Shown here: positions 1 through 64,000 of the stretch, one piece after another
How positions within the stretch are numbered: the stretch's first letter is position 1
Layout: every line of letters begins with the position of its first letter
Assembly: GCF_032854445.1 (NCBI RefSeq)
Contig: NC_088305.1
Coordinates: 30,282,628 to 30,346,627, forward strand
DNA from: Liolophura sinensis
Taxonomy: Eukaryota > Mollusca > Polyplacophora > Chitonida > Chitonidae
Reading direction: 5' to 3'
DNA length: 64,000 nucleotides
Position numbers and translations under genes: made by a program
The notes under the pieces: generated by a model
The model's database searches: none
What the model was told of the DNA's origin: nothing
Seen by the model: only the letters and a program-made list of their open reading frames with translations

Positions 1-1043
1 ATGGCCTGGGAATAATTGAAAATTTTGGAAGCGATAGGCTTTGTATACTCATAGGATATGCAAGATGGCTCTTGGATATTAAAATAATTAGGCACAGCAT
101 TACGGACATCAGGTTCATTAAAGATGCGTGGTAGGTTGATTAAATCAAGGCCACTGTCTACATACTTTATCTTCAGAAAGAGTCGATCGTGTTGAGTTTC
201 ACTTGTAGTTACAGGGCGATACAATCGAAAATACGATATGTCTCGACACAGACGTACAAGGTGAGGTGGAACATTAAAATTGTGTATGTTATTGGATACG
301 TCTTGAACCACCTGTTTTAGCAAGTTCAATGGCAGTGCATATAATACTGTGCGTATAGCATGCATGCTATTGGTGTCATACGACAATCCTACTAAATAGC
401 TAACTGTAACGTGTTTGTGAATCATGTTTCTGTTGAACTTCCTCCTACCATGACTGCGAGGTCTACGTTTATCGTATTTGAATAAATTTGTTACGATGGA
501 GTCATATGGTTGGCTAGATGTTACATTGCCGATTCCCATAACGTTATCATTCAACCCATATGGGAAGACTGAACCAATCTCTAGCATCCAGAAAGGCTCA
601 CGGTCACGGATTTTACGTTCAAATTCGACATCAGTCTCATTTGTAGATGGATAAACCGATTCTATTATTTGAATGCTGAAATTGTCCCAATCATGGTCGG
701 AGGCAGAGAAATGCTTGCCTATTAGCAATTGTTTCTTGCGCACGGACTTACGGTGCCCATTCACCCATAGATGTAGTTTCTGGGTGGTCTTCCCAACATA
801 CTGCTGACCACACTTCTTGCATGTTACCAAGTAAATACAGTTGGACGCAATACAGCTTAAGTTAACGTATGAATTAACAGAATAACATTTACCAGTCAGT
901 GAGGAAATAAAAGTGGCGGATGTATCAAATGATGGACAGAAGTCAGAAGGCAAATGGTATAATTTAATTGACAAATGGAGTGATTCAGTTGACAAATGGC
1001 ATAATTCAGTTGGCAAAGGGTATAAGTCATATAACAAATGGTA
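1..1043 (-). CDS. GIY-YIG endonuclease-domain ORF, partial (runs off the left edge)
   Basis: One minus-strand frame stays open for 347 codons from the stop at 1044-1046 to the window edge. About 70 residues in lies the motif CIYLVTCKKCGQQYVGKTT (about 778-840). This is the GIY-YIG pair with a Cys pair between, as found in retroelement-linked (Penelope-type) and orphan animal GIY-YIG proteins. A basic stretch with HRK follows. Then comes a charged segment with a candidate catalytic Glu (ERKIRDREPFWMLE, about 600), followed by FPYGLNDN. About 150 more residues follow without a stop and end in a Lys/Tyr/Phe-rich stretch. The first 30 or so codons are the 21-bp minisatellite at 951-1097, read as heptads. 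The first Met in frame comes after the catalytic core, so the true start is probably in another exon or lost. It could be a retroelement end or a domesticated ORF. I see no reverse transcriptase within the window. Confidence 0.7.
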
Positions 1044-1097
1044 TCATTAAATAGACAAATGGTATCAATCAGTTGGCAAATGGCATAATTCTACATC
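951..1097. repeat. 21-bp minisatellite, 7 copies
   Basis: Units start at 951, 972, 993, 1014, 1035, 1056 and 1077, each beginning CAAATGG or CAAAGGG. The period is exactly 21 bp, so copies read as seven-residue repeats (consensus LYHLSTE) in the frame of the minus-strand GIY-YIG ORF. A TGA in the fifth unit closes that frame. Confidence 0.9.
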
Positions 1098-1131
1098 TTT
1101 TTTTCTTGTCATCCACATAATTCCATCAAGA

Positions 1132-1551
1132 GGGATTATGCTTACACACTGAACATTGTTACTGTTGGGATTATGCTTACACACTGAACATTGTTACTGT
1201 TGGGATTATGCTTACACACTGAACATTGTTACTGTTGGGATTATGCTTACACACTGAACATTGTTACTGTTGGGATTATGCTTACACACTGAAAATTGTT
1301 ACTTTCCGGATTATGCTTACACATTGAACATTGTTACTGTTGGGATTATGCTTACACACTGAACATTGTTACTGTTGGGATTATGCTTACACACTGAACA
1401 TTGTTACTGTTGGGATTATGCTTACACACTGAACATTTTTACAGTTGGGATTATGCTTACACACTGAAAATTGTTACTTTCCGGATTATGCTTACACATT
1501 GAACATTGTTACTGTTGGGATTATGCTTACACACTGAACATTGTTACTGTA
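1132..1551. repeat. 35-bp minisatellite, 12 copies with higher-order structure
   Basis: The unit begins GGGATTATGCTTACACACTG and repeats every 35 bp from 1132. Variant units (CTTTCCGG, ACATTG) recur 175 bp apart, which means blocks of five units were themselves duplicated. Confidence 0.92.
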
Positions 1552-1915
1552 AATATTACAGTAAGACCACTACTAGCTGTAAAATATTGCAGTAAGACCA
1601 CTACTAGCTGTAAATATTGCAGTAAGACCATTTCCAGGTGTAAATATTGCAGTAAGACCACTTTTATCTGTAAATATTGCAGTAAGACCACTCCTAGCTG
1701 TAAATGATACAGTAAGACCAACCCTAGCTGTAAATGGTGCAGTAAGAGCACCCATAGCTTGAAATATTGCACTACAACCACCCATAGCTGTATATGGTGC
1801 AGTAAGTCCGCCCATAGCTGTAAATGGTGCAGTAAGGCCACTCCAAGCTGTAAATGGTGCAGTAAGACGACCCATGGCTGTATATGGTGCAGTAAAACCA
1901 CCCATAGCCTTAAAT
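1552..1915. repeat. 30-bp minisatellite (left copy)
   Basis: About 12 copies of a 30-bp unit with consensus TGCAGTAAGACCACTCCTAG plus 10 more bases. The same unit appears inverted at 3040-3480 and again at 9735-9855 and 29330-29590. Confidence 0.9.
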
Positions 1916-2150
1916 ATTGCTCTATGGATTAGTGTATAGCTTCTACTTTCCTCAGCGTCCCATCGAGTTTGTTCCCCAAAGCCTGCTTTCCCATTGTTAT
2001 GTTTTATTGTTATGTACTGTACAACTGCTGCATATATACCGAGTGGAACCTGCGGCTGGCTTGTACTGCTGACGAGACTGGTTTGTCCGTCCTAGCAAGC
2101 TGATAGTAAGGAACTTCTCGGGCCGGAAAACCGGACGCTCGCTCATCCAC
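1553..2150 (+). repeat. Left arm of a large inverted repeat
   Basis: The arm is the reverse complement of the segment beginning at 2798, with paired positions summing to 4948 and no indel between about 1600 and 2150. The inner boundary is sharp: 2150 pairs with 2798 and the next bases do not pair. I see only isolated mismatches, for example one in the 30-bp array. It contains the minisatellite plus about 235 bp of unique sequence (1916-2150). Confidence 0.93.
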
Positions 2151-2519
2151 AATTTGTGTGCTGCTAGTGTACAATATTATACGAATGTGCATTTTTGCCA
2201 TAATAAGGTCTACCTGTCGTAGAAAGAAAATTTAAAAGATTAAGGAGAGATCTCTTATTTTCGAATAAATATTATCTGCTAATATGATTCATATACTATA
2301 TAACTCGTAAATTGTATACTTTGTGTAACACATTAACAGTGAAATGTGTAAAACAGTCTGTGTACTGTACCTTAATATACGTCTTTCAAGATTTGCAAAT
2401 TTAAACATATTCGTTTTTACACTGTAGTTACGAGTTATACAATCCGCAATAACAAGGTAGTGAGCACAAATAACAATATGAGATGAAAGAGTCCACAAAC
2501 GATGCCTCAGGCAGACCAC

Positions 2520-2740
2520 ACGTCATTCTCAAATACCGCAACTTATCTCAGACTGAACGTGTCCATAAATGAGGTCTTCCATATACCTGACATCTCTATC
2601 CCCCCGCTTATCTCAGACTGAGCGTGTCCATAAATGGTGTCTACCATATACCTGACATCTCTATCCCGCAGCTTATCTCATACCGAGCGTGTCCATAAAT
2701 GTTGTCTCCCATATACCTGCCATCTCTAAATAGTTTCCAT
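2520..2740. repeat. Family array A (about 65-bp satellite), 3 units
   Basis: Three degenerate units with CTTATCTCAGACTGA, GTGTCCATAAATG and CATATACCTGACATCTCT. This satellite recurs next to the 3' end of each peptide gene downstream in this window. Here no complete gene accompanies it, and the inverted-repeat arm starts about 60 bp to its right. Confidence 0.8.
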
Positions 2741-2797
2741 TGTTTGAAGGAATTAATTAAAGGGAATCTTCTTTCTCCGCGTGAGCACAGGCGTGGA

Positions 2798-3480
2798 GTG
2801 GATGAGCGAGCGTCCGGTTTTCCGGCCCGAGAAGTTCCTTACTATCAGCTTGCTAGGACGGACAAACCAGTCTCGTCAGCAGTACAAGCCAGCCGCAGGT
2901 TCCACTCGGTATATATGCAGCAGTTGTACAGTACATAACAATAAAACATAACAATGGGAAAGCAGGCTTTGGGGAACAAACTCGATGGGACGCTGAGGAA
3001 AGTAGAAGCTATACACTAATCCATAGAGCAATATTTAAGGCTATGGGTGGTTTTACTGCACCATGTACAGCTATGGGTCGTCTTACTGCACCATTTACAG
3101 CTTGGAGTGGTCTTACTGCACCATTTACAGCTATGGGCGGACTAACTGCACCATATACAGCTATGGGTGGTTGTAGTGCAATATTTCAAGCTATGGGTGC
3201 TCTTACTGCACCATTTACAGCTAGGGTTGGTCTTACTGTATCATTTACAACTAGGAGTGGTCTTACTGCAATATTTACAGATAAAAGTGGTCTTACTGCA
3301 ATATTTACACCTGGAAATGGTCTTACTGCAATATTTTACAGCTAGTAGTGGTCTTACTGCAATAGTTTACAGCTAGTAGTGGTCTTACTGTAATATTTTA
3401 CAGCTAGGAGTGGTCTTACTGCAATATTTTACAGCTAGGAGTGGTCTTACTGCAATATTTACAGCTAGAATATTTACTGC
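2798..3480 (-). repeat. Right arm of the large inverted repeat
   Basis: Reverse complement of 1553-2150, separated by a 647-bp spacer. The outer end consists of 30-bp minisatellite units, and this arm has gained or kept a different number of them. Short ORFs occur in both arms but mirror each other and are not supported as genes. Confidence 0.92.
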
Positions 3481-4450
3481 AATATTTACAGGTGTTATTA
3501 CTGGAAATATATACTGCTTAACTTGAAAAACCTTAAAAGCCAAAGCCACCTCATTTGGAATATTACCATCATCAAAGTACCTGATGATGCATGTCGATAT
3601 TTTAAACCACCAATGGGAATCCAGAATCACGTGTAATATATGGGAAAGCTCATTCGTAAATGTTACGACCCAAACTGTCTGTATTATAAAGAGATGGCTT
3701 GTTCGAAATACACGACAGTTTAGCCGCACAAAAAAGTAACCAAAACCAGCAGATTTTATTTTACAACAATTTATTAGCTTTAACAAGAACAGATAAAAAG
3801 ACTTATACAAATACTAAAATACTCACATGTACAACAGTGTCAAGTCCAAACGGACGCATATATTCCACAATGCGGAAAACCATACAGGCATAAATGCAGA
3901 AATAAGAGGGATAATCCATAGTATAACTGAGTGTGTGACGAAATATACACAACGTGTACTAATAAGCACTGTGTACACAAGAGCACAGATTAAATATACA
4001 AGTTCAGACTGAACAAGTGCTCGGTGGAGATAGGATATAACAAAGCCAGAGGCTATAAAGACATCAAAATTCAGCACAAAAGGTCTACTAAAGTAATACA
4101 CAGCGAAAGCATCTAAAACTCTCAATAATTCTCCGTTCTCCTTGACCTGCTTTCATAGGTCTTATATAGACTGGTGGAATTTTCTAGAATAAGAAAATTC
4201 CTGAACACTCGATGTAAACAAACAGGCACCGAACTGAGCGTATTCTGGAACATTCTAAGGTAGAGGCAGACAGCAGGCCCTGAACTTAGCATATGTAAAC
4301 AGTGGAAAGCTAAATTTAGAAGCTGACGGCAGTTGTGCACATAACATAAAATACATCATGATTAAGAGTCAGTACGGATCATGTAAATTAAGTTTGATAT
4401 ATTTAAGTAATTGTTTGTTCTGTAATAGTGAGTTCTGCAATCAGAACTAA
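3481..4450. other. Unassigned sequence
   Basis: AT-rich, with no ORF I can assign to a family and no clear repeat. Short ORFs on both strands overlap each other and carry no recognisable motif. Confidence 0.6.
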
Positions 4451-4599
4451 CTATTTGATGAGGAGAATTTACAATAACGGAATACCGGAACTGGTATTTA
4501 TTTGATTTTGTGAAGGATAGACCGTCGTAATGTAAATGTAATAGAATATGGGTGTTATATTTAACAGAAATATCTGCTGCAATAACATTCTAGCATCAC

Positions 4600-5560
4600 T
4601 CAAAAGATATTTCTCGTATATCTGATATATCTCATGTCTGGTTATCTCGGGTTGAAAGTTTCCACAAATGATGTCATATACCGGACATTTCTCTCAAATG
4701 TCTTTGCTCGTCTCAGACTGGAAATGTCCGCCAACGATATTTCTCGTATATCTGATATATCTTATATCTGCTTATCTCGGGTTGATAATTTCCACAAATG
4801 ATGTCTGTCATATACCGGACATTTCTCTCAAATGTCTTTGCTCGTCTCAGACTGGAAGTGTCCGCAAACGATATTTCTCGTATATCTGATATATCTCATA
4901 TCTGCTTATCTCGGGTTGATAATTTCCACAAATGATGTCATATACCGGACATTTCTCTCAAATGTCTTTGCTCGTCTCAGACTGGAAGTGTCCGCAAACG
5001 ATATTTCTCGTATATCTGATATATCTCATATCTGCTTATCTCGGGTTGATAATTTCCACAAATGATGTCATATACCGGACATTTCTCTCAAATATCTCTC
5101 GTCTCAGACTGGAAGTGTCCGCAAACGATATTTCTCGTATATCTGACATATCTCTCAAATGTCTCTGCCTATCTCCGATTGATAGTTTCCACAAATGATG
5201 TCTGTCATATACCGGACGTTTCCCTCAAATGTCCCTGCTCGTCTTTGATTGAAAGTGTCCACAGATAGCGTTTCATATACCTGACATCTTCCGTAAATGT
5301 CTCTGATCTTCCCAGATTGATAGTTTCAACAAATGATGTCTCTCATATACCTGACATCTCAATCAAATGTCAGGCCAAGTGTCACAAAGCAAATAAATGT
5401 TTTTGTTTTGAAGCTTTGTGGAATTGGTAGCAGATAATCGCAAATTGAAAGTATCCACGAATTTTATTGAAGCCTTTCACAATCCTGACATATCCCGCAC
5501 ATGCCTAAGCTGATCTCAAATTGAAAGTCTCCACACACCATGGCTGTAGTATACCTGACT
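4600..5560. repeat. Family array A downstream of peptide gene A
   Basis: About 14 degenerate units of about 65 bp. In 4660-5060 they are organised as a dimer of about 130 bp: TTTCCACAAATGATGTC recurs at about 4660, 4790, 4924 and 5054. The array lies immediately 3' of gene A, which reads on the minus strand. Confidence 0.88.
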
Positions 5561-5608
5561 GCCTTTGTGTCTTCCATCAATGACGGGCACACATGTTTAC
5601 ACTCCTCT

Positions 5609-7335
5609 TCAGAGTATGTTGCTAATTGCTTCGAAGGTTTGTAACTGACGCGTTCGTCGGGAACGTGAGGGGGATTTGCACCAGCGAGTCATGCAGCGTC
5701 CCAAACCACGTCGAGTACATAATTTACACATGATTGGAGCCAGATGGATTTTTCCTACAAATAATAATCAGAAAAATAAATGTATTACGAGCAATGAGAA
5801 TAATTGTTATTTTTATAACAACAAAATCACATTTAGAACAAGAGCAACAGTGTTATTGATTATAATTGTGTGTAGTGCAATATTTTACAAAACTGTAAAT
5901 GTCTGCAACGTTACCGAAAATATTGTCTTAAATTACGCTCTAATGCGCGTTACATGGTGTCAAGAAATCATGTCCTTTAATCGTCAGGGTTATTTTATAA
6001 AACGCCTTCCGCGTTCCGCGTCTCAGGCGATTTTCTTCATAAGTGGGTGTTATGTATAATATAACGGCCGTCGTAAAAATGAAATATCCTTGAGTACGGC
6101 GTATAATTACTTATTTATATATTTGATTGATGTTTTACGCAGTACTCAAGAATATTTCACTTATATGACGGTGAGCAGCATTACGGTAGGAGGAAAACGG
6201 CGTAAAAACAATAAAAATAAATATGAAGTTATCTATGATCTATGATAGTTACAATAGGCATCGTAATAAATAAAATCACAACCCAGCTAGGAACCCTGGT
6301 TGAGTTATAAGATAAACTACTTGTATTATAGGTGAACTGCTAGTCAACGACTCAGTTTTCAAAAGTAATTGTTTTAACAAGTTGTTGTTGTTATTTGGTG
6401 AATCATTGGAAAACATACGAAAGCTACTGTTTTTGACCAGTACATTGTCGACAAGCGTCGACTTGTGGGTGACTTTATACCTGTAGGTACGCAGAAAATA
6501 TACCCAACGCGTGAGGATGTATTCGTGGCTTGTTCCTCGAATACGACAGTTTGTCGAAAGCTGATGCACCAATCAGAAGCCTGGAATTCTCTCTCAATTA
6601 TGATATTGGATAGTATTTACACTAAATCCAACACAACACGATTTAGTTAAAGGCGGTGACATGAAGCAGTTAGTACCGCTCTGTGAATGGCAACGCTGGT
6701 TTCAGATATAACTGTAAATTCGACATATCTTTAGTCCTACCTAACTGGAACACTGGCAGACTGCACCCAAGACACCAGGCATGACACCTGACTGACTCAA
6801 AGTAAGCCTACCCCCGATATATCCCTTTTCGTCGAAGTAACAAAGCCAGAACGTAGCCACATCAAACCTTAATCTGCATGCGAATTAAGCCCGGATCTCT
6901 CTGATTCCAGGTGTATACATGCACCCTATATACCTTGTGATCCAGTATAGTCAGGCTGGTCTTTTGTAGACAACAGAAAAACAGTTATAGAATGGGGCCG
7001 TGAGGTCATATTTTCATTATAGCTGTGGTTAATACAACTATAAAGGAAGGTGCATTCAGCTCAAAATCCTGACCGCACGTGCATGGGAAGGTCTTCCAGC
7101 AACCCGAGGATGGTCGTGGGATTACCTCGGGCTATGCTTGCATTCCTCCCACTATAATGCCGACAACTCAAGCATACGTGAACTAATTTTGAGTGCAGAG
7201 TAGACCACAAATCAGCTAAATCAACACAAATTTCTTACTGCGTCTCAGTCTCCATGATTTGGCTCCCCAAAACCGACTTGTCGCCAGGAGAGTAGACAAC
7301 AGTAATAAAGACATCATCAATCGGCAGAGGTTCAT
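5609..7335 (-). CDS. Secreted cationic 4-Cys peptide, family member A (two exons)
   Basis: Model: exon 1 at 7335-7239, intron 7238-5755 (GT..AG), exon 2 at 5754-5609 ending in TGA; 80 residues. Residues 1-20 (MNLCRLMMSLLLLST...) form a signal peptide with a basic n-region and a Leu-rich core. The donor is GTAAGAAATTTG. The acceptor is TTATTTGTAG, and the phase-1 junction makes an Arg inside a basic run, a possible proprotein cleavage site. Exon 2 carries C42, C45, C53 and C58 (C-x2-C-x7-C-x4-C) with KIHLAPIMCKLC and RCMTRWCKS, then an Arg/Ser-rich tail. I know no named family with this spacing. Export and an antimicrobial-like role are inferred from signal peptide, charge, paired Cys, multicopy nature and the kB site 355 bp upstream. 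It could instead be a hormone or pheromone. Lengths and phase agree with four sister genes. Confidence 0.78.
6105..6235 (-). mobile_element. SINE tail relic in the gene A intron
   Basis: Matches the reverse complement of the tail of the tRNA-derived SINE (GTTTTACGCAGTACTCAAGA, ATTTCACTTATA). The same relic is in the introns of genes C and E (15790-15905, 24660-24775), so it predates the tandem duplication. Confidence 0.65.
7078..7200 (+). mobile_element. Degenerate SINE body relic in the gene A intron
   Basis: Keeps GGGAAGGTCTTCCAGCAACC and a decayed version of the SINE body with CACTATAATGCCG. Genes C and E have the same relic with an internal deletion (17285-17360, 26155-26230). It ends about 40 bp from the exon 1 donor. 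Confidence 0.6.
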
Positions 7336-7689
7336 CTTGGTACAACATCAACGCAACTAGACTAAGCCACAGTTGTGATCGCAATTAAAACAGCCCAATG
7401 ATGCCTTATTTCTAGGTGTGACGTTTTCATTTTGGTATCCAATGAAATCGCGTTGTAGAATGTCACTTGTGTTCTTATTGGCCAACACCTAAAGCAGTAC
7501 CTGAATGGGGAGCCAGGAGTGTTAGAGTCAGCATTGAAATGCAGGACGGTTAAGACGATGTGTTTGCTATTTTTAGAAATGTGCAAGTACTGCTGTGTTT
7601 TAAAATTCTACATACGCTCAGTGTGAGACGACTGACTAGGTGCTGTGAAGCCTGGATTGACTTGTTTCCCACGCACAAAAAGTTTTTTA

Positions 7690-7700
7690 GGGGAATCCCC
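7690..7700. promoter_or_regulatory. NF-kB/Rel-type site upstream of gene A
   Basis: GGGGAATCCCC is a perfect 11-bp palindrome matching the GGGRNNYYCC consensus. It lies 355 bp upstream of the gene A ATG, in a conserved context (TTTTTTA before, TTTACTTTCA after) repeated at genes C, E and the 30.6-kb orphan module. A CRE-like TGACGT at 7419-7424 and a CCAAT motif lie nearer the gene. Confidence 0.7.
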
Positions 7701-7799
7701 TTTACTTTCACCAATAGATTGGGCAGTTTCCTGTACAGGAACCTCCACTGACTGTTAGCCGTTATATACGGAAGGCGATATAGGACATCTATGGAAGCC

Positions 7800-9560
7800 G
7801 ATAGAGGACATCTCCACCTGTATTGCAAATAGACTGAAAATAGCATTAGATAAGATTATACACGAGGACCAGTGGGGGTTTATTGCAGGCAGGTGTATCT
7901 CCGAAAATATAAAGAAAAGGATATATCAGGACTACTCCTTTCAATAGATTTTAAGAAAGCCTTCGATTCTATTTCCTGGGACTTCACAGAAGAAGTTCTC
8001 GAATCCTTGAATTTTGGAAAAGACTTTAGGAAATGGGTGAAAACATTTCACACAGATACCTTCACAAGTGTGCTACAAAACTGACATATATCGTCCTTTG
8101 TCGATATCAGCCTCGGGTGTAGACAGGGTGACCCAATTTCACCTTACATTTTCTCCTGTGTGATGAAATACTAGGCTATATGATCAGAAGTAACACAAAC
8201 ATAAAATGCATAACCATTAACAGTACTGGGTATAAACCCTGCCAGTTTGTCGATGACACACAACTAGTTGTTGGCGGTTCAGAAGATTCTCTTGCCGAAG
8301 CATTAAAATGATTTTATAAATACTCAGGCCTTAAAATAAATGTAGCAAAAACTAAAGCAGTCTGGATAGTCCGTGTGTCTGGAGCTCATCTAAAATTATG
8401 TCAAGAAGTGAAATTAAACTGGGTAACACAAATATGGTATTAATTTTTCATCAGTCGACTTTAATAACATGTGGAAAATAAATTATTCAGTAAGAATACA
8501 ACAGATTAAAATGGACATAAGAAATGGAAAATCAGGAACTTATTCTTACGAGGAAAGATTACTGCTATTAAATCCCTTGCCCTCTCTAAGATGATACATT
8601 TATTGTTTTCTCTGCCAAACACACCAGAAGACACAATAAAGAAATGAAAAGGGTACTTTATAAATTTCTATAAAACGATGGGCCGGACAGAAAAAAGCAG
8701 ATTTTGATAAATGATTTTGCCAGTGGAGGTATACGAATGATTAACTGGATTCCATATTTACAATCACTATAGATAAAATGGATTAGAAAATTAATTTTCA
8801 ATGACAAAATTGGCGGAGAAAATGTATTAATAATAAAAACTATCAAATATTACACAACATGGGCAGTGGTTACATCAAATATATGCTACAATCAATGAAA
8901 AAAACCTTCTTGGAAAGACACTCTTAAATCTTGGGATATTTTCCACCAAAAATTGCAGGAAAGAACAACAGTAAATATAGTAAACGAACACTTGTGGTAT
9001 ATTTTCAATGTAAAACGTCCATATTTCTTTATCCTAAACTGTTTTGATGATAAAGTACGACATACAAGAGATTTACTAGACAAGGAGAGCAAATTTCTAC
9101 CATTTTCACAATTTAAGAAAATGTTTATGATTACTTTGACTATAATAACCTAATTACAAACACTCCTAAAAGTTTAGAAAAAACAGATCAATGTTGATTA
9201 CTACTCGCCAACTTTCCCGATATCTTTTCAACTTCTAATGAAACCAAACTTAAAAATATCGATGTTTCATGACGTGTTGAACCCCGCTTATGAAAAACAA
9301 CGTATTCATGCTAAATGGGAATATAACCTTAAACTGAAAGAAATAAATTGGGCAAATATATTTTCTTCCAGTTTTTCCTGTATATCAATATACAAAACTG
9401 AGGGATTTTCAATATAAATTATTACATAGAAAAATACCAACAAAATCGTATCTCTATAAAATAGATCGTAAAGATGACGATGTTTGTGAAATATGTAAAA
9501 CCACCACAGAAAGAATATATCTATTAGATATAGCCTATTATTGAGGTATGAGAGGTATTG
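7800..9560 (+). mobile_element. LINE ORF2 relic (L1/Tx1-like)
   Basis: Broken reading frames give, in order: IANRLKIALDKII, QWGFIAGR, LLLSIDFKKAFDS (RT palm), CRQGDPISPYIF, a decayed FADDT motif followed by LVVGGSEDSL, KYSGLKINVAKTKAVWI, GGIRMINWIPY and a terminal CEICKTT Cys pair. Many stops and frameshifts show it is dead. Order and motifs fit the RT and C-terminal region of an L1/Tx1-group ORF2. Confidence 0.82.
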
Positions 9561-9654
9561 TCTTGACATTGGTGAGAAAGAGAAAAAATATTTATATATT
9601 CAAAATGGGAGTAACACTGAATGAACATGAACTAGAATCTATGTAACTTCCTCG

Positions 9655-9860
9655 ATTGGCGTTCAGCAGGAAGGGCATAGTGCAACGACTGGTTGACCGG
9701 TAACAGTGCAATGGCTCGGGCGGGGCGGCTTAATGCCTTCGGGAGTGGTCTTACTGCAATGTGTACAGCTAGGAGTGGTCTTACTGCAATATTTACAGCG
9801 GGCAGTGTTCATACTGCAATATTTACAGCTGGGAGCGGTCTTACTGCTAAACTTTACAGT
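9655..9860 (+). mobile_element. SINE family 2 head fused to the 30-bp minisatellite
   Basis: 9655-9735 matches the head at 19800-19880 and 29075-29160 (GATTGGCGTTCAGCAGGAAG). The rest of the SINE is replaced here by about four 30-bp units like those at 1552-1915. Confidence 0.65.
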
Positions 9861-10366
9861 GTTAACGAAACTATTGTCTTGAATCATAATGTTAAGCCCG
9901 CGACCATCGGATATCCGTCTTATGATAATTATAAACGGCTATGGTACACGATATCAATCCTGATTAAATTGATTTGCTTTCTTTGAACATCCATTGCATC
10001 TTTTCGGTGTCACTGACAACATTTTAAGGCTCCTGTTTACATTACATTTCTTAATATACTTTCTTAATTGTAGGGCGGATTGTGTTGTGGACTGTTTGTG
10101 AAAAGTGATCTTGTGACCTTTGGCATATGCAAAGTTCATCGAAACTTAATGGCATTAGATCGACGGTAGTAGCCATGGCTACGCTTAAACCATCGTGCCA
10201 CGTCGGCAATGTAATTTGCTACAATAAAGCGATTACATATTAGAATAAATTTCTGGCTGATTGAAATGAACATAACTTCGTATTTCACGGGCTACGTGTG
10301 ACACCTATGACACTGTCGTCACTGCTCTGGTTTCACTCTCTATCCTGTACATCTTGGATTATATTT

Positions 10367-10638
10367 GATTGATTTTTTTTTTTTTTTGATTGGTGTTTTA
10401 CGCCGTACTCAAGAATATTTCACTTATACGACGGCGGCCAGCATTATGGTGGGTGGAAACCGGGCGGAGCCCGGGGGAAACTCACGACCATCCGCGGGTT
10501 GCTGGCAGACCTTGCCACGTACGGCCGGAGAGGAAGCCAGCATAAGCTGGTCTTGAACTCACAGCGACCGCATTGGTGAGAGGCTTCTGGGTCACTACGC
10601 TGCGCTAGCGCGCTAACCGACTGAGCCACGGAGGCCCC
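10367..10638 (-). mobile_element. tRNA-derived SINE, full length, with target-site duplication
   Basis: Reading the minus strand: tRNA-like head with A and B box motifs (GGCTCAGTCGGTTAGCGCGC, GAGTTCAAGACC), body, tail TACGGCGTAAAACACCAATC and poly-A. The flanks repeat GGATTATATTT (10356-10366 and 10639-10649). The matching place in unit 2 (about 20203-20213) is empty. Confidence 0.93.
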
Positions 10639-10762
10639 GGATTATATTTAAAGACAGGGTACATGAAATTATGAAAGTGAAACTGGACATATTTCTGGTT
10701 GATAGCGAAAACGTACTACAGAGTAATACGGAAAATTTAAAACTTAAAATCTTATCACAAAA

Positions 10763-10867
10763 TTAGAATCTCATTCTGATGCGAAATCCATCTCCTGAAA
10801 ACCGGCGTCTCGTCAACAGGAGTGCTGTCAGCATCACGAAACACATCGTTAGCCGGTAGAAATTCAT
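10763..10867 (-). pseudogene. Orphan exon 1 of the peptide family (copy B)
   Basis: The ATG at 10867-10865 opens a 34-residue frame starting MNFYRLTMCFVMLTALLL, clearly the signal-peptide exon type of gene F. Where the others have a GTAAG donor this copy reads ATGAG, and TAA follows at once. No 4-Cys exon lies between here and the next gene down. It is a relic unless the 34-residue product is itself used; unit 2 has a copy with the same coding sequence. Confidence 0.7.
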
Positions 10868-10919
10868 CGAGGCACGGCAGGAGGGCAACTCCAGCACACA
10901 CAACACTTGTAATCTTAGT

Positions 10920-11275
10920 GAAAACATAACCCGACGAGGTCTGCTGCTATAAATGTGGTAGCTGATAAGATTGAGTGTTAGGATGTTACCTGGCTTGTTA
11001 TTAACCGACAGGTAACACCGTAATATATACTGGAAAATCCCACACTCAGCAAAGACTTTTAGACGATATGTAATCTATTTGTACAACTATACACAATGAA
11101 AACATAAGCCGACGAGGTCTTTTGCTATTATTTTAGTAGCTGATAAGATCGAGTGTTAGGATGTTACCTGGGTTGTTATCAACCCACAGGTAACACCGTA
11201 ATATAAACTGGAAACTCCCACACTCAGCAAAGACTTTTAGACGATAAGTAATCTATTTGTACAACTATACACTTT
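10920..11275. repeat. 178-bp tandem duplication upstream of exon-1 relic B
   Basis: Copy 1 at 10920-11097 and copy 2 at 11098-11275 both start GAAAACATAA and include GTTAGGATGTTACCTGG and ACCGTAATAT. Unit 2 has a single copy (20481-20660), so the promoter region was duplicated after the units separated. Confidence 0.85.
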
Positions 11276-11384
11276 ACATAATCAATAAGAGTCGACTATT
11301 TTACCTGGCACGCAGTCATTTCTGATAAGTGATGCTTTTCTAGAAGGAGGAGGCTATCCCGTTCAGTTTAACTTGTTTGGAAGT

Positions 11385-11440
11385 CCGTAGGGGGGCGGGG
11401 CGGGGGCGGGGGGGGGGGAGGAGGGGGTTCCCCTCCAGTT
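11385..11440 (+). repeat. G-rich tract
   Basis: A run of G blocks with few interruptions, ending GGGGGTTCCCCTCC. It can form a G-quadruplex on paper and its end resembles a kB site. Unit 2 has a shorter version at 20768-20795. Confidence 0.7.
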
Positions 11441-11459
11441 TTCTGCAGACATCTGAAAC

Positions 11460-12530
11460 CTGCTTTACAGCGTAAAACATCAATCAAATAAATAAATAAA
11501 CGTGCATCTATACGTGCGTGGGTGAGTGCAGGGAATATAGATGTCCAGACGGTTAGCAGACGCCTGATGAATTGCAGTTAACATCACTGCACGTTTTTAA
11601 ATTAATTCTGCTGAAGCCACGATGCTAGGTGACGTGTAAGTTGCTAATTGTATAGCATTTCCATGAGCAGCTGGACTGGAACGGAACGCTAACTGAGATA
11701 ATCAGACAAGATGTTCGGTTTCAAGGGTTACGGGTGACCAGTTGCCAACTATCACACTGTTGTCGCTGCTCTTGTTTTACCATATTGTATTTTTGTGTTG
11801 TATTTGTTAATAAACTAGCATTCTGCTGGTGGGCTGTTCATCCCAGAAGCCTCTTCCCTATGCAGTACTTTCAGGTGAATATGTATTAAATGTGATGACC
11901 ATCTAGAATTATAATATTTCTAGACCAGTGACATCTAATTAACTGTATTTCTTACCACCGAACCTTTGTGTGTAATTCTACTTCGTGCATAATTGTACAG
12001 GACGTTTAATTGGCTGTTTATAAGCACTTACTTTAACAGGTGGAATAAAATCCTCACTGAGGTAAAGTGACAAGAGACCGTATTTAAATGTTTTAAGTGT
12101 AATCTTTCGGTAGTACTGTAGTGTTGTACACAGTACATACACGTTTACTGCTGTTTATGTAATAGAAATTAATTGTTTGTTTGGATAAAACTCCAAAGAC
12201 GGCTGCAACGCTTCATAGCAGCCATTGGATCTGCACTGTCATTTTGTTTTTTTGTTAGAAAGCTTAAGTATTTTGCTTTTGACTGAAATATGTTTTAGTC
12301 AGGTGCTGTCTCATCCTTTAAAGCAGAAATATACATGCTTTTATCATCATTATTAAATAATAAGGGACAAACTTCAATGTTATTCGACAATCAATTCGCG
12401 TGTTGTGTTCAGAATTTGAAAAGCTTCGGCCAGCTTATAATACGTATCTACAACCACTTTCACAAAACTTCGGAAGTCAGTTTATCGTAACTTTTCTCGT
12501 GAAATTGTACGAGAAATTAGTGTTTTTAAG
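11460..12530. other. Unassigned part of unit 1
   Basis: AT-rich; parts recur in unit 2 (20860-21340). I see no gene. Confidence 0.6.
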
Positions 12531-12689
12531 TGGTAAGTGTTCTGAAAGTGTTCCTAGGGAGAAAATACCGTGAGTTTCTAGGAGTTATCTCCCTTAAATC
12601 ATCGTTTTCGATGTACAACATGTATATGGCCAACTCGAAGGATTCCCCAGATATAGCCTACATAAGATTAAGAGGTTTCTCACATTTAG

Positions 12690-13640
12690 TAACAAGCATT
12701 TCATTAGGTTTTGACCATGTGAGCCTCTTGTAGAATACAACCCGAAAATATTGGAAAGGTGTGTAGATACTTTGATTGCACTCTTTTCTGGAGTAATGGT
12801 ACGGGTAACTCTAATCGTCCCCAGCCGAACAAAACTGCTTCAGACTTGGTCGATGAGAAGCGGAATCCCCACAGTTTACGCCAGTTGCCAATTTTGTTCA
12901 TAGGCTGCTATACATACCTCTGTGCTATGTCAATATTCTTAGTACTGAACCAAACAGCAAAAAGGGAACAATTTATCTTCAGGATGAGGAGCAATGGCAC
13001 GTCATTAATAGCTCTATTAAACAGTGTTGGGGATAACACACTTCCTTGGTAAGCGCCATTGACGGGTGAAACAGAGCGAGAGAAGTCAGTACCTATGCGT
13101 ACCTGTATTGTGCGCTCGGAAAGGAAATCCCTAACCCAAGCGAGCATCCTACCCCCAATACCCATCTTAATTAACAATCGGCCCCACCACAACATATCAT
13201 AGGCTTTTTCGATATCTTCAAAATGCTACCAAGTTACATTCTTTATTTGCAAGTAATGTTGTTCGGGATGTTTCAGGCGAAACAACATGATCCATTATGC
13301 TTCTACCTTTCCTAAACCCACTCTGAAATATAGAAAATACTTCATTCTTGTCTTAAAACATTCAAATCCCACCTTTTCATTTTTTCCATGATCTCACAAA
13401 AAGTAGCTGTCAGTGTAGTTGTCCTATAAGACGTTTTTCCATGATGCAGGTAGTGCAAACATTGACCAAATGCTGTTTAAAAAACAAAACCAATACAGTT
13501 AGGCTACTTTCCGGTAGGTCCTTAATCATACAGAAGCTAGACCCGTCTTTCCCCAGGGGGAGGAAACTAAACGCCTGTTTAATGGCTGGTGTGTAACGTT
13601 GCAGCCATCTTTGGATATTTTATCCAAATTTTTAAGTTCT
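12690..13640 (-). mobile_element. Non-LTR reverse-transcriptase relic (Jockey/CR1-like)
   Basis: On the minus strand: IGGRMLAWVRDFLSERTIQV, GAYQGSVLSPTLFN (canonically PQGSVLSP), then further down NWRKLWGFRFSSTKSEAVLF. The frame is interrupted and the active-site FADD block is decayed. A sister copy is in unit 2. Confidence 0.8.
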
Positions 13641-14819
13641 ATTAGTGAAAAATCTTCTTGAATGGGCATATTCTCAAACATGATGTTGTTAAAATTTACA
13701 ATAAATAGGGAAGCGGTATTCATTTGATTTTGTGAATGATAGACCATCGTAATATGAATTACCATATATTTTCATTTTTGTGTTTTACAAGTATTTTTTT
13801 ATTAAAAAGTTCCTTTATTAGTATCATGCCAAACCTGATGCCAAAGAGCATTTACAGTGATCATCATTAACAGTAAGAAAAACCATCACATTGTAAAGTT
13901 TTTGCAGTTCGTTTTAAATAAAGCTTGTGATGAGAGACGAGTATAATACTCTCCAGGATCGGCTCAATGTTGCTCTGAGTTTTATGGGACGCACACCCAG
14001 GAGACAAAGACACGAAGATAACTGGACCAGGAGACATAGATAGTGTAGTCTATTTTACTACAGTTGTCTCTCTCCTTTTATACTCATTCGAAATCTAGTA
14101 TAAACATGTCAATCGTACAGTGTTACAATACAGAAATCCGCCTAGAAACCGAACATCATAAACTATGCTGTTAATTCTTAGTTACATAAAGAGATTAGGC
14201 TTTTCAAACCGGCCACCCCGATCTCTTTGGCAAACACAGCCGATTGCAATCTGCATCACATCAAATAGCGTTGATAAATCCGTCAAACCATTCAGTGCTT
14301 AGTGCAAGTCGATAAATATTTTCATAAAGACAACCACGTTTTTGACAGACGTTGAAATATTACACTGAGAAGACATCAAGAGTATTAAGGTAATAATATC
14401 TATTGTCTAAGTGATGCTAGAATGAATTCTGTCATTATAACACAATATTTTTTCCGTATTTAACATAATGTCATTTTAATTTAATAGAATCTTTAAGTCG
14501 AATTAATAGTGTGTGTTATATTTAACAGAAATATCTGCTGCAATAACATTCTAGCATCAATCAAACAACAAACTTTCTGTTAAAGTTAACAGATTATTTT
14601 TTTCAGTGTTATGTCTAGGCGTACTATGTACAATGTCTGCAAAGCATTCCTAGATGCATGGACTCTTAAACACTATACCAGAATTCTCTTCAAGGTTTGA
14701 ACTATACATAATAATCAAAGTATAGCACAATGTCACACTGACATGACTTACTCCAAGTTTATGACAATATCAACTTATCTAGGTACAGATTTAATCAACA
14801 AAACTGAGTAAAAATCAGT

Positions 14820-15165
14820 ATAAATTTCACAGAAATTCTCGTTTCGTCTCAGTTTAAAAGTCACCACAAACGATGTCTATTATATACGTGGTATATCTTA
14901 TGTCTCTGCTTAACTCTGGTTGAAAAATTCCACAAATGATGTCTTTCATATACCGGACATTTCTTTCAAACGTCTTTGTTCGTCTCAGACTGGAAGTGTC
15001 CGTAAGCGGTGTTTCTCGTAAATCTGACATGTCTCTCAAATGTCTCTGCTTATCTCCGATTGATAGTGTTATATACCGGGCATTTCTCTCAAATGTCTCT
15101 GCTCGTCACAGTTTGAAAGTGTCCACAACTGTCACATACCTGATATCTCCCTCAATAGTATGGCC
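14820..15165. repeat. Family array A downstream of peptide gene C
   Basis: About five units of the 65-bp satellite, ending about 40 bp before the stop codon of gene C. Confidence 0.85.
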
Positions 15166-15204
15166 GAGTTTCACAAAACAAAAAAATATTTTCTTTGCAC
15201 ACAT

Positions 15205-17486
15205 TTACACTCTTTTTAAGATTATGTTTCTAATCGCTTCGATGGCTTGCCACCAACGCGTCCATCGGGGCGTGACATTTTTCCGTGAGGGGGATTCACA
15301 CCAACGTTTAATGCAGCGTTCCTGTCCACGACGAGTGCATGTTTGACACATGGCGGAAGCCAGATGGACAACTTTTCCTACAAATAATGATCAGAAGAAT
15401 AAATACATTACAAGCAAGGTGAATGACTGTTATTTTCCTAACAACAAAATCACATTTATAATCAGAGCAACAGTTTTATTAAAAATAAATGTGTGTAGTG
15501 CAATATTTTACAGGACTGTAAACCTTTGCAACGTTAACAAATATATTGTCCTGATTACGCTCTAACGCGCGTTACATGCTGTCAAGAAATCATGTTTGTT
15601 AATCGTCAGGGGTATTCCATGAATCGCCTTCTCCCATAGTTTCACATTTTTTTTTTCAGTAGATATTATTTCCCATGTGAGTGAATTATGGAAATTGTCT
15701 TCCTTGTCTCTGGCGTTTTCTTCATAATTGTGTGTTATCTATAATCTAACCACCGTAGTATAAGTGAAATATCCTTGAGTAGGGCATATAATTTATTTAT
15801 TTATATATTTGATTGGTATTTTACGCAGTACTCAAAAATATTTTCCTGACACGACGGCGACCAGTACTAGGGTGGGAAGAAAAAGGCGTAAAAAACAATC
15901 AAATAAATATAAAGTTATCTATAATGTATGATAGGCGCAATAGTAATAAATCATCGTAATAAATAAAATCACAACCCAGGTCGTAACCTTAATTGAGTTA
16001 TAAAATGAATTAAAATTGGCGAGTGACTATATACCTGAATTTATGCAGGAAATATATCCAACGCGTGAGGCTGCCTGTTCCTCGAACACGGCGGCTTGTC
16101 GCAAGCTGATACACTAATCAGAAGCCTGGAATTCTCTCTCAGCTATGATATTGTTTAGTATTTGACACTAAATCAAATACAACGCATTTTAGTTAGAAAC
16201 GGTGACACGCAGAAGTTAGCACCACACTCTCAATCGCAACGGTGGTTTGAGATATAGCTTATCCCACACTGCATTGACAAACGTAAGAAAGATTTTAGTG
16301 TAAGTTTTTAGAGAGTTTTGTACACCCCTATACATGTTCCTTGTACAATTGAGGTCAACCTGTGTAGATATAAGTATTCAGACGGGCCTTTGTACTGCAA
16401 GTGTTTGTTTGGAGATGCCCAGTTACACGCATACTAGTATCTTTTATTCCATTTCTTCTTTTATACAGACAAGCTCTGTGTATTCTTTTTTGTTTGCACA
16501 GGATTATTTCTACCAGCATTTTGTAATGAATGCTATTGTCAGAACTGTTGTCACATTGTGTTCATGCAAGCTTTTACAGAAATCAACCAGTAAGGTAGGT
16601 CCTGGTGTATACATGACTTGTTGCCTTGCTAAAACATTTAATATTTTGAATAAAAGGTGATAGGTTATCGCCACAACGTCTCTGATACAATTTTCACAGC
16701 GGACCAGTCTTCTAATTTTCCATTTCAATTGCTATCCTGAACATGTAATAAACCTCATTATTACATATTAATAATTTCCAATGCAGCGGCTATCCTCGAG
16801 TTAGTACTTTCGTTGCTTTCAATTTAAAAAAATTCACTGTTTTATATATTTTTTCATCTTTCTTTTTTCGATCAACATTCTTTTCAACAGCGTTTTATAC
16901 ATCCCGTCCACAGTAAATTCGACAAATATATATATATATAGTCTTGACTCACTGGAACACTGAAACGCAATACACCAGGCACGACGCCTGACTGACTCGG
17001 AGCATTCTTACCCTCTCATGTCGAAGCAGGAAAGCCACAACGTAGCCACATCAAACCTTATAGAATTGACCTGCATGCGGCTTAAACCCGGCTCTCTGTG
17101 TTTCCAGGTTTGTACATATGTCCTATATACCTGGTGGTTCAGTAAAGCGAGGCTGGTCTTTTGAAGACAACAGAAAAACATTTGTAGAAAAGGAGCCATG
17201 AGGACATATTTCTCATTATAGCTGCGGTTACTGCAGCAGCACAGGAAGGCGCATTCAGCTCAAAATCCTCACCGTACCTGTATGAGAAGGTCTACCAGCA
17301 ACCCACTAAAATGCCGGCAACTGAAGTATACGTACAATAATTTTGAGTGCGGCATAAATCACAAATCAGGTAAATCAACACAAATTTCTTACTAAATCGC
17401 CATGCTTGGACACCCGAAAACCGCATTCTTGTCGCCAGGAGAGTAGACAACAGTAATAAAGACATCATCAATCGGCAGAGGTTCAT
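15205..17486 (-). CDS. Secreted cationic 4-Cys peptide, family member C (two exons)
   Basis: Exon 1 at 17486-17393, intron 17392-15378, exon 2 at 15377-15205 ending in TAA; 88 residues. The signal peptide is close to gene A, then RFSGVQAWRF precedes the phase-1 junction Arg. Exon 2 reads KVVHLASAMCQTC and RCIKRWCESPSR with C42, C45, C53 and C58. It is followed by a longer Trp/Arg-rich tail (RWTRWWQAIEAIRN) that could be an amphipathic helix. The intron holds old SINE pieces shared with units 1 and 3. It differs from gene E by a few substitutions, five amino-acid changing and two silent by my reading. Its kB site lies 346 bp upstream. Confidence 0.8.
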
Positions 17487-17831
17487 CTTGGTACGGCATC
17501 AACGCAATTGACTAAGCCACATACGTGATCGCAATTAAAACAGCCCAATGATGCCTTATTTCTAGGTGTGACGTTTTCATTTTGGTATCCAATGAAATCG
17601 CGTTGTAGAATGTCACTTGTGTTCTTATTGGCCAACACCTAAAGCAGTACCTGAATGGGGAGCCGGGGTGTTAGAGTCAGTACTGAAATGCAGGACGGTT
17701 TAGACGATGTGTTTGCTAATTTTAGAAATGTACAAGTACTGCTGTGATTAAAATTCTACACACGCTCAGTGTGAGACGACTGACTAGGTGAAGCCTGGAT
17801 TGATTTGTGACGCATGCGCGAAAAGTTTTTA

Positions 17832-17842
17832 GGGGAATCCCC
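17832..17842. promoter_or_regulatory. NF-kB/Rel-type site upstream of gene C
   Basis: GGGGAATCCCC in the same flanking context as at gene A, 346 bp from the ATG. Confidence 0.7.
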
Positions 17843-17939
17843 TTTACTTTCACCAATAGATTGGGCTTTTCCTGTACAGGAACCTCCACTGACTGTTAGC
17901 CGTTATATACGGAAGGCGATATAGGACATCTATGGAAGC

Positions 17940-19700
17940 CGATAGAGGACATCTCCACCTGTATTGCAAATAGACTGAAAATAGCATTAGATAAGATTAT
18001 ACACGAGTGGGAGTTTATTGCAGGCAGGTGTATTTCCGAAAATATAAACAAAAGGATATACCAGGGTTACTCCTTTCAATAGATTTTAAGAAAGCCTTCG
18101 ATTCTAATTCCCGAGAATTTATAGAAGAAGTTCTCGAATACTTGAAGTTTGGAAAAAGCTTTAGGAAATGGGTTAATGCATTCCACACAGTTATCTTCAC
18201 AGATGCGCTACGAAACAGACATATATATTGCCCTCCCTCAATATCAACCGTGGATGTAGACAGGGTGACCCAATTTTACCTTACATTTTCTCCTGTGTGA
18301 TGAAATACTAGGCTATATGATCAGAGGTAACACAAAAATAAAATGCATAACCATTAACAGTGCTGAGTTGAAACTTAGCCAGTTTGCCTGTGACACACAG
18401 CCAGTTCGCCACGGTTCATTACATTCTCTTGCTAAAGCATTAAAATGGTTTTATAAATACTCAGGCCTTAAAATAAATGTAGCAAAAAATATAGCAGTCT
18501 GGATAGTCCCTGTGTCTGGAGCTCATCTAAAATTATGTCAAGAAGTGAAATTAAACTGGGTCACACAAACATGGTATTAATTTTTCATCAGTCGGCTTTA
18601 ATAACATGTGGAAAATAAATTATTCAGTAAGAATACAACAGATTAAAATGGAATTAAAGAAATAGAAAGTCAGGAACTTATCCTTACGAGGAAAGATTAC
18701 TGTTATTAAACCCCTGCCCTCTCTAAGATGATACATTTATTGTTTTCTCCGCCAAACCCACCAGAAGACTCACTGAAAGAAATGAAAAGGGTACTTTATA
18801 AATTTATATAAAACGATGGGTCAGACAGAAAAAAGCAGATTTTGATAAATGATTTTGCTAGTGGAGGTATACGAATGATTAACTGGATTCCATATTTTAA
18901 ATCACTATAGATAAAATGGATTAGAAAATTAATTTTCAATGACAAAATTGGCAAAGAAAATGTATTAATAATAAAAACTATCAAATATTAAACAACATGA
19001 ACAGTGGTTACATCAAATATTTGCTACAATCAATGAAAAAAACCTTCCTGGAAAGACATTTTAATATCTTGGTACATATTCCACCAAAAATTGCAGGAAA
19101 GAACATCAGTAAATATAGTAAACGAACACTTGTGGTATAATTCGAACGTAAAACGTCCACACGTCTTTATCCAAATCCGTTTTGATAATAAGGTACGATA
19201 TATAAGAGACCTACTAGACAGGGAGGGCAAATTTCTATCATTTTCACAATTTAAGAAAATGTTTATGATTAAAGGTACATACCTTGACTATAATAACCTA
19301 ATTACAAACATTCCTAAACCATGGATCCAAAGTTTAGAAAAAAAGAGAACAATGTTGATTACTACTCGCCAACTTTCCCGATATCTTTTCAATTTCTACT
19401 GAAACAAAACTTAAATATATCGATGTTTCATGACGTGTTGAACCCCGATAATGAAAAACAACGTATTCATGATAAATGAGAATATAACCTTAAACTGAAA
19501 GAAATAAATTGAGCGAGTATATTTTATTCCATTTTTCACTGTACACAATATACAAAACTGGGGAATTTTCAATATCAATAATTACATAGAATAAACCAAA
19601 AAGATCGTATCTCTATAAAACAGACCGTAAAGATGGCGATGTTTGTGAAATATGTAAAACCACCAAAGAAAGAATATATCTATTAGATATAGCTTATTAT
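17940..19700 (+). mobile_element. LINE ORF2 relic (L1/Tx1-like), unit 2 copy
   Basis: Same order as 7800-9560, with LLLSIDFKKAFDS, KYSGLKINVAK and later C-terminal blocks. It shares the family's stops and adds its own. Confidence 0.8.
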
Positions 19701-19799
19701 TAAGATATGAGCGATATTGTCTTGTCATTGGTCAGAAAAAGAAAAAATATTTATATATTTAAAATGGGAGTAACACTGAATGAACTAGAATCTATGTTC

Positions 19800-20040
19800 C
19801 TCGATTCTCGATTGGCGTTCAGCATGAAAGGGATGGTGGAGCGACTGGTTGACCGGTAACGGTGCAATGGCTCGGGCGGTGCGGCTTAATGCCTTTGGTA
19901 AGGCGTCTCAGTGAAGCAGCACTAGATAAAAGAGCGGTGGAAATCCGTCCCGCGAAAAGGAGACACATTGCATGCACTCTAAGGATTCCTTCGTCGCCAT
20001 ATGACTGAAAAATTGTTAAGTACGACGTTAAACCATCGTG
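19800..20040 (+). mobile_element. SINE family 2
   Basis: Head with GATTGGCGTTCAGCATGAAA, body with AAGGCGTCTCAGTGAAGCAG and tail ATGACTGAAAAATTGTTAAG then TACGACGTTAAA. Tails of this type are widespread in mollusc genomes. Confidence 0.75.
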
Positions 20041-20323
20041 CCAGGTGGGGCAATGTAATTTGTTACAATAAAGCATTTATATATTAGAATAAATTCCTGT
20101 CTGAGGTAAATGAAAAAGACGCCGTATTTCACCGGTTACGTGTGACACCTATGACACTGTCGTCACTGCTCTGGTTTCACTCTCTATACAGTACATCTTG
20201 AATTATATTTGAAGACAGGAAATATGTAATTATGAAAATGAAACAGGACATATTTCTGCTTGATAGCAAAAACGTACTACAGAGTAACACGGAAAATTTA
20301 AAACTTAAAATCTTATTACAAAA

Positions 20324-20428
20324 TTAGAATCTCATTCTGATGCGAAATCCATCTCCTGAAAACCGGCGTCTCGTCAACAGGAGTGCTGTCAGCATCACGA
20401 AACACATCGTTAGCCGGTAGAAATTCAT
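20324..20428 (-). pseudogene. Orphan exon 1 of the peptide family (copy D)
   Basis: Same coding sequence as copy B, with the same lost donor and the same TAA after 34 residues. No 4-Cys exon follows before gene C. The upstream promoter block is present once. Confidence 0.7.
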
Positions 20429-21489
20429 CGAGGCACGGCAGGAGGGCAACTCCAGCACACACAACACTTGTAATCTTAGTGAAAACATAACCCGACGAGG
20501 TCTTTTGCTATTATTTTAGTAGCTGATCAGATTGAGTGTTAGGATGTTACCTGGGTTGTTATCAACCCACAGGTAACACCGTAATATAAACTGGAAACTC
20601 CCATACCCAGCAAAGACTTTTAGACGATAAGTAATCTATTTGTACAACTATACACTTTACATAATCAATAAGAGTTAACTTTATTACCTGGCACGCAGTC
20701 ACTCTGATAAGTGATCCTTTACTAGCAGTGGAAGGCTATCCCGTTCAGTTTTACTTGTTGGAAGTCCGTCGGGGGTGGGGGTGGGGTCCCCCTCCAGTTT
20801 TCCACAGACATCTGAAACCTAATAAATAAATTTAAAAAACGTGCATCTGACTTACGTATGACCAGTTACCAGCTATCACACTGTTGTCGGTGCTCTTGTT
20901 TCACCATAATATGTATTTTTATGTTGAATTTCTGAATAAACTAGCATTCTCTGGTGAACTATGCATCCCCGAAGCGTCATACCTGTGCAGTGCTTTCAAG
21001 TGAATGTTTATTAAAGGTGATGATAATTTAGAATTCTAATATTTCTAGACCAGTGACATTAACTGTATTTCATACCACCGAACCTTTATGTGTAATTCTA
21101 CTTCATTTAGTCAGGTGCTGTGTCACCCCTTAAAGCAGAAGTTAATATGCTTTTATCATCATTGTTAAATAATAAGGGATAAACTTCAAAGTTATTCGAT
21201 AATAAATTCGCGTGTTGTGTTCAGAATTTGAAAAGTTTCCACCAGCTTATAATACGTATCTACAACCACTTTCACAAAACTTCGGAAGTCAGTTTATCGA
21301 AACGTTTCTCGTGAAATTGTACGCGAAAAGAAGTGGTTCTAAGTGTTGTGAAAGTGTTCCCAGAGAGAAAATACCGTGAGTGTATAGGAGTTATCTCCCT
21401 TTAAATCATCGTTTTCGATGTACAACATGTTTATGGCCAACTCGAAGGATTCCCCAGATATAGCCTGCATAAGATTATGAGATTTCTCA

Positions 21490-22480
21490 CATTTAGTAAC
21501 AAGCATTTCATTAGGTTTTGACCATGTGAGCCTCTTGTAGAATACAACCCGAAAATATTGGAAAGGTGTGTAGATACTTTGATTGCACTCTTTTCTGGAG
21601 TAATGATACGGGTAACTCTACTCGTCCCCAGCGAAACAAAACTGCTTCAGACTTGGCCGATGAGGAGCGGAATCTCCACAGTTTACGCCAATTGCCAATT
21701 TTGTTCATAGCCTGCTATACATACCTCTGTGCTATGTTAATATTCTTAGTACTGAACCAAACAGCAAAAAGGGAACAAGTTATCCTCAGGATGAGGAGCA
21801 ATGGCAGGTTTAATAGCTTTATTAAACAGTGTTGGGGATAACACACTTCCTTGGTGAGCGCCATTGACGGGTGAAACAGAGCGAGAGAAGTCAGTACCTA
21901 TGCGTACCTGTATTGTGCACTCGGAAAGAAATTCCGTAACCCAAGCGAGCATCCTACCCCCAATACCCAGACCCTACATCTTAATTAACAATCGGCCCAA
22001 ACTCAACATAGGCTTTTTCGATATCTTCAAAATGCTACCAGGTTACATTCTTTATTTGTAAGTGATCTCGATATGGATGTTTCAAGCAAAACAACATTAT
22101 CCGTTATGCTTCTACCTTTCCTAAACCCACTCTGAGATATAGAAAATACTTCATTCTTGTCTAGAATCATTCAGTTTCCACCTTTTCATTTTTTCCATCA
22201 TCTTAGAGAGTGTAGATGTCAATGCAGTTGGCCTATAAGACGTGGCAAAAGATGGGTTCTTTGCCCGGCTTTTGTACTGCCATGACAGCTGTTTTTCCAT
22301 GACGCATGTAGTGCCATCTTTGACCAAATGGTGTTTAAAAAACAAAACCAATACAGTTAGGCTACTTTCCGGTAGGTCCTTAATCATACAGAAGCTAGCC
22401 CCGTCTTTCCCCAGGGGGAGGAAACTAAACGCCTGTTTAATGGCTGGTGTGTAGCGTTGCAGCCATCTTTGGAATTTTAT
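21490..22480 (-). mobile_element. Non-LTR reverse-transcriptase relic, unit 2 copy
   Basis: Repeats the relic at 12690-13640 with GAHQGSVLSPTLFN, and keeps an upstream block (SFATSYRPTALTSTLSKMME) resembling the early RT motif YRPI.L.....K..E. Confidence 0.8.
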
Positions 22481-23689
22481 CCAAATTTTTCCATTAGTTC
22501 CATTAGTGAAAAATCTTCTTTAATGGGCATATTCTCAAACATGATGTTATTAAAATTCACAATAAATAGGGAACCGGTATTTATTTGATTTTGTGAAGGA
22601 TAGAGCGTCGTAATGTAAATCACCGTATATTTTAATTTTTGTGTTTTACAAGTATTTTGTTAAAAAGTTCCTTTATTACTATCATACCAAACCTGATGCC
22701 AAAGAGCATTTCCAGTGATCATCATTAACAGTAAGAAAAGCCATCACATTGTAAAGTTTTTGCAGTTCGTTTTAAATAAAGCTTGTGATGAGAGACGAGT
22801 ATAATACTCTCCAGGATAGGCTCAATGTTGTCTGAGTTTTATGGGACGCACACCCAGGAGACAAAGACGCGAAGATAACTGGACCAGGAGACATACATAT
22901 TGCAGTCTGTTTTACTACAGTTCTCTCTCTCCTTTTACACTCATTTAAAATCTAGTATAAACAGGTCAAGCATACAGTTTTAAGATACAGAAATCCGCCT
23001 AGAAACCGAACATCATAAACTATGCTGTTAATTCTTGTAGTTACATAAAGAGATTAGGCTTTTCAAACCGGCCACCCCAATCTCTTTGACACACACAGCC
23101 GATTGCAATCTGCATCACATCAAATAGCGTTGATAAATCCGTCAAACCATTCAGTGCTTAGTGCAAGTCGATAAATATTTTCATAAAGACAACCACGTTT
23201 TTGATAGACGTTAAAAGATTACACTCAGAAGACATCAAGAGTATTAAGGTAGTAATATCTATTGTCTAAGTGATGCTAGAATGAATTCTGTCATTATAAC
23301 ACAATATTTTTTCCGTATTTAACATAATGTCATTTTAATTTAATAGAATCTTTAAGTCGAATTTATAGTGTGTGTTATATTTAACAGAAATATCTGCTGC
23401 AATAACATTCTAGCATCAATCAAACAACAAACTTTCTGTTAAAGTTGACAGATTATTTTTTTAAGTGTTATGTCTAGTCATACTATGTACAACGTCTGCA
23501 AAGCATTCCTAGATGCATGGACTCTTAAACACTATACCAGAATTCTCTTCAAGGTTTGGACTATACATAATAATCAAAGTACAGCACAATGTCACACTGA
23601 CATGACTTACTCCAAGTTTATGACAATATCAATTTATCTAGGTACAGATTTAATCAACAAAACTGAGTAAAAATCAGTATAAATTTCAC

Positions 23690-24040
23690 AGAAATTCTCG
23701 TTTCGTCTCAGTTTAAAAGTGACCACAAACGATGTCTATTATATACGTGGTATATCTTATGTCTCTGCTTATCTCTGGTTGAAAGATTCCACAAATGATG
23801 TCTGTCATATACCGGACATTTCTTTTAAACGTCTTTGTTCGTCTTAGACTGGAAGTGTCCGCAAGCGGTGTTTCTCGTAAATCTGACATGTCTCTCAAAT
23901 GTCTCTGCTTCTCTCCGATTGATAGTTTCCACAAATGATCTCTGTTATATACCGGGCATTTCTCTCAAATGTCTCTGCTCGTCACAGTTTGAAAGTGTCC
24001 ACAACTGTCACATACCTGATATCTCCCTCAATAGTATGGC
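23690..24040. repeat. Family array A downstream of peptide gene E
   Basis: Same short array as at gene C, ending about 45 bp from the stop codon of gene E. Confidence 0.85.
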
Positions 24041-24080
24041 CGAGTTTCACAAAACAAAGAAATATTTTCTTTGCACACAT

Positions 24081-26356
24081 TTACACTCCTTTTAAGAGTA
24101 TGTTTCTAATCGCTTCGATGGCTTGCCACCAACGCGTCCATCGGGGCGTGACATTTTTCCGTGAGGGGGATTCACACCAACGTTTAATGCAGCGTTCCTC
24201 TCCACGACGAGTACATGTTTGACACATGGCGGAAGCCAGATGGACAACTTTTCCTACAAATATTAATCAGAAGAATAAATACATTACAAGCAATGTGAAT
24301 AACTGTTATTTTCCTAGCAACAAAATCACATTTATAATCAGAGCAACAGTTTTATTTATTGTAATTGTGTGTAGTGCAATATTTTATAGGACTGTAAACC
24401 TTTGCAACGTTAACGAAAATATTGAATAACGCTCTAACGCCTGTTATATGGTGTCAAGAAATCATGTCCTTTAATCGTCAAGGTTATTCCATGAAACGCC
24501 TTCTTTAGTTTCGTATTTTTTTCAATAGATATTATTTCTCATGTGAGTAAATTAAGGAAATTGTGTTCCGCGTCTCTGGCATCTTCTTCATAATTGTGTG
24601 TTATCTGTAATCTAACCGCCGTAGTATAAGTGAAATATCCTTGAGTACGGCGTATAATTTATTTATTTATATATTTGATTGGTATTTTACGCAGTACTCA
24701 AAAATACTTCCCTTACATGACGGCGACCAGCACTAGGGTGGGAAGAAAAAGGCGTACAAAACAATCAAATAAATATAAAATTATCTATAATGTATGATAG
24801 GCGCAATAGGCATCGTAAGAAAATAAAATCACAACCCAGGTCGTAACCTTAATTGAGTTATAAAATGAATTAAAATTGGCGAGTGACTATATACCTGATT
24901 TTATGCAGGAAATATATCCACCGCGTGAGGCTGCCTGTTCCTCGAACACGGCGGCTTGTCGCAAGCTGATACACTAATCAGAAGCCTGGAATTCTCTCTC
25001 AGCTATGATATTGTTTAGTATTTGACACTAAATCAAATACAACGCATTTTAGTTAGAAACGGTGACACGCAGAAGTTAGCACCACACTCTCAATCGCAAC
25101 GGTGGTTTGAGATATAGCTTATCCCACACTGCATTGACAAACGTAAGAAAGATTTTAGTGTAAGTTTTTAGAGAGTTTTGTACACCCCTATACATGTTCC
25201 TTGTACAATTGAGGTCAACCTGTGTAGACATAAGTATTCACACGGGCCCTTGTACTGCAAGTGTTTGTTTGGAGATGCCCAGTTACACGCATTCTAGTAT
25301 CTTTTATTCCATTTCTTCTTTTATACAGACAAGCTCTGTGTATTGTTTTTTGTTTGCACAGGATTAATTCTACCAGCATTTTGTAATGAATGCTATTGTC
25401 AGAACTGTTGTCACATTGTGTTCATGCAAGCTTTTACAGAAATCAACCAGTAAGGTAGGTCCTGGTGTATACATGACTTGTTGCCTTGCTAAAACATTTA
25501 ATCTTTTGAATAAAAGGTGATAGGTTATCGCCACAACGTCTCTGATAAATGTACAATTTTCACAGCAAACCAGTCCTCTAATTTTCCATTTCAATTGCTA
25601 TCCTGAACATGTAATAAACTTCATTATTACATATTAATAATTTTTAATGCAGCGGTTATCCTCGAGTTAGTACTTTCGTTGCTTTCAATTTAAAAAAAAT
25701 CACTGTTTTATATATTTTTTCTTCCTTCTTTTTTCGATCAACATTCTTTTCAACAGCGTTTTATACATCCCGCCCACAGTAAATTCGACAAATATATATA
25801 TATAATCTTGACTCACTGGAACACTGAATCGCTGTACCCAAGATACCAGGGCTGACGCCTGATTGACTCGGAGCATTCTTACCCTCTCATGTCGAAGCAG
25901 GAAAGCCACAACGTTGCCACATCAAACCTTATAGAAAGAACCTGCATGCGGCTTAAACGCGGCTCTCTGTGTTTCCAGGTTTGTACATATATCCTATATA
26001 CCTTGTGTTTCAGTAAAGTGAGGCTGGTCTTTTGAAGACCACAGAACAACAATTATAAATAGGAGCCATGAGGACATATTTCTCATTATAGCTGCGGTTA
26101 CTGCAGCAGCACAGGAAGGTGCATTCAGCTCAAAATCCTGACCGTACCTGCATGAGAAGGTCTACCAGCAACCCACTAAAATGCCGGCAACTGAAGTGTA
26201 CGTACAATAATTTTGAGTGCGGCATAAATCACAAATCAGGTAAATCAACACAAATTTCTTACTAAATCGCCATGCTTGGACACCCGAAAACCGGATTCTT
26301 GTCGCCAGGAGAGTAGACAGCAGTAATAAAGACATCATCAATTGGCAGAGGTTCAT
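24081..26356 (-). CDS. Secreted cationic 4-Cys peptide, family member E (two exons)
   Basis: Exon 1 at 26356-26263, intron 26262-24254, exon 2 at 24253-24081 ending in TAA; 88 residues. The signal peptide starts MNLCQLMMSLLLL. Exon 2 has KVVHLASAMCQTC, RGEERCIKRWCE and C42, C45, C53, C58. Near twin of gene C (recent duplication), with R5Q and M21I in exon 1 and Q50E plus two tail changes in exon 2. Both splice sites are intact. The kB site is 352 bp upstream. Confidence 0.8.
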
Positions 26357-26707
26357 CTTGGTACGGCATCAACGCAACTAGAGTAAGCCACAGTTGTGAT
26401 CGCAATTAAAACAGCCCAATGATGCCTTATTTCTAGGTGTGACGTTTTCATTTTGTTATCCAATGAAATCGCGTTGTAGAATGTCACTTGTGTTCTTATT
26501 GGCCAACACCTAAAGCAGTACCTGAATGGGGAGCCGGGGTGTTAGAGTCAGCATTGAAATGCAGGACGGTTTAGACGATGTGTTTTGCTATTTTTAGAAA
26601 TGTACAAGTACTGCTGTGTTTTAAAATTCTACACACGCTCAGTGTGAGACGACTGTAGGTGCTGTGAAGCCTGGATTGACTTGTGACCCACGCACGAAAA
26701 GTTTTTA

Positions 26708-26718
26708 GGGGAATCCCC
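26708..26718. promoter_or_regulatory. NF-kB/Rel-type site upstream of gene E
   Basis: GGGGAATCCCC in the conserved module, 352 bp from the ATG. Confidence 0.7.
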
Positions 26719-26819
26719 TTTACTTCCACCAATAGATTGGGCAGTTTCCTGTACAGGAACCTCCATTGACTGTTAGCCGTTATATACGGAAGGCGATATA
26801 GGACATCTATGGAAGCCGA

Positions 26820-28900
26820 TAGAGGACATCTCCACCTGTATTGCAAATAGACTGAAAATAGCATTAGATAAGATTATACACGAGTGGGAGTTTATTGCAG
26901 GCATTTGTATTTTCGAAAATGTAAACAAAAAGATATACCAGGGTTACTCCTTTCAATAGATTTTAAGAAAGCCTTCGATTCTAATTCCCGAGAATTTATA
27001 GAAGAAGTTCTCGAATCCTTGAATTTTGGAAAAGACTTTAGGAAATGGGTGAAAACATTCCACACAGATATCTTCACAAGTGTGCTACAAAACTGACATA
27101 TATCGTCCTTTGTCGATATCAGCCTCGGGTGTAGACAGGGTGACCCAATTTCGCCTTACATTTTCTCCTATGTGCTGAAATACTAGGCTATATGATCAGA
27201 AGTAACACAAACATAAAATGCATAACCATTAACAGTACTGAGTATAAACCCTGCCAGTTTGCCTGTGACACACAGCTAGTTGTCGGCGGTTCAGAAGGTT
27301 CTCTTGTTGAAGGATTAAAATGGTTTTATAAATACTCAGGCCGTAAAATAAATGTAGCAAAAACTAAAGCAGTCTGGATACTCCCTGGAGCTGTGTCTGG
27401 AGCTCATCTAAAATTATGTCAAGAAGTGAAATTAAACTGGGTCACACAAATATGGTATTAATTTTTCATCAGTCGACTTTAATAACATGTGGAAAATAAA
27501 TTATTCAGTAAGAATACAACAGCTTAAAATGGAATTAAAGAAATAGAAAATCAGGAACTTATCCTTACGAGGAAAGATTACTGTGATTAAAGCCCCTGCC
27601 CTCTCTAAGATGATACATTTATTGTTTTCTCTGCCAAACACACCAGAAGACACAGTAAAAGAAATGAATGGGGTATTTTATAAATTTCTATGAAACGATG
27701 GGCCCGACAGAAGAAAAGGGCAAATTTTGACAAATGATTATGCTAGTTGAGGTATGCGAATGATTAACTGGATTCCATATTTTAAATCAATATAGATAAA
27801 ATGGATTAGGAAATTAAGTTTTAATGACAAAATTGGCGGAGAATATGTATTAATAATAAAAACTATCAAATATTAAGCAACATGAACAGTGGTTACATCA
27901 AATATTTGCTACAATCAATGAAAAAAACCTTCTTGGAAAGACATTTTAATATCTTGGTACATATTCCACCAAAAATTGCAGGAAAGAACAACAGTAAATA
28001 TAGAGTGTGAACACTTGTGGTATAATTCGAACGTAAAACGTCCACACAAATATAGAGTGTGAACACTTGTGGTATAATTCGAATGTAAAACGTCCACACG
28101 TCTTTATCCAAATCCGTTTTGATAATAAAGTACGATATATAAGAGACCTACTAGACAGGGAGGGCAAATTTCTATCATTTTCACAATTTAAGAAAATTTT
28201 TTATGATTAAAGGTACATACCTTGACTATAATAACCTAATTACAGACATTCCTAAACCATGGATCCAAAGTTTAGAAAAAAAGAGAACAATGTTGATTAC
28301 TACTCGCCAACTTTCCCGATATCTTTTCAATTTCTAATGAAACAAAACTTAAATATATCGATGTTTCATGACGTGTTGAACCCCGATAATGAAAAACAAC
28401 GTATTCATGATAAATGGGAATATAACCTTAAAGTGAAAGAAATAAATTGAGCGAGTATATTTTATTCGATTTTTCACTGTACACAATATACAAAACTGAG
28501 GGTTTATCAATACAAATAATTTCATATAATAGCAAGATCTTATCTGTATAAAATAGATCGGGGGCCTCCGTCCCTCAGTTGGTTAGCGCGCTAGCGCAGC
28601 GTAATGACCCAGGAACCTCTCACCAATGCGGTCGCTGTGAGTTCAAGTCCAGCTCATGCTGGCTTAAGTGGGAAGGTCTGCCAGCAATCTGCGGATGGTC
28701 GTGGGTTTCCCCCAGGCTGTGCCCGGTTTCCACCCACCATAATGCTGGCCGCCGTCGTATAAGTGAACTATTCTGGAGTACGGCGTAGAACACAAATCCA
28801 AAAAATAAAAAATAAAATAAAATAGACCGTAAGGATGACAATGTTTGTAAAATATATAAAACATCAAAGAAAGAATACATGTATCAGATATCGTCTGTTA
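26820..28900 (+). mobile_element. LINE ORF2 relic, unit 3 copy, interrupted by a SINE
   Basis: Collinear with the other two relics. It has an extra internal duplication near 28000-28100 (TATAGAGTGTGAACACTTGT twice) and a SINE at 28561-28818. Confidence 0.8.
28561..28818 (+). mobile_element. tRNA-derived SINE with target-site duplication
   Basis: tRNA-like head, B box GAGTTCAAGTCC, body and A-rich tail. Flanks AAAATAGATCG and AAAATAGACCG are the target duplication. Units 1 and 2 have the uninterrupted site at about 9460 and 19620. Confidence 0.93.
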
Positions 28901-28946
28901 TAGAGATATGACCAATATAGTCTTCTGATTGGTATGAAAAAAAAAA

Positions 28947-28948
<2 letters not shown>

Positions 28949-29033
<85 letters not shown>
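28949..29033. repeat. (AT)n microsatellite
   Basis: About 85 bp of uninterrupted TA repeats. Confidence 0.98.
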
Positions 29034-29037
<4 letters not shown>

Positions 29038-29059
29038 TGGGAGTTGCACTGAATGAACT

Positions 29060-29600
29060 AGAATCTATGTAACTGCCTCGATTGGCGTTCAGCAGGAAGA
29101 GGGTGGTGCAACGACTGGGTGACCCGTAACAGTATAATGACTCAGGCGGTGCGGCTTAATGCCTTTGGTAAGGCGTCTCAGTGAAGCAGCACTAGATAAA
29201 AGAGTGGTGGAAATCCGTCCTGCTACAAGGCGGAACATAACATGCATTCTAAGGATTCCTTCGTCGTCATATGACTGAAAAATTGTTAAGTACGACGTTA
29301 AACCCTACTCTTTCACTCTCTCACTCTTACTGCAATATTTACGGCAGGTAGAGCTCATACTGCAATGTGTACAGCTAGGAGAGGTCTTACTGCAATATTT
29401 ACAGCAGGCAGTGCCCATACCGCAATATTTACAGCAGGCAGTGCCCATACCGCAATATTTACAGCAGGTAGTGTTCATACTGCAATATTTACGGCAGGTA
29501 GAGCTCATACTGCATTATTTACGGCAGGTAGAGCTCATACTGCAATATGTACAGCTAGGAGTGGTCTTACTGCAATATTTACAGCTGGGATAGCGGACTG
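29060..29600 (+). mobile_element. SINE family 2 followed by the 30-bp minisatellite
   Basis: SINE head, body and TACGACGTTAAA tail (to about 29305), a short CTCT tract, then about nine 30-bp units (to 29590) matching those at 1552-1915. Confidence 0.78.
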
Positions 29601-30420
29601 GCTGCAGATCGCCCTTTTCAACTCCCAATCCTTGTTTGATGTTTATCCGTGTTAAACTGTGTTTTTTTTTTTTGCACAATGTTCAGTCCGTTTACTCATG
29701 CTTTCTCTCCGGAAACGCAATTGTCTGACTGAGGCCAATATATTGCTGTTGACCGAAATCTTCAAATTTGGTACATCATGTGACCTTTATGCATGAGTGT
29801 GACGCGTATATTTTACGTAACTGGTACGGTGCACTGAGTGAAACATGTACACGTGGCTGTTTTATTGTACATATAACTTTGTACAGATTGCGGCATTACA
29901 AATTTAAATTGTGATAGCCATCCATTGTATTTCACAATGCTACAGACGCAAATCATATTTATCCTCATGATACCTTGAACATATAAATTTTAATATATTT
30001 ATTTGCTTACTTAAAATAAGCATATACATATACCCATGATGCTGTTATTGTTTTGTTATTTATCAACATATGTTGAGAAATTACCATTGAATTGAGAATG
30101 TGAATTGAAGTGTTCCATTATTTTAACATTCGTTACCCAGTGTTTATGAATTTGATACGGAATACAACACGACCGCAAAGCATTTTCACAAGCAAACCAA
30201 ATAAAATTCAATATCAAACTATTGTTAACCTAATTTTGTAATAATTTTTTTTCCTACGTAAGTCAAACTTTAATTTCGTTTAAACAGTTGAACTCCCCAC
30301 TTTTGTTGTCGTTTTGCTGATGCCAGAGGTTTCCAGCTCCTTTAGCTCTGTCAGACAGAGTTTGGGAAATCTTTTGACGTGCCCGAACTCTCGCTGTCAG
30401 CAACGAGCCTAAGGCAGCAC
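29601..30420. other. Unassigned sequence
   Basis: AT-rich. I see no gene, no array and no exon 1 of the peptide family. Confidence 0.6.
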
Positions 30421-30429
30421 CTGAATGGG

Positions 30430-30680
30430 AATGGTAGCGTCAGCATTGAAATGCAGGACGGATCAGATGATGTGTTCGCTATTTATAGAAATGTATATGC
30501 GATTTTGAAACGCTACCCACGCTCTATGTTGGTCATTGGAAGACGAATGAAGGCTTTGTGAACCCGGGATTAACTTTGTTGTGACCCACCCTCGAAAACT
30601 TTTTAGGGGAATCCCCTTTACTTTCACGAACGGTGTGAACAGCTGCCTGTACAGGAACCTCCATTGATTGTTAGCCATTA
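30430..30680 (-). promoter_or_regulatory. Orphan peptide-family promoter module with a kB site
   Basis: Matches 7515-7765: TTGAAATGCAGGACGG, TTTTTAGGGGAATCCCCTTT (kB at 30606-30616) and CTGTACAGGAACCTCCA. Where exon 1 should lie, about 350 bp to the left, there is no signal-peptide frame. Probably left over from a lost gene. Confidence 0.65.
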
Positions 30681-31389
30681 TACCCTAAATATCGTTGAAA
30701 TTTCTCCGTGCTGCAAGTTTTTTTTTATATTATATTTAAAATTAGAGTGAATGAACTAGAATCTACGGGTTGTGAAAAGTCTGTCATACATTCAGATACC
30801 AATAATAAACCGTACTATATGTGCTCCAAGTCAATACCCGCAAGACCACAACGTTAAACACAAAGTCACAAGAAATAAGAAAGTATTTATAAATTAAGAA
30901 ATTCAGACAAGTTCACAAAAATCAGTCACAAGCTAACAGTCGGTTTAAATAAAAAACATATCTTTTAATTCACCATCGCTTCCAACTTGCGTAGACAAAT
31001 AGCTACATCAATCAAATAAATATAAAAATAAATAGATAAAAAAATTTGAACCCACGCGTTTGTAAAAAGTCTGGGTCGTCTTTCAAAAGTGTATTACCAG
31101 TTACGCCCAGAGTTAGCTATAGTATGGACTAAAATCGCATAAATTAGATCGATTGGTATTAAGATTTAATCGTGTCTTTGATACACCTTTGGACAAACGG
31201 CCCTAACATTACATGCACGTCTATCTGATCAGTGTAGTGCAGAGGAAACAAGTTTGTATGGAAACATCTTTCTCCCAGAAACAAAATACAAGATTCCTGC
31301 CCAAGCCCGGGGTCTTGAGATTATACACTTAAGTGGTACACCTTTTCCTGGTTTACCTGCGTAACAATTTCGAACTAACATTGACGGTG

Positions 31390-31920
31390 ATTTGGAAGTC
31401 AAACTTTCAACTTTTTCTCGACATGGAGATTTCTTTTCTCGAAATTTGAACCTTTTTTCTCGAAATTTTCATTTTTTCCCCCAGACATGTCGACTTTTTT
31501 CTCGAAATTTCGACATTTTTCTTATGTTATGGAGCTGGTATCACGATCAGGAGCAAAACCATGCACACGTATCTTGTGCATTACCGTATACGATGTCGCC
31601 GTGTGTCATCAGAGTGTGTGATTGACCCAACAGGCAGTAGAAATTCTGAGATAAAAGTCTAAATTGGAAGAAGAAAGCCTAATTTTTGAGAAAACGTCTA
31701 ATTTCGAGAAAAAGTCGAAATTTTGATTTTCTTACGTCATTGTGCTGGTCAGGCGATTTGGAGCAAACTGTGCACACATACCTTGTGCATTACTTTATAC
31801 GATGTCTCCGTGTGTCATAGATAGATTTCTAAATTTGGAGAAAAGAAAGTAGAAATTTTGAGAAAATAAGGTCTAAATTTGGGGGAAAGAAAGTCGAAAT
31901 TTCGACCGTGACATTTTCTT
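31390..31920. repeat. Poly-pyrimidine/poly-purine inverted repeat with direct copies
   Basis: T-rich TTTCTCGAAATTT units (31410-31520) face A-rich GAAATTT/GAGAAAA units (31640-31910). Between them a block with GTGCATTAC and TATACGATGTC occurs twice, about 210 bp apart. Confidence 0.65.
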
Positions 31921-32089
31921 TCACCATGACATTAATGGGCTTCCGTGTGGCAAAGTAACATAGCGTATTACATTTATACGTATAGATCTCTTCAATGGTC
32001 AAGTGTCTAGAGTGTCCGCTTCAAAGTTGGGGGACCCAGGATCAAAGACTTTAAAAATGATACTTGTTACTGCCTTCACTGTCGCTCAA

Positions 32090-32310
32090 CTCTGAGAGAT
32101 TAGAGCAAGGATACAGGACTAGTTGGCCTGGTGTCAGTATAATGTAACTGGGTGGAGTGTCATGTTTGGTATCTTTGGCATGATACTTCAGTGGCGGAAA
32201 CACAGAATACCCATGCCCCAAGGAGACACAGTATGTTTACACACACACCTTTATAACTCTCCGTCGTCATGACTGAAAAATTGTTAAGTACGGCGTTAAA
32301 TCCCAAACAT
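32090..32310 (+). mobile_element. SINE family 2 (subfamily b)
   Basis: GGTGTCAGTATAATGTAACT, GATACTTCAGTGGCGG and tail ATGACTGAAAAATTGTTAAG plus TACGGCGTTAAA. Similar copy at 42950-43190. Confidence 0.75.
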
Positions 32311-32328
32311 ACACCTACACGCACGTAC

Positions 32329-32376
32329 ACACACACACACATACATACATACATACATACATACATACATACATAA
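32329..32376. repeat. (AC)n/(ACAT)n microsatellite
   Basis: CA repeats running into about eight ATAC units. Confidence 0.95.
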
Positions 32377-32689
32377 ATATTTACACATAACAACCAAGGC
32401 CGATTTACGCGGAACCTGAGCTGTTCAAAAACCGCCAACAACTTCGACTAATGAAGATGCGCCTTTGATTGCAAAATGGAAAGTGAACTGAGCCAATTGA
32501 TTTTAGGGTTCTCTGTGTTCCAAGGACTATTAAACGTTGTGTGACAGAATTGAAGACAGGATGAAAGTGTCATATAAAATGAATAAATATCAACACGCTG
32601 TGTACTATGTGTACGATGTAAAACTCCACATTTATTAGATTAGATAATGATTTCTAATTGGATCGAAAGTGGTACGTTCTGATAGTTCC

Positions 32690-32960
32690 TATTAAGTTGA
32701 GATACACATTTGATTGAGATACCTATGGTACTGAGATACGCATGATGCTGAGATACGTATGATGCTGAGATACGCATGATGCTGAGATCCCCATGATGCT
32801 GAGATACGTATGATGTTGAGATACGTATGATGTTGAGATACGTATGATGCTGAGATACGTATGATGTTGAGATATGCATGATGCTGAGATCGCCATGATG
32901 CTGAGGTACGTATGATGTTGAGATAGCATGATGCTGAGATAGCATGATGCTGAGATGCAC
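32690..32960. repeat. 17-bp minisatellite, about 15 copies
   Basis: Unit GAGATACGTATGATGCT with CGCATGATG variants. ORFs here are repeat artefacts. Confidence 0.92.
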
Positions 32961-32999
32961 ATTAATTCAAGATTCTCATTGAAGCGTGAAAGCGTGAAA

Positions 33000-33654
33000 C
33001 CATTAAGTATTTTCTTTCTTTACATATTTCTTTCTTTGTCGTAAATTAATTGAATACGCTCTGATAGCAAAACTGGAAGGCTCTGGAACTGTTGTCTTTA
33101 CGGTAATGTCAGAGTGGACATGATCTCTGTCAATTCCTTACAACTTCGTGCACAAATAAGCATAAACACTGAAAGATGCATTTCTGCTAAATGTATCCGC
33201 TCAAATGTGGTAAAAACGACAACACTTTGAATGTGTGTCTTTCTCGTTTAAAAACAAGAACAGTCGTTTATGTTTTGCACACATGCTTGCCTCAGTGTTT
33301 ACATTGTACTGGTTGGTTGATTGAGAGCTGCTTGACGCCTTACTCGAGAATTTTAACTTATACTGTAGCGGTCCGTTTTAAGAGTGTTGGAAAGTCCCGG
33401 GGGAAATTGAGAAGCTTAGTTTGTATTAACTTATACCGATAGAGTTCTGATATTTCACAGAACTGCCATGTAGTTCACTCCCGTGTCGATATTACTGCTG
33501 CCTCACTGAACCGGCAGGCTGATGACACCACATATGACGTCCTACCCACACGTACAAGGTATACAGACGCGGTCGGCCAGTACCTTGCCTATACCAGTAT
33601 GCTGAGTGCCATGGACTATTGTCTATCTTAAAGTCTTAAACTTGATTGTACGAA
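33000..33654. other. Unassigned sequence
   Basis: Contains a possible very old SINE piece at 33305-33410. Otherwise I see nothing. Confidence 0.5.
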
Positions 33655-34345
33655 GGAATGAACAAATCTTCAGCAAACAAAGTGTCCACAAATATTGTCT
33701 CTTACCTACACCTCTTCCACATGAAATTGTGCATATACATCTCTGTCAAGTTTGTTTCCATTTCAGGTTCCAAATGTCCATAAAAAGACATCTCTCACAT
33801 TTCCTGTGAAGTTTCTGTTCATTTCAGACTGAAAATGTCCACAAATGTTGTCTCCTACATATTAGCATCTCTCTCAAACGTATCTCCGATACCAGACTCA
33901 CAGTGTCCACATAAGACATCTCTAGCATGCACCCAAAAAGTCTCAGATTGAAAGTTTCCGTAAATGTGGCATATATCAAAGATCTCTGTCAAACGTACAA
34001 ATATCTGCTAAACCAGGTTCAAGCTGTTTACAAATATCATCTCTCGTCAACAGTCTCTTCATCTCAGACTGAAAATGTCCACAAATGTCTCCTGCACACA
34101 CCTCTCCCAAATGCTATTGTTAATATCAAGCTCAAACTGTCTACACTGTCACCCACACACTCATAATCATTTCAACTAATAACCCAGCTTTTTCACAGAT
34201 GATCTGTTTTATAAATTTCAAGTGTCTTTAAACTTTCATCTCTGACCCTGTCCCAGGTTTAAAACACCTCAGATACCGCACCAGGTATTTCTCTTACATG
34301 TCTGCTTATCACAGGTTGAATGTGTCTACAGTTTATGTCTCCAAT
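33655..34345. repeat. Family array A downstream of peptide gene F
   Basis: About ten strongly diverged 65-bp units (TCAGACTGAAAATGTCCACA and similar). Confidence 0.8.
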
Positions 34346-34395
34346 ACACATAATATTCCATCTATAGTTAGTGCATGCTGTAATCATATATTTAC

Positions 34396-34735
34396 GTGAA
34401 CAGTCCTTGACATATTACACAGCATTCGCCAAATATTTCTGATGTGTTCATATTAACTACGATCGTGGGATTTACAGTCCGTGAACAGTCCTTGACATAT
34501 TACACAGCATTCGCCAAATATTTCTGATGTGTTCATATTAACTATGATCGTGGGATTTACAGTCCGTGAACAGACCTTGACATATTACACAGCATTCGCC
34601 AAATATTTCTGATGTGTTCTTATTAACTTCGACCGTGGGATTTACAGTCCGTGAACAGTCCTTGACATATTACACAGCATTCGCCAAATATTTCTGATGT
34701 GTTCTTATTAACTTCGATCGTGGGATTTACACCAG
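34396..34735. repeat. 85-bp tandem repeat, 4 copies, running into exon 2 of gene F
   Basis: Copies start at 34396, 34481, 34566 and 34651 with GTGAACAGTCCTTGACATAT. Each contains the mirror of the last seven codons and stop of gene F. The rightmost copy is the real exon end; the other three are duplicated exon tail plus 3' sequence. Confidence 0.92.
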
Positions 34736-36798
34736 CGTTGAATACAACGTATGAACCCCCTGCGACGACACAGGCCACATATTACAGCCGCAAGCTCAAG
34801 CCTTCCTGCAAATAATAATAATAATAATAATAATTAATGATAAAATACTATTCATGCCAGTAACAAGGATGATGACAAGAATTATGATGATCCCCTTATT
34901 ATTATTAAAATTTAGGTTGTCCATACTGATGTTTTGGATGGCCATAACTGATATTATAGGGTGTCTGTAACTAATTTACGGTGTTTACAACTGATGATGT
35001 ATTGTGTTTATAACTGATGATTTTGGGGTGTTCATAACTGACGATGTAGGGTGTCTTTAACTAATGGTTTAGGGTGTGGATAACTGAAGATGAACGGTGT
35101 TTCTAACTGATTCTAACTGACGATGTAGGATGTCTGTAACTGATAATGTAGGGTGTCTATAACTATTGGTTTAGGGTGTTTCTAACTGATGACGCACAGT
35201 GTTTCTAACCGATGATGTAGAATGTCTATAACTGATGATGTAGGATGTCTATAACTGATGATTTAAGATGTCTATAAATGATGATGTAGGGTGTCTATAA
35301 CTGATGATTTGGAGAGTTCATAAGTTATGATTTAGGGATGTAGTTTGTGTAGTTCATGAGAGTTTTCTGCTAGGGACATAAATGGAATGTTGCCAAATGG
35401 AATCTTACTCCAGGTTACACAGGAATGTGTTACGAAATATAATCTTACTCCAGCATACACAGGAATATGTTACGAAATATAATCTTACTTCAGGATACAC
35501 AGGGATGTGTTACGAAATATAATCTTACTTCAGGGTACACAGGAATGTGATACGAAAATAAAATATTACTCCAGGTTAAACAAAAATGTTACGAAATAGA
35601 ATCTTACTCCAACATACACAGGAAGGTGTTGCAAATTAGAATCTTACTCCAGGTTACACAGGAATGTAGTGCGAAATAGAATCTTACACAAGGATGCAGA
35701 GGAATGTACAGCAAAACTTGAATCTTATCCCAGGATACACAGCAATGTGTTGCGAATTAGAGTCTTACTCCAGGATAAAAAATAACGTGTTACGAATTAG
35801 AGTCTTACTCCAGGATACACAGGAATATGTTTAGAAATAGAGTGTTACTCCAGGGTACACATTAATATGTTACTAAATAGAAACTTACTCCAGGATACAC
35901 ATTAATATGTTACTAAATAGAATCTTACTCCAGGATGAACAGGAATATGTTACGAAATAGAATCTTATTCCAGGATACACAGGAATAATTTAGAAAATAG
36001 AATCTTACTCCAGGACACACCGGAATGTTAAGAAATGGAATCTTTCTCCAGGATACACGGGAATATGTTAAGAATTAGAATGTTACTCCGGGATACACGG
36101 AAATATGTTACAAAATAGAATCTGACTTCAGAACTCAAGGGAACATGTTGCAAACTACAATCTTATTCCAGGATGCACAGGAATATTACGAAATATAATT
36201 GAAATCTAGGATACAGAGGAAAGTTCACGAAATAGAATCTTACTCCAAGATACACAGCAGTAAGTTTCCAATTATAATTTTACTCCAGGTTACACTGGGA
36301 TATATCGCGAAATAGAATCTTACTCTAGGATACACAGAAATATGTTTTCAATGAGAGCCTTACTCCAGGAAGCACAGGAATGTTCAGTGAAAACAGATTC
36401 TTACTCCCGGATACACAGGAATATGTTGCGAAAATAGAATGTTACTCCAGGATACACAGGAATATGTTACGAAAAAGAATTTTGCTGGAGGATACACAGG
36501 AATGATACGAAATAGAATCTTACCCCAGGATGCCCAGGAATGTGTCACGAATAAGAATGTTACTCCAGGATACACAAAAATGTGTTACGAAAACAGAATT
36601 TTACTCTAGGATACATTTGAATATGCTACGAAATAGAATCTTTCTCCAGGATACAAAGGAATTTTACGAAAAAAGAATCTTACGCCATCCCCATCCCATT
36701 CTTATCGGTTTTCCAACTTCATCTTCTAAAACTGCGCCTGCCATCACCAACAGTGCAGTCAGCAGCACAAAACAGATCGTCAAACGGTAGAAATTCAT
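34708..36798 (-). CDS. Secreted cationic 4-Cys peptide, family member F (two exons)
   Basis: Exon 1 at 36798-36684, intron 36683-34806, exon 2 at 34805-34708 ending in TAA; 70 residues. The signal peptide MNFYRLTICFVLLTALLVMA is followed by a short propeptide with acidic residues (LEDEVGK) and MGWGW. The phase-1 junction gives Arg-Arg, a likely processing point. The mature part has C48, C51, C59 and C64, ICGLCRRRGFIRCIQRWC, and a seven-residue tail (KSHDRS plus stop), the shortest of the family. The TATA box lies about 77 bp upstream of the ATG. The intron is almost filled by arrays B and C. Splice sites and frame agree with the other members although the sequence is far diverged, which argues for selection on the peptide. 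Confidence 0.8.
34905..35340. repeat. Family array B in the gene F intron
   Basis: About 14 degenerate units near 28 bp (GATGATGTAGGGTGTCTATA). A similar array sits at the same intron position in gene G. Confidence 0.85.
35388..36683. repeat. 40-bp array C in the gene F intron, each unit with a splice-donor-like site
   Basis: About 32 units of about 40 bp (plus-strand GAATCTTACTCCAGGATACA plus 20 bases). Read on the gene strand each unit has TGGAGTAAGATTCT, close to the real exon 1 donor context TGGCGTAAGATTCT. The array begins exactly at that donor. Confidence 0.92.
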
Positions 36799-36874
36799 TG
36801 CAGTACAGCAAACCAACTCTTACACACACAACAGTCAAAAGCTCTATGAAAACATTCTCTGACGTTGAATCGGA

Positions 36875-36881
36875 TTTTATA
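36875..36881 (-). promoter_or_regulatory. TATA box of gene F
   Basis: TATAAAA on the minus strand, 77 bp before the ATG. A CRE-like TGACATCA lies just upstream (36892-36899). Confidence 0.65.
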
Positions 36882-37194
36882 TCTGCTGCTGTGATGTCAT
36901 TTTAGCTCCCTTTAACTCAAGCTAGTAGGCTACGAAATGGGAAACTTTGAACAGTAGACTGAAGATATATATGATGATTAACTCAGCACAGAAATCCACC
37001 GAACCCAGATCAGGAAGGGCGTTGCTGGAACTAATTTGTTCAGACGAATGAGAATGGGTTGAGTATTTAAGAAATTTTATCGCCTGTCTTGAAATTCTAA
37101 CCACGGTGGATATGTGAGTCAGCGGGAGACCCCTAAAGGTTTCGTGAACCGTTGATGACCTTCATTGTGACGCAAACATGATGGGGTTTTTTTA

Positions 37195-37204
37195 GGGGAA
37201 TCCC
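37195..37204. promoter_or_regulatory. NF-kB/Rel-type site upstream of gene F
   Basis: GGGGAATCCC after a T-run and A, 397 bp from the ATG. Flanks (GAAATTCTAACCACG, TTGTGACG) match the other promoter modules. Confidence 0.7.
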
Positions 37205-37461
37205 ATCAGTCAGCATACACATGCGCACGTAGACAGCTGCGGCTAACAAGTTGATACCACCCCTATTCTTGTCTCTACAACAGTAAATGCCAACAAGTAA
37301 AAAAAAAAATACATGTATAAACCAGAGTTCACAATTGCGTAAATAGGTCTCATGTTGCACACACAGTAAACATCCTCGTCCAGGAGAAAAAAGGTCAGCT
37401 GCATTTCATAATTATTAAACTTTGGTGTCACTTTAAGCCTGTGGGTGCTCAGCTCCAGGAG

Positions 37462-37471
37462 GGGGAATCCC
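37462..37471. promoter_or_regulatory. Second kB-like site upstream of gene F
   Basis: GGGGAATCCC, 664 bp from the ATG, outside the conserved module. Confidence 0.45.
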
Positions 37472-37616
37472 TATTTGTATTGTGCCCATAGGTGCATGTT
37501 CATTGGTTTGTTACATATGAGTCATATGCACATTCCCTTAAACAATATAGTGTAATCATCTAAAAATGCACCGTCACGTGTAAATTATGACCAGTGCCGA
37601 TAGGCACCTAACCAAG

Positions 37617-37885
37617 AGGGGAGTTTCGAGCTTGAACTCTTTTGTCATTAAAGTTAAAAAAAATGTTAGGCAACGTTTGTTGAGATTAACATGTCAAGTT
37701 AACAAATGTTAAGCTCTTCAATTTTCTCCATCTTTCGTTTCCTCAAAATAAAACAAAAAATTAACAGGCGGCCATACCTACACATAGTAAATTTGATCAC
37801 AAGTAGTTGCCTAACATTTTTTTACGTGTCACATTACACAGTTGGACTATTTGTAACGATAAAAGCGTTCGAACTCGGAACTCTC
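37617..37885. mobile_element. Inverted-repeat element (MITE-like)
   Basis: AAAAAAATGTTAGGCAAC (about 37661-37678) faces GTTGCCTAACATTTTTTT (about 37807-37824). Beyond them GAGTTTCGAGCTTGAACTCT and the imperfect mirror near 37870 extend the termini. Confidence 0.6.
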
Positions 37886-38329
37886 CGACTGGATTCACAG
37901 CGCTAGGCATAATGGTGAATGACAAATACATACAGTGTATGTTAGATCCGTGTGTATCGGGCGGCCACACTTGACTGACGCCTGTACATGACAACCCGGT
38001 TAGCTGCATCTGCTTATAGGCTGTTCAAGTTGATGACGTCACCCTGTGCCTTATGTGTATTCATTCATTTATTTATTTAATTATTTTTATTTTTCACTTC
38101 TACGATGGCTGGTACAGGAATCTGCATGGACTACAAGAGGTAATTACTTGAATCCGCAACCATGACGAAAAGTACATTTTTGAAAATAACAGGTAAACTA
38201 AACTTTATTTTGCTTCGGTACGCACTAATAGTCATGCAAGTTTATCTTTTCCAGGGCAAAATAATCGCTCGATATGGCCTGAGGACCAAAACAAATGTGG
38301 AACAGTATGTCACACAAAGAAAACTTTGC

Positions 38330-38445
38330 CACTACTGTGCCGAACATCGGTGGTTTAATCCGGGCACTCCGGTTTCGTTTACAAATAAAACTGACCGCCA
38401 TCGTTTACTTGCAAAATTGTTGAGTATGGCGTTAAACATGAATCT
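38330..38445 (+). mobile_element. SINE family 3 fragment
   Basis: ATCGGTGGTTTAATCCGGGC, AAAACTGACCGCC and tail TATGGCGTTAAAC. Related pieces at 46485-46605 and 61130-61255. Confidence 0.55.
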
Positions 38446-38674
38446 GATAAAGAAACATATAAATAAATCACGTAAGTCAGTAAATAGATCAGTAAATATA
38501 TATATGTTTAATAATATGTCAGGGAATAAGGCAAAATAAGATATATCTCCCAGTAATGATTCTCTTTACCACAGCATTTCTTCATTACTTTTATAGCTGA
38601 CAAAAAATTACATACACAGCTTTTTTCAGTTTTCACCAATATCTACAATCATTCTTAAAAAGAGTGGTATTTAA

Positions 38675-38936
38675 CATATTTATTTATTTATTTGATTGGT
38701 GTTTCACTCTGTACTCAAGAATATATCACTTATACGACGGCGACTAGCATTATGGTGGGAGGAAACCGGGCAGAGGAAACCCACGACCATTCGCTGGTTG
38801 CTGGAAGACCTTCCAACGTACGGCGGGAGAAGAAGCCTACATGAGCTGTACTTGAACTCACAGCGACCGCCTTGGTGAGAGCCTCATAGGTCATTACGCT
38901 GTGCTAGCGCGCTAACCGACTCAGCCACGGAGGCCC
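38675..38936 (-). mobile_element. tRNA-derived SINE
   Basis: Minus-strand SINE with complete head, B box and tail; flanks share GTATTTAA (38667-38674 and 38937-38944). Confidence 0.9.
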
Positions 38937-38944
38937 GTATTTAA

Positions 38945-39299
38945 AATAACTAAACCATTTAATAAAGATAAGGAATGGTTGGCGAGACTCGCACGGGCCA
39001 TAAAGGCAGTCGTGCAATATTAATTAGGGAGAGTATCGAGAGACCTGAACGTAGAAAGCGAACGTTCATGGAGCATAACAAATCAAAGAACGCTGTACTC
39101 TATCTACCCACAATGGCAGTTACTAAAGGTCGAATGCTTATCGGATACCCATGGTAATCTCTGAATTGTCATGACACTCACTGCACCGATATTTCCCCTT
39201 AACACACTGGGACATATCGCTATGAGCAAAGGTCACCACACACTGTCAGTGTATAGACTACAACTGTGTATCTAGATGTATAACACGCATCTGGGCCAC
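38945..39299. other. Unassigned sequence
   Basis: I see no gene or repeat. Confidence 0.5.
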
Positions 39300-39655
39300 A
39301 GACACCCATTAACTTTCCACAAGCGACAATGTTAACGTTTAGCGCTGTAGCTCAGTCCCAAACATTCCATGGCCATTAAGCTTTGGTGCATACCTGGCCC
39401 AGTCTGTGAGAAAGAAGCCATAAAAAATTTGACATAGGTTGACCGTCAAAATCTGGACCTTTCTAGGCCAGCAGCTGGGAGGGGTGCCTAGCAACGCCAA
39501 GGGGACGTCACTCGCAGCCTCATCACCACCTGTGTCCTTGTGTCCTCTCACCCAGAGTTTCAAACTTTCATCATTAAAACTCATACCTGTCCAAAGCTAA
39601 GACAATTACCATCATTTTGATACCAACCATGCACCTGTACATCGAAAATGGCAGG
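39300..39655 (-). repeat. Dispersed repeat, inverted relative to 62530-62885
   Basis: About 350 bp match the reverse complement of 62530-62885 (AGCGCTGTAGCTCAGTCCCA, CGCCAAGGGGACGTCACTCG). Unknown family. Confidence 0.85.
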
Positions 39656-39799
39656 CTGGCATCGAAAAAAGACTTTGCACCCTAAAATACACAGAGTTAC
39701 ATCCGTAAAAGCGGAAGACATAATGGGGGTCTGTGTCCACCTAGTGTTTCCGTGAAATGGTTCGTGCTACATGACGTGGTTCTCTGGCTCTCCAAGAAG

Positions 39800-39946
39800 G
39801 GAGACAAAAGTTGTAACTCATAAAGCAACAGTGCCCTCTACATATTAGAAAAGCAATGCTGTCTATGATTATTCACGACTTATGCTACTGGAATCACTGA
39901 TATTGTTGTAGGTAGAGGGCACTGCTGCTTTATGAGTAGGGAAATC
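39800..39946. repeat. Short inverted repeat
   Basis: CTCATAAAGCAACAGTGCCC faces GGGCACTGCTGCTTTATGAG about 60 bp apart; a hairpin or MITE remnant. Confidence 0.65.
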
Positions 39947-40179
39947 AGCTTCTCTGTAGAGGGTTGGAGAGCCCCAAAACTAGGATGGGTATATTTACAT
40001 ACAATGGGAAATTGCAGGTCGCGTCTCATCATTTTTGCTGTATCGGTGCGACAAAAATTTAAAACAACTGAATGAATTAGATGGATGTAAGTATCACAAT
40101 ACATCTTTCGTGATGGTTCTGTATCCCACATGCCGCCTCGTGGCTGTTTGCAACTTTCACGAAGGTGGTCAGTTTAATG

Positions 40180-40400
40180 GGTGGAGTGAACCGTTCAGAG
40201 CCTGAAGGAAACTGTCCACATCATGAAGGAAACTGACCCTGAATGAAACGACCCAGTATCTTGAGGAATCCGAACAGAGCCTTAAAGAAACCATCTAATA
40301 CATGGATGAAACTACACAGAATCAAAAACAAACTGTTTATAGCTTGGAGGAAACCGTTCAGAGCTTGGAGGAAACCGAGGAATACACGGCCCTAAGAAAC
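40180..40400. repeat. Degenerate minisatellite
   Basis: About eight units near 28-30 bp around GAGGAAACCGTTCAGAGC. Confidence 0.6.
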
Positions 40401-40739
40401 CTGGATTGTTCACGAGGTGATTGGCTGCGGTGGCGCTGGTAAAATTTATGTTTAAGCTATCCATGTTGTAAACTTACACCTTGATACTTCACCAGACATA
40501 TGCAAACATTATAATACAAACCTATGTCTGAAACAGTTATAATCCTGAACACGCAAGTAAATCATCATACGATATATGTCTAATACAACTCTGTTTATTG
40601 GTGGAGTATTTGGTTATACTTGCAGGAAATATAATTATGGTTTTGTTTATGTCTGGCTATTTTGTGATATTATTTACAGACATGTCTGATATATTAAACG
40701 AATGTCTTTGTGGCTCTGTGAGCTAATGCTGTGGAAAAT

Positions 40740-41440
40740 ATATGTTTATCTTTAGACTGAAACTTTCAGCGAATGGATAGTCTCCTACGTCAGACGTTTG
40801 TCCTCAAACGTCTCTCCTCAGCTCAGATTACAAAGTGTCTGCACACCATGCCTGCAATATACTAGTACCTACCATATCCAAGGTGACCCTGCTCCTGTCA
40901 GGTTGAAAGTACCCACAAGGGCGTCTGCCACATACCAGATATCTCTCTCCATGTCTCCGCTGCTGTCAGGTTGATAGTGCCCACAAAGGGCGCTTCCCAT
41001 ATAAAAGACATCTCTCTCAAATGTTCCTGCTACCCTCAGCTTGAAAGTGTCCACAATGGGCATTTCCCATATACCAGACATCTCTCTCACATGTCTTGCT
41101 CCTGTCAGGTTGAAAGTGCCCACAAAGGCGTCTCCCATATACCAGAAATCTCTCCCAATGTATCTGCTACTCTCAGCTTGAATGTGTCCTCAGAGAGCTT
41201 CTCCCATATACCAGACCTCTCTCTCAATGGTCTCTGCTCATTTCATACTGAAAGTTTCCAGCAATGGTTTCTATCATGCACATGGAATATCCCTCAAATG
41301 TCTTTCGGCTAATATAGACAGTGTCCACAAAACATACTTCTAACATATGCATGTATGCACGTATGTTCTCTCTAACATAAGCACAATATCCCTAACCGTC
41401 TCACAACACAAGGGATTCTCTGATATACCTTAAATATGCT
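40740..41440. repeat. Family array A downstream of peptide gene G
   Basis: About ten units with GTCAGGTTGAAAGTGCCCAC and CATATACCAGACATCTCTCT. Confidence 0.85.
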
Positions 41441-41930
41441 TCTGTAATCAGCGTAAAATGCGTCCAGAAACTAACTCTACCTTTAAAAGTCAAGTTCATT
41501 CAAGGTTTATGGATGGATCCAACACATCCGATGTCCCACCACCACGTCTCATGACAACGTTACTTTTAATTCCATTTCCACTGAAAGAAATTCGAACATC
41601 TGTAACCAATGCGTGGGACATTCGTTTGGCCTATTCGTAACAATGGTGCATGTGATTGGTCACTTGCGTGTAATTGGTTGACATTAGTCAATTAGACATA
41701 TTTTTAATCTTGTCAGCAAGATCTTGAGCCAAAATGTTTTGTAGCACAAGGTGTACAGTATTACCTTTCACATACTTCACGAGGTGTTGCCTGGACTTCA
41801 TAATTATTATTAATTTTGCAAATTATTAGTTTCTACTGTAACGTCGCACTGTCTTTGATGTCATCGCGATGAGCTGGAAAAGAGACATCCGACGTCATTG
41901 TATGACATCAAGGCCCTGCTGCCGGGCGTT

Positions 41931-43404
41931 TTAATTCCAGCGTGTCCATCCACGTGTGTTCCTTCTCCGTGAGTGGGATCTGCACCAGCGAGTAATACAG
42001 CGTTCTTTGCGCTGAAGAATACACACCTGACATAGTGCGGCAGCTAGATGAACACTTTGTCCTGCAAATAATAATAGTGATGATAATGATAATCATGATA
42101 GTTATAGCAACAAATCACAACATGAGTAGCAACTAAAACAGCGAAAATGGTACTTAAAGTCTGCAAACATTTACCAGCGTTAAATTCTTCACACACGCAC
42201 GCTTTAGACTGCTAAAAGCTAGCAAAAGAATGACAATGTCGAGCCATGCTATGTGCTATCATGTGACGTGCTTAAATAACAACTTTAGGCGCTTTTAACT
42301 TCACACATCCATCACTATCGACGTACGGTGTCAATAACTCTCGGCTTAGAGTGCACATGGCTCATTTCAAATGCTAAACCCTAAACCTCACCACTAGAGT
42401 ATCCATAATTCGTGGATTAAGGGTGTCGGGTAAATGTTGGTAACTCTCGACTTTAGGGTTACATAACTCATGACTAAGGTTGTGAGTGACTCATGGTTAA
42501 TACAGGGTATGCAATATTTAAGATTTACAGTGTCATGAGATCTATGACTCACTGCATCAGCAGTGATTAAGGGTGTCATGACTCGTGTGTGAAAGTGCCC
42601 ATAACTCATGAGATAGGGTGTCTGTAACTTATAGTATTTACGGTGTCCATACTTTATTGTTTAGTGAGTTCGTCTTCATTTACGCTGTTCATGGCAAACG
42701 AAATTTGCACTGTTTAACCCCGGAAACTTTATCTCCATTGCCAGCCAATCAGCGTCGACTTTATATCCCTTTCAGTTCAAAATATATGGTTAGGAATACT
42801 GAACGTATATACTTTAGTGAAGAATAAGTGTGACTTAAGTCTAATGCTACTTCGTAATCCCGAGGCTAAATCGTACATACATATGTTCCCTAAAGCTGGG
42901 GTCACGAAAGTGTAAAGAGGTAAAACCATAGGACCAGAGTGGGAATTGAACCCCGTACATCTTGGCGCTCAGTACTGAGAGCTTAGAGCAAGGAAACAGG
43001 ACTGACCGGCCCGGTGTCAGTATAATGTGACAGAATGGGGTGTCATTTCTGGTGTATGCAGAGCAATACCCCAGTGATGGCAGCATTTTGGTGGCATGAA
43101 GACTCCCCGCCACAGGAAGAAAAAGTATAAACATACTCACCGAATGACTCCTCGTCGCCATGTGAGTTAAAAATTATTAGGTACGACGTAAAAATGCCCC
43201 ATGAGTTCATATTCCTATACAGTGCCCTTTCTGACCTGTTGTCACCGCAGTGCACTGGGTCTTTTTTTAATGTAAAATGGTCAAGCGGTGTTAAGATAGA
43301 ATCTTACTTGTTTCTATCCCCCATCCTTGCATCCCTGATAACTGGCTTGTCGTCAATAGGGCTGTTAGCAGCACCAAACACAACACAAGCTGGCAGAAAT
43401 TCAT
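41931..43404 (-). CDS. Secreted cationic 4-Cys peptide, family member G (two exons)
   Basis: Exon 1 at 43404-43308, intron 43307-42062, exon 2 at 42061-41931 ending in TAA; 75 residues. The signal peptide starts MNFCQLVLCLVLLTALLTTS. The donor is GTAAGATTC, as in gene F. The acceptor is TTATTTGCAG, and the phase-1 junction is Arg. Exon 2 has SVHLAAALCQVC and KERCITRWCRSHSRRR with C43, C46, C54 and C59, then a Trp/Arg tail (RGWTRWN). The core is as basic as in the others though the sequence is diverged. SINEs at 44.2-44.95 kb separate it from the nearest kB site at 45307. Confidence 0.8.
42300..42660. repeat. Family array B in the gene G intron
   Basis: Degenerate units around TAAGGGTGTC and AACTCATGA; same place as the array in gene F. 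Confidence 0.7.
42950..43190 (+). mobile_element. SINE family 2 (subfamily b) in the gene G intron
   Basis: CCCGGTGTCAGTATAATGTG, GATGGCAGCATTTTGG and tail TTAGGTACGACGT. It lies about 115 bp inside the intron from the exon 1 donor. Confidence 0.72.
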
Positions 43405-44189
43405 TCTGGTACAACAAGAGAACAACGCGATACTGCGGTCGAAATAACAAGTCCTAGCGATATAGCATTAATACCATAGGTGATTTTATTAACTTATTGG
43501 ATATCGCGTTGTCATGCTAACTACCTAGAGAATACCATTTAATCGTGCGTTCTGCGACAGCGTATTGGTTTCCAGTTGTTTGAGGTTGGGTCAGTTGTAT
43601 CAATCGATCTGTAACAGAGACGCATATACGATAGGCCGACTTCAGACAGCGAGGCAATGATATATAATTGTTGACCTTATCATTTATTGATCATATACTT
43701 TGTTGTTTTTCCAGTTGATTTCACGAATTTTGCTAAAGGACTTGAAAGTTGATTTTTGAGACCGAATTTCACCGATAAAATATGTGACCATATGCCAGCT
43801 GTGACACTGTCGCCACTGCTCTGCTATTGTTCTCTATGCTGTAGCCTTCAATATTAAATGTCTGGCTTTGCTAACATCTTTTAAACATATTTTACTTGTC
43901 GTTATTGAAAAGCAGACACATCTGGTTGCGTCTTTGTATCTAAAACCACGTTTACACGGTTTGATTTGTCGTATCAACTCGAACGGTTGAATTCTAGTCA
44001 AACAAAACTGGGCAAAAGCTATGGTTCATACCTCACGTTCACACAGTGTGATTTGTCGAATTCGAGAAATTGTATGAAAATGCTTTTGTGCTGTTTTCGC
44101 TTTAATAATCGAGTTCAACGTGTCCATACGACAAATCGGAATATATGAATGTGGCTTTGCATGACAGCCATGTACTTCGCCTATCGAAG

Positions 44190-44405
44190 CACAATGATCC
44201 AGGAGCCTCTCACCAAGGTGGTCGCTGTGAGTTCAAGTCCAGCTCACGGTGGCTTCCTATCTGGCCGTAAGTGGGAAGGTTTGCCAGCAGATGGTCGTGG
44301 GATTCCCCCGGGCTTTCCCAGGTTTTCTCCCATCAAAATGCTGGCCGCTGTTGTATTTGTGAAATATTCGTGAGAACGGCGTAAAACACCAATCACATAA
44401 ACAAA
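44190..44405 (+). mobile_element. tRNA-derived SINE, 5'-truncated
   Basis: Starts inside the tRNA-like head (AATGATCCAGGAGCCTCTCA) and keeps B box, body and tail. Confidence 0.85.
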
Positions 44406-44764
44406 ACAGTGCACACAACATGCAGCACTGCTGTTTGGAAACTACATGAGCACATTGATATTCCTTACTATTTATGTAGTAAATTTATCAACTTCACCCC
44501 CCCCCCCCAACAAATAGACCTATATCCTCTAAATTTCTAGCACACCATACCACCAATGCAGCTTGAGCAGTTCTCTGCAAAATATAAAAAAATCAAGTTA
44601 GCATGACCACCATTTGTTTAGTTGTTCTTGCTGGACTCAGCACAAAAAGTTTTCATTTCTATCCAAAACTGACAAAAATTGTGATATATTTATATGGGCA
44701 AAATAACAGTGCAAAAATTTATTGTGTATCTAAAACATATAATTACTATATGGTAGTATTATCC

Positions 44765-44955
44765 CATCAGTGCCACCTCATGCTGGCTTCCTGTCCGGCC
44801 GAACGTGGGAAGGTCTGTCAGCAGCCTGCGGATGGTCGTGGGTTTCCCCCAGGCTCTGCCAGTTTCCTCCCACCATAATGCTGGCCGCCATTGTACAAGT
44901 GAAATATTCTTGAGTACGGCGTAAAATATCACTCAGATAAATAAATCAAATCAAA
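44765..44955 (+). mobile_element. tRNA-derived SINE, 5'-truncated
   Basis: Lacks the tRNA part; from GGCTTCCTGTCCGGCC to the AAATAAATCAAATC tail. Confidence 0.85.
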
Positions 44956-45306
44956 TCAGTGCCCCAACACTCTTCAGTTCTTAAGCAAATCTTAGACCCA
45001 TTTGCACGGATTACGCATGTGCAACCTGTCCCATTCAGGCCAGAGATTCTCATACGAGAAACGATGAGAGGCCAATGAATCTATAGTGGGTACGCACTTA
45101 GGTAGCCTATGTTATGAGTTGCCCTACTGGACAACAACGGCTGACGATGAGATCAGCGGGAAGCGGCAAGGGCGATGTGTGTGGGCTGTTTGTATGGGCG
45201 TGAACCCTGCGTTGAAATTCCAACCACGCGGTTTATTTGTTAGTCATTGCGACGCCTATTTTAAATTGTGATGCATGACCGCTTACTTCCTGGTCATGAT
45301 TTTTCC

Positions 45307-45317
45307 GGGGAATCCCC
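45307..45317. promoter_or_regulatory. NF-kB/Rel-type site, probable displaced gene G promoter
   Basis: GGGGAATCCCC with upstream module sequence GAAATTCCAACCACGCGG as at gene F. It is 1.9 kb from the gene G ATG, with two SINEs between. Confidence 0.6.
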
Positions 45318-45679
45318 CTACAGTTTTTATAACCGTCAAGTGGGCAGATCCAACAAAGGGTATGCCCTAGTGTTGTTTTCCCATGACCTGAATCTAGGCG
45401 TTTATATATACAGACGTGTGTGTACAGGTAAACAGTAAGTGCATGAGCAATAGCTTTGATTTCAATCTTTATTTATGGTCGATAAATTTTGCTGGATTAA
45501 ACCGACATATTTTATTAGCAAAAGAAACTTAGCATTAAGAAATAAAAATCCATATATAGTAGATAGATATAAAACTGGGCAAATGATAAACATATATGCA
45601 AGAGAAATCGGATAAAACTATATCATGGATCATTCCACCTATTGTTTCCTATAAAAGAGTATAACTCCTAATTTTTTCT

Positions 45680-45790
45680 ATCTTAACACGTGCCGCCATG
45701 GATTCAATATCCTAAGATTGAAAGTGATAATAAATGATGTTATGTTAAAGCTGACAATTGTCACAGATGTATATGTCTGTTTCAAGTAAA
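45680..45790. repeat. Remnant of family array A
   Basis: One or two decayed units (AAGATTGAAAGTGATAATAA) beside the exon-2 relic. Confidence 0.5.
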
Positions 45791-45902
45791 TTACTTCCTG
45801 CTTCCTATCCGTGAATGAAATTTGCACAAGCGAGCAACACAGCGTTCTTTTTATGACGACGACATACGCGACACATGGCGGCAGCCAGGTGAACAGCTTT
45901 AC
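45791..45902 (-). pseudogene. Frameshifted exon 2 of the peptide family (copy H)
   Basis: After a TTTTTGTAG acceptor the frame gives KAVHLAAAMCRVCRRHK, with the first two Cys. At an A-run (about 45848-45853) one base is missing relative to the others. The second half of the motif, with Cys 3 and 4 and a stop at 45793-45791, is in another frame. No matching exon 1 is found up to 48 kb. Likely a dead copy; an assembly error in the homopolymer is possible. Confidence 0.7.
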
Positions 45903-45981
45903 CTACAAAAAGAAGACAAAAATGAGTAATATAGACACAAAACGGAATAATACTGTTATTGATATTACAGCTGGCCATAAT

Positions 45982-46250
45982 TTATTTATTTATTTATTTG
46001 ATTGGTTTTTTACGCCGTACTCAAGAACATTTCACTTATACGACGGCGGCCAGCATTATGGTGGGAGGAAACCGGGCAGAGCCCTGGGGAAACCCACGAC
46101 CATCCGCAGGTTGCTGGAAGACCTTCCCACGTACGGCCGGAGAGGAAGCCAGCATGAGCTGGACTTGAGCTCACAGCGATCGCATTGGTGAGAGACTCCT
46201 GGGTCATTACGCTGCGCTAGCGCGCTAATCAACTGAGCCACGGAGGCCCC
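45982..46250 (-). mobile_element. tRNA-derived SINE with target-site duplication
   Basis: Complete minus-strand SINE flanked by GGCCATAAT (45973-45981 and 46251-46259). It inserted 80 bp upstream of relic H. Confidence 0.93.
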
Positions 46251-46484
46251 GGCCATAATCAAATTATTATCATGCTCATTGCTTTTGAATCGGTGCCACA
46301 AGATTTGCGGACTCAAATCCGGCGTAGGGCACGGAATTTGTGGATTCGCCACTGTCAGAATTGGGGAGCCCTGGTGACAATGCCTGACGACCCAGGAAGG
46401 TCAGGCAGCTGTTCGCACAGTCTAAGATTGGATGAAGAACATTTGTCTTCCACTAATGTGGTGAACATATCTGTACACCATATA

Positions 46485-46605
46485 TACGAAGGCTCATCAG
46501 TAACTGAATGTCGGTGGTTTTTTCCGGGCAGTCTGCTATACTTCACCTATAATGCAGACCTCTGATTACTCTGTTGTTTGAGCATGGCATTAAACAATAA
46601 TGAAA
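46485..46605 (+). mobile_element. SINE family 3 fragment
   Basis: GTCGGTGGTTTTTTCCGGGC and tail GCATGGCATTAAAC. Confidence 0.5.
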
Positions 46606-46997
46606 ATAACACATAAATAAATGAATTATTGATTTATTAATTTGATTTACGACATATTTTCAAAAATGTTTGAATTCTAACATTTCACAGTACCAGTATA
46701 ATAAATGATAGAATAATACGAAATAAATATTACCAAAAACTAAAACGATCATAAAATAACAATAGATATTACATAGATACTAATAACAAGCAGTCTTAAT
46801 GATAATCAGCAGTTCATAATCAGAAACCGTGGGCAAATTCCTACTCGTCCAAGAGTACGTGACAGATTTTGTCCGCTAGAGCTCACTCAGCGCAGCCATT
46901 ATACTATTTATAACAATAGGGGATGTTCCACATTTTGTTTATATTTCACTAAAACACGAAAATATGTTCATGAATGAATACAAAATACAAATAAGTT

Positions 46998-47095
46998 GTT
47001 GCTCAGTTGGTTAGCGCGCTAGGGCAGCGTATTGACCCTTGAGCCTCTCACCAATGCGGTCGCTGTGAGTTCAAGTCCAGCTCACGCTCCTCTTC
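46998..47095 (+). mobile_element. SINE tRNA-like head only
   Basis: From GCTCAGTTGGTTAGCGCGCT to B box GAGTTCAAGTCC, then it stops. Divergent positions and lack of a tRNA 3' half argue against a tRNA gene. Confidence 0.75.
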
Positions 47096-47099
47096 CTCT

Positions 47100-48290
47100 C
47101 CTAACAAACTCTCGTATGTTAGCTTATGCCTTGGTTCGTCCAGCGTGGAAAACACAGTGAAGAACCCATGATAACTATTCTTGTATCCCCTCTGAATTCT
47201 GTTATGCAAAATCAAGTGGTAAGTGTGTAAATATATTTAAATTTCCATGGTTCAGCTTGAGCACAATGGGAGATGATAATAATACCCACGAAGCCTGTAA
47301 ATAGCGCACTCCTCAACAGCTCGGTACATTCGCCATCACGTGCAGTTGTTTACAAAAGGCGAATGATGAACAGGTGACGAAAGGCAGGAGCATCGCTTTC
47401 GGCGTCGCTGTTGTAAAGAGCATGGCGCCCAAGTATATTAGAGATGTAATCTCAACGGAAGCAGTAGTGTACATTTCTATTTCAGAATGATGTTGGATTT
47501 TGGCGGAAGACAGAACACTTGTGGCACGAACCGTTAATATATATATATATATCAGCATCAATGAAAATCAAACTGTGGGGAAGAAACCGTAAGACGGTGT
47601 AATTAAGAAACTGTTTATCTCTAATCAAAGATATTGTGTGTTAATATGTCCGACTTTTCAAGACAATAAAATATTAGTCTTCAAGAAATGGACAGTGGGC
47701 TACACTCCACAATTAATGCTTCGGGGTGGCAAAGAATGTAAACCCCTGCTTTTTTAAGATATATTTTCTTTTGCTCCTTTGGGTTGCCCTTTTTCGTTTT
47801 TCTGCTTGTTAAGTGGTATTATTTTGTAGCGGAGGCTTCAAAGTACTATTCTAGATATAAATTTGTATGTTTGCCTCTGCCTCGGTGGGTTTGGCCCCTA
47901 TCAGCTGTTTATCAGTTTTATGACATCGGACAAACGTGTGTCAGGGGCTGACAGCAAACCTGGTTGGGCATTACATTGAACCCGAGAGCAGGTAAACCTC
48001 AGTTTCTCTGGTTTTCCGTGCGGGGATGACATATAAAAGATGTACTAGGAACGGTCTGTGGGAATATTTTGATACTGTTGGCGGATGTATGACCAGTTAA
48101 AGCTGGTCGTTGGGTAACAGTGCTACACGGTGAGTTGTGGTCAGCCGATGACAGGACTGTGACCAGATATGTCGGGAACCGTGTCCCGAGCTGCAGTCGG
48201 GCTGGTAAAGGGCTGTAACGGGAGACGTTGGGAAGCGTCTGAAGTTGTGATCGGGCTGTGAAACGGAATCCGTGTCCGGGGCTGCCATCA
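47100..48290. other. Unassigned sequence
   Basis: No gene that I can support. A short (TA)n lies at about 47538. Confidence 0.55.
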
Positions 48291-48329
48291 GGCTGCTGTA
48301 GGGTGTCAAGGGAAGCGCTGTAACCAGTC

Positions 48330-49095
48330 AGTGGAAGTGTGAGGCTGTAATTAGGCTGCAAGGTTTGTTGGCTGTGACCAGGCTGCGAGATTGGTTGGCT
48401 GTGACCAGGCTTCGATCAGGTTGGTTGGCTGTGACTAGGCTGCGATCAGGTTGGTTGGCTGTGGCTAGGCTGCGAGTTTGGTTGGCTGTGACCAGGCTGT
48501 GGGGTTGTTTGGCTGTGACCAGGCTGCGATCAGGTTGGTTGGCTGTGACCAGGCTGTGGGTTTGGTTGGCTGTGACCAGGCTGCGAGGTTGGTTGGCTGT
48601 GATCAGGCTGCGATCAGGTTGGTTTGCTGTGACCAGGCTGCGAGGTTGGTTGGCTGTGATCAGGCTGCGATCAGGTTGGTTGGCTGTGACCAGGCTGCGA
48701 GGTTTGTTGGTTGTGACCAGGCTGCGATCAGGTTGGTTGGCTGTGACCAGGCTGCGATCAGGTTGGTTGGTTGTGACCAGGCTGCGAGGCTGGTTGGTTG
48801 GTACCAAACTGCGATCAGGTTGGTTGGCTGTGACCAGGCTGCGAGGTTGGTTGGCTGCAGCAGGCTGCGAGGTTTGTTGGTTGTGACCAGGCTGCGATCA
48901 GGTTGGTTGGCTGTGACCAGGTTACGAGGTTGGTTGGCTGTGACAAGGCTGCGAGGTTTGTTGGTTGTGACCTGGCTGCGATCAGGTTGGTTGGCTGTGA
49001 CCAGGCTGCGATCAGGTTGGTTAGTTGTGACCAGGCTGCGATCAGGTTGGTTGGCTGTGACCAGGCTGCGATCAGATTGGTTGGCTGTGACTAAG
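48330..49095. repeat. 27/30-bp minisatellite, about 27 units
   Basis: Units CTGTGACCAGGCTGCGA followed by GGTTGGTTGG or TCAGGTTGGTTGG. Both lengths are multiples of three, so long ORFs appear in several frames on both strands; these are artefacts. Confidence 0.93.
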
Positions 49096-49544
49096 CTAAG
49101 TGAGGCTGTGAAGCTGTGACGAAGGTGCTCTGGGACCACGTACAGTTTAGCGATGAGGTTCAGCAACCAAGCCACCCTGTATTCGTGTTCTTTACACGAC
49201 AAAATGTAAATAGCTCTTATTTTGAATGCATGTTATTTTTATTTTATTCATTTTTAATACTTTTTTTATTGTGCTTGTTGTTTAGTCGCAGTACAGGTTT
49301 ACAATCTTCAATGGCCCCACATCCCTACTGCTGAAGGGGTTTCCTTGGTGAAAACCAAGACCAATCCTGTGTGTAACGGTTAACCAAGCTAGCTCGACAA
49401 GTTATACTGTAATCACCATCCGGTTGAATGTTATTATTTTTCGTCCTATCTCAGTTAATATATTTAGAATGCTTTCAAATGCATTCTGATAGACAAGCCG
49501 GTAAAAATGATACAACCCTCAAAATCAACTTTTTTAATCGACTC

Positions 49545-51230
49545 CCAGTAGGAAGTAGGGTGGGGTATGGAAGAGGTCTCGGGACGAGGTTGGGTGGGAG
49601 TAGGGTGGGGTATGGAAGAGGCCTCGGGAAGAGGTTGGGCGATGGTGAGAGTAGAGTGAGGTATGGAAGAGGTCTCGGGACGAGGTTGGGTGAGAGTAGA
49701 GTGAGGTATGGAAGAGGTCTCGGGACGAGGTTGGGTGGGAGTAGGGTGGTGTATGGAAGAGGTCTCTGGACGAGGTTGGGCGATAGTGATAGTAGAGTGA
49801 GGTATGGAAGAGGTCTCTGGACGAGGTTGGGTGAGAGTAGGGTGTGGTATGGAAGAGGCCTCGGGACGAGGTTGGGCGATGGTGAGAGTAGAGTGAGGTA
49901 TGGAAGAGGTCTCTGGACGAGGTTGGGTGAGAGTAGAGTGAGGTATGGAAGAGGTCTCTGGACGAGGTTAGGTGGGAGTAGGGTGGGGTGTGGAAGAGGT
50001 CTCTGGACGAGGTTGGGTGGGAGTAGGGTGGGGTATAGAAGAGGTCTCTGGACGAGGTTGGGCGATGGTGATAGTAGAGTGAGGTATGGAAGAGGTCTCG
50101 GGACGAGGTTGGGTGGGAGTAGGGTGGGGTATGGAAGAGGTCTCGGGACGAGGTTGGGTGGGAGTAGGGTGGGGTATGGAAGAGATCTCTGGACGAGGTT
50201 GGGTGGGAGTAGGGTTGGTTATGGAAGTGGTCTCTGGACGACATTGGGCGATGGTGAGAGTAGAGTGAGGTATGGGAGAGGTCTCTGGACGAGGTTGGGT
50301 GGGAGTAGGGTGGGGTATGGAAGAGGTCTCGGGACGAGGTTGGGTGGGAGTAGGGTGGGGCATGGAAGAGGTCTCGGGACGAAGTTGGGTGGGAGTAGGG
50401 TGGGGTATGGAAGAGGTCTCGGGAAGAGGTTGGGCGATGGTGAGAGTAGAGTGAGGTATGGAAGAGGTCTCTGGACGAGGTTGGGTGGGAGTAGGGTGGG
50501 ATATGGAAGAGGCCTCGGGAAGAGGTTGGGCGATGGTGAGAGTAGAGTGAGGTATGGAGGAGGTCTCTGGACGAGGTTGGGTGAGAGTAGGGTGGGGTAT
50601 GGAAGAGGTCTCGGGGCGACGTTGGGTGGGAGTAGGGTGGGGTATGGAAGAGTTCTCGGGACGAGGTTGGGCGATGGTGAGAGTATGGAAGAGGTCTCTG
50701 GACGAGGTTGGGTGAGAGTAGAGTGAGGTATGGAAGAGGTCTCTGGACGAGGTTGGGTGGGAGTAGGGTGGGGTATGGAAGAGGTCTCGGGACGAGGTTG
50801 GGCGATGGTGAGAGTAGAGTGGGGTATGGAAGAGGTCCCGGGACGAGGTTGGGCGATGGTGAGAGTATGGAAGAGGTCTCTGGACGGGGTTGGGTGACAG
50901 TAGGGTGGGGTATGGAAGAGGTCTCGGGACGAGGTTGGGCGATGGTGAGAGTAGAGTGGGGTATGGTAGAGGTCTCGGGACGAGGTTGGGCGATGGTGAG
51001 AGTAGAGTGGGGTATGGAAGAGGTCTCGGGACGAGGTTGGGCGATGGTGAGAGTAGAGTGAGGTATGGAAGAGGTCCCTGGACGAGGTTGGGTGGGAGTA
51101 GGGTGGGGTATGGAAGAGGTCTCGGGACGAGGTTGGGCGATGGTGAGAGTAGAGTGAGGTATGGGAGAGGTCTCTGGACGAGGTTGGGTGGGAGTAGGGT
51201 GGGGTATGGAAGTGGTCTCGGGACTGCCGT
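49545..51230. repeat. 45/51-bp G-rich minisatellite, about 35 units
   Basis: GGTATGGAAGAGGTCTCGGG plus GACGAGGTTGGGTGGGAGTA type units (45 bp), mixed with 51-bp units carrying GCGATGGTGAGAGTAGAG. Strong strand asymmetry (G on plus). Frames of 432 and 568 codons on opposite strands follow from the period. Confidence 0.95.
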
Positions 51231-51964
51231 TCATCAGCATACAAAATGGAAGATCCGCAATACTCTATATATATGACACATAGCTGTTCAGACACATTAA
51301 AAGTGGAGAAAAACACAAATAGTGCGAAAACTTACTGCCTCGCTACCTCGCTGCCTCGCCACCTCGCCTTTAACGAACACAGTCAGGAGCTTAGTAAATC
51401 TTGGAAACTTACCGTTATTTGACTGTAAACTGCCTCGGTGCCTTATTAATATTACATTACTCAACACGTAATGGCTCACGACGAACCTACTAATGGTGTC
51501 TTTTTCATAAATCCAGTATTCGGAGCTGATATTACGTAACCTTTGAGAAATCAGGAGATCACTTCAAAGAAGTGGGAAAGGCAGCTGGATGGGAGAGTCC
51601 ATCGAAACTGTGGATAAGGTGGCGGGGGGGGGGGGGGAATTGAAACGAGGGGAGAGAGTATGGTGACAAATCACGTTGACGTAAATCACCAGAAAAATGT
51701 TGAAAACTTTCAATAGTACAAATGATCCAGCGAAGGTTTCCAATGAGTTTTTTGTGCTTAATTGGATGTACAACTCGACATTCGAGTACGGCAAAAGGCG
51801 GTAATCAACTAAATGAAATAAATGTTCCTTTCCTTCTTCTTTCCGGTTAACAGATTACCAACAAGGCCCATGGACACAAAACAACGTGGTAGTGACATGT
51901 CAAACAGGTCAGATTGTTTTTATTCAATTGTAAGATTTACACCGGTCATTACTTTGAGGCCAGG

Positions 51965-52210
51965 GGCCTCCGTGGCTCAGTTGGTTAGCGCAGCGTAATG
52001 ACCCAGGAGTCTCTCACCAATGCGTCGCTGTGAGTTCAAGTCCAGTTCATGCTGGCTTTTTCTGGGAAGGTCTTCTAGCAACCTGCGGATGGTCGTGGAT
52101 TTCCCCCGGGCTCTGCCGGGTTTCCACCCACCATAATGCTGGCCGCCGTCGTATAAGTGAAATATTCTTGAGTACGGTGTAAAACACCAATCAAATAAAT
52201 AAATAAATAA
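51965..52210 (+). mobile_element. tRNA-derived SINE with target-site duplication
   Basis: Head lacks a few bases of the usual GCGCGCTAGC stretch; flanks ACTTTGAGGCCAGG and ACTTTGAGGTCAGG. Confidence 0.92.
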
Positions 52211-52479
52211 ACTTTGAGGTCAGGTTTTATGTTTATGCGCACATGTGGAAGAGTAAACACACGGAAACCAACCAATATAACAGTGGCAGACTGAGAAAAG
52301 TGTCATCAAAGGTTTCGGAGGTTCGACAGAAACAAAAGCTTCCCTTCACATCTCAGCTAAACAGAGAAGTACTGACCGAGTTTGGACTATTACATAATAG
52401 TTCCAGGGCTTGGCAATTAGAGTGTTGTTTTCAATCGGTCTCATACGCTGAATGGATCAGCCTGACACTAAAGTGATAA

Positions 52480-52770
52480 ATAACCGAGAGGTAGCGATGC
52501 AAGGCAGCGAGGTTGCGAGATACTGTTTATCTCAAGATAGCGAGGTAGCGATGCCAGATAACCAGGTGGCAATACTAGGTAGCTTGCTATCGATGCGAGG
52601 TAGCGAGGTTGCGAGATAATGTAACTTCGAGGTAGCGTGGTATCGATGCGAGGTAGCGAGGTTGCGAGATAATGTAACTTCGAAGTAGCGAGGTAGCGAG
52701 ATAGCGATGCAAGGTAGCGAGGCAGCAAGGTAGCGATGCAAGGTAGCAATGCGTGGTACCGATGTAGCCA
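52480..52770. repeat. AGGTAGCGA-type minisatellite
   Basis: Irregular units GAGGTAGCGATGC and GAGGTTGCGAGATAATGTAA. Confidence 0.85.
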
Positions 52771-53464
52771 GTTGTCGGCTTTATGTTTGATTTGAGCATA
52801 TGTTTTATGTTTTGAATTTAACTAAAACAGTCTGTCCTGCTTGCAATGATCAGACGTTTTAGCCTGTTCGCAAAAGGTATTAAATGCATGTCTAATGAAA
52901 ATTCTTTCTTTTGATTCTGAAGCATTTTGCTCATGGCAAAGACGTTAACTTCATTTCTATATAGTTTCCGATTTCACCTGTTGTCGAGGGATATATGACC
53001 ACGATGGCGTATCTTTTGAAGATAAAAAAAAGATAAATTCGAGTTCATTCGAGCGTTCACCACATGCATGTAGATCTACACCAGCGTTGTATCCGTATGT
53101 ACCAATATATGCATGAGATTTTACGTCGTACTTAACAATTTTTCAGTGACGAAGAAAAGCTATAAGGCGTTTGCACAAGTAATGCGTTTTCTTGTAGCAC
53201 CTGGAATACATGTCGCCGACCTACAGTGCTATATCTATACGACATACAGGCATCTCACATTAAAACAGACGACGTAGCATATATCTATAGGCACCTGGCA
53301 TTAAAATAAAAAACCCGCAGTACTGTATCTAAATAACACATAGCTATAGACACCTCACATTAAAATAGACCACCTGCAGTACTGTATATTCATGACATAT
53401 AGCCATAGGCACCTCACATTAAAATAGACCACCTGCAGTACTGTATCTACACCACATATAGCTA

Positions 53465-53650
53465 TAGGGTGAGTGGGTGAGTGGGTGCATGGCATTTAAC
53501 CTCGTACTTAACAATTTTTCAGTAATTTGACGACGAAAAAACCCTTAGGATGTATGTAATGTGCCTCCTTGTCGCAGGACAGATTTCCTCCGCTTTTTTA
53601 TCTAGTGCTGCTTCACTGATACGCCTTACCGAAGGCAAGTAAGGCACCCC
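53465..53650 (-). mobile_element. SINE family 2 inside the satellite
   Basis: Reverse complement of the 19880-20040 body and tail, with a short GGTGAGTG repeat at its tail end. Confidence 0.78.
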
Positions 53651-53696
53651 GCCCATAGCTATAGGCACCACACATTAAAATTGAGGGGGGAAGGGG

Positions 53697-53962
53697 TACC
53701 TCCGTGGCTCAGTTGGTTAGCGCGCTAGCGTAGCGTAATGACCCAGGAGCCTCTTACCAATGCGGTCACTGTGAGTTCAAGTCCAGCTCATGCTGTCTTC
53801 CTCTCCGGCCGTAAGTGGGGAGGTCTGGCGGCAACCTGGGGAGGGTGGTGGATTTACCCCAGGCTCTGCCCAGTTTCCTGTCACCATAATGCTGGCCGCC
53901 GTTGTAGAAGTGAAATATTCTTGAGTACGGCGTAAAACACCAATCAAATAAATAAATTAATG
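53697..53962 (+). mobile_element. tRNA-derived SINE inside the satellite
   Basis: Complete head, B box GAGTTCAAGTCC, body, tail and AAATAAATTAA end. Confidence 0.92.
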
Positions 53963-54309
53963 AAAATAGACCACTTGCCTTACTGTGTCTACATTACACA
54001 TAGCCATAGGCACCTGGCATTAATACTGCAGATACTGTATCTGCATGACACATGGCTCTAGACACTTCACATTAAAACAGGCCACCTGCAGTACTGTATC
54101 TGCGCGACACACGGCTGTAGACAGTTCACATTAAAACAGACCACCTGCAGTACTATAACTACACGACAGATAGCCATAGGCAACTGGAATTCAAATTGAC
54201 GACCTACAGTGCTGTATCTACGTGACACATGGCTATAGACACTTCACACTAAAACAGACCACCTGCAGTGCTGTATCTACATGACACATAGCTATAGGCA
54301 CCTCACATT

Positions 54310-54445
54310 TCTGATCTTCAGTGGTGGCAGCAATTTGGCGGCATGGAATCGCCTTGCCACAAGGAGACACAGTATATGTCCACACACCTGATGACTCCTC
54401 GTTGTCATATCGCTGAAAAATTGTTAGATACGACGTTAAACCCAG
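54310..54445 (+). mobile_element. SINE family 2 (subfamily b), 5'-truncated
   Basis: From CTTCAGTGGTGGCAGCAATT to tail TTAGATACGACGTTAAA. Confidence 0.75.
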
Positions 54446-54925
54446 CATTGATTCATACATACATGACACAAAGCTCACATAGGCACCTCACATTAAAATA
54501 TGAGAGTGGCCATACTGTATATACACGACGCATATAGCTATAGGCACCTCACATTAAAATAGGAGAGTGGCCATACTGTATATACACGACACATATAGCT
54601 ATAGGCACCTCGCATTAAAATATGAGAGTGGCCATACTGTATATACACGACGCATATAGCTATAGGCACCTCACATTAAAATAGGAGAGTGGCCATACTG
54701 TATATACACGGAGCATATAGCTATAAGCACCTCACATTAAATTAGGAGAGCAGCCATGCTGTATATACTCGACACATATAGCTATAGGCACCTCACATTT
54801 AAATAGAAGAAATGCTGTGCTGTATATACAAGGCACATTACTATAGGTACCTCACACTGAAATAGGAAAGCTGCCGTACTGTATGTAAGCTAAACATACG
54901 TTAGCAAAATAGCCACCTCGCATTA

Positions 54926-55178
54926 ATTTATTTATTTATTTTATTTGTGTTGACTGTCTTACACAAGAATATTTCTCTTACACCTCAGTGGTCAACATCG
55001 TGGCGGGAGAAAACCGGGGAGCCCAGGAAAAAGCAACAACAATCCGTCAGTTAACTTTCCCACGGACGACAAGAGAAAAAGCCAGCATGAACTGGACTTG
55101 AACTCAAAGTGATCCCAATGGTGAGACGCTGCTAGATTATTGTACTGCTCTATAGCACGCTAATCACCAGGAAAGCGC
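54926..55178 (-). mobile_element. Old tRNA-derived SINE
   Basis: Same order as the young copies but much diverged (GAAAACCGGGGAGCCCAGGA, CACTTTGAGTTCAAGTCCAG on the minus strand). Confidence 0.75.
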
Positions 55179-55199
55179 CCACCTCACGTTAAAGCAGGA

Positions 55200-57760
55200 G
55201 AGCTGCATTACTGTATCTACATGACACTTGGCAATACAGACGCATGACAGAAGGCCTTATTTCAAAGTTACCCCACTTATGACTTTCTGTATCTGTGTAG
55301 CGACATGTCTGACCCGGATCTAACAATTTGGCTAATGGCTCGGGATTTATGATTTTCACTCTCAGTTTGTTCGTTCACTCTACATTAACAATGTGGAGTT
55401 GTGATTTCAGCTCATAGTGCTTGAATCATGTCCACTATCGCCATTGTTAAACCAGAGCTCCGCTCTGACTCCATCGGCTGAGCAGGTAAGTACAATGTAT
55501 ATTACATAGAGCACATTAGTATCCATTTTGTAACCAGCTGTCCTGGTGGGATACCTACTGAAACTGTTTGTAGCTGATTTCAAACTCCGTTTGAAAGTCA
55601 GATAAACCTAACTCCCCATAACAATATTGAATACAAAGCACAAACAAAGGCATTCCTCCGGTTGTATTCGCCAGGCCAGTATCTCCAGAAAGCCCTCACT
55701 TACCTACATACACTTGCAAATATCTAACTTTGATTTGAGTGTGCCAACCAAGAACATACTCCTTAGAGAGCATGAGAGGCAATCTACCCTCGCTTTACTT
55801 CGGACAAGCATGACCCTTGCAGCAACATTTTAATGTACCTGGGCTTGTTTAGGCTAAACCCCATCACTAGTGTTCTCGCGACGAATGATTTGATCGGAAT
55901 TCATCAACAAAAACGATTGGCTAGAATCATCTTGGGTCTACTTCAGGTAAAGACAATGCGCGTGTACACTGGATCTCATGTGTATTAGAACCAAAGGTTG
56001 GGAGGTTCTGTAGTTTGCGACATGACTGCCGAGTATAAAATGCAGTGATATAAACCTAAAGGATTATTGTGTGTGTGTGTGTGGAGGGGGGGGGGGGGCG
56101 GCATTATCCCAACCAAAAAGGAGAGGGTCCAGGGACCGCCAAAACCGCGGAATCTATTAGATAAAGCCGTACATGTTCTAAGAGAAAAATATCCATCCTA
56201 AAAGCTGTGGTGATACTTTTGTCACAGATTTAGTCATTGGATCGATTCCGTACTTTACACGTATCCACTTACTTTTTCGTTGAAATACTCGCTATGAGTT
56301 GCATCTACTTAAACAGCGCATGCGGATAAACTGACCAATGTTAATGAAGCATTGAACAGAGTCAGAACCGTAGCCAGCAGGGTGCAGAGGCGAGAAGATC
56401 GTACAAAGGCAAGCGGGAGTACTATATCCCAGTTAGTCATAGGCGAGATATTCCAGACAAATCGAAGTAAATGCAAACAAATGTACGGAGCCTTTAACTT
56501 GGAAAATATTGAAAATTTGTGTGATAGGGTGGGGGCATCGAATGCTGAGTTACATTTTCTGACAAAACTACAGGGAAATTTCAGACAAAGCTACATGAAC
56601 ACTTTTCCCGAGATCTGACCGATAAAACTACAATGCTTTGATCTGTTTGCATGAAATTAAAAAAAAAATGTTTTAACATACCATTCAAAACAATGAAGAA
56701 AACATTGAACATATGTTGCTACCCCTTCCCTCCAACACACATAGGACTTAGAAAGTCTGGGAAAATCCAATTTAACAAAATCGAAAATTATGTTGCAAAT
56801 AATAATAAGTCAGTGAAAAAACTACCACAGAAAAGCACGAAACTGCAAGAAGTAAACGTGAGGCAAAAACCCCAAAATGCGAAGTAGGTACAGCGTCTCA
56901 ATTTTGCCTCCACCTTTTTGAGACTTTGACTCACGCCATAGAGTTTACCACCATTTCTCAAGTCCAAAATGTCAATTTAACTTTGTGATTTAGCTTTCCA
57001 TTTTCTGCTGTATAGTTTACACATGTGCAGTTCGGGCCTCCAAAGTGAAGTGTGAATGAGTTCTGACTAGACTGACATTTTAGGTTGTTGATACACCATG
57101 AGTTTTTGCACTCCTACTTTGCACCTGGTTAAAATATGTCAGAATTTCGTCTGTGTTGGATATAACTGAAAGCCCCTACCCCCACGCCCACCCCCACCCC
57201 CCACCCCCCCCCCCCCCCCACCCCTTCCTCGGCAATTCATACCAAGGTCTTCACTTCTAGCTGCAGGTAGTGGTCTGGCATGGTCAAAAGTTACGGGAGT
57301 AAATAAAAAGTTATGGTTTTAAGGCTCAAGATGACAAATTTACTGCATTGTTACTAACAAACGTCAATGGACTCATGTAAATCCTAAAATATTAGACGCG
57401 TATGCGTAGCCTTTATAGGCTCTTTTTAATGCTTAAATATTCAAAAATCTATGCCACATGTACCTTTTCCTCATTAGATCCCTGTAAAGACATTGTAATT
57501 TCAGTTTTAATAAGTATCACTATAAAATTGTAAATCAGTGTGTGCAGTAGTATCGTAATATTATGAAAAGACATGTGAAGTTCAACGCACATGTTTAATT
57601 CATTGCATTGAACTCAGGCTGCTGAGACTGTACGGTATACTGTATATTTGTTCCTTCACCTTCAGACTTTGCAGACGATGTAATTCCTGTTTACTTTGAC
57701 ATTGATACAGTGCAGAAACAATTAACACCAGACAGAGCAATCTCAAAACCTGTTTTCTGT
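55200..57760. other. Upstream region of the TLR gene, no gene recognised
   Basis: Holds G and C homopolymer tracts (about 56087-56098, 57178-57225). An 88-codon frame at 56352-56618 (no ATG start) has no motif I know. A 5' exon of the TLR may lie here but I cannot place it. Confidence 0.5.
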
Positions 57761-57845
57761 GTTTTCTGTTATCCACAGGTTCCCAATGATAGATACTGAG
57801 TAGACTATCTCAGCGGCGAAGGAAGCTTTTTTGCGTAGAAAAAAC

Positions 57846-60362
57846 ATGATGTCAGCGTTACTAGAGACTGTTTTTTGGGGTTTTTTGCTGACCCTGCTTC
57901 ACCGGTGCATTTCCACCAAAAATCATTGCCATTTCGACACACGCTGGCGGTTTCTTGACTGTAGAAACCGTGGGCTGAGGGAAATTCCCATCCACGAGTT
58001 TCATTTCGGTGACATATTGGGTATAGACATCAGTCATAACAATATCACAATCCTCAAGAACTTGACATTTATTAACGTCACCGGACTTCTGACACTGGAT
58101 CTTTCTCACAACGCCATAAGTCGCTTGGAATCCGATGCCTTTGTCGGGCTTAACCGCCTAACTTCCCTGAATTTGTCCGATAACCCATTTGTCTTGAGCC
58201 CCACAGTATTAACTCCAGAGCTGTTTCAACCTCTCATCAGCCTACAAGAAATAACTATCAAACGTTATAGGAACTCAGAGTACCTGAACTGGAAAGGTAT
58301 AGACGCTTCTTTCGCTGAGCTCAGAAACTTGACAAAATTGCTAATGAACTTCCCCACGGACTTTGTATTTGAGAAAGGATTTCAGAACCTGACAAAACTA
58401 ATCGGAATCTTCGCCTCTGGAAGGCCAGAACTCGATGGAGACTGCGTGATAGGGACGCTGAGAAACTCCACGTTCGAAGCTTTCAGAGAAATTCCTGTGA
58501 AAGAGCTACACCTGGTGCACTGTAACATTGACACGATAGAACTCGACGCTTTCGACCCACTTCGCTCACTGACAACACTGGATCTTACCTACAACCAAGG
58601 TGTTGGTTTGCCAAACGCCTTGAAATCTTTGTACAGTTTGCAAGGAAGGAAAATGGAGGCGATTAAATTTTCCCATGTTAATAATGCTACTTGTGGTAAT
58701 TCCAAATTCAGTTTATATCAGTCCGATTGTGAATATCTGAAAACCATTTGTGTGAAATCCCTGGATATGTCCCAAAATTATATCAACTTTGTGGATGACT
58801 CTCTTGAACCTAAAGTAAAATTAGACTGTATAGAAAAGGTAAATATTTCCTTTCATTCACTTCGTTGTGTTCCGTGGAAGCTCCTGATGTCAATGGAAAA
58901 TGCCACACGTTTAACAGATGTGGACATCAGTTACGGTTTTGGAGCCCCGAATTATGATAGCAATGTCGCACAACGGTTTTCCATTCGCGGAAATACAGAT
59001 TGTAACATTTCTGACCTGGAAATCTTTTTCCCGCCTGCTTTGGTGAGGTTAAATATGAGCGATGTCTCTTCCTGGCTCCACCTACATTCGGACATAAATA
59101 TTAAAAGTGGAGGCAACCTCAGACAAGTCGTCGCTGCCTATAATAACTTAGACAACTGCGCAGGCTCTATTCTACGAGGAGTCGAAAATCTAACAGATCT
59201 GGATATTTCTGGTATGATTTGCCACACCATCCCGTCAGAATACTTCCGGTCGTTTCCAAAGCTGACTAAACTCTCGCTGTCCAACTCGCCAAAAATGGAC
59301 ATGGCACTAGTATCGACCACACGACCTTTTGCTTTACTCACAGACTTGGAAGACATTGATCTGTCCGGGAACAAACTCGTCGAAATTCATCCTGAGCTCT
59401 TCCACAACAACAAAAATTTGCGATCCATCAATCTAGCCAACAACAAACTTCGGCATCTGCCAGCAGCCTTGTTCAACATTCCCAGACTTCGGCAGTTGGA
59501 TCTGTCCTACAACGTCTTCAGTAATCTTCTTGCCGACGAGATGAGGTTTCTTGACGGCTGGATGCTGAACCAAGGCGGAGATAGCTCGTTCAGGCTTCTT
59601 CTAGGAAATAACCCTTTTCAATGTACTTGCGACACGATTCTGTTCATTCGCTGGATTCTTCAGAGGACCGCATACATTGACAATTTTGAGGCCTACTCGT
59701 GCTATCTGTCCAACGGCTCCCGGAGCTCTGTGATTAGATTTGCCAAGGACTTGGTTGACTTTGAGGTGAAATGTGTGAGTCAAACTTACCTCATCATTTC
59801 AGTGGTCGGCAGTTTAACCCTACTCACCCTGATCCTACTGACGGCTGCAATCTACCGTTACAGGTCAAACCTCAGATACTGGCTCTATACTAAACTCAAG
59901 CCCCCAGAGAAAATGTTTGACCACCGACAATATGACTACGACGCGTTTGTCGCCTACACGTCTGATGATCACTTATGGATTTTGCAGGTGTTAAGGGTCC
60001 AGCTCGAGTTGGCAGATGAGCCAGTAAAGCTTTGTCTGCACGAGAGAGACTTTCTTCCCGGAAAGCCCATACACCAGAACATCGTGGATAAGATCAGAGA
60101 AAGCAGGAAAATACTTTTGATCATCAGCGTGGCTTTTCTGGAATCAACTTTTGGCCCTTTGGAAATCGAGTATGCAGGAATGAAATGTTTGGAAGAAGGC
60201 AGGGACGACGTCATAGTTTGTATTTTGTTGGAGGACATTCCTATCCATCGTATGTCGAAAGCACTGAGGAACCTCTGGCACAAGATAACATTCGTCAAGT
60301 GGACCACTGTGCCTGAGGATCAAGACGCTTTGTGGGCCAAAGTAAGGCGAGCTCTCCGTTAA
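57846..60362 (+). CDS. Toll-like receptor (LRR-TM-TIR), single coding exon
   Basis: 838 residues. I take ATG 57846 as start. A likely 3' splice site (TTATCCACAG, ending at 57779) lies 66 bp upstream, so there is probably a non-coding 5' exon. Signal peptide about 1-23 (ETVFWGFLLTLL). Then leucine-rich repeats (LDLSHNAISRLESDAF, LTSLNLSDNPF, IDLSGNKLVEIHPELF, INLANNKLRHLPAALF) up to about 585. One C-terminal cysteine cap follows (C593, C595), then a membrane segment about 647-670 and a TIR domain 694-835. TIR boxes: YDAFVAY (698-704), RDFLPG (734-739) and FVKW (816-819). One cysteine cluster fits the single-cluster (vertebrate-like) TLR class. Role from the family: membrane pattern receptor signalling through MyD88 to NF-kB. 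The ligand cannot be read. All boxes are intact. Confidence 0.95.
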   Translation: MMSALLETVFWGFLLTLLHRCISTKNHCHFDTRWRFLDCRNRGLREIPIHEFHFGDILGIDISHNNITILKNLTFINVTGLLTLDLSHNAISRLESDAFVGLNRLTSLNLSDNPFVLSPTVLTPELFQPLISLQEITIKRYRNSEYLNWKGIDASFAELRNLTKLLMNFPTDFVFEKGFQNLTKLIGIFASGRPELDGDCVIGTLRNSTFEAFREIPVKELHLVHCNIDTIELDAFDPLRSLTTLDLTYNQGVGLPNALKSLYSLQGRKMEAIKFSHVNNATCGNSKFSLYQSDCEYLKTICVKSLDMSQNYINFVDDSLEPKVKLDCIEKVNISFHSLRCVPWKLLMSMENATRLTDVDISYGFGAPNYDSNVAQRFSIRGNTDCNISDLEIFFPPALVRLNMSDVSSWLHLHSDINIKSGGNLRQVVAAYNNLDNCAGSILRGVENLTDLDISGMICHTIPSEYFRSFPKLTKLSLSNSPKMDMALVSTTRPFALLTDLEDIDLSGNKLVEIHPELFHNNKNLRSINLANNKLRHLPAALFNIPRLRQLDLSYNVFSNLLADEMRFLDGWMLNQGGDSSFRLLLGNNPFQCTCDTILFIRWILQRTAYIDNFEAYSCYLSNGSRSSVIRFAKDLVDFEVKCVSQTYLIISVVGSLTLLTLILLTAAIYRYRSNLRYWLYTKLKPPEKMFDHRQYDYDAFVAYTSDDHLWILQVLRVQLELADEPVKLCLHERDFLPGKPIHQNIVDKIRESRKILLIISVAFLESTFGPLEIEYAGMKCLEEGRDDVIVCILLEDIPIHRMSKALRNLWHKITFVKWTTVPEDQDALWAKVRRALR

Positions 60363-60591
60363 GTATTGCAATTCTAAATGCACTGAAAACAGGACGTGAC
60401 TAGTTTCACGCGTTCTCATCATGCAGTTATGCATGAGCGGTTTCAGGCGATTCTCAGCTCAACTAAACACCCGAAACTATTGATGGACGACTGTACAATT
60501 AAAGCCTACAACTCCAGTTTGGCCACAGCTATTTCTGATATACAGATATTGAATGTGTAAATGGATGCTATATTTCTTTTTTCAATGTGTC

Positions 60592-60597
60592 AATAAA
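60592..60597 (+). terminator. Poly-A signal of the TLR gene
   Basis: AATAAA, 230 bp after the TLR stop codon. Confidence 0.75.
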
Positions 60598-60639
60598 CTT
60601 ATCATTAGATGATACAAAGGTGTTGTGTGTTAACTTTCT

Positions 60640-61100
60640 ATCCATATATGAATATGGTCTGCTAGGTGTTAGTGATTTTGGATACACGATTTTGTACTTT
60701 TATTAGGAACTCCTATACTGTTTAAGAAGTATTATGCCCAAGACTCCAGACATGAACCCTCCAATTCCCCCCACCCCCAATCCCCGTCACACTAAACTGA
60801 CATCTGGACAACCGGCCCTGTTTACCTTGCACTAACTTCTCAGTACTGAGCGCCAAAGTTTAAAGTACATGTATGACCTGACGCGCGGGTTTGATCACAG
60901 ATCTCCCGACTTCCAAGCTGATGCCCTGAACATCATTCCACCGAAGCCGTCTAAAAGTTCATGTTCGTCAGTAAAACACGTAAAGGAAACTTCAGACATG
61001 TATTAACCTTTGCTGGCATTGAGTCAAGGTGCAACATTGGTTTCCAAGGCAGTCTCTACCCAACTAGGTCGTAAGTTCGAATCTAGCTCCAGTCATTTAG
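60640..61100. other. Unassigned sequence downstream of the TLR gene
   Basis: Possible decayed SINE pieces (ACTTCTCAGTACTGAGCGCC at 60835, GTAAGTTCGAATCTAGCTCC at 61071). No gene seen. Confidence 0.5.
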
Positions 61101-61129
61101 ATCAGTTGTGACAAATGGTTGTGGTTTCC

Positions 61130-61255
61130 CAGGAGCTGTTTGCGCCACCGATGAACCGCTATAATAAAAATTATTTTCAATTTGCCATAGCCGTCAGTCT
61201 TATTGGTGTAGGAAACTCGAGTGCCAGAGTAATCCATCCACCTTTCCCGACCTAA
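61130..61255 (-). mobile_element. SINE family 3 fragment
   Basis: On the minus strand GGATTACTCTGGCACTCGAG and AATAAGACTGACGG match 38345-38400. Confidence 0.5.
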
Positions 61256-61826
61256 TGGCAAACGATCCCACGTGTGATATTTGTGCGACATTTGTCATAC
61301 TGATAAATATGCTGTTTCCGTGACGACAGAATCTCTTCAGAGAGATTCTATTAGACTAACAGGGTTTTGTGTTGAGTGTGACAAATGTGTTCTTATGTTA
61401 TGGAAAAACGGATTACATTCTAGTATCACTCAGACAAAAGACTTGCTGTTAATATTTACAGATTAATTTTTCAGTGTATAAAGTTAGGATGATGATCTTT
61501 TTCGATAAACTTTTATTGCCTATACTTATTTATGGAGTATATTGCCTATACTTAATTACATGGTTTTGAGAGATCGTCAGTTGTGCAACAAGTACATACT
61601 AAATTTTGTTACACTCACGCAGTAATCTACTCAAAAAAATGGCATTGTATACGGTGAAATGCTATACTTTGTAAATGATTGTCTTGTTGAAGATTACGAA
61701 GTTGACGTTCCCAAGATAAAAAGTATACGAAAATGATATTACTATATATTATATGAGGCCGGTATGCTGCTTAATACAATTAACTTCCAATGTACTTTTG
61801 CCTAAACGACTTGGTACAAGATGAAG

Positions 61827-62055
61827 GCTGGACTTGTATATCCAGAATTGCTGGACTTGTATATCCAGAATTGCAGGACTTGTATATTCCAGAATTGCTG
61901 GACTTGTATATCCAGAATTGCTGGACTTGTATATCCAGAATTGTTGGACTTGTATATCCAGAATTGTTGGATTTGTATATCCAGAATTGCTGGACTTGTA
62001 TATCCAGAATTGCTGGACTTGTATATCCAGAATTGCTGGACTTGTATATCCAGAG
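61827..62055. repeat. 23-bp minisatellite, 10 copies
   Basis: Unit CTGGACTTGTATATCCAGAATTG. CTGGA..TCCAG within each unit forms a short hairpin. Overlapping ORFs in several frames are artefacts. Confidence 0.95.
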
Positions 62056-62529
62056 TTCCAAGCATATCTAGAAATTAGTACAATAAAGTAATTCTAAGAG
62101 GTAATGACAAAAACTGAACACTTCTTCATACACAGACGTTGATAAGATGGAACAAACCAAAGAATACACCCGCTGATGTAAGAATGCGTGCCTATTACTG
62201 CCCAGTCCCTTAGGGCTAAAGAGCCTGGTCATGCCGGTCTGTCCCGCCCGTCTATGTGGCCTGTTTCCATCTTTGTGACCGTCAAATCTCTGAATCTATA
62301 TTCAAAGGTTTTCATGAAGTTTTTCTTGACATGATCATTGGGTCCTTTGCCGTTTCGGGTGTATTCTTGCATAACTTTGCATATTTACTAGCTTAATTTG
62401 CGTACCGGCAACTATTGTCACCGTTGTAAACGCCATGTCGTTGTAACTGCCGGACACTGGCCCCCAATTACAACTCCGTTTTGTAGTTCTGTGAATTTTA
62501 GGGTATAAAGTCTTTTTTTGCTCCCAGGC

Positions 62530-62885
62530 GTCCATTTTTGGTGCGCAGGTGCCATGGCTTGGTATTAAAATGCTGGAAACTGTCTAAACTTTGAGGAGGT
62601 ATGAGCTTTTATTGATGAAAGTTTGAAATTCTGGTGAGAGGACACGAGGTGTGAGGTAGTGATGAGGCTGCGAGTGACGTCCCCTTGGCGTTGCTAGGCA
62701 CGCCTCCCAGCTGCCGGCATGGAAAGGTTCAGATTTTGACGGTCAACCTATGTCAAGATTTTTATGGCTTGTTTCTCCCAGGCTGGGCCAGGTATGCACC
62801 AAGGCTTATTGGCCACGGAATGTTTGGGACTGAGCTACAGCGCTAGACGTTAATATTGTCGCTTATGGAAAATTAATGGGGGTCC
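62530..62885 (+). repeat. Dispersed repeat, partner of 39300-39655
   Basis: About 350 bp shared, in opposite orientation. It ends 230 bp before the zinc-binding ORF and may be part of the same element. Confidence 0.8.
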
Positions 62886-63113
62886 GAGGCCTGTACTGAC
62901 GAAGTCACCAAAATGTGAAAAGTGTCACTATGCGCTTAGATTTCGCAGCAGCCTGATAATTTTTGGTGGGTATGTCTGTGATGTGTTTTGCATTGATTGA
63001 GCCGTTTTATAGCTTCTTGGGTCTATTTATTTTCTGAAAATATCCATTTTGATGAAAAATCGGTAAAATGCTGTTCAGTGTAGGGTAGCATGTTTATAGG
63101 CATCCTGAAATGA

Positions 63114-63437
63114 ACAACATGCAACGCTCTAGTATTCCTACGCTTGAAAACGTTCAGAGCAGAAATTGCTGCAAAAATTGAAAGTTTCAGTGTTTATAGC
63201 GAAAACAGAGCCTGTCGAGTGTGGACTGGACCATTGACGAGGGATGGTCGATATGGCCTTGCCTCCTACAAAGACCCCGTCACACATCGATGGAAGAAGA
63301 GACATATCAGTAGACTTGTTTATATGGCCAGACAGGGGCTCTCACATTTAGATCCCAAGCTTGATTGTTCGCACGTGTGCCACAACACACGCTGTGTAAA
63401 TGTGGACCACATAAGCTTGGAAACCGCATGGTGTTAA
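63114..63437 (+). CDS. Zinc-binding homing-endonuclease-like (HNH/His-Me finger) ORF
   Basis: An open frame from the stop at 63111-63113 to TAA at 63435-63437. Motifs CRVWTGP, RYGLASYKDP, ISRLVYMARQGL and DCSHVCHNTRCVNVDHI show the Cys/His pattern of the zinc-binding loop region of homing endonucleases (Pfam zf-His_Me_endon type). The final NVDH carries the predicted His-Me residues. No ATG precedes the domain in frame; the first Met is inside it. It is therefore a 3' exon, a start-less relic, or uses a non-ATG start. Orphan copies of this domain are common in invertebrate genomes and are probably linked to mobile DNA. Confidence 0.75.
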   Translation, partial: TTCNALVFLRLKTFRAEIAAKIESFSVYSENRACRVWTGPLTRDGRYGLASYKDPVTHRWKKRHISRLVYMARQGLSHLDPKLDCSHVCHNTRCVNVDHISLETAWC

Positions 63438-63559
63438 CAATAACAGACAGCGCTGTTGCAACGTAGGGCGCTGTCTCGGCCATGGGCAGTATGCAAGGTG
63501 CATGCCGTATTTAAGACTGAGCAGGTTGGTTTCCCCTCATTAAAAATAATAAATAACAG

Positions 63560-64000
63560 ATGTGTTTCAGGTTTTGCTCAATTTTCTGTTATCATTTTTT
63601 AATTTCTTTCATAAGCGACAACAGCAGTGACAAATTATATACAAAACTGGCGGTTACAAATATCTAGCGTATGTGTGATCTGTTGGGGTGTTGTCCAGTT
63701 GTCCCTTGGCATAATCAGTTTTCTCTTCTGGATTTGAAAGCCTGTACTCAATGTGCTCTCGGAGTTTTCTGGCTGTATTGCGGAGTGATCTCCCCCTTAA
63801 CTGTCTGTTGCTTCTTATAAGCCTTGTGGTACTGGTTCACCCTTTCAATCTGTTGTGCTGTTTTCTCGCTCCTAGATGAAATACTGGCGCCGACAGCTTG
63901 GAGTTTGGCAGCCGTGGACTTGTCCTGGCATTGTTAAGTTTGTGGATTGTGGACGCCGCCCTTCCCTCCATATTTCTGCTGTAGTTTACATTCTTGGGCA
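63560..64000. other. Unassigned right edge
   Basis: A minus-strand frame of about 60 codons rich in Lys and Gln (about 63750-63930) has no motif I recognise. Confidence 0.4.

What the first reader, a model, noticed from the sequence alone, without database searches (positions are those of the whole stretch)
5609..43404. Undescribed family of two-exon secreted 4-Cys cationic peptides
Five minus-strand genes share a signal-peptide exon, a phase-1 GTAAG donor, a TTATTTG(T/C)AG acceptor, a junction Arg and C-x2-C-x7-C-x4-C with RCxxRWCxS in exon 2. All five junctions restore frame independently, and stops come 7-32 residues after the last Cys. Frames this short are easily missed because neither exon makes a long ORF. 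I recognise no named peptide family with this spacing. An antimicrobial or other effector role is inference.
Basis: partly seen in the sequence, partly recalled or inferred. Interest (0 to 1): 0.95.

Follow-up and report, generated by a model that had tools for sequence, protein, structure and literature searches.

The report
Chiton four-cysteine secreted peptide gene family
A chiton (marine mollusc) genome holds clusters of small two-exon genes for secreted four-cysteine peptides that match no family in the libraries searched, and the cluster in this window carries immune-type switch sites in front of its genes, so these may be a new family of host-defence peptides.

Summary
All five minus-strand gene models lie at the stated coordinates: signal exon, phase-1 intron, junction Arg, C-x2-C-x7-C-x4-C with RCxxRWCxS. 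Shuffles give 0.07 hits on average against 5. A scan of both strands for signal-like exons with a phase-1 donor finds these five loci only. Small errors: gene C's acceptor differs by one base; tails are 6-30 residues.

The genome is the chiton Liolophura sinensis. The family is wider: 17 exon-2 loci on C11, C4, C7 and C12 were found, 15 of 17 keeping the spacing; 10 complete models all have a phase-1 intron.

New clue: palindromic Rel/NF-kB-type sites lie within 2 kb upstream of all five window genes, but not within 1 kb of the C4 genes.

No significant match in Pfam, NCBIfam or PDB. Best reading: Rel-controlled, disulphide-stabilised cationic host-defence peptides; gene family about 0.95, immune role about 0.6. 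A peptide hormone or cytokine is the main rival. Expression data and other mollusc genomes could not be searched; structure prediction failed.

The parts
7239..7335 (-). Gene A exon 1 (signal peptide)
5609..5754 (-). Gene A exon 2 (4-Cys core and tail)
17393..17486 (-). Gene B exon 1
15205..15377 (-). Gene B exon 2
26263..26356 (-). Gene C exon 1
24081..24253 (-). Gene C exon 2
36684..36798 (-). Gene D exon 1
34708..34805 (-). Gene D exon 2
43308..43404 (-). Gene E exon 1
41931..42061 (-). Gene E exon 2
7690..7700 (.). kB palindrome, 355 nt upstream of gene A
17832..17842 (.). kB palindrome, 346 nt upstream of gene B
26708..26718 (.). kB palindrome, 352 nt upstream of gene C
37195..37204 (.). 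kB-type site, 397 nt upstream of gene D
37462..37471 (.). kB-type site, 664 nt upstream of gene D
44299..44308 (.). kB-type site, 895 nt upstream of gene E
45307..45317 (.). kB palindrome, 1903 nt upstream of gene E
30408..30682 (-). Orphan copy of the A-C promoter with a kB palindrome (30606) and no exons found behind it
10766..10867 (-). Solo signal exon: 34 codons, then a stop; donor GT lost; no exon 2 found
20327..20428 (-). Solo signal exon, same 34 residues, same loss
45809..45900 (-). Decayed exon 2 with a frameshift inside the core

Best explanation
A chiton gene family for small secreted precursors: a signal-peptide exon, a phase-1 intron, and a last exon with a four-cysteine core of about 30 residues. 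Shown from sequence: gene anatomy, conserved spacing, paralogy on four chromosomes, decayed copies, and Rel/NF-kB-type palindromes upstream of all five window genes. Inferred: secretion; cleavage at a basic residue 7-10 positions before the first Cys; two disulphides holding a compact cationic core; induction of the C11 cluster by Toll/Rel signalling; action on microbes, most likely by binding or disrupting membranes through the cationic core and the W/R-rich tails of B, C and E.
For: Five genes with one anatomy; shuffles 0.07 against 5; signal-like exons with phase-1 donors only at these five loci at threshold 2.0; five more two-exon models on C4, 10 of 10 in phase 1; 15 of 17 exon-2 loci keep the spacing. 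D and E exons align at 53-67% to other copies while upstream and intron DNA gives 41-50%. Exon 2 charge +7 to +11 in A-E. Stringent kB motif: 14 positions (9 places) in the window against a shuffle mean of 0.275; 7 of the 9 places lie within 2 kb upstream of A-E; 1 place in 133.5 kb of other stretches. The 11-mer occurs 707 times in the genome against 40 for the reversed-order control; 0.07 expected in 64 kb, 5 seen. The gene B promoter stretch matches four places in the genome, all in this cluster.
Against: No transcript, peptide or activity data. Four of the five 11-mers are copies of one another, so only two independent cases remain (P 0.0026), and I looked for kB sites with an immune idea in mind. 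No kB site within 1 kb upstream of F-J (880 bases for G). One kB place lies inside the TLR reading frame and one in the orphan promoter, so not every site marks a working gene. The excess of synonymous change is modest: pooled P 0.005, single pairs P 0.13, 0.23 and 0.05. The core of I is -1, and F and G are near neutral over exon 2. H has a fifth Cys in exon 2. No structure.
Confidence: 0.6

Rival explanations
1. Peptide hormones, neuropeptides or cytokine-like ligands: prohormones with signal peptide, basic cleavage site and a conserved disulphide core of about 30 residues acting on a receptor.
For: A basic residue stands 7-10 positions before the first Cys in 10 of 10 models, and the core is of constant length. 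In F and G, Gly-Arg follows the core, which could allow C-terminal amidation (inference). The C4 genes have no kB site within 1 kb upstream and neutral or acidic tails.
Against: Tandem expansion with relics and strongly varying tails is less usual for hormones; kB-type sites upstream of A-E; cationic A-E. One open-paper search for chiton neuropeptide precursors returned a single paper, on an abalone (listing only).
Confidence: 0.25
2. Reproductive, mucus or other secreted recognition proteins of fast turnover, not immune.
For: Fast-changing tandem paralogues and birth-and-death are also seen in reproductive and mucus protein families (recalled); relics.
Against: kB-type sites upstream of A-E.
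Confidence: 0.1
3. Not working genes: relics of one duplication or a transposon-borne frame.
For: B and C are recent duplicates, and the window holds relics. Low-copy reverse-transcriptase-like frames lie in the duplicated units (by eye).
Against: D, E and the C4 genes are old and diverged yet keep open frames, intron phase and all four Cys. Protein searches give 7-12 matches per search at E up to 10, not the hundreds of a transposon, though counts are lower bounds.
Confidence: 0.05

Closest known systems
Mytilus CRP-I cysteine-rich peptides (PMC10138031; passages read)
   Same: Mollusc, secreted precursors with basic processing site, cysteine-rich peptide in the last exon, many paralogues and pseudogenes
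   Different: Six Cys, C(X3-6)C(X1-7)CC(X3-4)C(x3-5)C, exons 2-4 coding; here four Cys, no CC pair, two coding exons
Macins (theromacin, neuromacin, hydramacin; PMC12295236, passages read)
   Same: Cationic secreted antimicrobial peptides of lophotrochozoans and others
   Different: The passage gives seven to nine Cys; here four
Helical-hairpin peptides with C-x3-C-xn-C-x3-C (alpha-hairpinins, kappa-hefutoxin; recalled)
   Same: Four Cys in two pairs on short segments of a small peptide
   Different: Spacing here is C-x2-C-x7-C-x4-C; fold unknown
NF-kB-controlled antimicrobial peptides of insects and vertebrates (functional class, recalled)
   Same: Short secreted cationic peptides, clustered paralogues, kB-type sites upstream
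   Different: No sequence match found; induction not tested

Membership tests
Any Pfam-A or NCBIfam family | Score over the curated cut-off | tested here: not met
   Pfam: exon 2 of A, B, D, E 0 matches; precursors of A, B, D-J: 8 of 9 none, H two weak ones (E 0.15 and 0.22) below cut-off. NCBIfam: A, E, G; one weak match for G (E 1.1) below cut-off. C was not scanned.
Any protein of known structure | Significant sequence match in the PDB | tested here: not met
   Profile of 8 exon-2 sequences: two chains at E 0.25 and 0.45; distant folds cannot be excluded
Mytilus CRP-I | Six-Cys array with a CC pair | tested here: not met
   Four Cys in exon 2 of 9 of 10 models, five in H, no CC pair in the core
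Macins | Seven to nine Cys in the macin pattern | tested here: not met
   Four or five Cys in exon 2
Helical-hairpin 4-Cys peptides | C-x3-C-xn-C-x3-C | tested here: not met
   C-x2-C-x7-C-x4-C in 10 of 10 models; defining pattern recalled
Helical-hairpin 4-Cys peptides | Two antiparallel helices | not testable with these tools
Host-defence peptide (functional class) | Small, secreted, cationic | tested here: met
   A-E: 70-88 residues, signal-like exon, exon 2 charge +7 to +11; secretion by hydropathy only
Host-defence peptide (functional class) | Kills or inhibits microbes; induced by infection | not testable with these tools
   kB-type sites are indirect
Peptide prohormone | Signal peptide plus basic cleavage site before the core | tested here: met
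   Basic residue at -7 to -10 in 10 of 10 models; cleavage not tested, and the feature is not specific to hormones
Peptide prohormone | Known receptor or neuroendocrine expression | not testable with these tools
   No expression data at hand

The most novel reading that the evidence does not exclude
A new small disulphide scaffold (C-x2-C-x6-R-C-x3-[WFY]-C) founds a chiton peptide superfamily: a Rel/NF-kB-controlled, tandemly expanding cationic effector branch on C11, and sister branches on C4, C7 and C12 under other control that may serve as signals rather than weapons.
Probability: 0.45. Interest if true: 0.68.

Novelty: new variant of a known kind. Interest (0 to 1): 0.55.

Why it matters
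One search for chitons with antimicrobial peptides listed five papers, each naming chitons one to three times (listing only), and two chiton genome papers hold none of the immune, toxin or peptide words looked for in their main text. A family of short two-exon secreted peptides that gene callers can easily miss would give Polyplacophora candidate immune effectors, a testable link from Toll/Rel signalling to effectors in this mollusc class, and a new small disulphide scaffold. Working copies beside decayed ones also make a compact record of birth-and-death evolution.

Tried and rejected
Rejected: (a) starfish origin, first guessed from genome size (note); chromosome lengths and mitochondrial gene order point to the chiton. 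(b) Transposon origin: few protein matches, and a promoter found only in this cluster. (c) Positive selection on exon 2 of A against B: exon 2 is less alike (77%) than upstream DNA (93%), but the intron is also about 80-85% and the step lies in exon 1, so recombination or conversion explains it; non-synonymous change against intron P 0.09. (d) Weak genome hits: C13:5244753 was read and has no core; C8:37061522 and C8:13318198 were scanned and have no core; C6:17631543, C6:42598941, C8:32368155 and C13:336010 were not read and not counted. (e) Literature: the spacing string found ten plant SRS/SHI papers, one fungal zinc-cluster paper and one leech macin paper; six core strings found none. Led nowhere: first search of papers, starfish peptide search, broad mollusc searches, neuropeptide search, kB-string search, tRNA and Rfam scans, related-loci search. 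No signal exon was recognised for the two C7 copies. No mollusc protein set, transcript set or subscription paper could be searched.
Full report
WHERE IT IS. The window is G000:C11:30282628-30346627 of a genome of 609,464,459 bases in 632 contigs. The published Liolophura assembly has 632 scaffolds and 609,495,693 bp (slightly more than held here). Its scaffold_7, scaffold_8 and scaffold_12 are 32,819,725, 31,077,156 and 25,057,479 bp, exactly the lengths of C11, C12 and C4 here (passages of PMC11068029). A correction renames the species from L. japonica to L. sinensis (whole text). The mitochondrial contig C632 reads, by eye and recall only, in a chiton-like gene order.

THE OBSERVATION. Searches confirm five minus-strand two-exon frames at the stated coordinates. 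Five strict core hits stand against a mean of 0.07 (maximum 1) in 60 shuffles, and 5 against 0 for the core with RCxxRWC. Scanning both strands for an ATG exon with a hydrophobic stretch (threshold 2.0) and a phase-1 GTRAG donor finds the five genes and nothing else; at 2.3 only D and E pass, at 1.9 three other places appear. SignalP was not available. Gene C's acceptor departs by one base from the stated consensus, and tails are 6-30 residues.

NOT ONE DUPLICATION. B and C are 93-98% alike in every region. A against B or C is 93-95% upstream, 88-90% in exon 1, 83% in the intron, 77-78% in exon 2 and 58-66% downstream, with a step in exon 1 that suggests recombination or conversion. D and E are old: upstream and intron DNA gives 41-50% to any other copy, about what forced alignment gives, while exons give 53-67%; local alignments of D, E and the others do reach from the intron end into exon 2. 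Synonymous exceeds non-synonymous change on three independent pairs (A-B, D-E, F-G: 66.8 of 163.6 sites against 158.2 of 547.4; pooled P 0.005), but single pairs give P 0.13, 0.23 and 0.05: selection on the frame is supported, modestly.

THE FAMILY BEYOND THE WINDOW. Protein searches of the genome and reading of loci give 17 exon-2 loci. C11: five intact and one frameshifted. C4: F, G, H, I, J, one with a stop inside the core (6062502) and one that lost the second Cys (6061077). C7: two. C12: two, one with a frame break before the core. 15 of 17 keep C-x2-C-x7-C-x4-C; the stop-bearing copy is counted among the 15. Counts are lower bounds by the tool's own statement. For 10 loci (A-J) a signal exon was found upstream on the same strand, and 10 of 10 models have a phase-1 intron with a GTAAG or GTGAG donor; G has two possible donors, both phase 1, and several models have a second possible acceptor a few bases on. 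For the two C7 copies no signal exon was recognised in the stretches held; for C12 only 500 bases each were read; for the broken C4 copies none was found in L038.

THE PEPTIDE. In 10 of 10 models the core reads C-x2-C-x6-R-C-x3-[WFY]-C; 9 of 10 go on with x-S-[HPY]; a basic residue stands 7-10 positions before the first Cys in 10 of 10, a likely processing site (inference). Exon 2 charge is +7 to +11 in A-E and 0 to +7 in F-J; H has a fifth Cys. One C12 copy and the C7 copies have a further Cys after the core. B, C and E have W/R-rich tails. The most amphipathic 18-residue stretch of exon 2 lies in the core rather than the tail in 10 of 10, and shuffles of that stretch reach its moment with frequency 0.003-0.05 in 9 of 10 and 0.17 in I; these P values ignore that the best stretch was picked. 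Pfam, NCBIfam and PDB give no significant match. No structure could be predicted.

REGULATION. Palindromic Rel/NF-kB-type sites (motif recalled) lie upstream of every window gene: 355, 346 and 352 nt before A, B and C; 397 and 664 before D; 895 and 1903 before E. The stringent motif takes 14 positions at 9 places against a shuffle mean of 0.275 positions; of the 9 places 7 are these, one is in the orphan promoter and one inside the TLR frame. Fourteen other stretches (133.5 kb) hold one place. The 11-mer GGGGAATCCCC occurs 707 times in the genome against 40 for the reversed-order control; 0.07 are expected in 64 kb and 5 seen, but four of these are copies of one, so the fair figure is two independent cases, P 0.0026. 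The gene B promoter stretch matches four places in the genome, all in this cluster: A, B, C and the orphan. A weaker block is shared by the orphan and D (67% over 165 nt, E 1.5e-5). Against: no site within 1 kb upstream of F-J, and the motif was chosen with an immune idea in mind.

RELICS. Two solo signal exons (10766-10867, 20327-20428) read the same 34 residues, end in a stop, have lost the donor GT and have no exon 2 found behind them. One exon 2 is frameshifted inside the core (45809-45900). One promoter copy has no exons (30408-30682). This looks like birth-and-death of a tandem array.

HOW IT MOST LIKELY WORKS. Shown: anatomy, conserved core, clustered paralogues, relics, kB-type sites. 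Inferred: secretion, cleavage at the basic site, two disulphides, induction by Toll/Rel signalling, action on microbial membranes. An 838-residue single-exon Toll-like receptor frame lies in the same window (57846-60362), but neighbourhood alone says nothing of regulation. The hormone or cytokine rival fits the C4 genes nearly as well.

NOVELTY. Not found in the libraries, nor in the open-paper searches made here. Mollusc protein sets, transcript sets and subscription papers were not searched, so 'undescribed' means in these sources only. It is a new family of a known kind of molecule.

Noticed in passing
57846-60362 (+): Single-exon Toll-like receptor frame of 838 residues with LRR and TIR matches.
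   Followed up: partly
1612-2150 and 2798-3336: Inverted repeat of 539 nt arms, 99% complementary, 647 nt apart: a very recent large palindrome carrying a 30-nt minisatellite.
   Followed up: no
35387-36687: 40-nt minisatellite of about 33 copies filling much of the intron of gene D.
   Followed up: no
10368-10640, 28669-28817, 44265-44413, 45980-46252, 52063-52211, 53699-53964; also 7084-7232 in the intron of gene A: Dispersed short repeat of about 150-270 nt in both orientations, perhaps a SINE or MITE; not matched by Rfam.
   Followed up: no
17995-18577, 27144-27458, 12911-13225: Reverse-transcriptase-like frame fragments by eye, some within the duplicated units of B and C.
   Followed up: no
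48361-49091 and 49554-51224: Long GC-rich minisatellites with open frames up to 576 codons on both strands; unlikely to be genes.
   Followed up: no
G000 contig C99 (L043-L046): COX1 recurs about every 15.5 kb, seven matches: apparently head-to-tail copies of the mitochondrial genome, perhaps an assembly artefact.
   Followed up: no
whole genome G000: GGGGAATCCCC occurs 707 times against 40 for its reversed-order control, an 18-fold excess that may mark working Rel sites or a repeat.
   Followed up: no
L009-L042 (C4:1.53 and 6.05-6.16 Mb; C7:25.50 Mb): Sister clusters of the family with working and broken copies; C7 copies run into a minisatellite-coded tail.
   Followed up: partly
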